DNA from: Endozoicomonas ascidiicola
GTDB lineage: Bacteria; Pseudomonadota; Gammaproteobacteria; Pseudomonadales; Endozoicomonadaceae
Assembly (NCBI RefSeq): GCF_001646945.1
Contig: NZ_LUTV01000010.1
Coordinates: 12,828 to 59,770 of the forward strand
DNA length: 46,943 bases
Reading direction: 5' to 3'
In this document: positions 1-46,943 of the stretch, piece after piece
Layout of the letters: each line of letters opens with the position of its first letter
How positions within the stretch are numbered: position 1 is the first letter of the stretch
The notes under the pieces: model-generated
The model's input: only the letters and a program-made list of their open reading frames with translations
Told to the model about the DNA's origin: nothing
Database searches by the model: none
Made by a program: the position numbers and the translations under genes

Positions 1-572
1 CGCTCATCCAATGTAGCGATTGCCCCTTTATGGTTTTTGCCAATTATGGTGTCAGCCTCCCAGTCGCCAACACGCTCTCTGTTGTTGACCACTGCCGGAC
101 GTTCCTCAATTCCAACCCGATTGGGTATACCGGTTCGGTTATGGGCTGAACCATACCTTTTCCTGTAGGTCTTTTTCTGGTGTCGTAAGTGCTTATAGAG
201 GGTGCCTCCTTTACGTTTATCATCCGCTATATACTGATAAATCGTTTCGTGGTGTAGCTCAATTACCCCTTCTTTTTTAAGTCTTCCAGCCACTTGCTCT
301 GGACTCAAGTCTGCACGGATATCATTAGCTATGCGTCGTTTAATATCATCCGTTAGCTTAACAGCCTTGGTTTTTTCCTGATGACGCTGTTGAGCCATAC
401 GGTGGGCCTGCTGGTGTCTGTAACCGCGTAACCCCTTGTTGCGCCCTAATTCCCGTGACAGGGAACTCTGATCGCGCCCAAGTTTTTGTGCAATTTTGTT
501 TTGAGAAGTCCCATTTTTCAGTTCAATTTCGATATAATGTCTCTCTTCAGAGCTCAGGTGCTTAAAGGCCAT
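1..572 (-). CDS. IS30-family transposase, 5' part, cut by window edge
   Basis: Reading the minus strand from an ATG at 572 gives an uninterrupted frame to the window edge, about 190 residues with no stop. It opens MAFKHLSSEERHYIEIEL, then an HTH-like segment (GTSQNKIAQKLGRDQSSLSREL) typical of the IS30 N-terminal DNA-binding region. A middle region follows (LSPEQVAGRLKKEG, HHETIYQYI), and then the start of the DDE catalytic core at GDWEADTIIG, holding the first catalytic Asp. IS30 enzymes are usually 320-390 residues, so roughly half lies outside the window. The frame looks intact, so the element may be functional. It faces away from the RING/IBR gene at 768. Confidence 0.9.
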   Translation of the reverse strand, partial: MAFKHLSSEERHYIEIELKNGTSQNKIAQKLGRDQSSLSRELGRNKGLRGYRHQQAHRMAQQRHQEKTKAVKLTDDIKRRIANDIRADLSPEQVAGRLKKEGVIELHHETIYQYIADDKRKGGTLYKHLRHQKKTYRKRYGSAHNRTGIPNRVGIEERPAVVNNRERVGDWEADTIIGKNHKGAIATLDE

Positions 573-650
573 CCGTGGCATCCTCTGTAGTGTTTAGTAG
601 CTTTACAGAGTACACCTGAGTTCTGATTGAATTCAAAGGTGGCTCTGTAG
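1..650 (-). mobile_element. IS30-family insertion sequence, one end only
   Basis: The transposase at 1-572 implies an insertion sequence whose 5' end lies just upstream of the gene, within about 573-680. That stretch contains the related pieces ctctgtag (583-590) and ctctgtag (644-651) plus ttacagag, which could belong to the terminal inverted repeat. The exact end and target duplication cannot be fixed because the other end is outside the window; the boundary at 650 is a guess. Confidence 0.5.
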
Positions 651-767
651 CAACCCTGTGGTTACAGAGGTTATGCATTTATGATACGAATTCAGGTAGG
701 ACTAACAATTATCACTCATTAATAACAAGGGGTGACTCCGACAGTACAGGTTTCAAAGGACATAATT

Positions 768-2270
768 ATGCCAACCCCATTTATTGATATTGATAGAAGG
801 ACAGCCTCCACCTCTAACCCATCTTCGCACCAGCTTCAAGGTAGCTCTCCACTCGGGCAGTGGCGAAGCATGAACACAACAAGGCACCGCTTCCCAAGTT
901 CGGCCATACAAGGGCTAGAGGGGCACCAGAGTAATCAAGACGATCCTCTTCAGACAAGACGAGTTACCACCTCAAATCAGAGTCCATCCGGTTTTAATAC
1001 AACCGATCAACATCAGAGTGACACAGACACCCCCGGCAGCTCACAACGCCTATCCCCAGCACCAACTGTGACTACAAGTCATTCTGAAAATACCCAGTGT
1101 GTCATTTGTTTTGAGGAAACCCAGGGGAGCATTGAAGATAGTAGAGAACATGCTGTCCCACTGGAGTGCTGCACCCCCACCAAATGGACTCACTTCAGAT
1201 GTCTGAAGAATCAATTACAGAGCAGAGTCAAGGATAATGAACGACTGGCAGGAGAAGCAGAGCACCGCGGAATACAGTGTCCTGGCAGCACACCGGACCA
1301 TCAACATACTGTCCCTTTTGATAAGATCAATATGTGGAAATTAGCAAAACATTACCCTGCAGCCGCTGTTGATGTTCAGAATTATGTCACCCGTTTTTTA
1401 AGTGCGAATCCGCGGAGTGATGATCAATTTATCCCGAAAGACATCACCTGCCCCAAGTGCGGTTTACAGAACCTGATTAACCTTGCCGATCCACAGCACA
1501 GCCGACCCATTATCTGTACCGGAGTCAAAAGTAATGGTGAAGATTGTGCAAACCACTACTGCCCACTCTGTTTTGAACCTCCTCATCCACAGCAGCCATG
1601 CAATAACGTATTACAAGTGGAAATTGCAGATTTAAAAGCAAAGTTGGATCTATATCTGCATGTGCGGCATGACGACTCAGCAGTCCACCCCTGCCCGCAG
1701 TGTGACGTTCCTCTGGAACGGCGAACCGGCTGCCTTCGAGTTAATGATGATGCCAGCCATGGCCCGACTCGAATCCGGCAAAGTCTTCAGGACCCCTGCC
1801 ATCATGATGTTTGCTATAACTGCCTCAAACCCTGGTATATCAGTACACAAGATACAGATCCAGCCCGGCATCACACCTATGTCGTTTGCCCGGATAACAA
1901 TCATCGATTAGAGGTTTACAACCGTAGAATTCAGGAAATAGCCGACCGACTGCAGCAACTGCACGTTGACACGGACAGTATATTTGCCAACATTGAGCGA
2001 CAAAATCAGGCACAGCCTAATCAGCAAGCACGTTCACACAGCATCACCAGAGAGCAAACGATACGACTGTGCCGTATGACGCTAATGGGCTATACCGAAG
2101 AGCAATTTCAGGCATTGCCCGAGAACCAACAGGAGGCATTGATTTCAGACGCCAGTATTCTCGGCAAACTGGGACTACCTCCAAACTGGCGCATGTCTCC
2201 AGAGTCACTTGCCTACATGCCTCCAGAACAGATAAGAGCTTTTGACCAGCTTGGACTATTTAATCGTTGA
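768..2270 (+). CDS. RING1-IBR-RING2-like zinc-finger protein, candidate eukaryotic-like E3 ubiquitin ligase/effector
   Basis: A 500-residue protein with no signal peptide or membrane segment. After a polar, Ser/Thr/Gln-rich N-terminus (1-105) come three cysteine clusters. First is a RING-like one: C111, C114, C134, C135, H142, C145, C171. Second is an IBR-like one: C228, C231, C250, C260, C265, C268, H273, C278. Third is a RING2-like one: C309, C312, a GC at 321-322, C344, C349, C352, C374, H379. That order is the RBR E3 ligase layout known mainly from eukaryotes; RBR enzymes pass ubiquitin through a RING2 cysteine. The first finger lacks a clear final Cys pair. The C-terminus is helical. I chose ATG 768 because aaagga lies seven bases upstream; GTG 732 would add 12 residues with a poorly spaced site. 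Neighbouring IS and host-directed genes fit horizontal gain. Ligase activity and secretion are inference. Confidence 0.65.
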   Translation: MPTPFIDIDRRTASTSNPSSHQLQGSSPLGQWRSMNTTRHRFPSSAIQGLEGHQSNQDDPLQTRRVTTSNQSPSGFNTTDQHQSDTDTPGSSQRLSPAPTVTTSHSENTQCVICFEETQGSIEDSREHAVPLECCTPTKWTHFRCLKNQLQSRVKDNERLAGEAEHRGIQCPGSTPDHQHTVPFDKINMWKLAKHYPAAAVDVQNYVTRFLSANPRSDDQFIPKDITCPKCGLQNLINLADPQHSRPIICTGVKSNGEDCANHYCPLCFEPPHPQQPCNNVLQVEIADLKAKLDLYLHVRHDDSAVHPCPQCDVPLERRTGCLRVNDDASHGPTRIRQSLQDPCHHDVCYNCLKPWYISTQDTDPARHHTYVVCPDNNHRLEVYNRRIQEIADRLQQLHVDTDSIFANIERQNQAQPNQQARSHSITREQTIRLCRMTLMGYTEEQFQALPENQQEALISDASILGKLGLPPNWRMSPESLAYMPPEQIRAFDQLGLFNR

Positions 2271-2395
2271 ATATGTGTTTACTATTTTTACCAGCCGTCT
2301 TTGAAGCTGCCGCCTTATTGAATAGTTAAGCAAATGAAATCATCCTTTCTGAGTGGTACTATTGCCAGTGATCATTGATTATTTAGAGAGCCACC

Positions 2396-3277
2396 ATGCC
2401 CGGCGATGCCAACCCAACCACCTCATCTTCTATTGATGAGCAGTACGCTCACCGTGAGCAGTTGAGGCAGGGCTATCTGGATGCCATGGGTATTCAGACC
2501 TGGTATCCGCGGGTGCAACTACTCAATGCTCAGGCGCCGCGGCCTTTTGACTGGATTCAGGAAGATGTTCGTGCGCTGAAGAATGAGGCAGCAACATCCA
2601 CAGAGCCCGTTGCTCAACACACCATCAGCCCAAGCCGCGAACCCACTCCGGATTACACCCCGACTCGAGCGGCGGATATTCTTGGTCAGTTTTTGCCGCC
2701 TGCTCCAGAGCAACCGGCCACTGAAGAAAAAGCCGCACTCACCAACACAACGCCGGAACCTGTCAAATCGGTCAACACTGTAGTCAGCAAATTCCGCCTG
2801 ATTGTTCAGCCGGTCACGGATGAGTGCCTGGTGGTGGCGGAAATGCCGCATTCCGGACTGAATCAGTTCAGCCGCTTTCACCAGCGTTTGTTGGATGATA
2901 TTTTGCGCGCATTAAATGTCACAACGGATCAGGCACCCACCTTTCGGGAATTCGTCTGGCCCATGGCCGATAATCGAGGGCTGTTGAGCCGGATGAATCA
3001 GGACGATCACTCTGCTGCTGATGCAGTTCGTGCGTTTCTCAACAATCAGTACGGATTATCTCGCCGACGCACTATTTTGTTGCTGGGGCAATCTGCCGCC
3101 CGATTTGTGCTGGATCCGGAAAAAGATTTCGACCACCTGCGAGGCATTCAGCAAGGCAACCAGCCGAATCAATATTTTGCTGTCACCTATGGCTTGAATG
3201 AATTGATGAAACAATCTGTTCTGAAACGGGAAGCGTGGCAGGATATTTCGCCATTGCTGACAATATCCCGTACTTAA
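2396..3277 (+). CDS. HolD-like protein (DNA polymerase III psi subunit family), long form
   Basis: A 293-residue soluble protein directly upstream of rimI, where gammaproteobacteria usually carry holD. Residues 27-40 (YLDAMGIQTWYPR) resemble the short N-terminal psi motif (LGI-x-W) that binds the chi subunit of the clamp-loader complex. A Pro/Thr-rich linker spans about 65-125. A folded domain follows (about 130-290) with LIVQP, VVAEMP, ILLLGQSAARFVL and YFAVTYGLNELM, arranged like the alpha/beta psi core. E. coli HolD is only about 137 residues, so this would be a long variant like those of Pseudomonas relatives. ATG 2396 has AGAGAG six bases upstream. The call rests on motif plus position, so confidence is moderate. 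Confidence 0.5.
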   Translation: MPGDANPTTSSSIDEQYAHREQLRQGYLDAMGIQTWYPRVQLLNAQAPRPFDWIQEDVRALKNEAATSTEPVAQHTISPSREPTPDYTPTRAADILGQFLPPAPEQPATEEKAALTNTTPEPVKSVNTVVSKFRLIVQPVTDECLVVAEMPHSGLNQFSRFHQRLLDDILRALNVTTDQAPTFREFVWPMADNRGLLSRMNQDDHSAADAVRAFLNNQYGLSRRRTILLLGQSAARFVLDPEKDFDHLRGIQQGNQPNQYFAVTYGLNELMKQSVLKREAWQDISPLLTISRT

Positions 3278-3334
3278 AGACCAGTCGCCGTCATTTATCA
3301 CCTGCCTTTTTTGTTCACCTGATTGCTGTTATTT

Positions 3335-3796
3335 ATGACCACATCCCCACTTACGTTCAGAGCCATACAAACCAGCGATCTTGATCAAGTTGATCAGATT
3401 GAACAACGCTCCGCAGAACACCCATGGCGTAGAGCGCATTTTGCCGACAGTTTGACGTCGGGTTATCGCTGCATATTAGTTGAACAAAATCAGCACCCAG
3501 TGGGACACTGCATTATGATGATTGCAGCCGGTGAAGCCAGCATTTTGATTTTGACCATAGATAAAAACAGTCAGGGCAAGGGAATTGGCAAGCAGCTGCT
3601 GCAACACATGATTATGCAGGCCGGCCAATCGGGCTGCGACACGCTGTTATTGGAAGTGCGCAGGTCAAACCACAGAGCATTCAATCTCTACCTTAATGAA
3701 GGCTTCAGCGAAATCGGCGTTCGCAGAAATTATTACCCCACCAATAACGGTTCTGAAGATGCCATTGTAATGGCTATGGATCCATCACTTTACTAA
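3335..3796 (+). CDS. rimI: Ribosomal protein bS18 N-alpha-acetyltransferase RimI
   Basis: A GNAT-fold enzyme of about 153 residues; RimI (148 residues in E. coli) acetylates the N-terminus of ribosomal protein S18. Visible landmarks are the N-terminal IEQRSAEHPW, the acetyl-CoA loop QGKGIGKQLLQHM (R/Q-x-x-G-x-G/A), LLEVRRSNHRAFNLYLNEGF and the family C-terminal region GVRRNYYP. ATG 3335 is preferred over TTG 3323, which would add four residues without a better ribosome site. It follows the HolD-like gene by 57 bases; a holD-rimI pairing is common in gammaproteobacteria and supports both calls. Confidence 0.9.
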   Translation: MTTSPLTFRAIQTSDLDQVDQIEQRSAEHPWRRAHFADSLTSGYRCILVEQNQHPVGHCIMMIAAGEASILILTIDKNSQGKGIGKQLLQHMIMQAGQSGCDTLLLEVRRSNHRAFNLYLNEGFSEIGVRRNYYPTNNGSEDAIVMAMDPSLY

Positions 3797-4100
3797 GAAG
3801 CTGTTCACAATCTTTCTGCGAGCTGCAAACAATCATGAACAGTTTCTGAGATACTATCGAGATAAATGGCAAACAAGGAATTACGCCTAGTTTGCTTACG
3901 CTCCAGCACGTAGTAAACGACACTTTGATCATATTTGCGCAATGGGGCTTCGCCTTCCCAGCATCAAGTTTATTAGCATTCTCAAATATCGTTTTCCATC
4001 GTTAAAAAAAACTACAAAATACGAGCTTTCCCCCCCTGCACAGCGGAAATTAGATCGGTATAATCCCGCCCCTGTATCAGTCTTAGCTAGGTTACGAACG

Positions 4101-5111
4101 TTGATTATCTTCACTGTCACCAACAAAACCACCTCTCAAGTCTATGTTGGTTCTACCCGCAATGACCTGATAGACCAATGGGAAAAAATGGTGGCTGCTG
4201 CAGCCGAGCAGAACATGGACTACCCGCTGTACCAGGAGATTCGCATCCACGGTCGTGATGGTTTCGTCGTAGAAGAGTGGGACTTTGTTGAAGATCGCAA
4301 TGAACTCATGCAGCTGGAACAGGAAGCCATTGACTCCCTGAACGCCAGAAGTCTGCGCGGCTATAAAACCAGTACCGTTAAAATTCAGCCGAAGAAGAAA
4401 ACCCGTGTCAGAAAATCCAGCCTGGAAAAAGAGCTGGCGACACTGCTAGTGGACTCTGACGACGAGATCGATGCCTTCGAAGATCTGGACATCGGCGGCA
4501 AAAAAGAGAAAACCGAACAAACGACGACAACCGTTCAAACACCGGTGGAAACACAGCCACAAACAAATACGGTTAAGCCAACGTCAATCCGGCTGGAAAC
4601 CACCACAATTGAGCAGCCAAAGCCTGAACCTGTGAAAATCGCTGAGGAAGCCATTATTCGCCCGGACACCGGCTCTCAGGTGAACGCCGTTGTGCAGATG
4701 AACGACATCTGTCTGAGTGATGATATTTCTGCCCAGCTGGCGGCTATCACCGCAGCGGCTAATGCAGTTCTGACTGGCGAAGGGGATGCCGTTGAACTGT
4801 TGAAGAGCAAACCGGTTGTACAGGAAGTAGTAAAGGAAGACATCACCGAAGGCCTGGCCGAAGCTACAGCTGTCGTTGAGGTGGTTGAACCGGTCAAAGC
4901 AGCACTAGAAGTTGCAGCACCAGAAGTGGTGGTTGAGCTTAACCCAAGAGAAAGGCGCATCCGCGACGCCATTGAGCGCCACCGGAAAGTGCGCGCTCAA
5001 AAAAATACCGCCAGCCAAACCAATGACCGCCAGCATCTTGAACAACTGCTGGCAGAACTCAATACCCGCGCCATGGGAATGACCAATTCCTCCATCGCCG
5101 CTGTCGCCTGA
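4101..5111 (+). CDS. GIY-YIG-like domain protein with low-complexity tail
   Basis: About 336 residues if started at TTG 4101 (agg nine bases upstream). The frame is open back to ATG 3942, but those 53 extra residues look unlike the domain and lack a ribosome site. Residues 3-20 (IFTVTNKTTSQVYVGST) match the GIY-YIG nuclease core, with GIY replaced and YIG as YVG. The helix after it has DLIDQW where the family usually has a catalytic Arg, and LEQEAIDSLN fits the segment carrying the metal-binding Glu. Catalysis is therefore doubtful. The domain ends near 95. The rest is Lys/Thr/Val/Glu-rich, with repeated VVE/EVV blocks (about 250-290) and a charged helical end (RERRIRDAIERHRKVRAQ). Function unknown. 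Confidence 0.55.
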   Translation: MIIFTVTNKTTSQVYVGSTRNDLIDQWEKMVAAAAEQNMDYPLYQEIRIHGRDGFVVEEWDFVEDRNELMQLEQEAIDSLNARSLRGYKTSTVKIQPKKKTRVRKSSLEKELATLLVDSDDEIDAFEDLDIGGKKEKTEQTTTTVQTPVETQPQTNTVKPTSIRLETTTIEQPKPEPVKIAEEAIIRPDTGSQVNAVVQMNDICLSDDISAQLAAITAAANAVLTGEGDAVELLKSKPVVQEVVKEDITEGLAEATAVVEVVEPVKAALEVAAPEVVVELNPRERRIRDAIERHRKVRAQKNTASQTNDRQHLEQLLAELNTRAMGMTNSSIAAVA

Positions 5112-5130
5112 TCCGTTTTCCTTCCTATAC

Positions 5131-5157
5131 TGGTGTTTATGGACGACATAAACACCA
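5131..5157. other. Perfect 11-bp inverted repeat (hairpin)
   Basis: tggtgtttatg (5131-5141) and cataaacacca (5147-5157) are perfect inverted copies around the five-base loop gacga, 20 bases after the stop of the GIY-YIG-like gene. Neither strand has a T-run after it, so a classical terminator is uncertain. A protein-binding site is the alternative. Confidence 0.6.
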
Positions 5158-5333
5158 AATCAACTTCGCACTTCCCAACTGAGCTCTCCAAAAAGCTCGG
5201 TAAAACCTGCAATACACTTCAGAAACTGGAACAGCGCATGGCGCTTATTGCTCACAAAAGTCAGCAAATCGCTTCTGAAATGAAACGTATTCGAGAACAG
5301 CTTCCTCCGATCAGAACGAAAACACACCAATAA
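5133..5333 (+). CDS. Possible small coiled-coil protein, doubtful
   Basis: An open frame of 64-66 residues (GTG 5133 or ATG 5139) encoding a basic, helical, heptad-like protein (LSKKLGKTCNTLQKLEQRMALIAHKSQQIASEMKRIREQL). Residue choice looks protein-like and codon use is like its neighbours. However, no ribosome site is visible and both candidate starts lie inside the hairpin at 5131-5157. It may be real and poorly expressed, or chance. I do not recognise a family. Confidence 0.35.
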   Translation: MFMDDINTKSTSHFPTELSKKLGKTCNTLQKLEQRMALIAHKSQQIASEMKRIREQLPPIRTKTHQ

Positions 5334-5599
5334 AAAGTTAATCACAAATTCTGTGGATAACTCTGTTAGTGCCTTCAGGAAAACCCTCAACACCTGACAA
5401 ACCATAGCCCGCTGCAAATCTGCTTATTTTTTAACCAAACCCAGAAAATGCCATAAAGAAAAAATAATTATAAAAATCTATTTTAATTCTCCAAAAACAA
5501 CTATATATTTCGCGTTTTTCTAACCGTCCGATCAGACAAAAAATCTGAACACCGCTTCAGATTTAACGAACGCAGTACTGATAAAGGCAAAGGTAATTT
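5334..5599 (+). promoter_or_regulatory. AT-rich leader of the purine permease gene
   Basis: This gene-free stretch is strongly AT-rich from 5430 to 5520 and presumably holds the permease promoter, but I cannot pick out a convincing -35/-10 pair. It contains the hairpin at 5541-5564. I see no PurR-type box or purine riboswitch core. The gene has aaagg upstream of ATG 5600. Confidence 0.35.
5541..5564 (-). terminator. Hairpin with U-run on the minus strand, upstream of the permease
   Basis: aaatctgaa (5541-5549) pairs perfectly with ttcagattt (5556-5564) around the loop caccgc. On the minus strand the stem is followed by six or more T residues, the form of an intrinsic terminator for leftward transcripts. 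No minus-strand gene ends here, so it could block antisense read-through or act as a stem in the permease 5' leader, ending about 35 bases before its start. Confidence 0.4.
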
Positions 5600-6907
5600 A
5601 TGTTCAGCAGGGACTTCCTGGAAAACTACTTTGAGTTAAAAGCCAATGGTACGACCGTCAAAACCGAGGTTATTGCCGGTTTAACCACGTTCATGACCAT
5701 GGCCTACATTCTCGTGGTCAACCCGTTGATTCTCAAAGATGCCGGCATGGATTTCGGCGCGGTGTTCACGGCTACCGCCCTGTCTGCCATTATCGGCACC
5801 CTGATCATGGCCGTTTGGGCCAAGCTGCCTTTTGCTTTGGCGCCAGGCATGGGTCTAAATGCCTTCTTCGCGTACGGCGTTGTGCTGGGTATGGGGTATT
5901 CCTGGCAGATGGCGCTGACTGCAGTGTTTCTGGAAGGCATTATCTTTCTGGTGCTGACGGCGTTTAATGTTCGGGAAGCCATTGTTAACAGTATTCCCCT
6001 CAGTCTGAAGAAAGCGGTATCCTGCGGTATTGGTTTATTCATTGCATTTATCGGCCTGCAGAATGCCGGTATCGTTGAAGCCAATCCAGCAACGCTGGTT
6101 TCCGTTGGCGAGCTGACCGACCCAAAGCCCATGCTGGCGATGATTGGCATCCTGGTCACTGGCCTGCTGCTGGTGAAAAAAGTACGTGGCGCTCTGCTGA
6201 TCGGTATCATTGCGACCACCCTGATCGGTTTCCCTCTGGGCGTAACTTCCATGCCGGATTTCAGCAATGGTCTGACACCACCGGATATTTCACCCATTCT
6301 ATTCCAATTCCAGTGGGAGCACGTGTTCACCACGGATATGGCAATCATCCTGTTCACCTTCCTGTTTGTGGATATGTTCGACACCGTTGGCACTCTGGTT
6401 GGCGTTTCCACCAAAGCCAATATGTTGACCGAGAAAGGCGAAGTGCCTAACTGCAAACAAGCGCTGTTTGCCGATGCCGTTGCCACCACCGCGGGTGCAT
6501 GCCTCGGTACCAGTACCGTAACAACCTTTGTTGAAAGCGCTACCGGCGTTTCTGAAGGTGGTCGTACTGGCCTGACAGCGTTGGTGGTTGCCGGCCTATT
6601 CCTTGTAGCTTTATTCCTGTCACCACTGTTTCTGATGGTGCCGGGTGCAGCGACGACGCCTGCGCTGGTTCTTGTAGGGCTGTTTATGTTGTCGCCCATC
6701 AAAGAAATTGATCTGGCCGATTACAGCGAATCCATCCCGGCATTCCTGACGCTGCTCTTTATGCCGCTGACCTACAGCATCGCCGAAGGCATTATCGTGG
6801 GTATTCTGGCGTACATTGTGTTGAAAGTGCTCAGCGGTAACTATCGCCAAGTGTCTGTTGCCTCGTTTATTGTGGGCATTCTCTGCCTAGCCAAGATCGT
6901 AATGTAA
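5600..6907 (+). CDS. NCS2/AzgA-family purine (guanine/hypoxanthine/adenine) permease
   Basis: A 435-residue inner-membrane protein with about 12 or more hydrophobic segments, the usual AzgA length (430-450). Family landmarks include the N-terminal YFELKANGTTVKTEVIAGLTTF then MAYILVVNP, ALAPGMGLNAFFAYGV, the segment LFTFLFVDMFDTVGTLVGVS with its acidic residue, and the later TSTVTTFVESATGVSEGGRTGLTA. These mark H+-coupled purine importers such as E. coli GhxP, GhxQ and AdeP; the exact base transported cannot be read from sequence. The gene is monocistronic, with a strong terminator right after it (6946-6970). The AT-rich leader with a hairpin may regulate it. Confidence 0.9.
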   Translation: MFSRDFLENYFELKANGTTVKTEVIAGLTTFMTMAYILVVNPLILKDAGMDFGAVFTATALSAIIGTLIMAVWAKLPFALAPGMGLNAFFAYGVVLGMGYSWQMALTAVFLEGIIFLVLTAFNVREAIVNSIPLSLKKAVSCGIGLFIAFIGLQNAGIVEANPATLVSVGELTDPKPMLAMIGILVTGLLLVKKVRGALLIGIIATTLIGFPLGVTSMPDFSNGLTPPDISPILFQFQWEHVFTTDMAIILFTFLFVDMFDTVGTLVGVSTKANMLTEKGEVPNCKQALFADAVATTAGACLGTSTVTTFVESATGVSEGGRTGLTALVVAGLFLVALFLSPLFLMVPGAATTPALVLVGLFMLSPIKEIDLADYSESIPAFLTLLFMPLTYSIAEGIIVGILAYIVLKVLSGNYRQVSVASFIVGILCLAKIVM

Positions 6908-6945
6908 TGACGTTCTGACAATCCGCACTTCAACTCCCTTTCGAT

Positions 6946-6970
6946 ACGGCTCATAATATGAGCCGTTTTT
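6946..6970 (+). terminator. Rho-independent terminator of the purine permease gene
   Basis: acggctcata (6946-6955) and tatgagccgt (6957-6966) are perfect inverted copies, followed by a T-run ending at 6970. The ATG at 6958 lies inside this stem, which argues against it as the start of trmA. Confidence 0.85.
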
Positions 6971-6987
6971 ATTTGATGCCCGGTACC

Positions 6988-8085
6988 ATGTCCTTAGCAG
7001 CAGTCCAACCCGAACGATATGAAGAGCAACTGGCCCAGAAAGCCAGCATGGTTCGCAATGATTTTTCCCATTTCCAGATGCCTGAACTGGAGCTATTTCG
7101 CTCCAAACCACAGCATTACCGGATGCGTGCAGAGTTTCATGTCTGGCATGAAGGGGATCACTGCTACTACTGCATGTTTAACCCGGAAACCAAACAGCGT
7201 TTTGAAGTGACTGAATTTCCCAGTGGTTCAAAAACCATCAACCGCTTGATGATGCCGCTGATGGAAGCCATCATAGCCAGTGATCACATGAAAAGACGGC
7301 TGTTTCAAGTAGAGTTCCTGACCACACAAACAGAAGAAGCTCTGGTTTCACTGATTTATCACCGTCAACTCAATGAAGAGTGGCAACAGGAAGCCCGCGC
7401 GCTGCAAGAAAAGTTCGGTATTAAACTGATTGGCCGGGCCAGAAAACAGAAACTGGTGCTGGATCAGGATTTTGTCACCGAAGCACTGACGGTCAATGGC
7501 GAAGCCTTCCGCTATACCCAGGTGGAAAACAGCTTCACTCAGCCCAATGCCGGCATTAATGAACAAATGCTCACTTGGGCCAGCACTATTTCCAGAGAGA
7601 TCACCGCGCAACAACCTGGCGATTTGCTGGAGCTTTACTGCGGGAACGGGAATTTCACCTGTGTACTGGCAAAACATTTTGACAAAGTGCTGGCTACGGA
7701 GATTGCAAAAACATCGGTCAACTCCGCCCGGGCAAACTTCGGCCTGAACCAGATAGAGAACGTGCAAATCGCCCGCCTTTCCAGTGAAGAGTTTACTCAG
7801 GCCATGAATAAGGAGCGAGAGTTCCGACGGTTAAGTGAGATTGATCTGGATAGCTATCAATTTTCAACCATTCTGGTGGACCCACCAAGAGCCGGCCTGG
7901 ATGAAGGCACCGAAAAGCTGGTGCAGCGATTCGACAATATTCTGTACATTTCCTGTAATCCAGAGACGTTGCGGAAAAACCTGTCAACCATTTGCCAGAC
8001 CCATACCATTGAAAAAACGGCACTTTTTGATCAGTTCCCCTACACTCATCACGCTGAAATGGGCGTTCATCTAAAGCGTAAATAA
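6988..8085 (+). CDS. trmA: tRNA (uracil-5-)-methyltransferase TrmA
   Basis: A 365-residue S-adenosylmethionine enzyme that makes ribothymidine at position 54 of tRNA (E. coli TrmA has 366). Landmarks: SHF...[25 protein letters not shown], the SAM-binding [35 protein letters not shown], the catalytic Cys in [10 protein letters not shown], and the C-terminal [14 protein letters not shown] carrying the general-base Glu. I start it at ATG 6988 because that reproduces the E. coli N-terminal length up to the YE-x-QLA-x-K motif, while ATG 6958 falls inside the upstream terminator. The ribosome site is weak. A nested stem follows the gene at 8099-8148. Confidence 0.95.
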
Positions 8086-8098
8086 GCCCGACCATGCT

Positions 8099-8148
8099 CC
8101 CCGGCAATCACCTACCTTGAATGTAATGTTCAAGGAAGTTCACCGGGG
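8099..8148 (+). promoter_or_regulatory. Nested stem-loop that could occlude the ribosome site of the next gene
   Basis: An outer stem ccccgg (8099-8104) with ccgggg (8143-8148) encloses an inner stem ccttgaa (8115-8121) with ttcaagg (8129-8135). The only purine-rich ribosome site before GTG 8157 is the gggg of the outer stem, so folding would hide it. There is no T-run, so it is a poor terminator for trmA. Confidence 0.45.
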
Positions 8149-8156
8149 TAGTCACA

Positions 8157-9323
8157 GTGAAGAACTCAATTTTTAAAGCCTGCACACTCGCCATTGCTTT
8201 TCTGATCAGTGGCCTTTCCATGGCCGCCCAATATCATCAGGACGGCTACATCAAAACCTCCGTACTTTTTGTCGCCTATGACGAGAGTGAAGCCAGAGCC
8301 TTTCTGCAAATTCAGGAGCAGCTGAAACGGGCGGGAGTCTCCTACCGGGTTGTGGCCATGGGTAAAGCCGTGCAGTTTTTCCGCAACGATCCGGCGTTAA
8401 TTGATGAAGGTCGATTAATTCACAATGATGGCATCAGCGACAATCGCAATCATAGGGTAAACCACAAACTGGTTTACAACGTGCTGGATCGAATCAATGT
8501 CCGGATTCTTTATACTGGCATGTCCAGCCGGGCTCAGGCTCAGTTTGCCAACGTGGCACAGCTTGAAGGTGCCAAGATCATTGCCTTTTACAATGGCCTG
8601 AACACATTCGATCAAGCGTTGCAGGTTAAGCCATTTTTGGATGAAATCCGATACGCTGATGAAGTTCATGTTCCAAGTAAGACGATTGGCTCAAGCTTCA
8701 AAGATTTTGCCCGCAGCAAAGGCGCCACCGTAAAAATTACAGGGTTACCCGTACTTGAAGCGGACATGAAGATGCATAAAGACATCGACACCCGACAACT
8801 CCGAAAAACTCTAAAAATCAAGGCTAGGCAGAAGGTTGCGCTCTTTCATGGCGGCTACCACAAGCACTACCCTGCCGCTTTAAAGACCTTTCTTCACACG
8901 ACCCGAATGATGCCAGAAACCCTTTTTCTGGTGACTTTTGACCCTAGATTAAATGGTACGCTGGAAGAAAGCCTGATCAATGCCATTGCCGGAGAAAATG
9001 TGCACTTGCTGCACGATGGAAACTATCCCGATGCGGCTCTGCGCTCCATATCCTCCACAGTGATTGTCAACAGTGTTAAAGACGCCATTACTGCCAGTTT
9101 TCATGGTAAGCCGGTTATTCTCATGAACATTTCCGGCATGGAGGTCAGTGATCAACAAGTCGCCATGCAGGCAGCCTCGCCGGACGAGTTAGCCAAGTGG
9201 CTGTCCTCAAAAAGATCCTCAAAAAGAACAGCCACTCCGACCCAGGATATTCCAACCAATATGGATCAAGCCATTCTTGCCCAGATTATTTACGCCCTGC
9301 GGAGAATGGCAGAAGAAAAGTAA
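8157..9323 (+). CDS. Exported protein of unknown function, possibly GT-B-like
   Basis: A 388-residue protein with a clear signal peptide (KNSIFKACTLAIAFLISGLSMAA, cleavage about residue 24), so it should act in the periplasm. The mature part alternates short hydrophobic strands and helices: SVLFVAYDESEARAFLQIQ, VRILYTGMSS, KIIAFYNGL, then after a linker VALFHGGYHKHYP, TLFLVTFDPR, NVHLLHDGN and SFHGKPVILMN. This two-half layout resembles a GT-B or nucleotide-sugar epimerase fold, with DAITASFHGKPVILM placed like the family's C-terminal donor-site region. Periplasmic GT-B proteins are rare, so I name only the likeness. It starts with GTG after a nested hairpin. Codirectional with the SanA-like gene 79 bases on, and close to the polysaccharide locus. 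Confidence 0.6.
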   Translation: MKNSIFKACTLAIAFLISGLSMAAQYHQDGYIKTSVLFVAYDESEARAFLQIQEQLKRAGVSYRVVAMGKAVQFFRNDPALIDEGRLIHNDGISDNRNHRVNHKLVYNVLDRINVRILYTGMSSRAQAQFANVAQLEGAKIIAFYNGLNTFDQALQVKPFLDEIRYADEVHVPSKTIGSSFKDFARSKGATVKITGLPVLEADMKMHKDIDTRQLRKTLKIKARQKVALFHGGYHKHYPAALKTFLHTTRMMPETLFLVTFDPRLNGTLEESLINAIAGENVHLLHDGNYPDAALRSISSTVIVNSVKDAITASFHGKPVILMNISGMEVSDQQVAMQAASPDELAKWLSSKRSSKRTATPTQDIPTNMDQAILAQIIYALRRMAEEK

Positions 9324-9402
9324 ATTATGCCTCCCTGTTCTTTATGATTTAAGGACAATGTGGTCTACTCATAATGTGACGGATTTGCTTTGAAGGCCTG
9401 CA

Positions 9403-10071
9403 ATGGGTGCTCTAAAACCCACTTTTTCGATGCTTGCAAAAACGGCTGTGTTGTTCACGGCCATACTTAGCGCTCTCATCGTTATTTGTAATCTAGTGAT
9501 CACCATTTCAACGGATGATGCGCTCTATAGCAATATAAAGTCACTTCCCCATAACGAAGTGGGCGTTTTGCTGGGCACCAGCAAATACTCCCGACAAGGC
9601 GGTGTGAACGACCATTATCGTCTGCGGTTAAATGCTGCTCTCACACTGTATCAAGCCGGTAAAATCGACTACATCCTCATCAGTGGTGATAACGCAACTC
9701 GTTACTACGATGAGCCCAGCACGATACGCCGAGATCTCTTAAAGCTGGGAGTTCCTCCAGAAAGGATTTATCGCGATTACGCTGGCTTCCGCACTCTGGA
9801 TTCCGTTTTGCGCGCTCATCACGTTTTCGATCTGGAAAATTTCACCATCATCTCTCAGGCACCCCACAATCAAAGAGCCCTGTATATTGCACGTAATCAT
9901 GATATCGATGCGATCGCTTTTAATGCCGGGGAAGGAGAAGCATCGGATTTAACCAATAAAACCCGGGAAATCCTAGCTCGGGTACTGGCTGTAATGGAAG
10001 TGCATTTATTGAATAAAGGACCAAAATTTCTGGGGCCACAGATCGAAATAGGCGTTACACCGCCAACTTGA
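9403..10071 (+). CDS. SanA/YdcF-family (DUF218) membrane-anchored protein
   Basis: A 222-residue protein with one N-terminal membrane segment (about 11-33) and a periplasmic DUF218 domain. Family landmarks are GVLLGTSKYSRQGGVNDHYRLRL, AALTLYQAGKIDYILISGDN, EPSTIRRDLLKLGVPPERIYRDYAGFRTLDSVLRA and TIISQAPHNQRALYIARN. E. coli SanA (239 residues) affects envelope barrier function and vancomycin entry at high temperature; the biochemical activity is not settled. ATG 9403 has gaagg upstream. It ends one base before the convergent ATPase gene at 10073. A role in surface-polymer handling here is inference from location. Confidence 0.85.
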   Translation: MGALKPTFSMLAKTAVLFTAILSALIVICNLVITISTDDALYSNIKSLPHNEVGVLLGTSKYSRQGGVNDHYRLRLNAALTLYQAGKIDYILISGDNATRYYDEPSTIRRDLLKLGVPPERIYRDYAGFRTLDSVLRAHHVFDLENFTIISQAPHNQRALYIARNHDIDAIAFNAGEGEASDLTNKTREILARVLAVMEVHLLNKGPKFLGPQIEIGVTPPT

Positions 10072-10072
10072 A

Positions 10073-10780
10073 TTACAGTTGTATGTTGAAAAAAGAAGAC
10101 CGCTTGATATATCGACGAACTTTCTCCATGGTGCCTGGAAACCATTTATCCAAGCGGTAAGTTTCCCGATAAATTTCATCGACCATCATTGGATTTTGAT
10201 AGTCATTGAACACAACGCCCACTAGTGACACATCATTCTGAGTCAAACGATCCAGCGCTGTTTTGAACTGAGTTTGCTGCGTGACACCGGCCATGACCAT
10301 GAACACCGCACCATCGGCCATTGCGCAAACAGTTTCTGCAGGAATATTATTACGGTTACGGGCATTGACCGGAGAGGTATCAAAGATCACCGCATCGTAA
10401 TTCTCCAGCCAGTGCTGAATCAGTTTGCTCATGGTGGCAATATTTCTGAAACGAAGTACGTCGCTGTCACAGGGAGCGGGGAGTACATCCAAGTTCAGAT
10501 CATTCGTTCTCATAATGTTTGCATCTGCAGACTGTGCTGTCGGAAACCAGTCTGTGTGCTGACGTCCTGAAATATCACCCAATTCAGGGTGCAGTATATT
10601 CACTTCCACCAGCAGGGTCTTCTTACCATCCAACTCACTGCGCTTGCTCAATGCATAAGCCAGAGTGCTGCATCCTTCACCGGGGTTTGCTGCCGTAATC
10701 GCCAGTGAACGCATCCCTTTGCCCAGGCTGTTGCTGTAGATCTCTTCTATTTCAAGGTAGTTAACTGGCAGCTTAATCAT
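10073..10780 (-). CDS. BY-kinase/ParA-like ATPase with broken Walker A (sypD-like position)
   Basis: A 235-residue cytosolic protein of the bacterial tyrosine kinase/CpsD-EpsG P-loop group, which works with Wzz-type chain-length proteins and export channels. The start is ATG 10780, overlapping the stop of the SLBB gene as ATGA; ATG 10792 is also possible. The Walker A region reads ANPGEGCSTLA: the invariant lysine of GxGKST is Cys (residue 37, codon TGC). Walker A' is also altered (LLVEVNILHPEL, Glu where Asp is usual). Walker B (YDAVIFDTSP) is preserved. There is no C-terminal tyrosine cluster. It may therefore bind nucleotide poorly and act as a structural partner of the chain-length protein at 23113. 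Last gene of the minus-strand arm. Confidence 0.8.
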   Translation of the reverse strand: MIKLPVNYLEIEEIYSNSLGKGMRSLAITAANPGEGCSTLAYALSKRSELDGKKTLLVEVNILHPELGDISGRQHTDWFPTAQSADANIMRTNDLNLDVLPAPCDSDVLRFRNIATMSKLIQHWLENYDAVIFDTSPVNARNRNNIPAETVCAMADGAVFMVMAGVTQQTQFKTALDRLTQNDVSLVGVVFNDYQNPMMVDEIYRETYRLDKWFPGTMEKVRRYIKRSSFFNIQL

Positions 10781-13311
10781 GGTGTAAACCATCCCAGGTT
10801 GGTTAGCAGTAACAGCACGTTTAGTATCCCTCCGGTATCGGTCACCAGACTATTAAAACTACGCCAGTTAGACTGGGATACCTCCGGAACAAAGATCGTA
10901 TCTCCAGCTCTTAGCACTGGCAGACTCTCTCCGTCCGGATCTTTCATAAAATCCACCAGATCAAATGTGCTGGCACGACTCTCTTCACAACAGGAATTAT
11001 TTACTATCAGAATTTTTTCGATATAAGCGGTTTCATTTGGACCTCCCGCTTCCGCCAGTAAGTCGAGAATGGTCATATTCGCGGTGAATTCATAACGTCC
11101 GGAAGTCGCCACGGCGCCCATAATTCTGACGGTATCTTCCGGCTCCTGTTCCGTCCATTTACGGGTTCGGGATGCAATGAAAATAGTATCTCCGGACTTT
11201 ACTTTCGGCAGCAGGCTTTCATCGCCGGTTTCAAAAAAGGTCAGTAAATCTACCTTAGTGACCCTGGGTATACCCTCATTTCGATGAATGACCCTGATGC
11301 GGCTTAAATCAGCTTCCTTATTAGGGCCTTCCGCTGCAGAAAGAATGTCTAAAAAACCAAGATTTTTATTAAATGCATAGCGTCCTGGCTGAATCACTGC
11401 CCCCATAATATAGATCGAGTTTTCTTTAGGGAGCTTGACCCAGTTAGCGTTATTATCAATGGGGGAATCCGGAAGTTCAGGAATAACCAAGGTACTCCCA
11501 CCCTTTACAACGGGTAAATCACTCCAATCACCGCCCTGCTCCATAAACTCCTGCATATTAAACTCAGTGACGATTCGTTCGTTATCAGGACCAGGAGTGA
11601 TAATTTTAATATGAGCAAGATCGGCTCTTTCTGCAGGACCGCCCGCATTACCAATATAATCGATAAAATCGACAGTTTCTGACCATTCATATCGTCCTGG
11701 TTTAATGACAGAACCGAGCACCTTAACCGACTGAGATGTGGGTGTTCTGAACCATGATGAATCTTCATTCGCCGGCTTCTCAGGAAAGAATATGGCATCG
11801 CCAGACTTAATCGTGGGGACTACTTCTACCCGCCCCTCGGTAAAAGCCTCCAGATCAAAAGGGACGACCTCGCCGCTTCTCCTGAGAATCCTGACGGCCG
11901 TTATGTCTGCATAACGATTAGGGCCGCCCGCATCTGAGATTACATCGAGAAAGCTGACATCTTCAGCCGTCTCAAATGATCCTGGTTTTTGTACCTGCCC
12001 CATCACATAAACCCTTCGGGGGCTCGCTGATATGGAATCAACCCGTATCGGAACATATACTGTTGCACCAGGCAGTAACTCTGGCAACTCATCGACGGAG
12101 CCGCTATCAAGGTATTTTTTGAGGTTAAACATGATCGGTTCACTACCTGAAAGGACGCGTATTTGCTCCACATTGGCGTATCGCGTAATACCCCCACCTT
12201 TCAGCATGGCATCCAGAACATTCACACCCTCCTCATAGCCAAAACTGATGGGTTTGATCACTTCACCAAAGACTTTAATAACCTCTCGGTCAGAAATAGA
12301 ATCTACCTCTTTGTCCTCAAGTGATTTCAGGGGCTTGCCGTGAATATTGCTGAGTTCTGGTGTTGACGGTACAAAAATCTCATCCAGTGACCGAAGGTTT
12401 GGCAGGACCTTTTCATCGCCAGTATCAAGATATTTTTTGAAGTCAAACGTGATCGTTTCCCCGTCTCTTCGCAACTGCAAACGACTTAGCAGCGCTCCAT
12501 CCACAAAGCCACCAGCCTGATTAATGGCAACCTGAATATTGCCGTTACCGGGCAACTCGACATCTCCGGGTTGTTCGACAAAACCAAGCACCGTCACTAA
12601 AAGGCGCTTTTCTTTTAAACGGATAGTCAGTTTATCCAAGCCAAGGAATATTTCAGACATCCTTCTGACAATGATTTTTTCAGCCTGTTTCAGCATTAAC
12701 CCTGCTATATTCAGCTGCCCAATCTCCGGAAGCCGGATAACTCCAGCCCGATCAATTAGAAATTCTTTGTTAAAGCCCTCTTCCCCGGGTAATTCGATAA
12801 ACAGCACATCGCCGGATTGCAGTTCATAATCACTGAATTTATTCTCTTGCTCCTGAGCTCCACGCTCGATGCTTTGTGAATCCCCATTAGGAACCACTCT
12901 TTCTTCTAATAGCTCTTGTAGTTGAGATTCGGTTGATACAGTATCTTCCTCTTTTGAAGACTCCACTCTGACAGAGGCCTTTGTCAGTGAAACAATAACA
13001 ACATCTCTTTCCTCAAGGACGACGCGTTTATGGCTCTGGCTATTTGAAGCAATATTGAGACCGCCACGAATCACCTGGTACTCCGCCTCAAAGGCATTCC
13101 TATCAAACAAGTTGTGGGCATTTTCCAACTGCTCAACCGTTCCACCGACAGACACAGCATACTCACCGGGAGACTCAATATCCCCCATCACGACAACCTT
13201 CATCAATTCACTGGTAAAAACAGGGGAGGAAAAGAAAATGCAAAGCAAAAAAACCCTTAAACCGTGATTCACGGCTTTAAGGGTTTTCTGATTTGCACAA
13301 GGCATTATCAT
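10777..13311 (-). CDS. Multi-SLBB polysaccharide export protein (sypC-like, Wza/OtnA family)
   Basis: About 844 residues, more than twice the length of E. coli Wza (379). An N-terminal hydrophobic segment (about 17-34) looks like a signal peptide. Then come an SLBB-like piece (MKVVVMGDIESPGEY), a poly-export domain (about 165-240: YELQSGDVLFIELPG, LPEIGQLNIAGL), and six SLBB repeats opening LLVTVLGFVEQPG, VIKVFGEVIKP, RVYVMGQVQKPG, SVKVLGSVIKPG, SIYIMGAVIQPG and TVRIMGAVATSG. A hydrophobic C-terminus follows (ILNVLLLLTNLGWF). It should form the periplasmic/outer-membrane export channel. ATG 13311 has GGAG six bases upstream and lies 17 bases after the lipoprotein stop. A terminator-like hairpin falls inside codons of the signal peptide (13247-13287). 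Confidence 0.88.
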   Translation of the reverse strand: MIMPCANQKTLKAVNHGLRVFLLCIFFSSPVFTSELMKVVVMGDIESPGEYAVSVGGTVEQLENAHNLFDRNAFEAEYQVIRGGLNIASNSQSHKRVVLEERDVVIVSLTKASVRVESSKEEDTVSTESQLQELLEERVVPNGDSQSIERGAQEQENKFSDYELQSGDVLFIELPGEEGFNKEFLIDRAGVIRLPEIGQLNIAGLMLKQAEKIIVRRMSEIFLGLDKLTIRLKEKRLLVTVLGFVEQPGDVELPGNGNIQVAINQAGGFVDGALLSRLQLRRDGETITFDFKKYLDTGDEKVLPNLRSLDEIFVPSTPELSNIHGKPLKSLEDKEVDSISDREVIKVFGEVIKPISFGYEEGVNVLDAMLKGGGITRYANVEQIRVLSGSEPIMFNLKKYLDSGSVDELPELLPGATVYVPIRVDSISASPRRVYVMGQVQKPGSFETAEDVSFLDVISDAGGPNRYADITAVRILRRSGEVVPFDLEAFTEGRVEVVPTIKSGDAIFFPEKPANEDSSWFRTPTSQSVKVLGSVIKPGRYEWSETVDFIDYIGNAGGPAERADLAHIKIITPGPDNERIVTEFNMQEFMEQGGDWSDLPVVKGGSTLVIPELPDSPIDNNANWVKLPKENSIYIMGAVIQPGRYAFNKNLGFLDILSAAEGPNKEADLSRIRVIHRNEGIPRVTKVDLLTFFETGDESLLPKVKSGDTIFIASRTRKWTEQEPEDTVRIMGAVATSGRYEFTANMTILDLLAEAGGPNETAYIEKILIVNNSCCEESRASTFDLVDFMKDPDGESLPVLRAGDTIFVPEVSQSNWRSFNSLVTDTGGILNVLLLLTNLGWFTP
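13247..13287 (-). terminator. Intragenic intrinsic terminator/attenuator in the SLBB gene
   Basis: aaaacccttaaaccgtga (13250-13267) and tcacggctttaagggtttt (13269-13287) are inverted copies differing by one bulged base. On the minus strand, the coding strand of the SLBB gene, the stem is followed at once by seven T residues (13253 down to 13247). This is the form of a strong rho-independent terminator, yet it lies about 25 to 65 bases inside the open frame. Translating ribosomes would melt it, so it could work as an attenuator between the STAS/lipoprotein genes and the export genes. Confidence 0.7.
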
Positions 13312-13328
13312 TACCGACTCCAACCTAT

Positions 13329-13847
13329 TTACGGTAAACTTTCAGGCTTCGCCCACCTGCCCAATCCCAACAAAGACTCTCTTTTGTTTATCCAATTCGG
13401 CCTGGCTTTCTTCCGAAGAACGTATTGCAGCGGACAACCTGTGGTTTCCAGCTGATTTTCAAGTCTTATCCGGAGACCATCCAGAGATACGAAAGTCTCT
13501 TCCAACCTTTTTAAAGGCTCTACTCGCAACTGAGCATCCAGCGCCAATCGAATTTGCTGATGCTCTTGCTTGAGGAATTGCATCCTGCCAGGTAGGCAGT
13601 GCTCTCCACCGACCCTTGCCAATGCCTGATAACGGCTTTCACTAATTCTCAACAACTCGACCAACTCACTCTGGCTAAGATACTCCCCCCTCGATTCCCT
13701 CCTGATTTTCAGGCTGTGTTCTCTTTCTGGAGGTGCAGGCCATAAGGGTGCACATGCTGAAACAACAGGCACACTCAAGAAAAAAAGTATTTTTATACTT
13801 CTTTTAAAAAAGGTGTAAAAACCATCAACTTTTTTAATCTCTACCAA
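13329..13847 (-). CDS. Small lipoprotein in the sypB position
   Basis: About 172 residues with a basic N-terminus, a hydrophobic stretch (IKILFFLSVPVVSA) and a lipobox ending VSAC (Cys 32), so a lipid-anchored envelope protein. The mature part is charged and helical (SQSELVELLRISESRYQALA, RMQFLKQEHQQIRLALDAQLRVEPLKRLEETFVSLDGLRIRLENQLE) with two further cysteines, and is probably partly coiled coil. The only in-frame start is TTG 13847, within the fourth unit of a 14-bp tandem repeat, with GGGAAAG just upstream. It sits between the STAS and export genes, where syp loci carry sypB, but V. fischeri SypB is OmpA-like and I see no OmpA motif here. No family recognised. Confidence 0.7.
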   Translation of the reverse strand: MVEIKKVDGFYTFFKRSIKILFFLSVPVVSACAPLWPAPPEREHSLKIRRESRGEYLSQSELVELLRISESRYQALARVGGEHCLPGRMQFLKQEHQQIRLALDAQLRVEPLKRLEETFVSLDGLRIRLENQLETTGCPLQYVLRKKARPNWINKRESLLGLGRWAKPESLP

Positions 13848-13889
13848 TTAATCTTTCCCAATTAATCTTTCCCAATTAATGCTTCCCAA
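13834..13889. repeat. Four 14-bp tandem repeats spanning a stop and a start codon
   Basis: Units at 13834-13847, 13848-13861, 13862-13875 and 13876-13889. The two middle ones are identical (ttaatctttcccaa); the outer two differ at two positions each. Read on the minus strand, the array holds the last codons and TAA of the STAS gene, the whole 28-base gap, and the TTG start of the lipoprotein gene. Confidence 0.9.
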
Positions 13890-14208
13890 GATATTCTTCA
13901 ATACTTTCATATTGCTTGATCGCTTGACTGATCCTGAGCATTGTCAATAATTCGTCAGTCTTACCATTAACGCCAAGCAAACCAAGATTCCGACTATCCA
14001 TTCTCAGTCGCTTATAAAGAAAAACTAACGCACCCACTCCAGAGGAATCAATTTTACCCATTTCACTCATATCAATAAGCACATCACCGGCACCATCCTC
14101 AATCAAACCTTCAAAATACTCTTTAATATCATTCACCGTCCCTGAATCAAAATCATCATGTAATTCAACCACATGACAATCATTCGATTGATAAGTCGAG
14201 TAATCCAT
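13876..14208 (-). CDS. STAS-domain protein, SypA-like anti-sigma-factor-antagonist type
   Basis: A 110-residue single STAS domain, the size of V. fischeri SypA and SpoIIAA. It carries VVELHDDFDSGTVNDIKEYF, VLIDMSEMGKIDSSGVGALVFLYKRL and LGLLGVNGKTDELLTMLRI. The DSSG motif holds the serine phosphorylated in this family. From ATG 14208 the first Ser is residue 55, or 56 from GTG 14211; published V. fischeri work, as I recall it, places the SypA phosphoserine at 56. ATG 14208 has AGGT about eight bases upstream. First gene of the minus-strand arm and divergent from the GGDEF/EAL gene across 244 AT-rich bases. The expected kinase/phosphatase partner SypE is not in the window. Confidence 0.88.
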   Translation of the reverse strand: MDYSTYQSNDCHVVELHDDFDSGTVNDIKEYFEGLIEDGAGDVLIDMSEMGKIDSSGVGALVFLYKRLRMDSRNLGLLGVNGKTDELLTMLRISQAIKQYESIEEYLGKH

Positions 14209-14452
14209 CACCCATTACCTCAATATCCATAAACATCCAATTAAAACAATCTCCACATAAAATCAGACTAGCCAATCAAAATTTAAAAAACGGCAATCAA
14301 AAAATAAATGACGGAAAGAATTATATTTACCCAACCAATAAAACAATCAACAATTTATTAAAAACAAAACCTATAGTTAATTAACAAGACATTTAAGAAG
14401 TTAAGATAAAACTTATTCAGACCTCATGACGTGCCCAAGCATTTCTGAATAA
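14209..14452. promoter_or_regulatory. Divergent promoter region of the two polysaccharide arms
   Basis: A 244-base, strongly AT-rich gap between the STAS gene (leftward) and the GGDEF/EAL gene (rightward) that must hold both start signals. I cannot identify a sigma-54 -24/-12 element (GG-N10-GC), which is what V. fischeri syp promoters use with SypG, nor a clear operator. Confidence 0.4.
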
Positions 14453-16549
14453 ATGGCGGAAAGATCATTTCACCTTATGGATACGAAAGAAGGCACTCAC
14501 GGTCAATCACAGCTTTCCCACCAACTGCTGAAAGTGGTTTTGCTTTGTGCCTGCCTTCTTGGCGTGCTCCTCAGTCTTGTTCAAGTATTTATTGAAGCTC
14601 GCCAGACCAGTATCGCCATTGATAAAAGAGGTCAGGAAATTCTGGCCATGATCCATGAGCCTGCTCATAAGGCATTGTCGCGCTTTGATAATAAGATGGC
14701 TCAGGAAATCTTGAACGGCGTGATGGAAGTATCATCCGTTCAGGCTGCAGCCATCAGGCTTGAAGATCAATCACTGCTGGCCAGAACGGAAAGACCTTTA
14801 TCCCATTCCCGCTATCGCCTGCTGACCGATGCCATTTTCACCCCTATAAGAACGTTTCGACACTCAATGAGTGCAGACTCACATGCCCCATCCGCTTCAG
14901 GTGAAGTGATACTATATTTTGATACGGCTTATGAAGGAAAGTCGTTTGTTCAACGCTCGGTCACTATCGTTCTGGTGGGTTTGGTCCGCGCGATTACCAT
15001 GGCGCTGGTATTATTTTTCATTTATTCCACTTTACTGACCAAGCCATTGAACCGACTTATCTTTCACCTCACAGGCATCAACCCTGAACACCCCGGTAAG
15101 GCGCAATTACCCATCCCGAAAGGACACGAAAAAAATGAACTTGGCCTCTGGGTGACCACCGCCAATAAGTTATTACATTCCATCGATAAACATTACAGCC
15201 TGCGACAGAAAGCAGAAGAGCGCATTATGCGCCTTTCTCAATACGATTATCTGACCCGACTTCCTAATCGACGTTCTCTGCAAAAGCATCTGAACCAGCT
15301 CATTAAAAAAGCGAATAGCAACGATAGCATGGCGGTGATCTGCCTGGGTCTGGACGATTTCAAATCCCTGAATATTCAGTTGAACTTCAATGCGGCAGAA
15401 CACGTACTGGTAAAACTTTCCGATCGCTTAAGAAACCATGTCAATAACGCAACCTATCTGGGTCGGCTGGGAGAAGATCAGTTTGCCATTATCCTGACAA
15501 ATGTGAGCCAGCCTTATGAAGCGGCCGAACTGACTCAGTCCCTGCTGCAGGAATTTGAAAAACCGTTTGTAATTAATGACGAATTTCTTACCGTCACTGC
15601 CACAGCCGGTATCACTCTGTTTCCTAATGATGGGGACAATGTGGATAAACTACTGCAGCAGGCCGAGTTTGCCATGATCATGGCGAAGTCCCGCAACCGC
15701 AACCGTTACCAGTTTTATATAGCCACCATCGACAGTGACATCCGTCAACGTAAACGGTTGGAAATGGATCTGCATCAGGCGCTTGAAAATCAGGAACTCA
15801 GTCTGGTGTATCAACCACAATTCAGCTGTGAGAATGGTGAGCTGGTCGGTATCGAAACATTGATTCGCTGGCATCATCCTGACAGAGGTTTAATCTCTCC
15901 TGACCTGTTTATCCCCATGGCCGAGCAAAGCATGGATATCATTCCCATCGGCAACTGGGTACTGGAAACAGCCTGCCATCAGTTAAAGCAATGGCAAAAC
16001 AGTGGCTACCATGGGCTGCGAATGGCCATCAACCTTTCCGCCGTCCAACTTCAGGACCCCGATATCGTTGACCGGGTGATTTATCTGCTGAACAAGTACC
16101 AGTTTTCCCCGGATGCCCTGGAGCTTGAGGTCACCGAAACCTTCATCATGGAAGATATTGAGATCGCCAAACTGCAATTGAATCAGTTAAAGAGTTTAGG
16201 TATCACCCTGACACTGGATGACTTCGGCACTGGCTATTCTTCTCTGGGGTATTTGAAACAATTCCCCTTCGATAAAGTGAAAATTGATAAGTCTTTTATC
16301 GAAGGGCTGCCAGAACATAAAGAAAATGGCGCCATTGTTGATGCCATTATCCAGATAGGCAAAAGCTTTGGCATGCTCGTACTGGCGGAGGGTGTCGAGA
16401 CCCTGGAACAGGAACTTTGCCTGAAAGAAAAAGGCTGTCAGGAAGGACAGGGTTATTACTACGGCAAACCACTGCCTGCAGACGCTTTCATCGAGCACTT
16501 AACTAACCTCGACGTATTGCCAAGGATACCTGGGAGAGCCAATGGTTGA
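14453..16549 (+). CDS. Membrane GGDEF/EAL protein; degenerate GGDEF, probable c-di-GMP phosphodiesterase
   Basis: A 698-residue inner-membrane sensor-type protein. TM1 is about 25-47, a periplasmic region about 48-168, TM2 about 170-195, followed by a HAMP-like linker. The GGDEF domain (about 258-425) has RLGEDQFAI at 338-346, so the active-site motif is GEDQF, which should not make c-di-GMP. The EAL domain (about 435-690) keeps the expected residues: E468 in ETL, the N in AINLSA, LEVTET, DDFGTGYSS (589-597), VKIDKSF and LAEGVET. Phosphodiesterase activity is therefore likely. It stands at the divergent junction where V. fischeri carries sypE-F-G, and its stop overlaps the next glycosyltransferase start by eight bases, so it is cotranscribed with the plus-strand arm. 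Confidence 0.9.
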   Translation: MAERSFHLMDTKEGTHGQSQLSHQLLKVVLLCACLLGVLLSLVQVFIEARQTSIAIDKRGQEILAMIHEPAHKALSRFDNKMAQEILNGVMEVSSVQAAAIRLEDQSLLARTERPLSHSRYRLLTDAIFTPIRTFRHSMSADSHAPSASGEVILYFDTAYEGKSFVQRSVTIVLVGLVRAITMALVLFFIYSTLLTKPLNRLIFHLTGINPEHPGKAQLPIPKGHEKNELGLWVTTANKLLHSIDKHYSLRQKAEERIMRLSQYDYLTRLPNRRSLQKHLNQLIKKANSNDSMAVICLGLDDFKSLNIQLNFNAAEHVLVKLSDRLRNHVNNATYLGRLGEDQFAIILTNVSQPYEAAELTQSLLQEFEKPFVINDEFLTVTATAGITLFPNDGDNVDKLLQQAEFAMIMAKSRNRNRYQFYIATIDSDIRQRKRLEMDLHQALENQELSLVYQPQFSCENGELVGIETLIRWHHPDRGLISPDLFIPMAEQSMDIIPIGNWVLETACHQLKQWQNSGYHGLRMAINLSAVQLQDPDIVDRVIYLLNKYQFSPDALELEVTETFIMEDIEIAKLQLNQLKSLGITLTLDDFGTGYSSLGYLKQFPFDKVKIDKSFIEGLPEHKENGAIVDAIIQIGKSFGMLVLAEGVETLEQELCLKEKGCQEGQGYYYGKPLPADAFIEHLTNLDVLPRIPGRANG

Positions 16550-17657
16550 TCAGCCAATTGTTCTGCTCTTGGACTCACGGCAACCTGGTGGGATTGAGAG
16601 TCATGTTTTTCAGCTGGCCAGCGCACTTAAACGCAATCGCTGGCCCATAGAAGTCTGGTTTTACCGACGATATTCAGTACTCCACCCCCTTGAAGTAGAA
16701 CTCAATGACGCCGGCGTGAAGGTTAGATATCTCAATGGCACACTCCGCGAACTGAACAAAACCATAAAAGACACCCGCCCTCTGGTTCTCCATACCCACG
16801 GCTACAAAGCAAACACCCTTGGCAGGGTGGTAGGCCTAATCAATAGAATCCCCGTTGTCTCAACATTTCATAATGGTGACCGGGGCACCGGAAGAGTTCG
16901 GCTCTATACCCTGCTGGATGAACTGTCTTCAGTGCTTTCTCAAAATATTATTGTGAATAAAGAGATGGTTCGCCGATGGATTCATCGTCCGATTAAGCTC
17001 AGTAACTTTATTCAAATTCCGGAAAAACAGCTCCACTCGGGACAGGCTGTTGCCTTTGTGGGTCGACTGAGTCACGAAAAAGGACCGGATCTTTTTCTGC
17101 AACTGGCCAAGCATCAACCGATGCTCTCCTTTCATATGTATGGCTCCGGCCCTATGGCCTCCAAGCTGAAAGAGCAGGAAGTCAGCAATGTTGCGTTTAT
17201 GGGACAGGTGACTTCCATGAACACCCATTGGCGGGATATCGGTTTGCTTTGCATCACCTCACGGGAAGAAGGGCTACCAATGGTGGCACTGGAAGCCATG
17301 GCCAACGGCATTCCAGTCATCAGTTTTCCATTGGGTGGACTGCCAGAGCTGATTACTCAAGGTTACAACGGTTGGACAACACCACCTGGCGATTTAACCG
17401 CCATGAGCAGTCTTGTGCAGTTCTGGATGTCGCTGCCTGAGGTGGTGAAACTGCAACTGAGCCAGTCGTGCCGGGATACGATTTCCCGAGAGTATTCTTC
17501 ACGCACCATTGTACCGGGCATTTTGTCGGTCTACCGGCAGGCCATCGACATCAAGGGACAACCGGTACCGGAACTTTTTTCTAAGCAAACACTCAAAAAT
17601 TCGGTCAGCCACCAACCGGACAACACGCTTCCTCCCACGTCATCCACCCACGGTTAG
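16542..17657 (+). CDS. GT4-family glycosyltransferase (sypH/I/J position)
   Basis: A 371-residue cytosolic GT-B enzyme. The acceptor half opens VLLLDSRQPGGIESHVFQLASAL and has LVLHTHGYKANTLG and VVSTFHNGDRGTGR. The donor half has AVAFVGRLSHEKGPDLFLQLA, FHMYGSGPM and the E-x7-E motif in REEGLPMVALEAMANGIPVI, followed by GGLPELI. This is the Glycos_transf_1/GT4 pattern for retaining nucleotide-sugar transfer. Sugar and linkage cannot be read. V. fischeri syp has three glycosyltransferases (H, I, J) before K; here there is one, so the repeat unit may be smaller or differently built. It overlaps the EAL gene by eight bases and lies five bases before the flippase gene. Confidence 0.88.
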   Translation: MVDQPIVLLLDSRQPGGIESHVFQLASALKRNRWPIEVWFYRRYSVLHPLEVELNDAGVKVRYLNGTLRELNKTIKDTRPLVLHTHGYKANTLGRVVGLINRIPVVSTFHNGDRGTGRVRLYTLLDELSSVLSQNIIVNKEMVRRWIHRPIKLSNFIQIPEKQLHSGQAVAFVGRLSHEKGPDLFLQLAKHQPMLSFHMYGSGPMASKLKEQEVSNVAFMGQVTSMNTHWRDIGLLCITSREEGLPMVALEAMANGIPVISFPLGGLPELITQGYNGWTTPPGDLTAMSSLVQFWMSLPEVVKLQLSQSCRDTISREYSSRTIVPGILSVYRQAIDIKGQPVPELFSKQTLKNSVSHQPDNTLPPTSSTHG

Positions 17658-17662
17658 GTTTT

Positions 17663-19093
17663 ATGGATACTGGTCGCCACGTTATCAAAGGGTTAAAAGC
17701 AGGTGCCGTGCTCAGGCTTTTGGCTCAGGCATTCACCTGGATCAATACCCTGATTCTGATACGACTGCTCACGGAAGATGATTATGGTCTGATGGCCATG
17801 ACCATGGCGTTTATCGGCATATTCGCCCTGATGGGCGATCTGGGCATGGGGAAAACGCTGATTCAGGCTGAAAGCCTGAGTCCTCTGAAACTTCGCCAAG
17901 CGTTCACCCTGAACCTGATATCTGGCTTGACCTTCTTCTGCCTTTTTTATTTTTCGGCGCCGGTCATTGCCATTTTTTTCAATGAACCACAAGTAACATT
18001 CCTTATTCAAGTGGCCGCCTTACAGTTTTTGATTCTGATTTTTCATACCCTGCCCAGCGCTTCAGCCAGTCGCGACATGCTGTTTAAAGAGCGGGAAAAA
18101 GTTCAGTTTTGGGCAACGCTGATGACCAGTGTTTTGACTCTGGCAATGGCAGCTGCCGGCTTGGGTATCTGGTCGTTAATTTGTGGCCACCTGTTTATGC
18201 GATTGGCATTAACCATTGGCTTTAACAAAATTTCACCCTGCTGGGCCTGGCCGACACTTAACTTTCATCAACTGTCGTCTTTGAGCACGTTCGGAGGCAT
18301 CACCACCACCAATGACCTGCTTCGGTATTTTTTTCATATCTTTGGCAACCTGAGTATCGGACGACTGCTGTCTAAAACAGAGTTAGGTATTTTCTCCGTC
18401 GCCCGAAATCTGGCCAACCTACCCAGTGATAAGATCGGTGAATTAGTGAATCACATTGGCCTGTCCTCCCTTGCCAAGCTGCAAAATGATCGAGGATTCG
18501 CGGGGCTGTATTTGCAGAAATCCATCCAGCTGGCAGGTCTGATTTTATTTCCGGTCTACTTTGGCTTGTGTGCAATAGCACCGGACTTTATTCCGCTGGT
18601 GCTGACGGATAAATGGACGTCAGTCGTCGTTCCTTTTCAGATCCTATGTCTCTCCAGCCCATTTCGCTTGCTCACCGAGCTGCTCTCTACCGGCGTGACG
18701 GCTATTGGCAAGCCTGGCTTAAACAGCCGAGCTCTGTTCTACACACTGATGACTTTACCCGTATTTATTGGTGGTATTCAGTTTGGTGTTGAAGGTGCAT
18801 GCTGGGCATGGCTCGGTATCACTCTCTTCAGTTTTGCCTGCCATTTGCGACTTATTCTCCCGGAATTCAAGGTTCGTACTCTTACCATACTCGCTTGCCT
18901 GTTTCCGGGATTTTTATGTTCAGCCGTTATGCTCGCAGGCCTGTTATGGGGAAGAAGCGAAATTACTCAGTCATGGTCTGCACTGGCTTCGATGTTCACG
19001 ATTGGCAGCGCTGGTCTTTTAATTTTCATATCGATGCAGGTTGTTTTGTTCCGCCCATTTTTTTTCAAAACCCTTCTGTGGTTAAGGCACTAG
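17663..19093 (+). CDS. Wzx-type polysaccharide flippase, MOP superfamily (sypK-like)
   Basis: A 476-residue inner-membrane protein with about 12 hydrophobic segments. The N-terminus (HVIKGLKAGAVLRLLAQAFTWINTLILIRLLTEDDYGLMAM) is the standard start of polysaccharide_synt/MOP flippases. Later SKTELGIFSVARNLANLPSDKIGELVNHIGLSSLAKLQ fits the family motif before helix 7. It should move the undecaprenyl-linked repeat unit to the periplasm. It stands between glycosyltransferase and polymerase/ligase, as sypK does. Spacing to both neighbours is a few bases, so translation is probably coupled. Confidence 0.9.
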   Translation: MDTGRHVIKGLKAGAVLRLLAQAFTWINTLILIRLLTEDDYGLMAMTMAFIGIFALMGDLGMGKTLIQAESLSPLKLRQAFTLNLISGLTFFCLFYFSAPVIAIFFNEPQVTFLIQVAALQFLILIFHTLPSASASRDMLFKEREKVQFWATLMTSVLTLAMAAAGLGIWSLICGHLFMRLALTIGFNKISPCWAWPTLNFHQLSSLSTFGGITTTNDLLRYFFHIFGNLSIGRLLSKTELGIFSVARNLANLPSDKIGELVNHIGLSSLAKLQNDRGFAGLYLQKSIQLAGLILFPVYFGLCAIAPDFIPLVLTDKWTSVVVPFQILCLSSPFRLLTELLSTGVTAIGKPGLNSRALFYTLMTLPVFIGGIQFGVEGACWAWLGITLFSFACHLRLILPEFKVRTLTILACLFPGFLCSAVMLAGLLWGRSEITQSWSALASMFTIGSAGLLIFISMQVVLFRPFFFKTLLWLRH

Positions 19094-19102
19094 GTGGTTA
19101 AT

Positions 19103-20500
19103 ATGCAGCTACCCGGTATCGAGCGACTCTTTCTCAACCGTTACCAAACCATCACCGTTGCCGCCTATTGTCTACTGGCTGCACTGCCTGCCGTGATAAT
19201 GCCTCACCCTCTGGCATTAATGCCTCTGGCCGTGATTCCTCTGGGAATGATTTTTTTACTGAAAAAACCGTTTGTGGTCTGTCTGATCTTTATACTGTTT
19301 TCTTTTTTCCGATTGCATGAAGTGATCCCCCAATTAACGCCTCTTAAAATCCCTTTATTAACCGCCTTGGGTTCTTATTTTGTATTGGCATGGCACATCA
19401 TCCTGACCCAGAAAGTAAAAGTCTACTGGCGGCAAGAACACTCAAAGTTTGCCCGTTTCTTTTGCTGGGTGGTGGTTGGTATCGCATTTTCCAGCTTTCC
19501 CCCCTCATCCTTTGAAAGCTTTACCAGCGTCTATATGAAAATCGGAATCATGGTTCTGGCCATATCATGGTTGATGACGGAGTACTGGCACTTCAAATTG
19601 ACTCATTTGCTAATCATCTGCTCTGGATTAATTGTGGGTGGCGTCACACTTTATAACAACGCCAATGGTATCGGGATGGTGGAAGAGACCCGTGTCACCA
19701 TCCCCGGTACCAGCCTCGGTGACCCAAACGACCTTTCTCTGGTACTGAGTTTTCCCATGAGTTATGCCGTGGCGGTCGTTACCACAAAAGGTACCGGACG
19801 ATTTCTGACACTGCTGGGGCTCATCGGCATTGTGGTTTTCGTAGCATCCATTCTGGCCACCCAGAGCCGGGGTGGCTTGCTGGCAGTTCTGGCGGTCTTT
19901 GGCATTTTTGGCCTGCGCATCATCAAATCAAAACTGCTGCTGATGAGTATTGGCAGTTTCGCTATCGTTGTCTTGATGGCTGCGGCGGGCATTAGTGATC
20001 GTAAATCCGGCGGAGCCCAGGAAGAAGGCCTTGATGAATCCTCCATGGCCCGTATCCATGCGTGGGAAGCGGCATTTAATATGGGGCTGCGCAATCCGAT
20101 GACCGGCGTTGGGTTATCGATGTATCTGGATAATTATTGGGATTATGCCACACACAGCCGTTCAGAGGGCAAGGCTCACGTTACCCACAGCACGTGGTTT
20201 CAGGTGATGTCCGAATCCGGCTTCGTTGGATTTATTTTATTCATCGGGATGCTGGTTGCCATCTTCCTGTCCATACGACGGTCATTGGCCAAACTGGATA
20301 AGCAACAGGAATCGCCGGATTACGATCCCCATATGTCAGCCATTGCCGTTGGCACCTATGCGGGGCTGGCGGGATTTTGTGCTTCTGGTTCATTTTTGAG
20401 CATGGGATTTCTCTGGCCCGTTTATATTATGACAGCCATCAGTATTGCCATCGCCCAATATATGGATACTCACCACACTTCTAAAAACACAATAAGTTAA
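19103..20500 (+). CDS. O-antigen polymerase/ligase-like protein (Wzy/WaaL, sypL-like)
   Basis: About 465 residues with 10-12 membrane segments. The large periplasmic loop and its surroundings carry TIPGTSLGDPNDLSLVLSFP, LATQSRGGLLAVLAVFGIFG, MARIHAWEAAFNMGLRNPMTGVGLSMY and the Wzy_C hallmark VTHSTWFQVMSESGFVGFILF. It should polymerise or ligate lipid-linked units in the periplasm. GTG 19094 directly after the flippase stop is possible, but ATG 19103 has aggtgg five bases upstream and is preferred. It fills the sypL position. Confidence 0.87.
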   Translation: MQLPGIERLFLNRYQTITVAAYCLLAALPAVIMPHPLALMPLAVIPLGMIFLLKKPFVVCLIFILFSFFRLHEVIPQLTPLKIPLLTALGSYFVLAWHIILTQKVKVYWRQEHSKFARFFCWVVVGIAFSSFPPSSFESFTSVYMKIGIMVLAISWLMTEYWHFKLTHLLIICSGLIVGGVTLYNNANGIGMVEETRVTIPGTSLGDPNDLSLVLSFPMSYAVAVVTTKGTGRFLTLLGLIGIVVFVASILATQSRGGLLAVLAVFGIFGLRIIKSKLLLMSIGSFAIVVLMAAAGISDRKSGGAQEEGLDESSMARIHAWEAAFNMGLRNPMTGVGLSMYLDNYWDYATHSRSEGKAHVTHSTWFQVMSESGFVGFILFIGMLVAIFLSIRRSLAKLDKQQESPDYDPHMSAIAVGTYAGLAGFCASGSFLSMGFLWPVYIMTAISIAIAQYMDTHHTSKNTIS

Positions 20501-20553
20501 AACTATATTTACTATTGATGGAATTAAAACCGGGTTACAAAGGAAGCACCCCT

Positions 20554-21276
20554 ATGATTAGCAGCCTTAAAGTACGAATAAAAAATAGCAACTTGCCTTT
20601 AGCAAAGTTAATCACTTCCAGCGGTTTGTTCATTCGATATTTCACCTTTCCAACCATCAAGCCATTACACGGGGGGCTCTATTGGCTGCACAAGTCAGTC
20701 ATCGGGCTGACGGGTTATCTGCTGCGTACTTTTTACTGGACACCTCTGTTCAAATCTCAACTCATCAATGACCCAAAATACCTTTACCTTTTTTCAGGAA
20801 TGCCTCTATTGCTAGGCAACTTTCAAATCTCCATGGGCGATCATTGTCGAGTTTCTGGTCATACAACCTTCTGTGGCAGAAGCTCACCATCCCCTACAAC
20901 ACTGATCATTGGAAACAATGTAAGTATCAATTGGCAAAACGAAATTCTTGTCGGCAATCGTATTGTCATTGGCAACAATGTCCGCCTTGCCGTGAAAGTC
21001 CGCCTTGTTGGTTACCCCGGTCACCCAGTTGATCCGGTAGATAGAGCTAACGGTATGCAGGACACACCTGACCAAGTCGGCGATATTATTCTAGAAGATA
21101 ATGTCTGGCTGGGTGCCGGGGTCTCGGTCATGGGCGGTGTCACCATTGGCGCGGGAACCATTGTCGCCACCGGCAGTGTAGTCACTAAAGACCTTCCTCC
21201 GGGTGTTCTGGCAGGTGGCATACCGGCCAAAATCATTAAAAAACTACCGGTAGGATCAGAGGCTTCCCATGACTGA
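20554..21276 (+). CDS. Hexapeptide-repeat acetyltransferase (sypM-like)
   Basis: A 240-residue enzyme of the left-handed beta-helix acyltransferase group, probably modifying the polysaccharide or a precursor. Hexapeptide turns are visible in LIIGNNVSINWQNEILVGNRIVIGNNVRLAV and IILEDNVWLGAGVSVMGGVTIGAGTIVATGSVVTKDLPPGVLAGGIPAK, the latter being the usual end of such enzymes. An unusual N-terminal part (about 1-90) is hydrophobic and basic. ATG 20554 has aaggaag eight bases upstream; the earlier TTG 20515 and ATG 20518 lack one. It overlaps the following glycosyltransferase by eight bases, as expected for an operon. Confidence 0.88.
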   Translation: MISSLKVRIKNSNLPLAKLITSSGLFIRYFTFPTIKPLHGGLYWLHKSVIGLTGYLLRTFYWTPLFKSQLINDPKYLYLFSGMPLLLGNFQISMGDHCRVSGHTTFCGRSSPSPTTLIIGNNVSINWQNEILVGNRIVIGNNVRLAVKVRLVGYPGHPVDPVDRANGMQDTPDQVGDIILEDNVWLGAGVSVMGGVTIGAGTIVATGSVVTKDLPPGVLAGGIPAKIIKKLPVGSEASHD

Positions 21277-22393
21277 CTTTGTTGTTTTTGGGGAAGACTG
21301 GGGCGCCTTTCCCTCCAGCACGCAGCATCTTATTCGACATTTAATGCCCAAGCATCGAGTTATCTGGGTTAACTCCATTGGCCTTCGAGCACCAAAACTC
21401 ACCTTCAGGGATACTAAACGATTATTCCTTAAAGCGTGGTCAATGTTCCGCTATAACCGTCAAAGACCTAAATGTCACAATGACGCAAAGAACCCTTACA
21501 TCATTGAACCTCTTGCCCTGCCATTCCACCAATTCAGAGTTGTACGAAAACTGAATCAATACTTGTTATCACAACAGATTAACAAAGTAATTAAGCAACA
21601 GGACTTTAGCCAGATCACCCTTTTGATATCACTGCCCACCGCTGCTGATTTAGTTGGCTGCTTTGGGGAAAAGAAAATCATTTATTACTGCGGTGATGAT
21701 TTTGAAGCCTTGGAGCACGTGGATCACCAACCGGTCTCTCTATTGGAACAAGAACTGGCGCACAAAGCCGACCTAATTGTGACAGCCAGTCAGAATATTG
21801 CAAAAAAATTCCCTGCCCATAAAACCGTAGCCCTACCTCATGGCGTCGATTATCAATTATTTTCCACACCCACTGATGCACCCAAAGATACGCCAAACTC
21901 GGGGTATGTGGCTGGTTTCTATGGAACCATCTCTTCCTGGATTGATACCGAATTATTATCAGCTACTGCCAAAACCATGCCTCAGTGGCAATTCGTTCTG
22001 ATTGGTCATGTCAAAGTGGATATTACACTGCTGAAAGACCTCCCAAATGTGCATTTCCTGGGTTTTAAGCCTCACCACGAACTTCCTGCGTATGTCCAAC
22101 ATTGGGATGTTGCGCTTCTGCCCTTTCAAAGGAATCCGCAAATTGAAGCTTGTAACCCGCTGAAGCTGAAAGAATATCTGGCTTCTGGAACACCGGTAGC
22201 TGCCACCCGATTTCCCGCTGCTGAAGAATACCAACACGCCATTGCGATCCAATCACCGGGAGAGGATTTTTCCAACGTCATTACCCGAGCCTATTTACAA
22301 CAGAACAAGGCGGCATTCCGACGCCAACTAGTTGCAGATAAAACTTGGCAACACAGAGCTGACCAGCTGGAAGACCTAATAGAAAAACAGTGA
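21269..22393 (+). CDS. Glycosyltransferase, TuaH-like GT-B type (sypN-like)
   Basis: A 374-residue cytosolic protein opening MTDFVVFGEDWGAFPSSTQHL, then HRVIWVNSIGLR, a pattern seen in TuaH-like transferases of capsule and teichuronic-acid loci. The C-terminal half has AGFYGTISSWIDTELL, FVLIGHVKVD, VHFLGFKPHHELPAYVQHWDVALLPFQRN and CNPLKLKEYLASGTPVAATRFPAA, a GT4-like donor site with a modified E-x7-E region. It occupies the sypN position. Its stop is followed by a 200-base gap, the longest within this arm, suggesting a second promoter for the remaining genes. Confidence 0.85.
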   Translation: MTDFVVFGEDWGAFPSSTQHLIRHLMPKHRVIWVNSIGLRAPKLTFRDTKRLFLKAWSMFRYNRQRPKCHNDAKNPYIIEPLALPFHQFRVVRKLNQYLLSQQINKVIKQQDFSQITLLISLPTAADLVGCFGEKKIIYYCGDDFEALEHVDHQPVSLLEQELAHKADLIVTASQNIAKKFPAHKTVALPHGVDYQLFSTPTDAPKDTPNSGYVAGFYGTISSWIDTELLSATAKTMPQWQFVLIGHVKVDITLLKDLPNVHFLGFKPHHELPAYVQHWDVALLPFQRNPQIEACNPLKLKEYLASGTPVAATRFPAAEEYQHAIAIQSPGEDFSNVITRAYLQQNKAAFRRQLVADKTWQHRADQLEDLIEKQ

Positions 22394-22619
22394 CTACACT
22401 TACAATAATGCATGATAAATAACTGTTTTGTTGAAAGTTTCATCAAGCGCTTTATCAAGAATGTATCAATAAAGGATGGCATTAAAAAAAGAGTGCCATT
22501 AAAACAGTCACCTTTATTTATCTCAGCAGGTTCTCTGTCGTCATAGACAGAAAATCGTCTGTTCTGGATGTTCACACAGACTTCAATGTTTTCAAGTGAC
22601 TAATCATTCAGGAAATCAA
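22394..22619 (+). promoter_or_regulatory. Internal gap, possible second promoter of the polysaccharide arm
   Basis: The only sizeable break in the plus-strand arm. It contains a short inverted pair, tggca (22479-22483) and tgcca (22494-22498), around an A-run. No clear sigma-70 pair stands out. It could carry a promoter for the lipoprotein to phosphoglycosyltransferase genes, as V. fischeri syp also has internal promoters. Confidence 0.3.
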
Positions 22620-23123
22620 GTGGCCAGAATGAATGGATTCAGACAACTCACCTTGGTATGTACCTTAATGGTAACCGGTTGCCAGACATCGCCTGATTTC
22701 CAGGAATTGATGAGAAGAGAGCAAGCAAAAACAACGCTGAAAAAGCCCAACGGTGTTATCCATCAAATGCAGGCTGCCGCAGGATTACCCACTGCGGAAA
22801 ATGTCTATAAACGTCGTTTATCCCTAACATTCCAACCTGACGAATTAACAGCCAGCGAGCAAAATGCTCAGCTGATCCATTTTTTCCTCAGTTCGTTACC
22901 AACCAGCATGAGATTAAGTGTTGTTATTTCCGTTGCCCCCTCTTCAGCAAAAGAACCGTTTAAAACATTGAAAGATTCATCCACCCGATTGCAAAGCCTT
23001 AAAACGATCTTACACAGTTATACGCCTCATATTGAGTTGGTATATCAGCCAAGCATGACAATTGATACTGCCGGCATTCACGTGACGGGTATCCCTGTTT
23101 CAGGAGCACCCCATGTCCAATGA
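22620..23123 (+). CDS. Small lipoprotein before the chain-length gene
   Basis: About 167 residues starting at GTG 22620 (aggaaa just upstream; GTG 22596 and ATG 22629 are alternatives). A signal sequence LTLVCTLMVTGC ends in a lipobox, so the protein is lipid-anchored. The mature part has RRLSLTFQPDELTASEQNAQLIHFFLSSLP, RLSVVISVAP, SSTRLQSLKTILHSY and IELVYQP. This strand-helix-strand-helix order loosely recalls an OmpA-type peptidoglycan-binding fold, with the R of SSTRLQSLK at a family-like place. If so, it may be the displaced SypB equivalent, but the likeness is weak. It overlaps the chain-length gene by 11 bases, so they are coupled. Confidence 0.75.
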   Translation: MARMNGFRQLTLVCTLMVTGCQTSPDFQELMRREQAKTTLKKPNGVIHQMQAAAGLPTAENVYKRRLSLTFQPDELTASEQNAQLIHFFLSSLPTSMRLSVVISVAPSSAKEPFKTLKDSSTRLQSLKTILHSYTPHIELVYQPSMTIDTAGIHVTGIPVSGAPHVQ

Positions 23124-24615
23124 AATCCTGAAAAACCTGTTTAGACTGCTCAATGCTGGCTGGCGTCGGCGATACACTATTTTCATTCCGGTACTGATCA
23201 TGCCGATGGTTGGCGTTTTCGTCAGTTTCATTGCGCCAAAATACTACGAAGCCCATACCACTATTCTGCTGCAGGACACCACAGCACTGAATCCGATTCT
23301 GGAAGACTTTTCCGTTTCAACCAATCTGGAAGAGCGACAGTTAGCCCTGAAATTACTGTTAAAAAGCCGCAAAGTATTGAAAGGCGTTGCCAATGCGGCC
23401 GGCTTTATTGATGAAACGTCTTCCCGTGAAGACGTTGATGAAGCCATCGACGAACTTTCCCGTTCTCTCTCTGTAGTATTTGGTGGCGAACTGATCAAAA
23501 TCTACTACCGAAGCAAACGCAAAACTGACATTAAAGAACTGCTCACCAAAGTGACAAACCACTTTCTGCATCTGGTTCAGGCACCGCAAAAATCCTGGCA
23601 ATCGGCTTCAACTGAGTTTTTGAAGGAACAGGTGGAACTGCGCCATCAGGAACTCTCCAAATCAGAGTTAAAGCTGTCTTCCTACAAAGCGGAATACGCT
23701 CTGGAGCTTCCGGAACTTCATAAAGCAAACGTCACCCGTCTTGCGGAGTTACGTCAGTTATTGATGGAAAAAGAAACCGAACTGGCCGGGGCACAGGCCG
23801 CTATGACGGAGTTTAATGGCAACCTCGCACAAACCAACCCGGTCATCGGCAAACTGGAGGAACGGATTATCAATATCCGAACCCAGCTGAGCATGTTGCG
23901 CTCCCGGTACACTGAGAAGCACAGTAAAGTTCAGGCAACCGTTCGGGAGCTGGATCGGTTGAAATCAGAACGCCAAAGAATGATTTCCGAAAGCAGTAAA
24001 TTGAAAACAGAAGATATCCAGCGACTCTGGAATCTTGCAGCGTCCACCCCCACCGTCGCTGGAGAGAGTCAGCAGGGGCAGACCACGATTCTTGCGTCAC
24101 AGTTACAAGCCGTTCAGGAAGCCAAGGCAAAGGTGACGAGTCTGAAGAATGAGGTTAAAAACATCAAAAACCAAGCCACTCACCTTCAGGAAAAAGTACA
24201 AGAATTTGCCACTATCGAACGGTCGCTGATCGAACTCGAGCGAGATTTCACTATCAAGCAAAAACTTTACGATGATTTTCTCAATCGCTATGTGATGGCA
24301 CAAGTCACTGCCGACCTTAGCGTCTATGAAGAAACAGAAAGAGTTAAAATTATTGATGAGCCGTTCAACCCAAGCAGCCCGAACCAACTGCCCACCGCGC
24401 TGTTTGTTGTTGCTGGCTTATTTGCTGGGCTTGGCATTGGCACCGGCTTAGCCGCCATTGCAGAAATTTCTGATACCACGTTACGTTTGCAAGATACCAT
24501 TGAGCGCATATCCGGCATTCCGGTACTTGCCAGAATTCCGGCTGTGCCAGAAGCCCCCGCTCTGATCTACGATGCTGGAAAAGATGGATTCAATGATGGA
24601 GAGGCAGCTTCATGA
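23113..24615 (+). CDS. Wzz/GumC-type chain-length determinant (sypO-like)
   Basis: A 500-residue inner-membrane protein with TM1 about 17-38, then the Wzz domain (ALNPILEDFSVSTNLEERQLAL). A long periplasmic coiled coil spans about 170-400 (LKEQVELRHQELSKSELKLSSYK, LEERIINIRTQLSMLRSRY). The Pro-rich junction PFNPSSPNQLPTA leads into TM2 (about 425-447) and a short cytosolic tail with LQDTIERISGIPVLARIP. The fused tyrosine-kinase domain of Wzc is missing, so a separate ATPase would be needed, presumably the degenerate one at 10073. Length matches the EpsF/PEP-CTERM chain-length group. It overlaps the following glycosyltransferase by four bases. Confidence 0.92.
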   Translation: MSNEILKNLFRLLNAGWRRRYTIFIPVLIMPMVGVFVSFIAPKYYEAHTTILLQDTTALNPILEDFSVSTNLEERQLALKLLLKSRKVLKGVANAAGFIDETSSREDVDEAIDELSRSLSVVFGGELIKIYYRSKRKTDIKELLTKVTNHFLHLVQAPQKSWQSASTEFLKEQVELRHQELSKSELKLSSYKAEYALELPELHKANVTRLAELRQLLMEKETELAGAQAAMTEFNGNLAQTNPVIGKLEERIINIRTQLSMLRSRYTEKHSKVQATVRELDRLKSERQRMISESSKLKTEDIQRLWNLAASTPTVAGESQQGQTTILASQLQAVQEAKAKVTSLKNEVKNIKNQATHLQEKVQEFATIERSLIELERDFTIKQKLYDDFLNRYVMAQVTADLSVYEETERVKIIDEPFNPSSPNQLPTALFVVAGLFAGLGIGTGLAAIAEISDTTLRLQDTIERISGIPVLARIPAVPEAPALIYDAGKDGFNDGEAAS

Positions 24616-25703
24616 GCAAACCTTTAGTCATTGCACAGATCGTTCAGCACCTTGCTCCCGGCGGCATTGAAACCATGGCGATTCAGCTTCAACACCATGC
24701 TCAAGATGACGACACTGTCCACATCATCAGCTTGCAGGGTAGCCAATCAGTATCCATTAACGCCTGGGATAAATTAGCCACTCTTCAGAATATTCACTTT
24801 CTGGATAAATCCAGTGGCCTTAGCCTGAAAACCATTCTGCAATTGAAAACGCTCTTGAAAGAATTGCAGGTGGATATTGTGCACACACACCACACGGGGC
24901 CTCTGATTTATGGTGGCATCGCAGCAAAGCTGAGCCAGTGCCGACATATCCATACAGAACATGATGCATGGCACTTGAACCATAAAATAAACAGGCTGTT
25001 GGTAAGCAGTTGTTACCATCTTCTGCAGCCAAACGTCGTCGCTGTTTCAAAGCTGATCGCTTCTAAAGTGGAGAAGCTTACCGCTTACAGAAAACCTGCT
25101 GTAATTTTTAATGGGGTTGATACCAAGCTCTTTTCTCCAGATAGCCAAACCACAGCCAGAGAACAACTATGCCTACCAGAAAGCGCCACCATCATTGGCT
25201 GCGCTGCACGCCTAACGGCAGTCAAATCCCATGATCTATTACTCAACGCGTTAACAGAACTCCCTGATTCAGTGCATGTTGCACTGGCTGGAAATGGCGA
25301 ACGAAAAGAAGCGCTGCATAATCTCACCAACCTCTTAGGCCTTGAAAAGAGAGTTCACTTTTTAGGCAACCTCGACAACATGCCCGTATTTTATAATGCC
25401 ATTGATGTTTTTTGCCTGACTTCACGAAATGAAGGGCTTCCCTTTTCTCTGCTGGAAGCTCAAGCCTGCCAAAAAGCTGTAGTCGTCACAGATGCTGGCG
25501 CCTGTCGAGAAGGAGTCGATAAAGAGAGTGGTTCAATTATCGCTATTGATCATTATGAAGGCTTAGTTCAGGTGCTCAGAAAACATACACAGCTTTCCAC
25601 CCCTGTCGGTACAGCAGCATCAGCAAGAGCCTTTATTGAAAGCACCTTTGGTCTGACCAGAATGATCAATGAATATCGCCGTCTTTATCTGGAGGCATCA
25701 TGA
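24612..25703 (+). CDS. GT4-family glycosyltransferase (sypP-like)
   Basis: A 363-residue GT-B enzyme: LAPGGIETMAIQLQHHA at the N-terminus, DIVHTHHTGPLIYGGIAAKL, HIHTEHDAWHL, VIFNGVDTKLFSP, IIGCAARLTAVKSHDLLLNAL, VALAGNGERKEAL, VHFLGNLDNMPVFYNAIDVFCL and the E-x7-E region NEGLPFSLLEAQACQKAVVVT. These are GT4 hallmarks for a retaining transferase. Substrate unknown. ATGA overlaps join it to the chain-length gene before and the GT2 gene after, so the three are translationally coupled. It fills the sypP position. Confidence 0.9.
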   Translation: MSKPLVIAQIVQHLAPGGIETMAIQLQHHAQDDDTVHIISLQGSQSVSINAWDKLATLQNIHFLDKSSGLSLKTILQLKTLLKELQVDIVHTHHTGPLIYGGIAAKLSQCRHIHTEHDAWHLNHKINRLLVSSCYHLLQPNVVAVSKLIASKVEKLTAYRKPAVIFNGVDTKLFSPDSQTTAREQLCLPESATIIGCAARLTAVKSHDLLLNALTELPDSVHVALAGNGERKEALHNLTNLLGLEKRVHFLGNLDNMPVFYNAIDVFCLTSRNEGLPFSLLEAQACQKAVVVTDAGACREGVDKESGSIIAIDHYEGLVQVLRKHTQLSTPVGTAASARAFIESTFGLTRMINEYRRLYLEAS

Positions 25704-26917
25704 CAAATCAGATACTGGTTTCTATTTTCGTGCTGTCCGTAGCCATTATTAGTTACCACTATATTATCTATCCAGTATTACTGTCTTTTATTAATATCAC
25801 CCGTTATTCATTGCCAAAATACTTCCATCGCAATTACATTCCCTCGCTCAAAGATGAAGCCTTACCTTCCATACACATCATTATCCCCGCCTACAATGAA
25901 GAGCGTTATATCAAGGATAGAATTCTCAACCTGGCCATTATCGATTACCCAGAAGATCGATTTAAAATATCCGTGATATCCGATGGCTCAGAGGACGATA
26001 CCTACAGGGCAGCACTTAATGCAGCATCACTTCCTGAGTGTAAACATCTGAATATTGACATTCACGCTCTGGAAGAAAATATTGGCAAAATCGCTATCAT
26101 CAATCAGTTTGCATCTTCACAGAATTCAGACATTGTCGTCTTATCAGATGCCTCGGCAATCACATCTATCAACTGTCTTCTGATTATTGCTGCGTACTTC
26201 CAACAAGATAAACGTATTGGCGCTATCTGTGGTAACTACCAATTTGTTCCTGCACAAACTTCAGGTGAGCAAGCCTACTGGAACTATCAACGTAGAATTA
26301 AAATACAAGAGAGTATGCTGGGTTCAACCATTGGCCTGCACGGTGCATTTTATGCCTTTAAGAGTGAACTTTTTCAGACTATTCCCCATGACACTATCAA
26401 CGATGATGTCATTTTGCCGCTCAGCATTATTCGTCAAGGATTCAAGTGCCTTTACGACCCAAGACTGATTACCATTGAACTGGAATCCTCCTCAGACCAG
26501 ATGAATTTTCAACGTCGCATTCGAATTGCGGCGGGAAATTTACAGCAGTCCATTCGGAACATGGATCTTTTATTGCCCAGACATAGACGATTCGCCTTCA
26601 ATTTTTTCTCTGGAAAATTCCTCAGACCCTTCATCCCACTGTTACTAATTTGTAGCTTTATATCCTCAATTCTATTAGCGACAGAATACCTGTTTTTCTT
26701 GTCAGTTATTTTTATCCTGCTAGCCCTGACCACAAGTACTTTATATTACTTACTGATAGACTCTCAACCGGATAGCAAAATTGCGAAAACGCTGTTTTAT
26801 ATTGTGGCCGGCCATATTGCCATGACCCTCGGGGTTTTCAGTTACGCATTTCATTCGCCCCATAAACGATGGCGAAAAATAAAAAGTTCACCCCGTCTTG
26901 AAGAACCTCGTACTTAA
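25700..26917 (+). CDS. Membrane GT2-family glycosyltransferase (sypQ-like)
   Basis: A 405-residue enzyme with an N-terminal membrane segment (about 5-26), a GT-A domain and three or four C-terminal segments (about 315-390). The catalytic domain has IHIIIPAYNEERYIKDRIL, ISVISDGSEDDTY, a DxD-like VVLSDASAI, the acidic pair in INDDVILPL and QRRIR in place of the Q-x-x-RW motif. This resembles processive GT2 enzymes such as IcaA and PgaC, but the altered RW suggests it may add single sugars. It fills the sypQ position. It overlaps the previous gene by four bases and lies 11 bases before the phosphoglycosyltransferase. Confidence 0.88.
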   Translation: MTNQILVSIFVLSVAIISYHYIIYPVLLSFINITRYSLPKYFHRNYIPSLKDEALPSIHIIIPAYNEERYIKDRILNLAIIDYPEDRFKISVISDGSEDDTYRAALNAASLPECKHLNIDIHALEENIGKIAIINQFASSQNSDIVVLSDASAITSINCLLIIAAYFQQDKRIGAICGNYQFVPAQTSGEQAYWNYQRRIKIQESMLGSTIGLHGAFYAFKSELFQTIPHDTINDDVILPLSIIRQGFKCLYDPRLITIELESSSDQMNFQRRIRIAAGNLQQSIRNMDLLLPRHRRFAFNFFSGKFLRPFIPLLLICSFISSILLATEYLFFLSVIFILLALTTSTLYYLLIDSQPDSKIAKTLFYIVAGHIAMTLGVFSYAFHSPHKRWRKIKSSPRLEEPRT

Positions 26918-26928
26918 GGAGTGTACTT

Positions 26929-27570
26929 ATGCATCAAAAGCGCTACGTTCATCCCATGTCAGCGGTGGGAAAAAGATTCTCAGATATTTCCATCGCAGCG
27001 ATTGGGTTAATCTTTGCACTTCCACTCTATCCATTAATTGCTCTGGCTATTCGTCTCGATAGCCGCGGGCCTGTTTTATATCACCAGATTCGAATTGGCT
27101 ACCAACAAGACGACTGTGTCTGTTTGTTCATGATGCACAAATTCAGAACCATGAGAGACAATGCGGAATGTGAAACGGGCCCAGTATGGTCGCCCAGAGA
27201 TGATCCAAGAATTACCCGGGTCGGCCAGTTTTTAAGAAAAACACGCTTGGATGAACTGCCACAATTATGGAATGTACTAGCGGGTGATATGTCGATCGTC
27301 GGGCCGCGTCCTGAGCGCCCCGGCATATGCAATAATCTTGACCATGAAATTCCGTTCTACTCCGAGCGCACATTTGATGTGCTGCCAGGCATCACAGGAC
27401 TTGCGCAAATTAATACCGGTTATGACGAAACGCTGGATGATGTCAAAGCCAAAGTTGCCTACGATCATGCCTACGCGCTTGCACTCAGTAATCCATGGCT
27501 GTGGCTGAAGATGGACTTTTACGTAATGTTCAAAACCATGCTGGTGATGATTACCGGTAAAGGGCAATAG
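26929..27570 (+). CDS. Initiating undecaprenyl-phosphate sugar phosphotransferase (sypR-like)
   Basis: A 213-residue monotopic phosphoglycosyltransferase (bacterial sugar transferase family), the size of PglC. The re-entrant hydrophobic segment is about 19-40 (ISIAAIGLIFALPLYPLIALAI). Next come RLDSRGPVLYHQIRIG, the MHKFRTMRDNAE block, DDPRITRVGQFLRKTRLDELPQLWNVL with its catalytic acidic residue, GDMSIVGPRPERP and PGITGLAQI. It should start repeat-unit synthesis by moving a sugar-1-phosphate to undecaprenyl phosphate. In V. fischeri the last syp gene, sypR, has this role, and here it is also last. It ends five bases before the convergent YvcK-family gene. Confidence 0.92.
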   Translation: MHQKRYVHPMSAVGKRFSDISIAAIGLIFALPLYPLIALAIRLDSRGPVLYHQIRIGYQQDDCVCLFMMHKFRTMRDNAECETGPVWSPRDDPRITRVGQFLRKTRLDELPQLWNVLAGDMSIVGPRPERPGICNNLDHEIPFYSERTFDVLPGITGLAQINTGYDETLDDVKAKVAYDHAYALALSNPWLWLKMDFYVMFKTMLVMITGKGQ

Positions 27571-27575
27571 CCTGA

Positions 27576-28484
27576 TCACCTGATAATGGACATCGCCAGT
27601 TGATCAAGGCTTAACCTGAGGGCTTCGATATTATGAACCCCTTGCTTAAAACCATCCGATAGCGGTGCCACCAAGGTATCACAGCGCAAACCTTCAGGTG
27701 CTTGATGCTCCTGAGGCCATAGAACAACATCTGGATACACCGCCGTCATTTGAAACATCCAGTCCAGCGTTTCGTTAACTGACATTCTACCCACTGAAGA
27801 TGCCTCCTGATTGATATTTGCCACAAACACTTTCAGTGCTTGACTCTGATTGATCGCTTGAGCAAATTCCGGAATAAGCAGGGCAGGTAAAACGCTGGTC
27901 ATAAAACTACCTGGCCCCAGAATAATCATCTCGGCATCACGCACTCTCTCTATCGCTTCCGAAGTCGCCTTGATCTCTGGTAACAACAATAATTTCTGGG
28001 GAGTATCACTTAATCCATCGATCGTACATTCTCCCACTATCTCCTTTTCGTTTGAAACCGCACCCAGTCTTGCTGGCTCTTCTGACATTGGAATAAGCTC
28101 AGAAGACACATCCAGCATTTGCCGAATTAAATTGACTGCATCCATTGGGCGGACACACATTTGATCCATAGCCAGAAGAATCAGGTTACCCAGGACATGA
28201 CCATCCAGCTCACCGCAACCTTTAAAACGATACTCAAAAAGAATACGGGACAAAGCAGGGCCTTCTGCGCACATCTGGTTCAGGCAATTTCTTAAATCCC
28301 CCCAGGCAATACAGCCGCTGGCATCCCTGAGTCGACCAGTCGAACCACCATCATCCGTTGTTGCCACAATGCCTGTTAAACGCTCTTCAAGAAAACCGAG
28401 AGAGACCATGACTCTTCCAAGACCATGGCCGCCACCAATGGCCACCACCCGTTGCAGTTGATAGAGGGCGCTGATTGATTGCAT
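27576..28484 (-). CDS. YvcK/CofD-family nucleotide-sugar-binding protein
   Basis: A 302-residue cytosolic protein with the family start VVAIGGGHGLGRVMVSL, then LTGIVATTDDGGSTGRLRDASGCIAWGDLRNCL, HVLGNLILLAM, EMIILGPGSFMTSVLPALLIPEFAQAI and VFVANINQEA. YvcK of Bacillus binds UDP-GlcNAc-type sugars and affects cell-wall growth on gluconeogenic carbon; E. coli has YbhK. Its location between polysaccharide and T3SS loci suggests linkage to envelope precursor supply, which is inference. It is downstream of sctC on the same strand, with a strong terminator between them, so it probably has its own promoter near 28485-28515. Confidence 0.88.
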   Translation of the reverse strand: MQSISALYQLQRVVAIGGGHGLGRVMVSLGFLEERLTGIVATTDDGGSTGRLRDASGCIAWGDLRNCLNQMCAEGPALSRILFEYRFKGCGELDGHVLGNLILLAMDQMCVRPMDAVNLIRQMLDVSSELIPMSEEPARLGAVSNEKEIVGECTIDGLSDTPQKLLLLPEIKATSEAIERVRDAEMIILGPGSFMTSVLPALLIPEFAQAINQSQALKVFVANINQEASSVGRMSVNETLDWMFQMTAVYPDVVLWPQEHQAPEGLRCDTLVAPLSDGFKQGVHNIEALRLSLDQLAMSIIR

Positions 28485-28515
28485 GTTTAATTCCGGAACG
28501 ATGAAGAAAAGCGAT

Positions 28516-28558
28516 GATAAGTCAGATGATGTGCTACACAGCCATCGTCTGACTTATC
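28516..28558 (-). terminator. Terminator of the secretin gene
   Basis: gataagtcagatgatg (28516-28531) and catcgtctgacttatc (28543-28558) form a 16-bp stem with one G-U-type mismatch and an 11-base loop, 10 bases after the secretin stop on the minus strand. The tail is CGCTTTTCTTC, only moderately T-rich. Confidence 0.75.
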
Positions 28559-28567
28559 AGGTTGAGC

Positions 28568-30691
28568 TTAAGTCTGGGTAATACCAATGATTCTGGGAGT
28601 GATAAGAAACAAGCGAACCTGCTTATTTTTTGTCGTGCTCTGGGATCGGAACAGATGACCAAGGATAGGAATATCACCCAGTAATGGTACTTTTGAAGAG
28701 AGTTTCTGATCACTCTCTTTATAGAACCCGCCCACCAGCAAACTTTCCTGTTCACTGATGATCGCTTGAGTATTGATTGAGCTATTCGTTGTGGTTGGCA
28801 GGCTGGACACTTCCTGTGATGTCTGGGCACCATCCTGAATATTCACACTCATGTGAATACGACGCCCATCATCTTCATTGACGATCCGAGGGGTGACCTG
28901 AACAACCGTCCCTGAGGTAACCGGGAAGAGTTCGGAATCCTCATTACTTTCCACTTTCACATAGAAGGTACTGCTGCTGTCCAGAATCGCTTCCAGGTTA
29001 TCCAGAGTCAGAATGGAAGGCCTGGAGATAACCTTGGCCTTACCCTCGTCAGCCAGCAATTTCAGTGTCGCATTAAACGACCCTAAACCTCTGGAAAGAA
29101 TCGTTGTATAGCTTGGGCTCTCGATATCACCAGGAAATGCGTCAAATGAAACATTTGTATCGCTGCCACTGCCCGTATTATTCCATTGAACGCCCAGGGC
29201 TCTGACATCCTGAGTATTAATATCAATAATCGACACACTGATCTCAATCTGCGAAGACGGCTTATCAAGAGAAGCGATGAGTTCTTCATACATCGGCATT
29301 TTTGCTTCAAGGTCGTGAACAATCACCGCATTCAATCTGGGGTCAGCATTGATATAAATGTCTTCCGCAACTGCTCCAGCATTGAGTTGCATGCCAGCAC
29401 CTTTCACTGCTGCCGGCATCATTTCTTCTCCGGCTCTGCTGACACTGGCAGCCGGTGGCAGTGTTGGTGAGCCCACGGCTTTCTTCTCAACCTGAGCTAC
29501 ACCACCACCGTGAATAATATTTTGCAACAGGGTAGCAACGCCGGGAACGGTCAACTCCTGACCTCGGAAGGTGAACGACTTATCCGTGGCCCAGGCGTAT
29601 TTAAGGGGAAAGGTTTTCACTGTCAGCTTACTTTTCTGGCGATCACCTTCTTTATCATCCAGCAATGTCGCCGTTTCGGACACCAGTTCAATATAACGAG
29701 GAGGGCCAGAAATAAACACCAAGCCTTCTCCCTTTTGCTCTTTCCAGAAAAAACGACCATCCCAGATACCGATTTTTTTCAACGTCCGTTTGAATTGATC
29801 AATACCCATGTAATTCAAACTGATGATTTTCTGGATAGCAGCACTACCGTCATAAACAAATAGACTGTGTCCATCGAAATACCAGATAAAACCAAAGACA
29901 TTGGAGAGATGGTCCAAAAAGTCCACGGGCGTCATTGGGCCAATCTTACCGTTTACCTGCCCCTGAACTTCATCCGTAATTACAATCGGCATATAGTAAC
30001 TGCCCGCGAAATTTCGGAGCACATCCCTCAGACTGTCCCCATTGCCGAAATAAGCATATGGACGAAGGCCGAAGGCCGACAGTGCTGGAGATTCATCATC
30101 GCCAATTTCATCTTCTTGTGGTTCTTTCCTTACTGTTTTGGCGGTTTCTACAGAAAATCCAATTTTTCCATTTTTCTGGGTAGCTCCACTCTGTGAATTA
30201 TTTCCTACGCTATCCTTCGAGTTTCCCCTCTGCGTAAAGTTGTAATCCAAGTCAGACTGAAATGGGTTCTCTGACTCAGAGTTAGAGATCGATACATCCA
30301 TTTCTTTACCTGAAAATCGAGTAGGCACTCCTAACCTGGCCGTTGTTGTCACCTGAATAGGCTGGCTTTCACCCACAGCATTCGGGTACTTTTCTGCATC
30401 TAATGGTTTGACCTGATCGTAAGGAATGGGATCCGGGTTCTGTAAAGCAATTTCCGAGGGAAAATAAATAACCTGTCCAGGCCTTAATATCTGAGTTAAA
30501 TCCAGCTGGTTATAGTCCGCCAGTTCATTCACTTCAAAACCGTAACTGCCCGCAATTAACTCAAGAGTTTCATTGGGTCGAACCACATGCTTTCGAGTTT
30601 GAGGTTCTTCAGAAGACCAATTGGCCAGGGTCGGGATTGTGATCGCCAACAAAAAAGTAAGTGGTGCCAGGGTCCTTCCTGTAAAGCCCAT
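28568..30691 (-). CDS. sctC: Type III secretion outer-membrane secretin SctC with N-terminal LysM domain
   Basis: A 707-residue secretin with a signal peptide (1-23). A LysM-like domain spans about 34-80 (KHVVRPNETLELIAGSYGFEV, LDLTQILRPGQVIYFP), then a 130-residue polar linker. From about 212 come T3SS-type N0/N1 modules: YFGNGDSLRDVLRNFAGSYY, VNGKIGPMTPVDFLDHLSNV, IWYFDGHSLFVYDG and VFISGPPRYIELVSETATLLD. An N3 region (NADPRLNAVIVHDLEAKMPMYEELI) and the secretin domain with VISRPSILTLDN and VPLLGDIPILGHLFRS complete it. YscC-type secretins lack LysM, and about 600 residues is usual, so the N-terminus is an addition that may tether the ring to peptidoglycan. It diverges from sctX-sctY-sctV across 234 bases. 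Confidence 0.9.
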   Translation of the reverse strand: MGFTGRTLAPLTFLLAITIPTLANWSSEEPQTRKHVVRPNETLELIAGSYGFEVNELADYNQLDLTQILRPGQVIYFPSEIALQNPDPIPYDQVKPLDAEKYPNAVGESQPIQVTTTARLGVPTRFSGKEMDVSISNSESENPFQSDLDYNFTQRGNSKDSVGNNSQSGATQKNGKIGFSVETAKTVRKEPQEDEIGDDESPALSAFGLRPYAYFGNGDSLRDVLRNFAGSYYMPIVITDEVQGQVNGKIGPMTPVDFLDHLSNVFGFIWYFDGHSLFVYDGSAAIQKIISLNYMGIDQFKRTLKKIGIWDGRFFWKEQKGEGLVFISGPPRYIELVSETATLLDDKEGDRQKSKLTVKTFPLKYAWATDKSFTFRGQELTVPGVATLLQNIIHGGGVAQVEKKAVGSPTLPPAASVSRAGEEMMPAAVKGAGMQLNAGAVAEDIYINADPRLNAVIVHDLEAKMPMYEELIASLDKPSSQIEISVSIIDINTQDVRALGVQWNNTGSGSDTNVSFDAFPGDIESPSYTTILSRGLGSFNATLKLLADEGKAKVISRPSILTLDNLEAILDSSSTFYVKVESNEDSELFPVTSGTVVQVTPRIVNEDDGRRIHMSVNIQDGAQTSQEVSSLPTTTNSSINTQAIISEQESLLVGGFYKESDQKLSSKVPLLGDIPILGHLFRSQSTTKNKQVRLFLITPRIIGITQT

Positions 30692-30925
30692 CAGACGCGT
30701 GCCTCCATGCTCATGTCTGTTTCAGCTTATTCAACAGCCCTTAATGAATAGATGCTTTGAAATTCCGTTATGTGTCAATAAATATACAATCTATTCAGTC
30801 TATCGGAAAATAAACTCAATTAACCAGTATTTCGTCAAAAAAGTAATAAACGTTAACCTAACCGCTTGAACTTTCAATTATCTATCCGATGCTAACTAAT
30901 GCTTTTAAGATGATGAGGCAGAGCT
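30692..30925. promoter_or_regulatory. Divergent promoter region of the T3SS locus
   Basis: A 234-base AT-rich gap separating sctC (leftward) from sctX (rightward). It must hold both promoters. I cannot identify a firm -35/-10 pair or an ExsA/LcrF-type activator site; A-rich runs such as caaaaaagtaataaa (30836-30850) could take part. sctX itself has gagg eight bases before its ATG. Confidence 0.4.
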
Positions 30926-31321
30926 ATGACTCCAGTGACGTTTGGTAATGGTATTACGGGTATTTCAAGGGTCCAGAACTCAACAAATGAAACGGACTTT
31001 CCAAAATCAAAATCTTCTCTGAAACCTTCCGGCAAAAAAGTAGTCGACCATACTTGGAAGGCTCTGGATATGAACAAAAGTCTTGCCCAACAGGAATTAA
31101 AATTTGCAACCAATATTCCTGCAGCTATTGTTCATGCCTCCCCTGAAGAACATTACCGGCTTACTAGGCAGGCAATCAAATCTTTGGCTGATTATCTGAA
31201 CAAAGAAAAACAGAATAAGAAAAAAGCCAAGGCTATTCAGGGCGCTCTTGATGTCATAGAACAAGCAAAAGAAGACAGCGAATACCTGATGATGTGCCGC
31301 AATGTACTGATTGCCAGCTAG
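30926..31321 (+). CDS. sctX: YscX-family type III secretion protein (SctX)
   Basis: A 131-residue soluble protein called mainly from position: it is followed 12 bases later by a YscY-like gene and then sctV, the yscX-yscY-yscV order of Yersinia. The size agrees with YscX (122). The N-terminal half is polar and probably disordered (FGNGITGISRVQNSTNE, SKSSLKPSGKKV). The C-terminal half is helical (EEHYRLTRQAIKSLADYLNKE, KAIQGALDVIEQAKEDSEYLMMCRNVL). It ends like YscX in a helix with adjacent acidic then hydrophobic residues. YscX is an early substrate that binds YscY and the cytosolic ring of SctV. Sequence similarity alone would not be decisive. Confidence 0.6.
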   Translation: MTPVTFGNGITGISRVQNSTNETDFPKSKSSLKPSGKKVVDHTWKALDMNKSLAQQELKFATNIPAAIVHASPEEHYRLTRQAIKSLADYLNKEKQNKKKAKAIQGALDVIEQAKEDSEYLMMCRNVLIAS

Positions 31322-31333
31322 AGGAACCAAACC

Positions 31334-31627
31334 ATGGAAAAGCCCCTGCAGACCTGGATGCTGTGTCAGGCATCTTATTACATCGAGTACATGCAACCGA
31401 AAAAGTCGATTGCCCTGCTGGAGGCACTCGAGTCCATGACCCCGGAAGATCCAGATGTGTACCGCATGCTCAGCTACGCCTATTTGCAAGCAGATCAACC
31501 TGAAGATTCACTTCGTGCCGCCGATAATTTTCTGCGATATACGCCGCCCGGCAGTGATGTAAGGGCAATCAATTGGATTAAAGGAAGAGCCCTGCTCAAG
31601 AAGCGAAAGTCAGCAGTAAGCAACTGA
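31334..31627 (+). CDS. sctY: YscY-family T3SS chaperone, TPR-like (SctY)
   Basis: A 97-residue all-helical protein with TPR-like spacing: [65 protein letters not shown]. YscY (114 residues) has the same layout (output-length element, then P-E-x-x-x-x-R in the second helix pair) and is the chaperone of YscX. It lies 12 bases after sctX and 46 bases before sctV, as in Yersinia. gaggaacc upstream of ATG 31334 serves as ribosome site. A small general TPR protein is the alternative, but location favours SctY. Confidence 0.68.
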
Positions 31628-31673
31628 TTTTCAATACCTTTGTCAGCTCTTCCACAGTGATGGCATACCTAAC

Positions 31674-33755
31674 ATGGCACAACTGTTACCCGGGCTGAAC
31701 TTAGGGGGACGTAACGATTTGGTACTGGCAGCCTTGCTGGTATCGGTCATCGCACTCATTATCCTTCCCATGCCCACCTTTCTGGTGGATTTTCTGATTG
31801 CCCTGAACATGGGCATTGCAACCATACTTTTGATGACGTCTATCTATTTGAAGTCACCTCTGGAATTTTCATCATTTCCCGGCGTGCTTCTTATTACCAC
31901 ACTGTTTCGACTGTCATTATCCATCACCACCACACGTCTGATTCTGCTGCAAGCAGATGCTGGTGAAATTGTTTATACGTTTGGTAGCTTTGTGGCGGGT
32001 GGCGACCTGGTCGTTGGTGTGGTTCTCTTTTTGATTATCACCATTGTTCAGTTTTTGGTTATCACCAAAGGCTCCGAGCGGGTTGCAGAAGTGAGTGCCC
32101 GTTTCTCTCTGGACGGCATGCCTGGTAAGCAGATGAGTATTGATGCTGACTTACGGGCTGGCGCCATCGAGATGGAGGAAGCTCAGAAACGAAGAGAGCT
32201 TGTTACCAAAGAAAGTCAGCTGTTTGGTTCCATGGATGGAGCCATGAAGTTTGTTAAAGGTGATGCCATTGCCGGCTTAATCATCATCTTCGTTAACATC
32301 ACCGCTGGTGTTGCGATTGGCACCAGTAACGGTATGTCCAGTGGCGAAGCACTGCAACTTTACGCCATCCTCACCATTGGTGATGGTCTGATTTCCCAGA
32401 TCCCCGCTCTTTTGATCTCCATTACTGCGGGCATCATCGTTACCCGTGTTTCCAACGAGGAAGCAAAAGATCTGGGTAACGAAATCGGCGCTCAACTGAC
32501 TGATAAACCAAAAGCGCTGATGGTTGGTGGAACACTGTTACTGGGATTCGGTATTGTCCCCGGTTTTCCAACGCTGACCTTTTTAATTCTTGCAGCCCTT
32601 ATCGGGGGCGGTGGCTTTTATCTGTTTAAGAAAGCTGAAAAGAAAAGAACTTCTGAAGAAGATGGCGGCATACCAGCAATGGCTGCAGCCACAGAAAAGC
32701 CGGGAGAAGCAAAATCCAGGCTGGATCAGCAAGAAGAATTTACCCAGACATTACCACTGATCATTGATGTACCAACGTCTATTCAGAACAATCTGAACAC
32801 CACGTCGCTGAACGAAGAGCTGCTCAAGGTCCGTAAATCCCTTTATATGGATTTGGGTGTACCTTTCCCGGGCATCCATCTTCGCTTTAATGATTCAATG
32901 GAAGAAAACACTTACACCATTCTTTTACAGGAAGTACCGGTGGCCGCAGGTCATTTCAAACCAGGGTATTTATTCATTCGGGAAACCGATGATCATTTAG
33001 ACATGCTGAAAATCCCCTATGAAGTTGGCGAAACCTTCCTTCCCAGTCTGGATTCTCTATGGGTTTCCGAGAGCCAGCGCGACAAGCTGGAACGCAACAA
33101 TGTGAACTTTATGGATTCCCCAAAAATCATGACCTACCACCTGGCTCATGTTTTGAAGAAATACGCGGAAGACTTTGTGGGCATTCAGGAAGCGCGCTAC
33201 CTGCTTGAGAAAATGGAAAGCAGCTTCGGCGAGTTGATCAAAGAAGTACAGCGCCTCTTGCCTGTTAATAAAATCACTGAGATCTTCCAGCGACTGGTGT
33301 CTGAAGATATTTCAATCCGGAATCTTCGCTCGATACTTCAATCACTGGTGGTATGGGGGCATAAAGAAAAAGAAGTGGTGCAGCTCACCGAATATGTTCG
33401 CTCATCACTGAAGCGTTATATCAGCTACAAATACTCCAATGGCAAGAACATGCTGCCAGTGTATCTACTGGATCAGGATGTGGAAGACACCATTCGTTCC
33501 GGTATTCGTCAGACCTCTGCAGGTAGCTATCTTGCCCTTGACCCATCGACCTCTGCCCAGTTTGTAGAGAATGTGAAAAATTCCGTGGGCAAAATAGGTC
33601 ATTTGGAACACAAGCCTGTGCTGATCACATCGATGGATATTCGCCGCTATGTTCGAAAGCTACTTGAACTTGAGATTTATGACTTAGCGGTTCTTTCCCA
33701 TCAGGAATTGACTGAAGAAATTACGGTTCAACCCCTGGGTCGTATTTCACTGTAA
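31674..33755 (+). CDS. sctV: Type III secretion export gate protein SctV (LcrD/YscV/InvA, FHIPEP family)
   Basis: A 693-residue inner-membrane protein, the usual SctV length. The N-terminal half has about eight membrane segments ([43 protein letters not shown]). It carries the FHIPEP signature [20 protein letters not shown] followed by [11 protein letters not shown]. Segments [22 protein letters not shown] and [21 protein letters not shown] follow. The C-terminal cytosolic domain (about 350-693) would form the nonameric ring that receives substrates; [11 protein letters not shown]-like [12 protein letters not shown] lies near its end. It resembles virulence-type rather than flagellar (FlhA) members through its pairing with sctX/sctY. 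Last gene of the arm, closed by a strong terminator. Confidence 0.96.
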
Positions 33756-33771
33756 TCGATTTATTGAGCAT

Positions 33772-33813
33772 AAAAATAAAGCCGCCGGGATATTCCCCTG
33801 CGGCTTTATTTAT
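33772..33813. terminator. Bidirectional terminator between sctV and the GNAT gene
   Basis: aataaagccgc (33775-33785) and gcggctttatt (33800-33810) form a perfect 11-bp stem with a 14-base loop, with A residues before and T residues after, so it can stop transcripts from both sides. Confidence 0.88.
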
Positions 33814-33832
33814 TCGCTTTTATTAAGAAACC

Positions 33833-33860
33833 AGAATTAACGAACTAGAATTAACGAACC
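33833..33860. repeat. 14-bp tandem duplication over a stop codon
   Basis: agaattaacgaact (33833-33846) and agaattaacgaacc (33847-33860) are adjacent copies differing at one base. The second holds the TAA stop of the minus-strand GNAT gene; the first repeats it just downstream. Confidence 0.85.
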
Positions 33861-34366
33861 AGGGCAAACACCAGCTGATCAATAAACTGATCATCTTTGT
33901 AAACATGCTTTTTCATAACACCTTCCAGTTCAAAACCACACTTTTCCAATACTTTTCTTGAACCTGGATTTCTGGCCTGAACGTCTGCATAAATACGAAC
34001 CAGCCCCATTTCATCAAACGCATAATTGGTAACATAGGAAAGTGCTTTGGTCATTATGCCTTTTCCCCAATGATCTTCGGATACCCAAAAACCAATCTCC
34101 GCGCCGAAACGATGAACATCCAGCTGAACCACAAACCCAATTTCACCAATGGCCTCACCATTATAATCAATGGCAAACCGGGTTTTGGTTTCATGCTCTT
34201 TCACATGCTGAACCCAGGCTCTGGCATGTTCAATGGTATAGGGATTCGGAAAGGTGTCCCTTAAATATTGAGAAATCTTGGGGTTGTTACCATGATTAGC
34301 GAGAGCAATGGCGTCTCCATAAAGAAATCTTCTGAGACAGTAACCGTTACCCAAATCAATATGCAT
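33851..34366 (-). CDS. GNAT-family N-acetyltransferase, RimJ/RimL-like
   Basis: A 171-residue enzyme of the GNAT_3 type: LRRFLYGDAIALANHGNNPKISQYLRDTFPNPYT, FAIDYNGEAIGEIGF, AEIGFWVSEDHWGKGIMTKALSYV (acetyl-CoA loop W-G-K-G-I-M), LVRIYADVQARNPGSRKVLEKCGFELEGVMKKHVYKDDQFID. These motifs fit RimJ/RimL/SpeG-like acetyltransferases acting on protein N-termini or small amines; the substrate cannot be read. AGGAAA precedes ATG 34366. Single gene, with the terminator of sctV facing its 3' end. Confidence 0.88.
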   Translation of the reverse strand: MHIDLGNGYCLRRFLYGDAIALANHGNNPKISQYLRDTFPNPYTIEHARAWVQHVKEHETKTRFAIDYNGEAIGEIGFVVQLDVHRFGAEIGFWVSEDHWGKGIMTKALSYVTNYAFDEMGLVRIYADVQARNPGSRKVLEKCGFELEGVMKKHVYKDDQFIDQLVFALVR

Positions 34367-34687
34367 ATTTTTTTCCTGATATCAGCTATCAGGTAGGACA
34401 TCGGCAATAGAAATAAAGGCTTTATTCGTTTAAATCGAATAACAAGCACACAATGATTATTGCCTGAATGTAACCAGTAAAGCTGAAAGTAAGTATTATC
34501 GAATCCTTATGTATTGCTTTGAATAGTCTCAAAAGCTAAATCCATGAATATGAATGCCAGTATAATACGCATTCTGTGTTTTTCCTTTTATCTATATAAC
34601 TTACTGTCTTTCTGTCCTTGAAATCCAATTAAGAGGCATAAAAGTACTGTTGAAGAATAATCGTACCAGTACTTTTATTTGATTGGT
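34367..34687. other. Intergenic stretch between the GNAT gene and cutC
   Basis: About 320 AT-rich bases with no convincing coding frame. It must hold the leftward promoter of the GNAT gene. Its right end carries the cutC terminator (34638-34678). I see nothing else I can support. Confidence 0.5.
34638..34678 (-). terminator. Terminator of cutC
   Basis: ataaaagtactg (34638-34649) and cagtacttttat (34667-34678) make a perfect 12-bp stem with a 17-base loop, 10 bases after the cutC stop on the minus strand. The stem carries the T-rich tail on that strand. Confidence 0.8.
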
Positions 34688-35422
34688 TCAGACCAGCGAG
34701 GTTAATGTCTTACGAAGTAATGAGACCTTTTGTTGACTAACCACATCGCTCTCCAGTACGGCACTGTAGGTGTGCAAAGAGAAGTGCGCATTGATTCTAA
34801 TCAGCGCTCTGGATATCTCCGGCGCATTCTGTAGATTCACGCCACCACCAACAACCAGCTCTATTTCACCATGGGCGTGACGAAGCATGTGTTCCAGGCA
34901 ATTAAGGCCGTCATAAGCCGTCCCTGCCTTCCCCCAGGGGATGCCCGCTGTTAATACACGATCAATGCCCAGCTCTATCAAATCATCAAGACCGTTTTGC
35001 CAATCAGTAATGGCATCAAAAGCGCGGTGAAATGTGATCTGCATGCCTCTGTCTTTGGCTTTACCCACTAATCGGCGACAATGTTCCTTATCAATTTTCC
35101 CAGTATCAGGGTCAAGAACACCGATGACCACACCATCAGCCCCAGCATTACCGGCATCTGAAATCTGTTTTTCCATAAGCCGAACGGTCTCGGCATCATA
35201 AAAGAAGCCTCCCGGCGTGGGACGAATCATAACCATCAGCCCTGCTCGATCGACAAATGCCCTGCGAGCTACTTCAATATGACTCACCGGTGGCGTTAGA
35301 CCATCATTAGCCATATCCGAACACAGCTCGATACGGCTTGCACCACCCTGCCATGCAGCAGAGACAGATTCCAGGACAACTGACTCACTTTGACTGTGGA
35401 CGCAAATTTCTACGGGTATCAT
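34688..35422 (-). CDS. cutC: CutC-family protein (copper homeostasis)
   Basis: A 244-residue TIM-barrel protein (E. coli CutC has 248). Landmarks: PVEICVHSQSESVVLESVSAAWQGGASRIELC, GLTPPVSHIEVARRA, VMIRPTPGGFFYDAETVRLM, ADGVVIGVLDPDTGKID, ITFHRAFDAITDW, LGIDRVLTAGIPWGKAGTAYDGL and VVGGGVNLQNA. CutC has been linked to copper tolerance, but its biochemical role remains uncertain. I start it at ATG 35422, which gives the family N-terminus; the longer frame to 35458 adds an unlikely extension. Divergent from glpD. Confidence 0.93.
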   Translation of the reverse strand: MIPVEICVHSQSESVVLESVSAAWQGGASRIELCSDMANDGLTPPVSHIEVARRAFVDRAGLMVMIRPTPGGFFYDAETVRLMEKQISDAGNAGADGVVIGVLDPDTGKIDKEHCRRLVGKAKDRGMQITFHRAFDAITDWQNGLDDLIELGIDRVLTAGIPWGKAGTAYDGLNCLEHMLRHAHGEIELVVGGGVNLQNAPEISRALIRINAHFSLHTYSAVLESDVVSQQKVSLLRKTLTSLV

Positions 35423-35709
35423 TGAATATCCATTCTTGAATAAACAGAACAGCTTCAAAGCTGCAATTTAACGCGTTTCAGTGAATCTTATCGCTATCCG
35501 ACACATCAGCACAGCCCAAATGTATAAGCACCTGACCATTAAAACCTAACTTGCGCCGATACCGTTTATGGCGAGATTGATATCTAATGCCATATAGTTA
35601 TTCGAAAAGGAATATATATGTTCGTAAACGAAAACGATGTTAGTATAAAAGTTCGATTACAATAAACCAACCAGACAACATCTGGCGTCTAAAACACGGG
35701 AGCTGTTTC
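35423..35709 (+). promoter_or_regulatory. glpD promoter region with GlpR-like operators
   Basis: tatgttcgtaaacgaaaacg (35617-35636) matches the GlpR operator consensus at 18 of 20 positions, as I recall it. Weaker half-matching sites lie at 35596-35615 and 35648-35665. A possible -10 tataaa (35644-35649) has a poor -35 (ttcgta, 35621-35626) 17 bases away and inside the best operator. This fits repression of glpD by GlpR and release by glycerol-3-phosphate. No glpR gene is in the window. Confidence 0.7.
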
Positions 35710-37215
35710 ATGACCCCTCACTCACAACCCTATGACTTGCTCATTATTGGTGGAGGTATCAATGGTGCAGGCATAGCCGCAGATGCGGCTGGCAGAGGGC
35801 TGAAGACGATCTTATGTGAACAGGGTGATCTTGCTTCAGCAACATCCTCCTCAAGCAGCAAGCTTATTCACGGCGGGTTACGGTATCTTGAACAATATGA
35901 ATTTCGTCTTGTGCATGAATCATTGGCGGAACGGGAAGTATTACTTAGAAAAGCGCCCCACATTATTAAGCCCCTCAGATTTTGCCTGCCTCACGAACGG
36001 CATCTCCGCCCTGCATGGATGCTGAGAGTGGGCCTGTTTTTATACGACCACTTGTCTAAACGGGTAACGCTGCCTGCGTCAAAGAGCATTTCATTCAACA
36101 CCAATAGTCCTTTGGTCAACAACATCACCAAGGGCTTTGAATACTCCGACGCCTGGGTAGAAGATGCACGATTAGTGGTTTTGAACGCCATGGACGCCCA
36201 CAACCGTGGTGCAACCATTTTGCCCAGAACTCGCTGTATTGAAGCCAAGCGGCAGGGTGATTTATGGCAGGTGACACTTCAGGACCAAACCAGCAAAGAA
36301 GTCACGACAATATCCAGCCGGGCATTGGTCAATGCGGCAGGTCCCTGGGTTAATCATGTGTTTGATAAAGCTCTCCATGAAGCCGCTCCAAATAATATCC
36401 GCCAGATTCGTGGCAGCCATATTATCGTTCCTAGGATTCACGACCAACCTCAGGCTTATATCCTTCAGAATACCGATGGACGAATCGTGTTTGTTATCCC
36501 CTTTGAACAAGATTTTTCATTGATCGGCACCACGGATGTGGAACATAAAACCAGCCTTGACCATATCTCGATTTCAGATGATGAAAAACAATACCTGATC
36601 GCTGTCGTCAACAAATACTTCAAGCAGAAGATTGATAAGGCTGACATTATCACCAGTTATTCCGGAGTTCGCCCATTATTAGATGACGATGCGGACAACC
36701 CTCAGGCCATCACCCGGGATTACACTCTGGAGCTCGACCATTCAAATAACCAACCTCCTCTGCTATCCATCTACGGCGGTAAAATCACCACCTATAGAAA
36801 GCTTGCGGAAGCCGCGGTCAATAAGCTCAGTCCTTTCTTTAACGAGGAAGGAAAAACCATTAGCCAATCCTGGACAGCAGATGCACCTCTGCCCGGCGGG
36901 AATTTCGACAGCAAAGAATTACTGAGCCAGAAACTAACGACTGAATATCCATGGTTGCCGGATTCACTCAACCAGCGTCTTGTGACAAATTACGGCACGC
37001 TTTGCTACAAAATCTTAGGCAACGCAGAATCTATTAAAGATTTAGGCGAACTGATTGGTTCAGACCTTTACGAAAAAGAAGTGGGCTATCTGTTTAACAG
37101 TGAGTGGGCTCGAACCGCCGAGGACATTCTCTGGCGGCGGAGCAAGTTGGGATTACGGTTTTCTAAAAATGAGATAAGAAGCCTTGAACAGCTGCTCAAC
37201 ACTTTAAATAGCTGA
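35710..37215 (+). CDS. glpD: Aerobic glycerol-3-phosphate dehydrogenase GlpD
   Basis: A 501-residue FAD enzyme (E. coli 501) that oxidises glycerol-3-phosphate to dihydroxyacetone phosphate at the inner membrane and feeds electrons to quinone. It has the dinucleotide-binding LLIIGGGINGAGIAADAAGRG, QGDLASATSSSSSKLIHGGLRYLEQYEF, ARALVNAAGPWVNHV-like SRALVNAAGPWVNHV, VFVIPFEQDFSLIGTTDVEH, SYSGVRPLLDDD, TRDYTLEL, SIYGGKITTYRKLAEAAV and a C-terminal helical domain. Standing alone without glpF or glpK, it has its own GlpR-like operators and ends in a shared terminator facing bamC. Confidence 0.96.
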   Translation: MTPHSQPYDLLIIGGGINGAGIAADAAGRGLKTILCEQGDLASATSSSSSKLIHGGLRYLEQYEFRLVHESLAEREVLLRKAPHIIKPLRFCLPHERHLRPAWMLRVGLFLYDHLSKRVTLPASKSISFNTNSPLVNNITKGFEYSDAWVEDARLVVLNAMDAHNRGATILPRTRCIEAKRQGDLWQVTLQDQTSKEVTTISSRALVNAAGPWVNHVFDKALHEAAPNNIRQIRGSHIIVPRIHDQPQAYILQNTDGRIVFVIPFEQDFSLIGTTDVEHKTSLDHISISDDEKQYLIAVVNKYFKQKIDKADIITSYSGVRPLLDDDADNPQAITRDYTLELDHSNNQPPLLSIYGGKITTYRKLAEAAVNKLSPFFNEEGKTISQSWTADAPLPGGNFDSKELLSQKLTTEYPWLPDSLNQRLVTNYGTLCYKILGNAESIKDLGELIGSDLYEKEVGYLFNSEWARTAEDILWRRSKLGLRFSKNEIRSLEQLLNTLNS

Positions 37216-37221
37216 TTACGC

Positions 37222-37246
37222 AAAAGCAGGCTGACGCCTGCTTTTT
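37222..37246. terminator. Bidirectional terminator between glpD and bamC
   Basis: aaaagcaggc (37222-37231) and gcctgctttt (37236-37245) form a perfect 10-bp stem with a four-base loop, with a T-run in both directions. It lies seven bases after the glpD stop and just below the bamC stop. Confidence 0.9.
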
Positions 37247-37247
37247 A

Positions 37248-38420
37248 TCAGAAATTATCCCAAACCAAATTTAACAACTTCAGAGTGATATCTTCTGGCG
37301 CTGACGTGTTTACATTTTTCTCGACTGAGAGTTGTACCACTTCCGCATAATTGCTAACCCGAAGCGTTAGACGGTTCTCATCTGCCTGGTTTTCGCTTTC
37401 CTCTTCATCACTGCCGAACAGGGTAGACCAGAAACCTTTCTCTTCTTCCAACTGCTTTTTAGTCGTCAAGTCTTCAGAAAGATAAAAAAGGCCAGCCGAA
37501 CGGTTACGATCCAGTACACTCAATCCCGCTTTATCAAGAGCGCTACCAACAGAGTCCCAAACCCGGGCAAAGGATACGCCACGAATAGTCAGAACCGGGT
37601 TGCCATTGCCATCCTGAGTGATTTCCGCCTGAGAGCTCAGATCAATGCTTTGCGCCTGAAGAGACACAGAAGAATTCACTTCAGCTTTCGCAAGATAAAT
37701 TAAGAGCTCTGCAAGCACCTCGTTATCCAGCTTTTGGCTGCGCTCGTCTTGATTATCCCATTGGGATGGTACATTTTCCTTGTCTTTCTCCGACAGCGGA
37801 CGCCCCTGATGATAAACATACACTTCAGAAGAATCAGGCTTAATACCGGACTTTAGTTCAAAGCGAAAACGGTCTTCCATTGAGCCAGCGTGATCAGCGC
37901 CAAAGAGTTTACCCAGAGTTCGGTACAATACGCCTTGGTTCTCGGCATTATTAAAGTCCGTCCAACCGGTTTCAACGGTGCCTTTCACAGGATTCTTAAT
38001 AACAACATTGACTCCAAGGCTGTTCACATAACCCACAACACCAGGCCATACTTCTGCAGGTGCTTTGTCCACAGCCAGCCATTCCTGAGTGCCACTGCGC
38101 TCCAGACTGTAATTCTCGCCTTCTTTCAGCATCAGGCGTTGGGAAGGTCTGGGGACGTCAAATTCTTTGCCCAGATCTTCATGGGGCTGGCTGATATCAG
38201 GAATCACCAGAATATCCCCAAGCAGCACACTGTCGCCGCCTTCTGGCAATTTAACCGGCTCTGTCACGCGAGCTTCTGTGTAATCACCGGAGCGATCACG
38301 CAAATAACCTTCCTGCCCAAATGGATTGGCACAACCTGTCAGGGTAACAACCCCCGCCAGGAGCCACAGGCCTGAACGAGTATCCTTTAACAATTTACTA
38401 TTCCTTAAGGCTGAAACCAT
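37248..38420 (-). CDS. bamC: Outer-membrane assembly lipoprotein BamC (NlpB)
   Basis: A 390-residue lipoprotein of the BAM complex, which inserts beta-barrel proteins. A signal sequence LWLLAGVVTLTGC ends at the lipidated Cys 30. A flexible segment with YLRDRSGDYTEARVTEPVKLPEG (BamD-binding type) follows, then two helix-grip domains (about 95-225 and 270-385). A 20-residue acidic insert (FGSDEEESENQADENR) lies in the second domain. ATG 38420 overlaps the dapA stop as TGATG, which decides the start; the frame continues upstream into dapA but should not be used. E. coli BamC has 344 residues. The dapA-bamC pair is classic gammaproteobacterial synteny. Confidence 0.92.
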   Translation of the reverse strand: MVSALRNSKLLKDTRSGLWLLAGVVTLTGCANPFGQEGYLRDRSGDYTEARVTEPVKLPEGGDSVLLGDILVIPDISQPHEDLGKEFDVPRPSQRLMLKEGENYSLERSGTQEWLAVDKAPAEVWPGVVGYVNSLGVNVVIKNPVKGTVETGWTDFNNAENQGVLYRTLGKLFGADHAGSMEDRFRFELKSGIKPDSSEVYVYHQGRPLSEKDKENVPSQWDNQDERSQKLDNEVLAELLIYLAKAEVNSSVSLQAQSIDLSSQAEITQDGNGNPVLTIRGVSFARVWDSVGSALDKAGLSVLDRNRSAGLFYLSEDLTTKKQLEEEKGFWSTLFGSDEEESENQADENRLTLRVSNYAEVVQLSVEKNVNTSAPEDITLKLLNLVWDNF

Positions 38421-39295
38421 CAAATTAAACCTGCCTGTTGTAGCGCACTTTTCACTGCCGAATGATGGCTTTCGGAAAGCGGCGTTAACGGTAAGCGAAT
38501 GCCAGGCTGAATCATGCCCATTTCCTGCAGCGCCCATTTCACAGGAATCGGGTTGGCCTCCAGGAATAGGTTTTTGCTCAGGGCATCAATTTTTGCATTG
38601 AGCTGTTCCGCCGTTGAACGGTCACCGGCAATAGCCGCAACACACAAATCATGCATGATTTTAGGCGCCACGTTGTTTACCACAGAAATCACACCATTGG
38701 CGCCCTGAAGCATCAGCTCCATACCTGTGGCATCGTCACCGGAATAAATAGCAAAGTCATCACCGCAAAGCTCACGAATCTGCGTGCCACGTTCAACAAT
38801 ACCCGTCGCTTCTTTCACGCCAACAATATTATCCAGCTTGCTGAGCCTGCCAATGGTTTCCGGCAGCATATCCACAGCGGTTCTACCGGGCACGTTATAA
38901 AGAATCTGCGGTATGGCGACTGACTCTGCGACGGTTTTATAGTGCAGATATAAGCCTTCCTGAGTGGGCTTATTATAATAGGGTGTGACCAGCAGACAGG
39001 CGTCCACACCCAGCGCCTTCGCTTCTGCGGTTAAATGAACAGCTTCAAGAGTTGAATTGGCACCGGTTCCGGCAATCACCGGAATACGTCCATTCACCTG
39101 AGCTACCATGCGTTTGATCGCTTCACAATGTTCCTGTACTGTCAAAGTAGCCGACTCACCAGTGGTGCCTACCACCACGATGCCATCGGTTCCCTGGTCG
39201 ATATGATGTTCAACCAGCGCGCTCATACTTTCCCAGTCCAGTTCGCCATTGCTGTGCATGGGCGTGACAATCGCCACCAGGCTCCCGGTAATCAT
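38420..39295 (-). CDS. dapA: 4-hydroxy-tetrahydrodipicolinate synthase DapA
   Basis: A 291-residue enzyme (E. coli 292) joining pyruvate and aspartate semialdehyde, the first step toward lysine and diaminopimelate. Start MITGSLVAIVTPM from ATG 39295 (AGGAG seven bases upstream) matches the family; the frame extends to 39349 but lacks support. Catalytic landmarks: GTTGES (Thr pair), the Tyr in LYNVPGRTAVD and the Schiff-base Lys in IVGVKEATG. GDDATGMELMLQGANGVISV and NPIPVKWALQEMG complete the family pattern. It is joined to bamC by an overlap. It diverges from bcp across a 250-base gap. Confidence 0.97.
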   Translation of the reverse strand: MITGSLVAIVTPMHSNGELDWESMSALVEHHIDQGTDGIVVVGTTGESATLTVQEHCEAIKRMVAQVNGRIPVIAGTGANSTLEAVHLTAEAKALGVDACLLVTPYYNKPTQEGLYLHYKTVAESVAIPQILYNVPGRTAVDMLPETIGRLSKLDNIVGVKEATGIVERGTQIRELCGDDFAIYSGDDATGMELMLQGANGVISVVNNVAPKIMHDLCVAAIAGDRSTAEQLNAKIDALSKNLFLEANPIPVKWALQEMGMIQPGIRLPLTPLSESHHSAVKSALQQAGLI

Positions 39296-39547
39296 CAGTT
39301 CACTCCTAAAGGCATAATCTCCGGTAATGTTACTCATGCCCTCACGCATTCACAAGGTTAAAACCAGACTTCGCAAGGCTCACGTAGTAAAAGTTTTCGT
39401 TTGCTTAATTTTTATTGCAAACCTGCCTTTTTCTGATTGATGGTTTAGACTGTTCTTCTGAATTACATAATGAGAGCAGCTGAGACAAAAGGTCAGAGCA
39501 AGCACTGACCTGACGCAACAGCCTCACACGACTAAGGATAAAAAAGT
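39296..39547. promoter_or_regulatory. Divergent promoter region of dapA and bcp
   Basis: A 252-base gap. Rightward, ttgctt...tattgc near 39400-39418 and ttctga...taattt-like pieces are too weak to call. bcp is preceded by aaggata 9-15 bases before its ATG. No operator recognised. Confidence 0.35.
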
Positions 39548-40075
39548 ATGAGTGTAACCCTTGGCCACCCTGTTCCGGACTTTACCGCCGAGGCGACCAG
39601 TAATACCACGGTAAAACTCTCTGACTTGAAAGACCAAAAAGTGGTGCTTTTCTTCTATCCGAAAGACAACACTCCAGGCTGCACCAGTGAAGGTCAGGCA
39701 TTCAGAGATCTTTACGAGCAATTTCAGGCTTCTGACACCCTGATTTTTGGTGTATCCAAAGATGGCATGAAAGCCCATGAGAACTTTCGTGCAAAGCATG
39801 ATTTCCCCTTTGAGTTGATCTCCGACCCGGACGAAGAACTGTGTAAACTGTTTGACGTGATCAAACTCAAGAAGTTGTACGGCAAAGAGTACATGGGGAT
39901 CGAGCGGAGTACGTTCCTGATCGACAGCAACGGCACCTTGCAACACGAATGGCGCAAAGTTCGCATCAAAGGTCATGTAGAAGATGTGTTGCAGGCCGCC
40001 CAGATGGTAGACACCCAGGCAATAGAAGCCGAGGTGGCTGAAAGCAGCTCTGAAAGTAAGAATGAAGATGAGTAA
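39548..40075 (+). CDS. bcp: Thioredoxin-dependent peroxiredoxin Bcp/PrxQ, 1-Cys form
   Basis: A 175-residue peroxidase that reduces peroxides. It has LGHPVPDFTAEATSN, VVLFFYPKDNTPGCTSEGQAFRDLYEQF with peroxidatic Cys 45, FGVSKDGMKAHENFRAKHDFPFELISD and YMGIERSTFLIDSNG. E. coli Bcp has a resolving Cys at 50; here that position is Gln, so this is the single-Cys type or it uses another partner. A second Cys lies at about 99 (EELCKLF). The C-terminus carries an acidic extension (EAEVAESSSESKNEDE) beyond the usual 156 residues. It is in the conserved dapA-bcp-perM neighbourhood known from Pseudomonas. Confidence 0.94.
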   Translation: MSVTLGHPVPDFTAEATSNTTVKLSDLKDQKVVLFFYPKDNTPGCTSEGQAFRDLYEQFQASDTLIFGVSKDGMKAHENFRAKHDFPFELISDPDEELCKLFDVIKLKKLYGKEYMGIERSTFLIDSNGTLQHEWRKVRIKGHVEDVLQAAQMVDTQAIEAEVAESSSESKNEDE

Positions 40076-40111
40076 TCAAGACGCCTGAACTTTCTGTTGA
40101 GCGGGGTATCG

Positions 40112-41182
40112 TTATCCCGCTCCAGCATCCATCTCTTCCACGGTCGGCCAGGCATTCATTACGGCTTTCAGTAACGTTGCCAGTGGTATCGCAAAAAAGA
40201 CGCCCCAGAATCCCCAAAAACCACCAAATACCAATACCGCAACAATAATCGCCACCGGGTGAAGATTCACTGCCTCAGAAAATAGAAGCGGCACCAGCAC
40301 ATTGCCATCCAGCGCTTGGATAATGCCATAACCAATCATCAGAATGACAAACTGATCAGTCGCTCCCCACTGGAAAAAGCCGATCACAGCAACGGGCAAC
40401 GTTACTACCGTTGCACCGATATAAGGAACCACCACAGAGAAGCCTACCAAAACCGCCAGCAATGCCGAATAACTTAGCCCCAAAATGGCAAAAAAAGCAT
40501 AACTGACGCCACCAACAATCATGATCTCCACGGCTTTTCCGCGGATATAGTTAGCAATCTGCCCATTCATTTCATCCGCCACCTGATCAATCAAACGACG
40601 GCGTCTTGGTAAAATCCCCGCCATCCAGTGCAGTAACTCATCCTTATCTTTTAGAAAAAAGAACACAAGAATCGGGATCAGAATAACATACACCAGCAGT
40701 GCCAGAATGCCCGGCAGCTTTGAAATAGAAAAAGAAAACGCCCATTGCCCAATATCGGCCAGATGCTGATTGATGGTCGTAACCACCAGAGCCACCTGAT
40801 GTTCGGATACAAATCCCGGGTACACCTCTGGCAAGCTTTTCAGCAGCTGCAACCCTTCACGAACCATATTGGGCAATGAGTTAAGCAGATGCGTTACCTG
40901 CTCCCAGATCAAAGGCATCACGACAAAAATAACTAAAAGGAATGCGGTAAAAAAACCGGAAAACACGACATTGACCGACAACGTATGAGATAACTTTTGC
41001 CGCTCAAGCCAACTGACCAGCCCTTGCATCAGGTAGGCCAGAACCAGCGCTGCCAAAGCTGGCGCCAGCATCCTTCCCATCGTGAGGATAACGGTAAACC
41101 CGATGATCAATAGAATCAGCAGAACCACCGCTTCCTGATCGGATAAGTACCGGTGCAGCCAGCCTTTCAAAACTTTCAGCAT
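40112..41182 (-). CDS. perM: AI-2E/PerM-family membrane transporter
   Basis: A 356-residue inner-membrane protein with about eight hydrophobic segments. Family landmarks: MLAPALAALVLAYLMQGLVSWLER, VVMPLIWEQVTHLLNSLPNMV, a long amphipathic region, LVYVILIPILVFFFLKDKDELL, VVPYIGATVVTLPVAVIGF, MIGYGIIQALDGNVLVPLLFSEAVNLHPVAIIVAVLVFGGFWGFWGVFFAIPLATLLKAV-type end. The family includes quorum-signal exporters and Na+/H+ antiporters; the substrate is unknown for PerM. The tusA-like gene precedes it on the same strand with a 14-base gap, so they are probably one operon. Confidence 0.9.
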   Translation of the reverse strand: MLKVLKGWLHRYLSDQEAVVLLILLIIGFTVILTMGRMLAPALAALVLAYLMQGLVSWLERQKLSHTLSVNVVFSGFFTAFLLVIFVVMPLIWEQVTHLLNSLPNMVREGLQLLKSLPEVYPGFVSEHQVALVVTTINQHLADIGQWAFSFSISKLPGILALLVYVILIPILVFFFLKDKDELLHWMAGILPRRRRLIDQVADEMNGQIANYIRGKAVEIMIVGGVSYAFFAILGLSYSALLAVLVGFSVVVPYIGATVVTLPVAVIGFFQWGATDQFVILMIGYGIIQALDGNVLVPLLFSEAVNLHPVAIIVAVLVFGGFWGFWGVFFAIPLATLLKAVMNAWPTVEEMDAGAG

Positions 41183-41196
41183 GAATGAGTCCCTTT

Positions 41197-41427
41197 TTAT
41201 TTATGCATCACGGTGTGAATGAATACACCGTCTTTTTCCTCGCTGGCCAGTAACTCATGACCACTGATATTGGCAAAACTGGCAAAGTCCCGAACCGAGC
41301 CGGGGTCCGTTGCATAGACCTTGAGTACCTCACCAGGCTTCATGCTGTTCAACGCCTGCTTGGCTTTCAACAGGGGCAAAGGGCAATTCAATCCTTTCAG
41401 GTCGAGCTCCTGATCCACATTTTGCAT
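41197..41427 (-). CDS. TusA-family sulfur carrier protein
   Basis: A 76-residue protein of the TusA/SirA fold: LDLKGLNCPLPLLKAKQALNSMKPGEVLKVYATDPGSVRDF, with the CPxP motif (Cys about 15) that carries persulfide, and the C-terminal HELLASEEKDGVFIHTV. TusA relays sulfur for tRNA thiolation and molybdenum cofactor. The Pseudomonas homologue in this same neighbourhood (PA1006, as I recall) affects molybdenum enzymes and biofilm. It is upstream of perM on the same strand. Confidence 0.93.
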   Translation of the reverse strand: MQNVDQELDLKGLNCPLPLLKAKQALNSMKPGEVLKVYATDPGSVRDFASFANISGHELLASEEKDGVFIHTVMHK

Positions 41428-41624
41428 ACTGCGATTTTCTCTAAACTATTTACCTGCTTCTTACCAGCTTTCTATTAAGAAGCGTCAAAAGTGTGTAAGA
41501 ACTTTAGAGGATAAAATGACAAAAAAGTAAGATACACGGCTATAGGCTTTTACAGGTTTTTAATGACGTTTGCATAATCGTTCATGATAGAGTGTACCGC
41601 AGATCACAGGAGTATGGATATTCT

Positions 41625-43085
41625 ATGAAGCAAGCGGGCTTACTGTCAGCCCTGATGCTGACTACAACGCTAAATCTGGTTCCGTGGCTGGCTCACGCCA
41701 ATCCACTGAACCTGCCTGCCCTGGGGGATACCACTTCCGGCATTATTTCTCAGCAGGAAGAATATGAGCTCGGACGCTCATGGCTGAAAATATTACGCAA
41801 TCAAACACCCATGGTCGCTGATCCGGAGTTAAAGCATTACCTGGAAAGCCTGACCCACCGTCTTTCTGCCGCCAGCCAGCTCTCTGATCACCGACTGATT
41901 CCACTGGTTATTGACAGTACGGTACTGAATGCCTTTGCCGCCCCCGGCGGTATTGTTGGTGTGAATACCGGTTTGTTTCTGCACGCTGAAACAGAGCCTC
42001 AATTTGCCGCGGTGCTCGCTCACGAATTAGCCCACCTCAGCCAGAGACATTATGCCCGTAATGTGGAAGAAGCTCGTAATCAGAGCATTCCCACCGCGGC
42101 GGCACTCTTAGGTTCTATTCTGATTATGGCCACCGCAGGTGGTGATGCCGGTGCGGCAGCGCTGACATCAACAGTAGCCGGTATGCAAAGTGCACAATTG
42201 CGCTTCAGCCGCCAATTTGAAAGAGAAGCGGACAACCTCGGTATTTCTACGCTGGCCAACGCAGGGTTTGATCCACAGGCAATGCCGGCCATTTTCGAAC
42301 AGATGAACAAAGCCAGTCGCTATGGCAGCCGTCCTCCAGAATTTCTGTTAACGCACCCGGTAACAGAAAACCGGATTTCCGACTCCCGGGCGAGAGCCGA
42401 TCAGATGTCTGCTCGGAAAACGGTAACAAACGCTGGCTCACTGAACTATCAATTGATGAGAATGCGGGCAGCTTACATCAGTAGCAATAACATCCATGAA
42501 ATGGCTCGCCAGCTCAGCAAAGAAGTCACGGTTGCAGCAGACAATGCGCCAGTAGCAAGCCGCTACGGGCTTGCCCTTGCTTCGTTGAAAGCCCGGGACT
42601 TTAATACAGCAGAACAACAGACCAACTGGCTACTCCAGCATTACCCTGATAACCCACATATGGTTCTATTGAAGGTGCAGTTGGAATCTGAAACCGGTAA
42701 AGGCACGCAGGCTCTGGAACGTATCAATCAGTTACTGAGTATTAACCCGGGCAGTTACCCTTTACAAGCCGCCAAAGCAGAAGTATTTCTCAAGCAGCAA
42801 AATTACACAGAAGCCAGGAATACCCTGCTTAACTTGAGCCGTTCAAGGCCAGAAGACCCGGATATTTGGTTCGAACTGGCAGAAGTTCAGGGATTAGCAG
42901 AGGACATTATTGGCCTGCATCAATCCCGAGCCGAATATTTCTTTCTGAATGGCAATATGGATGATGCCATCAAGCATCTGCAATACGCGATGAAAATGGC
43001 AGAAGATAACTTTGCTCTGAAATCCAAACTACAACAAAAGCTCAGCAATATCCGCGATTATCGCCAAAAACTGAAAAACTCCTAA
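41625..43085 (+). CDS. Periplasmic M48 metalloprotease with TPR tail, BepA-like
   Basis: About 486 residues (E. coli BepA 487). A signal peptide (about 1-24, ending LAHA) exports it to the periplasm. The zinc protease domain has NAFAAPGGIVGVNTGLF, the AHELAHLSQRH metal motif (HExxH), and FEREADNLGISTLANAGFDP with the third ligand Glu. The C-terminal half is TPR-like (NTAEQQTNWLLQHYPDNPH, QNYTEARNTLLNLSRSRPEDPDIWFELAEVQG, GNMDDAIKHLQYAM). BepA assists or degrades outer-membrane proteins such as LptD, working with the BAM machinery. ATG 41625 follows aggag at 12 bases; the longer GTG frame (41592) would spoil the signal peptide. Confidence 0.93.
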   Translation: MKQAGLLSALMLTTTLNLVPWLAHANPLNLPALGDTTSGIISQQEEYELGRSWLKILRNQTPMVADPELKHYLESLTHRLSAASQLSDHRLIPLVIDSTVLNAFAAPGGIVGVNTGLFLHAETEPQFAAVLAHELAHLSQRHYARNVEEARNQSIPTAAALLGSILIMATAGGDAGAAALTSTVAGMQSAQLRFSRQFEREADNLGISTLANAGFDPQAMPAIFEQMNKASRYGSRPPEFLLTHPVTENRISDSRARADQMSARKTVTNAGSLNYQLMRMRAAYISSNNIHEMARQLSKEVTVAADNAPVASRYGLALASLKARDFNTAEQQTNWLLQHYPDNPHMVLLKVQLESETGKGTQALERINQLLSINPGSYPLQAAKAEVFLKQQNYTEARNTLLNLSRSRPEDPDIWFELAEVQGLAEDIIGLHQSRAEYFFLNGNMDDAIKHLQYAMKMAEDNFALKSKLQQKLSNIRDYRQKLKNS

Positions 43086-43249
43086 ACCTATCGGTGAGCC
43101 GTATTTTTGCGGCCCCTTACCTTTATATTCTTAATAATAAACACCATAGATCTTTATAGCGCTTAAAGTTATAAAAAATAACCGTTCACTCCAGAAACAA
43201 TGCCCTTCAAGCCTATACTTAATTAAATCTTGAAGAAGGAGGTCTCAGG

Positions 43250-43591
43250 ATGAATACGTTCACCATTGAAGGTTGGAAGAAAAAACCCGGCGCATTTAGT
43301 CCAACGCCCATCAACAATTTGCACTTCCGCATTAATGACCACTATCATCTTCTCCTGGAGCAGGCTGAAGAGAGCTTACTGGACAGTGACAAGGAAGACG
43401 TCATGTTCGCCATTGATATGGAGACCATGGAGCTCCAGCTTCCCAGAGAGTGTGGATCACTGGCGGATTGCCAGCTGAGAGTTTATCTCAGCCAGCAAAG
43501 CCAAAGGGGGCAGTTCCATCTAGTAGCTCATTGCGCTGAGGACAACAGCTTGGTGTATTCCAACGCAGTGATGATTGATCAGCTGGGATAA
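43250..43591 (+). CDS. Conserved-looking small protein of unknown function
   Basis: A 113-residue soluble acidic protein with a very strong ribosome site (aaggaggt, eight bases before ATG 43250) and its own terminator downstream, so it is surely expressed. It has FTIEGWKKKPGAFSPTPINNLHFRIND, VMFAIDMETMELQLPRECGSLADCQLRVYLS and QFHLVAHCAEDNSLVYSNAVMIDQL. Strand-rich with three or four cysteines. I recognise no family. It lies between the BepA-like gene and nadA. Confidence 0.8.
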   Translation: MNTFTIEGWKKKPGAFSPTPINNLHFRINDHYHLLLEQAEESLLDSDKEDVMFAIDMETMELQLPRECGSLADCQLRVYLSQQSQRGQFHLVAHCAEDNSLVYSNAVMIDQLG

Positions 43592-43605
43592 AAGTCATTT
43601 CTACA

Positions 43606-43641
43606 AAAATGCCTCCCGTGAACAACACGGAAGGCATTTTG
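43606..43641. terminator. Terminator between the small protein gene and nadA
   Basis: aaaatgcctcccgtg (43606-43620) pairs with cacggaaggcatttt (43626-43640), one base bulged, loop aacaa, with A and T runs at the ends, so it may serve both convergent genes. Confidence 0.85.
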
Positions 43642-43678
43642 CAGTGGAACATCGAGTTTGAGCTGCTGAGATTAAGAG

Positions 43679-44716
43679 CTACTGAGATGCCGTAAAATCC
43701 AGCATTCGCTGAAGGGGCCTTAGCGCATCAGTGCGCAGCTCATCACTGACCTCAATCACATTGAACTCGCCTGGAGACTCCAGACACTCCAACAGCGCAT
43801 CCAGCGTATTCATTGCCATCCAAGGGCAGTGCGCACAACTTTTGCAGGTCGCACCACTGCCCGCCGTTGGCGCTTCTAAAAACTGTTTATCCGGTGAGGC
43901 CTGCTGCATTTTGTAGAAAATCCCACGATCCGTGGCCACAATAAATGTTTTATTTGGCATCTCCTGAGAAGCTTTCAGTAGCATGCTGGTTGAACCCACC
44001 ACATCAGCCACTTCAACCACCGACTGCGGAGACTCCGGGTGCACCAGAACAGCAGCGTCCGGATAGACCTGTTTTAAATCCAGAATACCTTTGGCCTTGA
44101 ACTCCTCGTGGACAATGCAGCTACTGTCCCAGAGAATCATATCCGCGCCGGTATTTTTCTGGATATAAGCACCGAGGTATTTGTCTGGCCCCCAGATTAT
44201 GGATTTTCCTTCAGCATCCAGATTTTCCACAATATCCAGTGCACAACTTGAGGTCACTACCCAATCGGCACGGGCTTTCACCGCAGCGGACGTATTGGCA
44301 TAGACGACCACTTCACGATCTGGATGTTGGTCGCAAAACGCAGAAAACGCATCAGCAGGGCAACCCAAATCCAGAGAACATTCCGCCTCCAGGGTCGGCA
44401 TCAGAACCTGTTTTTCCGGGCTGAGAATTTTGGCAGTCTCCCCCATAAAACGAACACCTGCGACCACAAGCGTCTGGGCATCATGACGTGCACCGAAGCG
44501 TGCCATTTCCAGAGAGTCCGCAATGAAACCGCCGGTCTCATCGGCCAGCGCCTGAACGACAGGATCTGTATAATAGTGGGCAACCAGTACTGCGTCTTTT
44601 TCCTTGAGCAGGCTTTTGATTCTGTCTTTTTTAACTTCCGTCACTGCCGAATCCATCGGCACCGCCGTTTGTTTTAAATGGCCCTGAACGAGCTCCCTAT
44701 CTATCACTGCATTCAT
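43679..44716 (-). CDS. nadA: Quinolinate synthase NadA
   Basis: A 345-residue [4Fe-4S] enzyme (E. coli 347) that condenses iminoaspartate with dihydroxyacetone phosphate to quinolinate in NAD synthesis. The three cluster cysteines fall at 113 (ECSLDLGC), 200 (WDSSC) and 297 (CKSCAHCPW), identical in number to those of E. coli. Further landmarks: [49 protein letters not shown] and VHPESP. Its place upstream of the bepA-tusA-perM-bcp-dapA block matches Pseudomonas aeruginosa PA1004 onward. Confidence 0.97.
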
Positions 44717-44910
44717 AAAGCTGGCATCCGGAATAGCAGCACTCAGCTCTGGAGTGCTCTGTCACCTGTCTACAGAGGCACAGGCAATGCCTGCAAATCC
44801 TTACTTGAACAGCCTGTTGGCTGAAAACAAAAGCGAAGTCTAACACACCGTAGAAAAGTCAGCAGCTTGAATGAAAAATTAGGACAATATGAAGAAATAC
44901 AAAGCAGAGA

Positions 44911-44986
44911 TGGTGGGTCGTGTAGGATTCGAACCTACGACCAATTGGTTAAAAGCCAACTGCTCTACCAACTGAGCTAACGACCC
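44911..44986 (-). tRNA. tRNA-Lys (anticodon UUU)
   Basis: On the minus strand the 76 bases start GGGTCGTTAGCTCAGTTGG and end with an encoded CCA (44911-44913). The acceptor stem GGGTCGT pairs with ACGACCC. The anticodon loop CTTTTAA gives UUU for lysine, and the T-loop is GGTTCGAATCC. It is nearly identical to E. coli tRNA-Lys. It lies between nadA and queC, the place tRNA-Lys has in Pseudomonas. Confidence 0.97.
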
Positions 44987-45067
44987 ATGCCGGAAATTAT
45001 ACGTGGAGGAGCTTGTATTACAAGTACCGATTTTTAACTATATGACGACACTGTTCGTAGCCCATAC

Positions 45068-45757
45068 TCAGCCTTGGTATAGCGTTGGATCATCCACGCC
45101 AGCTTCCGCAAAACCTCTCTTTCGATACGTACAACTGTCACAGATTCCACAGGCAGCACCTTGAGCATCCGCCTGATAACAGGAAACGGTAATACCATAG
45201 CCCACGCCTAACTGATCACCGGCGACGATAATTTCGCCCTTGGTCATGGTCAGAAGCGGTGCATGGACTTTAAAACTATCGCCCTCAACACCAACACGGG
45301 TTGCAAGGTTAGCCAGTTGCTCAAAGGCTTGTAAGTATTCAGGCCGACAATCCGGGTAGTTGGAATAGTCAACAACGTTCGCACCTATAAAGATATCTCG
45401 AGAACCGAGAACCTCCGCCCAACCGAGCGCCATCGAAAGAAAAATCGTATTTCTTGCCGGCACATAAGTAGAGGGGACAACGCTGTTTATTTCTTTTTCG
45501 GGATCGTCAAAATCCGGTACATTCATTGTTTGATCCGTGAGCGCGGAGCCGCCGATATCCGTTAGCCCAACCTTCAGAACCTTATGCTCGATAACGCCCA
45601 TCGCGTCAGCCACACGCCTGGACGCTTCCAGCTCTGAACGATGCCGCTGACCATAATCAAAGCTGACGGTGAAACAATTAAAGCCCTGCTCTTTCGCCAT
45701 TGCCAAAACAGTTGTGGAATCAAGACCACCGGATAATAGAACTACCGCTTTTTTCAT
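45068..45757 (-). CDS. queC: 7-cyano-7-deazaguanine synthase QueC
   Basis: A 229-residue PP-loop ATPase (E. coli 231) making preQ0 from carboxydeazaguanine, ammonia and ATP in queuosine synthesis. It has the N-terminal PP-loop [53 protein letters not shown] and [18 protein letters not shown]. The zinc site is C-terminal, [24 protein letters not shown] with four Cys. It follows queE by 16 bases on the same strand, an operon. Confidence 0.97.
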
Positions 45758-45773
45758 TTGTTATATCTCTATC

Positions 45774-46412
45774 TCAGACACCAGATTTATCACCCCAGAT
45801 AATTCGATGCAACTGTATTTGAAACCGCACTGACAGGCGATCTTCCAGAATCCAGCCTGCCAGTAGTTCCGGGGAAAGCTGGCCACTCACTGGGGAGAAC
45901 AGGACATCAGAAACTCTTTCCGACAGCCCGAATTCAATCAGTTTTGATACTGACCAGTCATAATCTCCCCGATCAGCAATCACAAATTTGATCTGGTCTT
46001 TATTATCCAGCAGGCTGATATTTTCATACAGGTTTCGGTGGGACTCACCAGACGCAGGGGGCTTAAGATCCATCACCTTCACCACTCGAGAGTCAACATC
46101 ATCAAGCGCAAATGCGCCACTGGTTTCCAGAGATACTTCGTAGCCTTTATCCGCAAGCATTGACATCAACTGCTGACACGCCTTTTGCGCCAAGGGCTCG
46201 CCACCCGTTACCGTCACATAACCCGGGTTAAACTCATCCACCTGAGCAACGATGTCCTCAAGGCTCATCAAACTCCCGCCTTTAAAGGCGTATTCGGTAT
46301 CGCACCATGTGCAACGTAATGGACATCCGGTCAGCCGAATAAACACCGTCGGCAATCCCGAAGTTCTGGTTTCGCCTTGCAGGGAGTAGAAAATTTCTGA
46401 AATTCTTAGCAT
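45774..46412 (-). CDS. queE: 7-carboxy-7-deazaguanine synthase QueE (radical SAM)
   Basis: A 212-residue radical SAM enzyme that turns carboxytetrahydropterin into carboxydeazaguanine before QueC. Landmarks: ISEIFYSLQGETRTSGLPTVFIRLTGC, the cluster motif CPLRCTWCDTEYAF (C-x3-C-x2-C), VTVTGGEPLAQ and VSLETSGA. The rest is DLKPPASG, YENISLLDNKDQIKFVIADRGDYDW and VLFSPVSGQLSPELLAGWILEDRLSVRFQIQLHRIIWGD. This is the common QueE type with C-x3-C-x2-C, unlike the longer-spaced E. coli form. Upstream lies a MITE-like element rather than the usual ybgF gene directly. Confidence 0.96.
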   Translation of the reverse strand: MLRISEIFYSLQGETRTSGLPTVFIRLTGCPLRCTWCDTEYAFKGGSLMSLEDIVAQVDEFNPGYVTVTGGEPLAQKACQQLMSMLADKGYEVSLETSGAFALDDVDSRVVKVMDLKPPASGESHRNLYENISLLDNKDQIKFVIADRGDYDWSVSKLIEFGLSERVSDVLFSPVSGQLSPELLAGWILEDRLSVRFQIQLHRIIWGDKSGV

Positions 46413-46439
46413 TAACGTTACAGCCAGAATAATGCTATA

Positions 46440-46709
46440 GGGTCTGTTGACGCTTCGTTACGCGCTCAGCGGATCAGGGCGCCTAGGCGCAGTGCCGCAG
46501 GAATGTTCATTACCTTTCAAGGCGCTGGAACAACGACATAGGAGCGCCCTTTATGCCCTCGGGTATGATCCGCCCTTCGGGTGACTCAGAAAAATGCCAT
46601 CCACTTTGTCAGGCTTGTTCGACGTAGAATGACTACGCACGTCACAAGCCTTTCGCGCGGTTGACATTTTTCTGAGTCACTGAGCACGCAACGAAACGTC
46701 AACAGACCC
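46440..46709. mobile_element. 270-bp MITE-like element with 30-bp terminal inverted repeats
   Basis: The ends 46440-46469 and 46680-46709 are inverted copies matching at 27 of 30 positions, starting gggtctgttgacg. They are flanked by TA on both sides (46438-46439, 46710-46711), as for IS630/Tc1-type transposition. There is no coding frame inside. The interior folds: gtgactcagaaaaatg (46580-46595) pairs perfectly with catttttctgagtcac (46665-46680), enclosing aggcttgt/acaagcct. The left half has gcggatca and tgatccgc as an inverted pair. A non-autonomous element moved by a transposase elsewhere is likely. Confidence 0.75.
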
Positions 46710-46804
46710 TAGCATTGTGTGATTATTCAGCGATATTGTAGGCGGTTTAATGATCAATAGCACCCTTGTTAATGGTGCTGATGCTTTTAGCACATAACGA
46801 ATAA

Positions 46805-46835
46805 GGATAGATTGCGCTTAGCCGCAATCTTATCC
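46805..46835. other. Stem-loop of unknown role near the right edge
   Basis: ggatagattgcg (46805-46816) pairs with cgcaatcttatcc (46823-46835) with one bulged T and loop cttagc. A weaker pair, agcacc (46759-46764) with ggtgct (46774-46779), lies upstream. Neither has a convincing T-run. Otherwise 46712-46943 shows no coding frame; it may be a leader or 3' region of a gene outside the window. Confidence 0.45.
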
Positions 46836-46943
46836 GGTTGTTGCACAAGCCCGGATTGATTTCTGGTGAGGGTGGTCTATAGAAGTTTTCTTTTTTGGTG
46901 GCGATCAAATCAGAGCGTTTATATTGAACTCTCTTTATTCAGA

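Follow-up and report, generated by a model that had tools for sequence, protein, structure and literature searches.

A probable Syp/Scv-type exopolysaccharide locus of the Endozoicomonadaceae without SypE and SypG and with a putative EAL phosphodiesterase

The squid symbiont Vibrio fischeri (A. fischeri in the following) uses the syp gene set for its colonization slime. In Endozoicomonas ascidiicola, a stretch of 46,943 nucleotides, here called the window (G000:C36:12828-59770, within a 6.13 Mb genome), carries an array of genes that an earlier note took for a syp-like locus beside a T3SS. This raises the question of which parts of the Syp system the array has kept, which it can miss, and whether its neighbours belong to it. 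As argued below, it is very probably a Syp/Scv-type Wzx/Wzy exopolysaccharide locus of the Endozoicomonadaceae, in a form proposed to work without SypE and SypG and with tuning by an EAL protein. Syp loci in Endozoicomonas have already been published at the genus level, as described in the text of PMC8941931, and the locus in the window is a distinct variant.

The syp-type locus spans positions 10073-27570 of the window in two divergent arms, and the gene calls agree with the earlier note on both points. The minus arm (10073-14211) consists of the A, B, C and D genes, the plus arm (14453-27570) of a GGDEF-EAL gene, nine genes in syp positions (H and K-R) and a small lipoprotein gene. The gene list of that note was incomplete, in that it left out both the GGDEF-EAL protein (14453-16549) within its interval and the small lipoprotein (22596-23123) between N and O. 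Families were assigned with Pfam and NCBIfam, the sypB-like lipoprotein and the sypD-like protein having no Pfam match. The features are listed here with identities and E values relative to the A. fischeri counterparts in genome G440:

10073-10792, minus: sypD-like cytoplasmic BY-kinase-related protein (33% to SypD, 1e-44)
10777-13323, minus: sypC-like outer-membrane protein of polysaccharide export, N-terminally extended and carrying SLBB repeats (Poly_export, SLBB; 42%)
13329-13847, minus: N-terminal half of sypB, a lipoprotein without OmpA domain (hhalign to the SypB profile)
13876-14211, minus: sypA-like STAS protein (STAS; 36% to SypA, 4e-18)
14212-14452, no strand: intergenic region from which the arms diverge (one sigma-54 -24/-12 pattern tried, no match)
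14453-16549, plus: membrane GGDEF-EAL protein, overlapping sypH by 8 nt (Pfam; motif alignment)
16542-17657, plus: sypH-like GT4 glycosyltransferase (41% to SypH, 4e-85)
17663-19093, plus: flippase in the sypK position (Polysacc_synt_3; best BLAST match to SypK at E 1.7)
19094-20500, plus: sypL-like Wzy-type polymerase/ligase (Wzy_C; 45%, 5e-120; single genome-wide A. fischeri match)
20515-21276, plus: sypM-like hexapeptide acetyltransferase (Pfam; 45%, 4e-69)
21269-22393, plus: sypN-like glycosyltransferase (Pfam; 42%, 1e-103)
22596-23123, plus: unnamed lipoprotein with predicted OmpA-like fold, overlapping sypO (profile searches, AlphaFold2 model)
23113-24615, plus: sypO-like chain-length determinant, Wzz/GNVR (Pfam; 41%, 4e-126)
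24612-25703, plus: sypP-like GT4 glycosyltransferase (Pfam; 38%, 8e-79)
25700-26917, plus: sypQ-like GT2 glycosyltransferase (Pfam; 41%, 1e-103)
26929-27570, plus: sypR-like initiating phosphoglycosyltransferase (Bac_transf; 55%, 3e-84; reverse best hit)
27576-28484, minus: YvcK-family UDP-GlcNAc-binding protein (TIGR01826, 283.8 bits, cut-off 196)
28568-33755, both strands: T3SS genes sctC (minus) and sctX, sctY and sctV (plus), a conserved neighbour not counted in syp

Overlaps or tight spacing are seen between the EAL gene and H (8 nt), M and N, the lipoprotein gene and O, O and P, P and Q, and C and D, while N is separated from the lipoprotein gene by a 202-base gap; this arrangement suggests two operons that would be read outward from 14212-14452. 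Divergent arms are found in all 17 family genomes that have both arms on their DNA, namely the window, 12 of the 15 loci of one set (L019, L025 and L026 end early) and four of four loci of a second set. The separation of A-D from the rest, which the earlier note had set against the single-direction Vibrio locus, is therefore real, but it is not unique. In 80 named loci (the best 80 of 253 found with SypC), the biosynthetic genes on the retrieved locus DNA lie on the SypC strand in 30 cases, all on the opposite strand in 20 and on mixed strands in 23, with none found in seven; the 20 all-opposite loci are 10 from the family and 10 from outside it. These counts indicate that reshuffling of the A-D block against the remainder is usual.

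Our references for the individual genes were two Vibrionaceae genomes, G440 and G481, which we take to be A. fischeri, their LuxI being 100% identical to that of A. fischeri; their gene letters were set by gene order, following the published A-R series. In BLAST comparisons with the G440 locus, 11 genes match A. fischeri counterparts in the same order (A, C, D, H and L-R) at 33-55% identity, and each of the 11 proteins scores best with its own counterpart. Homologues exist for the entire export and assembly core (A, C, D, L, O and R, likewise 33-55%); H, L, M, N, O, P, Q and R are collinear with A. fischeri, and the order within each arm is kept for the genes present. SypO and SypL have one genome-wide match each in G440 and in G481, inside the syp locus, with six first-look candidates per genome scored in the SypO search. 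Conversely, A. fischeri SypR finds the window R as its best match in G000 (2.1e-72 versus 1.5e-25 for the next). The genome-wide best-hit tests, in one direction each, thus agree for O, L and R, the other eight proteins having been compared locus to locus.

The Syp-type homology proposed before is borne out by these 11 collinear matches, and neither the tests of O, L and R nor the locus comparison showed best matches scattered over unrelated EPS loci. Two of the proposed letters need correction: the gene called J (16542) matches A. fischeri SypH (41%, 4e-85) and not SypJ, and the one called K encodes a flippase that BLAST does not relate to SypK (best E 1.7). Both this flippase and SypK match Pfam Polysacc_synt families; no SypK orthologue is detectable by BLAST, and another flippase occupies its place, of a type with which the flippases of all 10 named family loci are labelled, and those of the 70 remaining named loci never. 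Matches of this kind might also be expected from an XrtA/PEP-CTERM-type EPS locus that resembles syp merely through shared families, and the best NCBIfam matches of C, L, O and P are indeed XrtA-system models. All four, however, stay below the curated cut-offs (C 169.4/180, L 142/188.1, O 214.5/278.85, P 148.2/409.05), a Pfam scan of 40 window proteins turned up no exosortase family, and the whole order fits A. fischeri syp, where O and L find their single best matches. We therefore regard an XrtA-type locus as very improbable and retain the Syp/Scv-type reading.

What the earlier account passes over is the absence of regulators. By BLAST against the G440 syp genes, the window locus has no counterpart of SypE, SypF, SypG, SypI or SypJ. 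The retrieved DNA is free of SypE/F/G-like matches in 10 of 10 named family loci versus 51 of 70 other named loci, as counted with models that are loose (E 1e-5) and catch other regulators too, and with three of the 10 family loci shorter than 16 kb. In 34 relatives, the best SypE matches, among the matches listed, are without the N-terminal kinase part. One sigma-54 -24/-12 pattern, which matched the A. fischeri sypA region as a positive control, occurs in none of 13 family intergenic regions.

In place of these regulators, the plus arm is headed by the EAL gene, which holds this position in the window, in 12 loci that reach it and in four further loci (one match partial). Its GGDEF motif is degenerate (GEDQF in 14 of 15 sequences, GGDQF in L027), and its EAL motifs are intact in all 14 complete domains; the frame of L021 (G003) stops inside the domain. 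Outside the family, an EAL protein lies about 10 kb or less from sypC in three of 70 named loci. An intact EAL domain with a degenerate GGDEF domain at the head of the arm points to local c-di-GMP breakdown that probably tunes the output, and such a phosphodiesterase, together with the lack of a sigma-54 site, may stand in for control by SypEFG. The EAL gene persists in G022, where no syp gene was detected, and in G021, where sypA and sypR alone accompany it, so that it may also have a syp-independent role. A. fischeri itself has a GAF-GGDEF-EAL protein 3' of sypR, which by its position we take to be BinA. BinA (VF_A1038) appears in the text of PMC11575326 as a known phosphodiesterase. The EAL protein was considered as a BinA orthologue and rejected: the A. 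fischeri protein has a GAF domain and is predicted to have no membrane segment, and the two match only over GGDEF-EAL.

The minus arm has preserved its components to differing degrees. SypA retains the serine of the DSSG motif, as in A. fischeri (alignment); a search for a solved relative that would name it matched only generic anti-sigma antagonists. SypC aligns with its A. fischeri counterpart over 674 columns (42%, 603 bits). It has some 130 more N-terminal residues than the latter, of which residues 35-64 bear a weak resemblance (E 0.3) to part of A. fischeri SypC. BY-kinases are marked by a Walker A lysine. This lysine is lacking in SypD (GEGCST here, GEGVSS in A. fischeri) and kept in the aligned Colwellia and Thalassotalea rows; the match of SypD to NCBIfam eps_fam is weak (51.5 bits, cut-off 108), and it would qualify as a BY-kinase only loosely.

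SypB, finally, is present as an N-terminal half. The window protein matches the SypB profile (hhalign 95.0%, E 3.9e-8) and is bridged to it by the longer SypB of two family members (98.95% and 99.2%). In the window, L013-L015, L017, L018 and L020-L022, SypB has 172-190 residues and no OmpA half, whereas two family members outside Endozoicomonas have a longer SypB, also without recognizable OmpA domain; no separate sypB frame was obtained from L016 and L023. Short frames without OmpA match are usual in the sypB place also in Aeromonas and many Alphaproteobacteria. The text of PMC8941931 states that Endozoicomonas loci are without the OmpA protein ScvB and that E. elysicola has a two-domain ScvI (SypK) homologue; the retained N-terminal half of SypB refines the former statement.

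Part of this arm may have a history of its own. The window is collinear with contig C7 of G011 over about 2352-46440, with about 96% DNA identity outside a mosaic stretch of about 2.5 kb, where the two are 66% identical (11330-13800, versus 95-96% on either side). This stretch, the only one with 500-base bins below 0.85 identity in the collinear 44 kb, takes in the greater part of sypB and, of sypC, roughly the N-terminal four fifths; its edge is sharp near 13775 and gradual between 11250 and about 11480. The simplest reading would be that recombination replaced the allele in one of the two lineages; base composition gives no indication whether this was the window or G011, and the family sequences compared include no identifiable donor. 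Exchange of a sypB-sypC cassette is as expected if the export channel faces attack or host selection, and that selection acts on this channel is a guess on our part.

The plus arm holds a component that A. fischeri syp lacks, the small lipoprotein encoded before sypO. A profile built from the window and 11 family loci, excluding L023 with its unrelated frames, yielded 21 matches at E <=0.001 among 5174 open frames of the 80 loci, 40 of which have a detected SypO. Four matches belong to Endozoicomonas loci whose DNA ends before sypO; the other 17 all immediately precede sypO in the same orientation, with spacings from a 76 nt overlap to a 10 nt gap (e.g. L093 2490-2960, L114 2766-3218 and L075 14392-15129). 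A lipoprotein gene directly 5' of sypO is thus found in many non-Vibrio loci. In whole genomes, a 20-sequence model detects it in 13 of the 16 syp-bearing relatives (G001, G014 and G019 being the exceptions) and in none of the 18 that lack syp. G001 (L023) has about 2.4 kb extra between N and O, where the lipoprotein was not found. In A. fischeri, sypN and sypO overlap and hence leave no room for it.

The best three PDB sequence matches of this protein are OmpA family lipoproteins (E 0.002, 0.017 and 0.06), followed by two unrelated chains at 0.06-0.07; among the 20 members, one matches CpaD (5.6e-4) and one an unrelated plant family (5.9e-4). The AlphaFold2 model (overall pLDDT 75.7, pTM 0.57) is confident over residues 71-160 (block means 91-98; mean 87 for 161-170) and has the order strand-helix-strand-helix-strand-strand, which is the OmpA-like topology. 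From this order and the weak sequence matches, an OmpA-like fold is predicted. The peptidoglycan-binding OmpA motif includes an aspartate, which is not evident here, while R131 is invariant, and binding to the cell wall therefore appears doubtful. As a candidate for the relocated OmpA half of SypB, the lipoprotein was rejected: the profiles align only over the signal-peptide stretch (13.6%), and lipoprotein presence and OmpA loss do not track, with both in 14 loci, neither in 14, only OmpA in six and only the lipoprotein in five. This tally, with the lipoprotein at E <0.01, covers the 39 scorable loci of the 80, the other 41 having no sypO or no sypB-position frame on their DNA.

Beyond sypR, the first neighbour is yvcK. 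A YvcK protein scores above the cut-off in 17 of the 34 relatives: in 15 of the 16 genomes with syp, G011 showing two frames below the cut-off, and in two of the 18 without (G021 and G022). This association is inflated by kinship, as 12 of the 16 syp genomes belong to one genus. Elsewhere, 12 named Colwelliaceae loci (two with identical SypC) have yvcK between R and A, and two Ferrimonas loci have it nearby (together L082, L083, L086, L088, L093, L098, L100, L104, L107, L110, L114, L121, L117 and L128). We infer that YvcK could act as a precursor sensor for syp; in a search of open-access articles, we found none that mentions YvcK and UDP-GlcNAc together with exopolysaccharide.

Next to yvcK follow the T3SS genes; those detected alongside syp in the window are sctC, sctX, sctY and sctV only. 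The earlier note had seen here a shared colonization module, and the physical linkage at its base holds: of the 20 family genomes with syp, 17, from two genera, have SctV at a distance of 7-9 kb from SypO (13 of 16 genomes, i.e. 12 of the genus and G016, and four of four of the second set). In G012, G014 and G019, syp and SctV are on separate contigs, with syp contigs of only 11-14 kb in G014 and G019. That syp and the adjoining T3SS evolved and act together in host colonization is nevertheless unlikely. Six family genomes (G015, G017, G018, G020, G021 and G022) have SctV above the curated cut-off without SypL, G012 carries the two systems on separate contigs, and 16 annotated regions from outside the family contain no sctC match. 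In G021, moreover, the flanking trmA, DUF218, yvcK and sctC enclose only sypA, the EAL gene and sypR, the T3SS having been kept after the remainder of syp was lost. The neighbourhoods of G021 (L239) and G022 (L238) resemble that of the window, with syp decayed in the former and no syp gene detected in the latter. The T3SS is thus a stable neighbour of syp and not an obligate partner, and their linkage is conserved synteny, which does not attest to joint function.

Within the family, SypL is found in 20 of 37 genomes: in 12 of 12 Endozoicomonas, in one of one, two of two and five of 10 genomes of three other genera, and in none of 12 of the remaining four. Several frames look broken or cut (yvcK in G011 (L013), the EAL gene and sypC in G003 (L021), and sypC-sypD in G001 (L023)). 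Strong SypC matches (E <1e-190) occur in only three of 369 class-sample genomes besides that of the window, after which values drop to about 1e-17; within this sample, SypC thus stands clearly apart from other export proteins. SypO was matched in all 12 named genomes picked from the SypC matches, with the best match about 17 kb or less from SypC in 11 and on a separate, short contig in Elstera, and in 193 of 247 sampled Vibrionaceae genomes at E 0.001, in some weakly. Thirty records that carry the label Alphaproteobacteria, Azorhizobium and numerous metagenome bins among them, contain SypC-type loci (L073-L081, L084, L085, L087, L089-L092, L094, L101-L103, L105, L113, L118, L120, L125, L129, L131, L134, L137 and L139); according to the text of PMC8941931, syp-type loci were known in two alphaproteobacterial genera and only in water-dwelling species.

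The same text proposes that such loci were transferred in several species, Endozoicomonas not being among them, and a recent horizontal transfer from Vibrionaceae to Endozoicomonas might be considered here as well. Yet in a quick, midpoint-rooted SypC tree the Endozoicomonadaceae form one side of a fully supported branch (SH-aLRT 100) apart from the remainder, including the Vibrionaceae, and the layout is common to three genera and the flanks to two, which makes a recent transfer highly improbable. This tree places L069, a record with the title Salinisphaera sp. G21_0, within Endozoicomonas, whose layout it shares; the record is probably mislabelled.

Returning to the Syp/Scv-type reading, the data establish homology, gene order, the lack of the regulators in the locus and the conservation of the EAL motifs; we infer the enzymatic steps, the polysaccharide they would yield, its control and any role it may have in a host. 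SypR would put the first sugar-phosphate onto undecaprenyl-phosphate, SypH, N, P and Q would lengthen the glycan, and SypM would acetylate it. The flippase would then turn the lipid-linked unit over for polymerization by SypL, with SypO and SypD setting the chain length and SypC, with the SypB remnant, exporting the product. SypA would be kept as a STAS switch, although the locus encodes neither SypE, its kinase/phosphatase, nor SypG, the sigma-54 activator; the membrane EAL protein at the head of the biosynthetic arm probably tunes output by local c-di-GMP breakdown, and the small OmpA-fold lipoprotein, coupled to SypO, probably aids assembly in the periplasm.

The window locus shows that SypE, F, G, I and J, as well as SypB's OmpA half, can be lacking from a Syp locus; it also points to a part that A. 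fischeri syp does not have. A wider reading, offered tentatively and with somewhat more doubt than confidence, is that the Syp machine outside Vibrio has an unrecognized part, the small OmpA-fold lipoprotein co-translated with SypO in Gamma- and Alphaproteobacteria, often with YvcK beside the locus; that the Endozoicomonas version may lack SypE/F/G and be governed by a c-di-GMP phosphodiesterase encoded in the same operon; and that sypB-sypC may be swapped between close strains as an allelic cassette. In our searches of open-access articles, we did not find in print an EAL phosphodiesterase without sigma-54 site replacing SypEFG control, an OmpA-fold lipoprotein directly 5' of sypO in many non-Vibrio loci, the yvcK linkage, or the 2.5 kb sypB-sypC mosaic allele. 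G021, with most of syp lost and its flanks intact, is a natural knock-out for comparison.

Among known systems, A. fischeri syp shares with the window locus the genes A, C, D, H and L-R, their order and the SypA serine. It runs in one direction, whereas the window locus has two divergent arms, is without SypE, F, G, I and J and without a sigma-54 match, and has a flippase that is not detectably orthologous; it also has the extra lipoprotein, and its EAL protein lies inside the arm, in contrast to the GAF-GGDEF-EAL protein 3' of sypR. The V. parahaemolyticus (scv) and V. vulnificus (rbd) systems resemble the window locus in that their genomes have no sypE orthologue, as stated in the text of PMC4517449. 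According to the text of PMC8941931, scv is built of an ABCD unit and a second unit, comparable to the window locus, while scv and rbd, unlike it, keep a SypG homologue (ScvE and RbdG). The scv locus is without SypM, which the window locus has. Closest are the syp/scv loci that Liu et al. 2022 list in Endozoicomonas (PMC8941931), which are of the same genus and locus family; as far as the article text goes, it describes them without the divergent layout, the EAL protein, the T3SS neighbour, YvcK and the pre-SypO lipoprotein that characterize the locus in the window.
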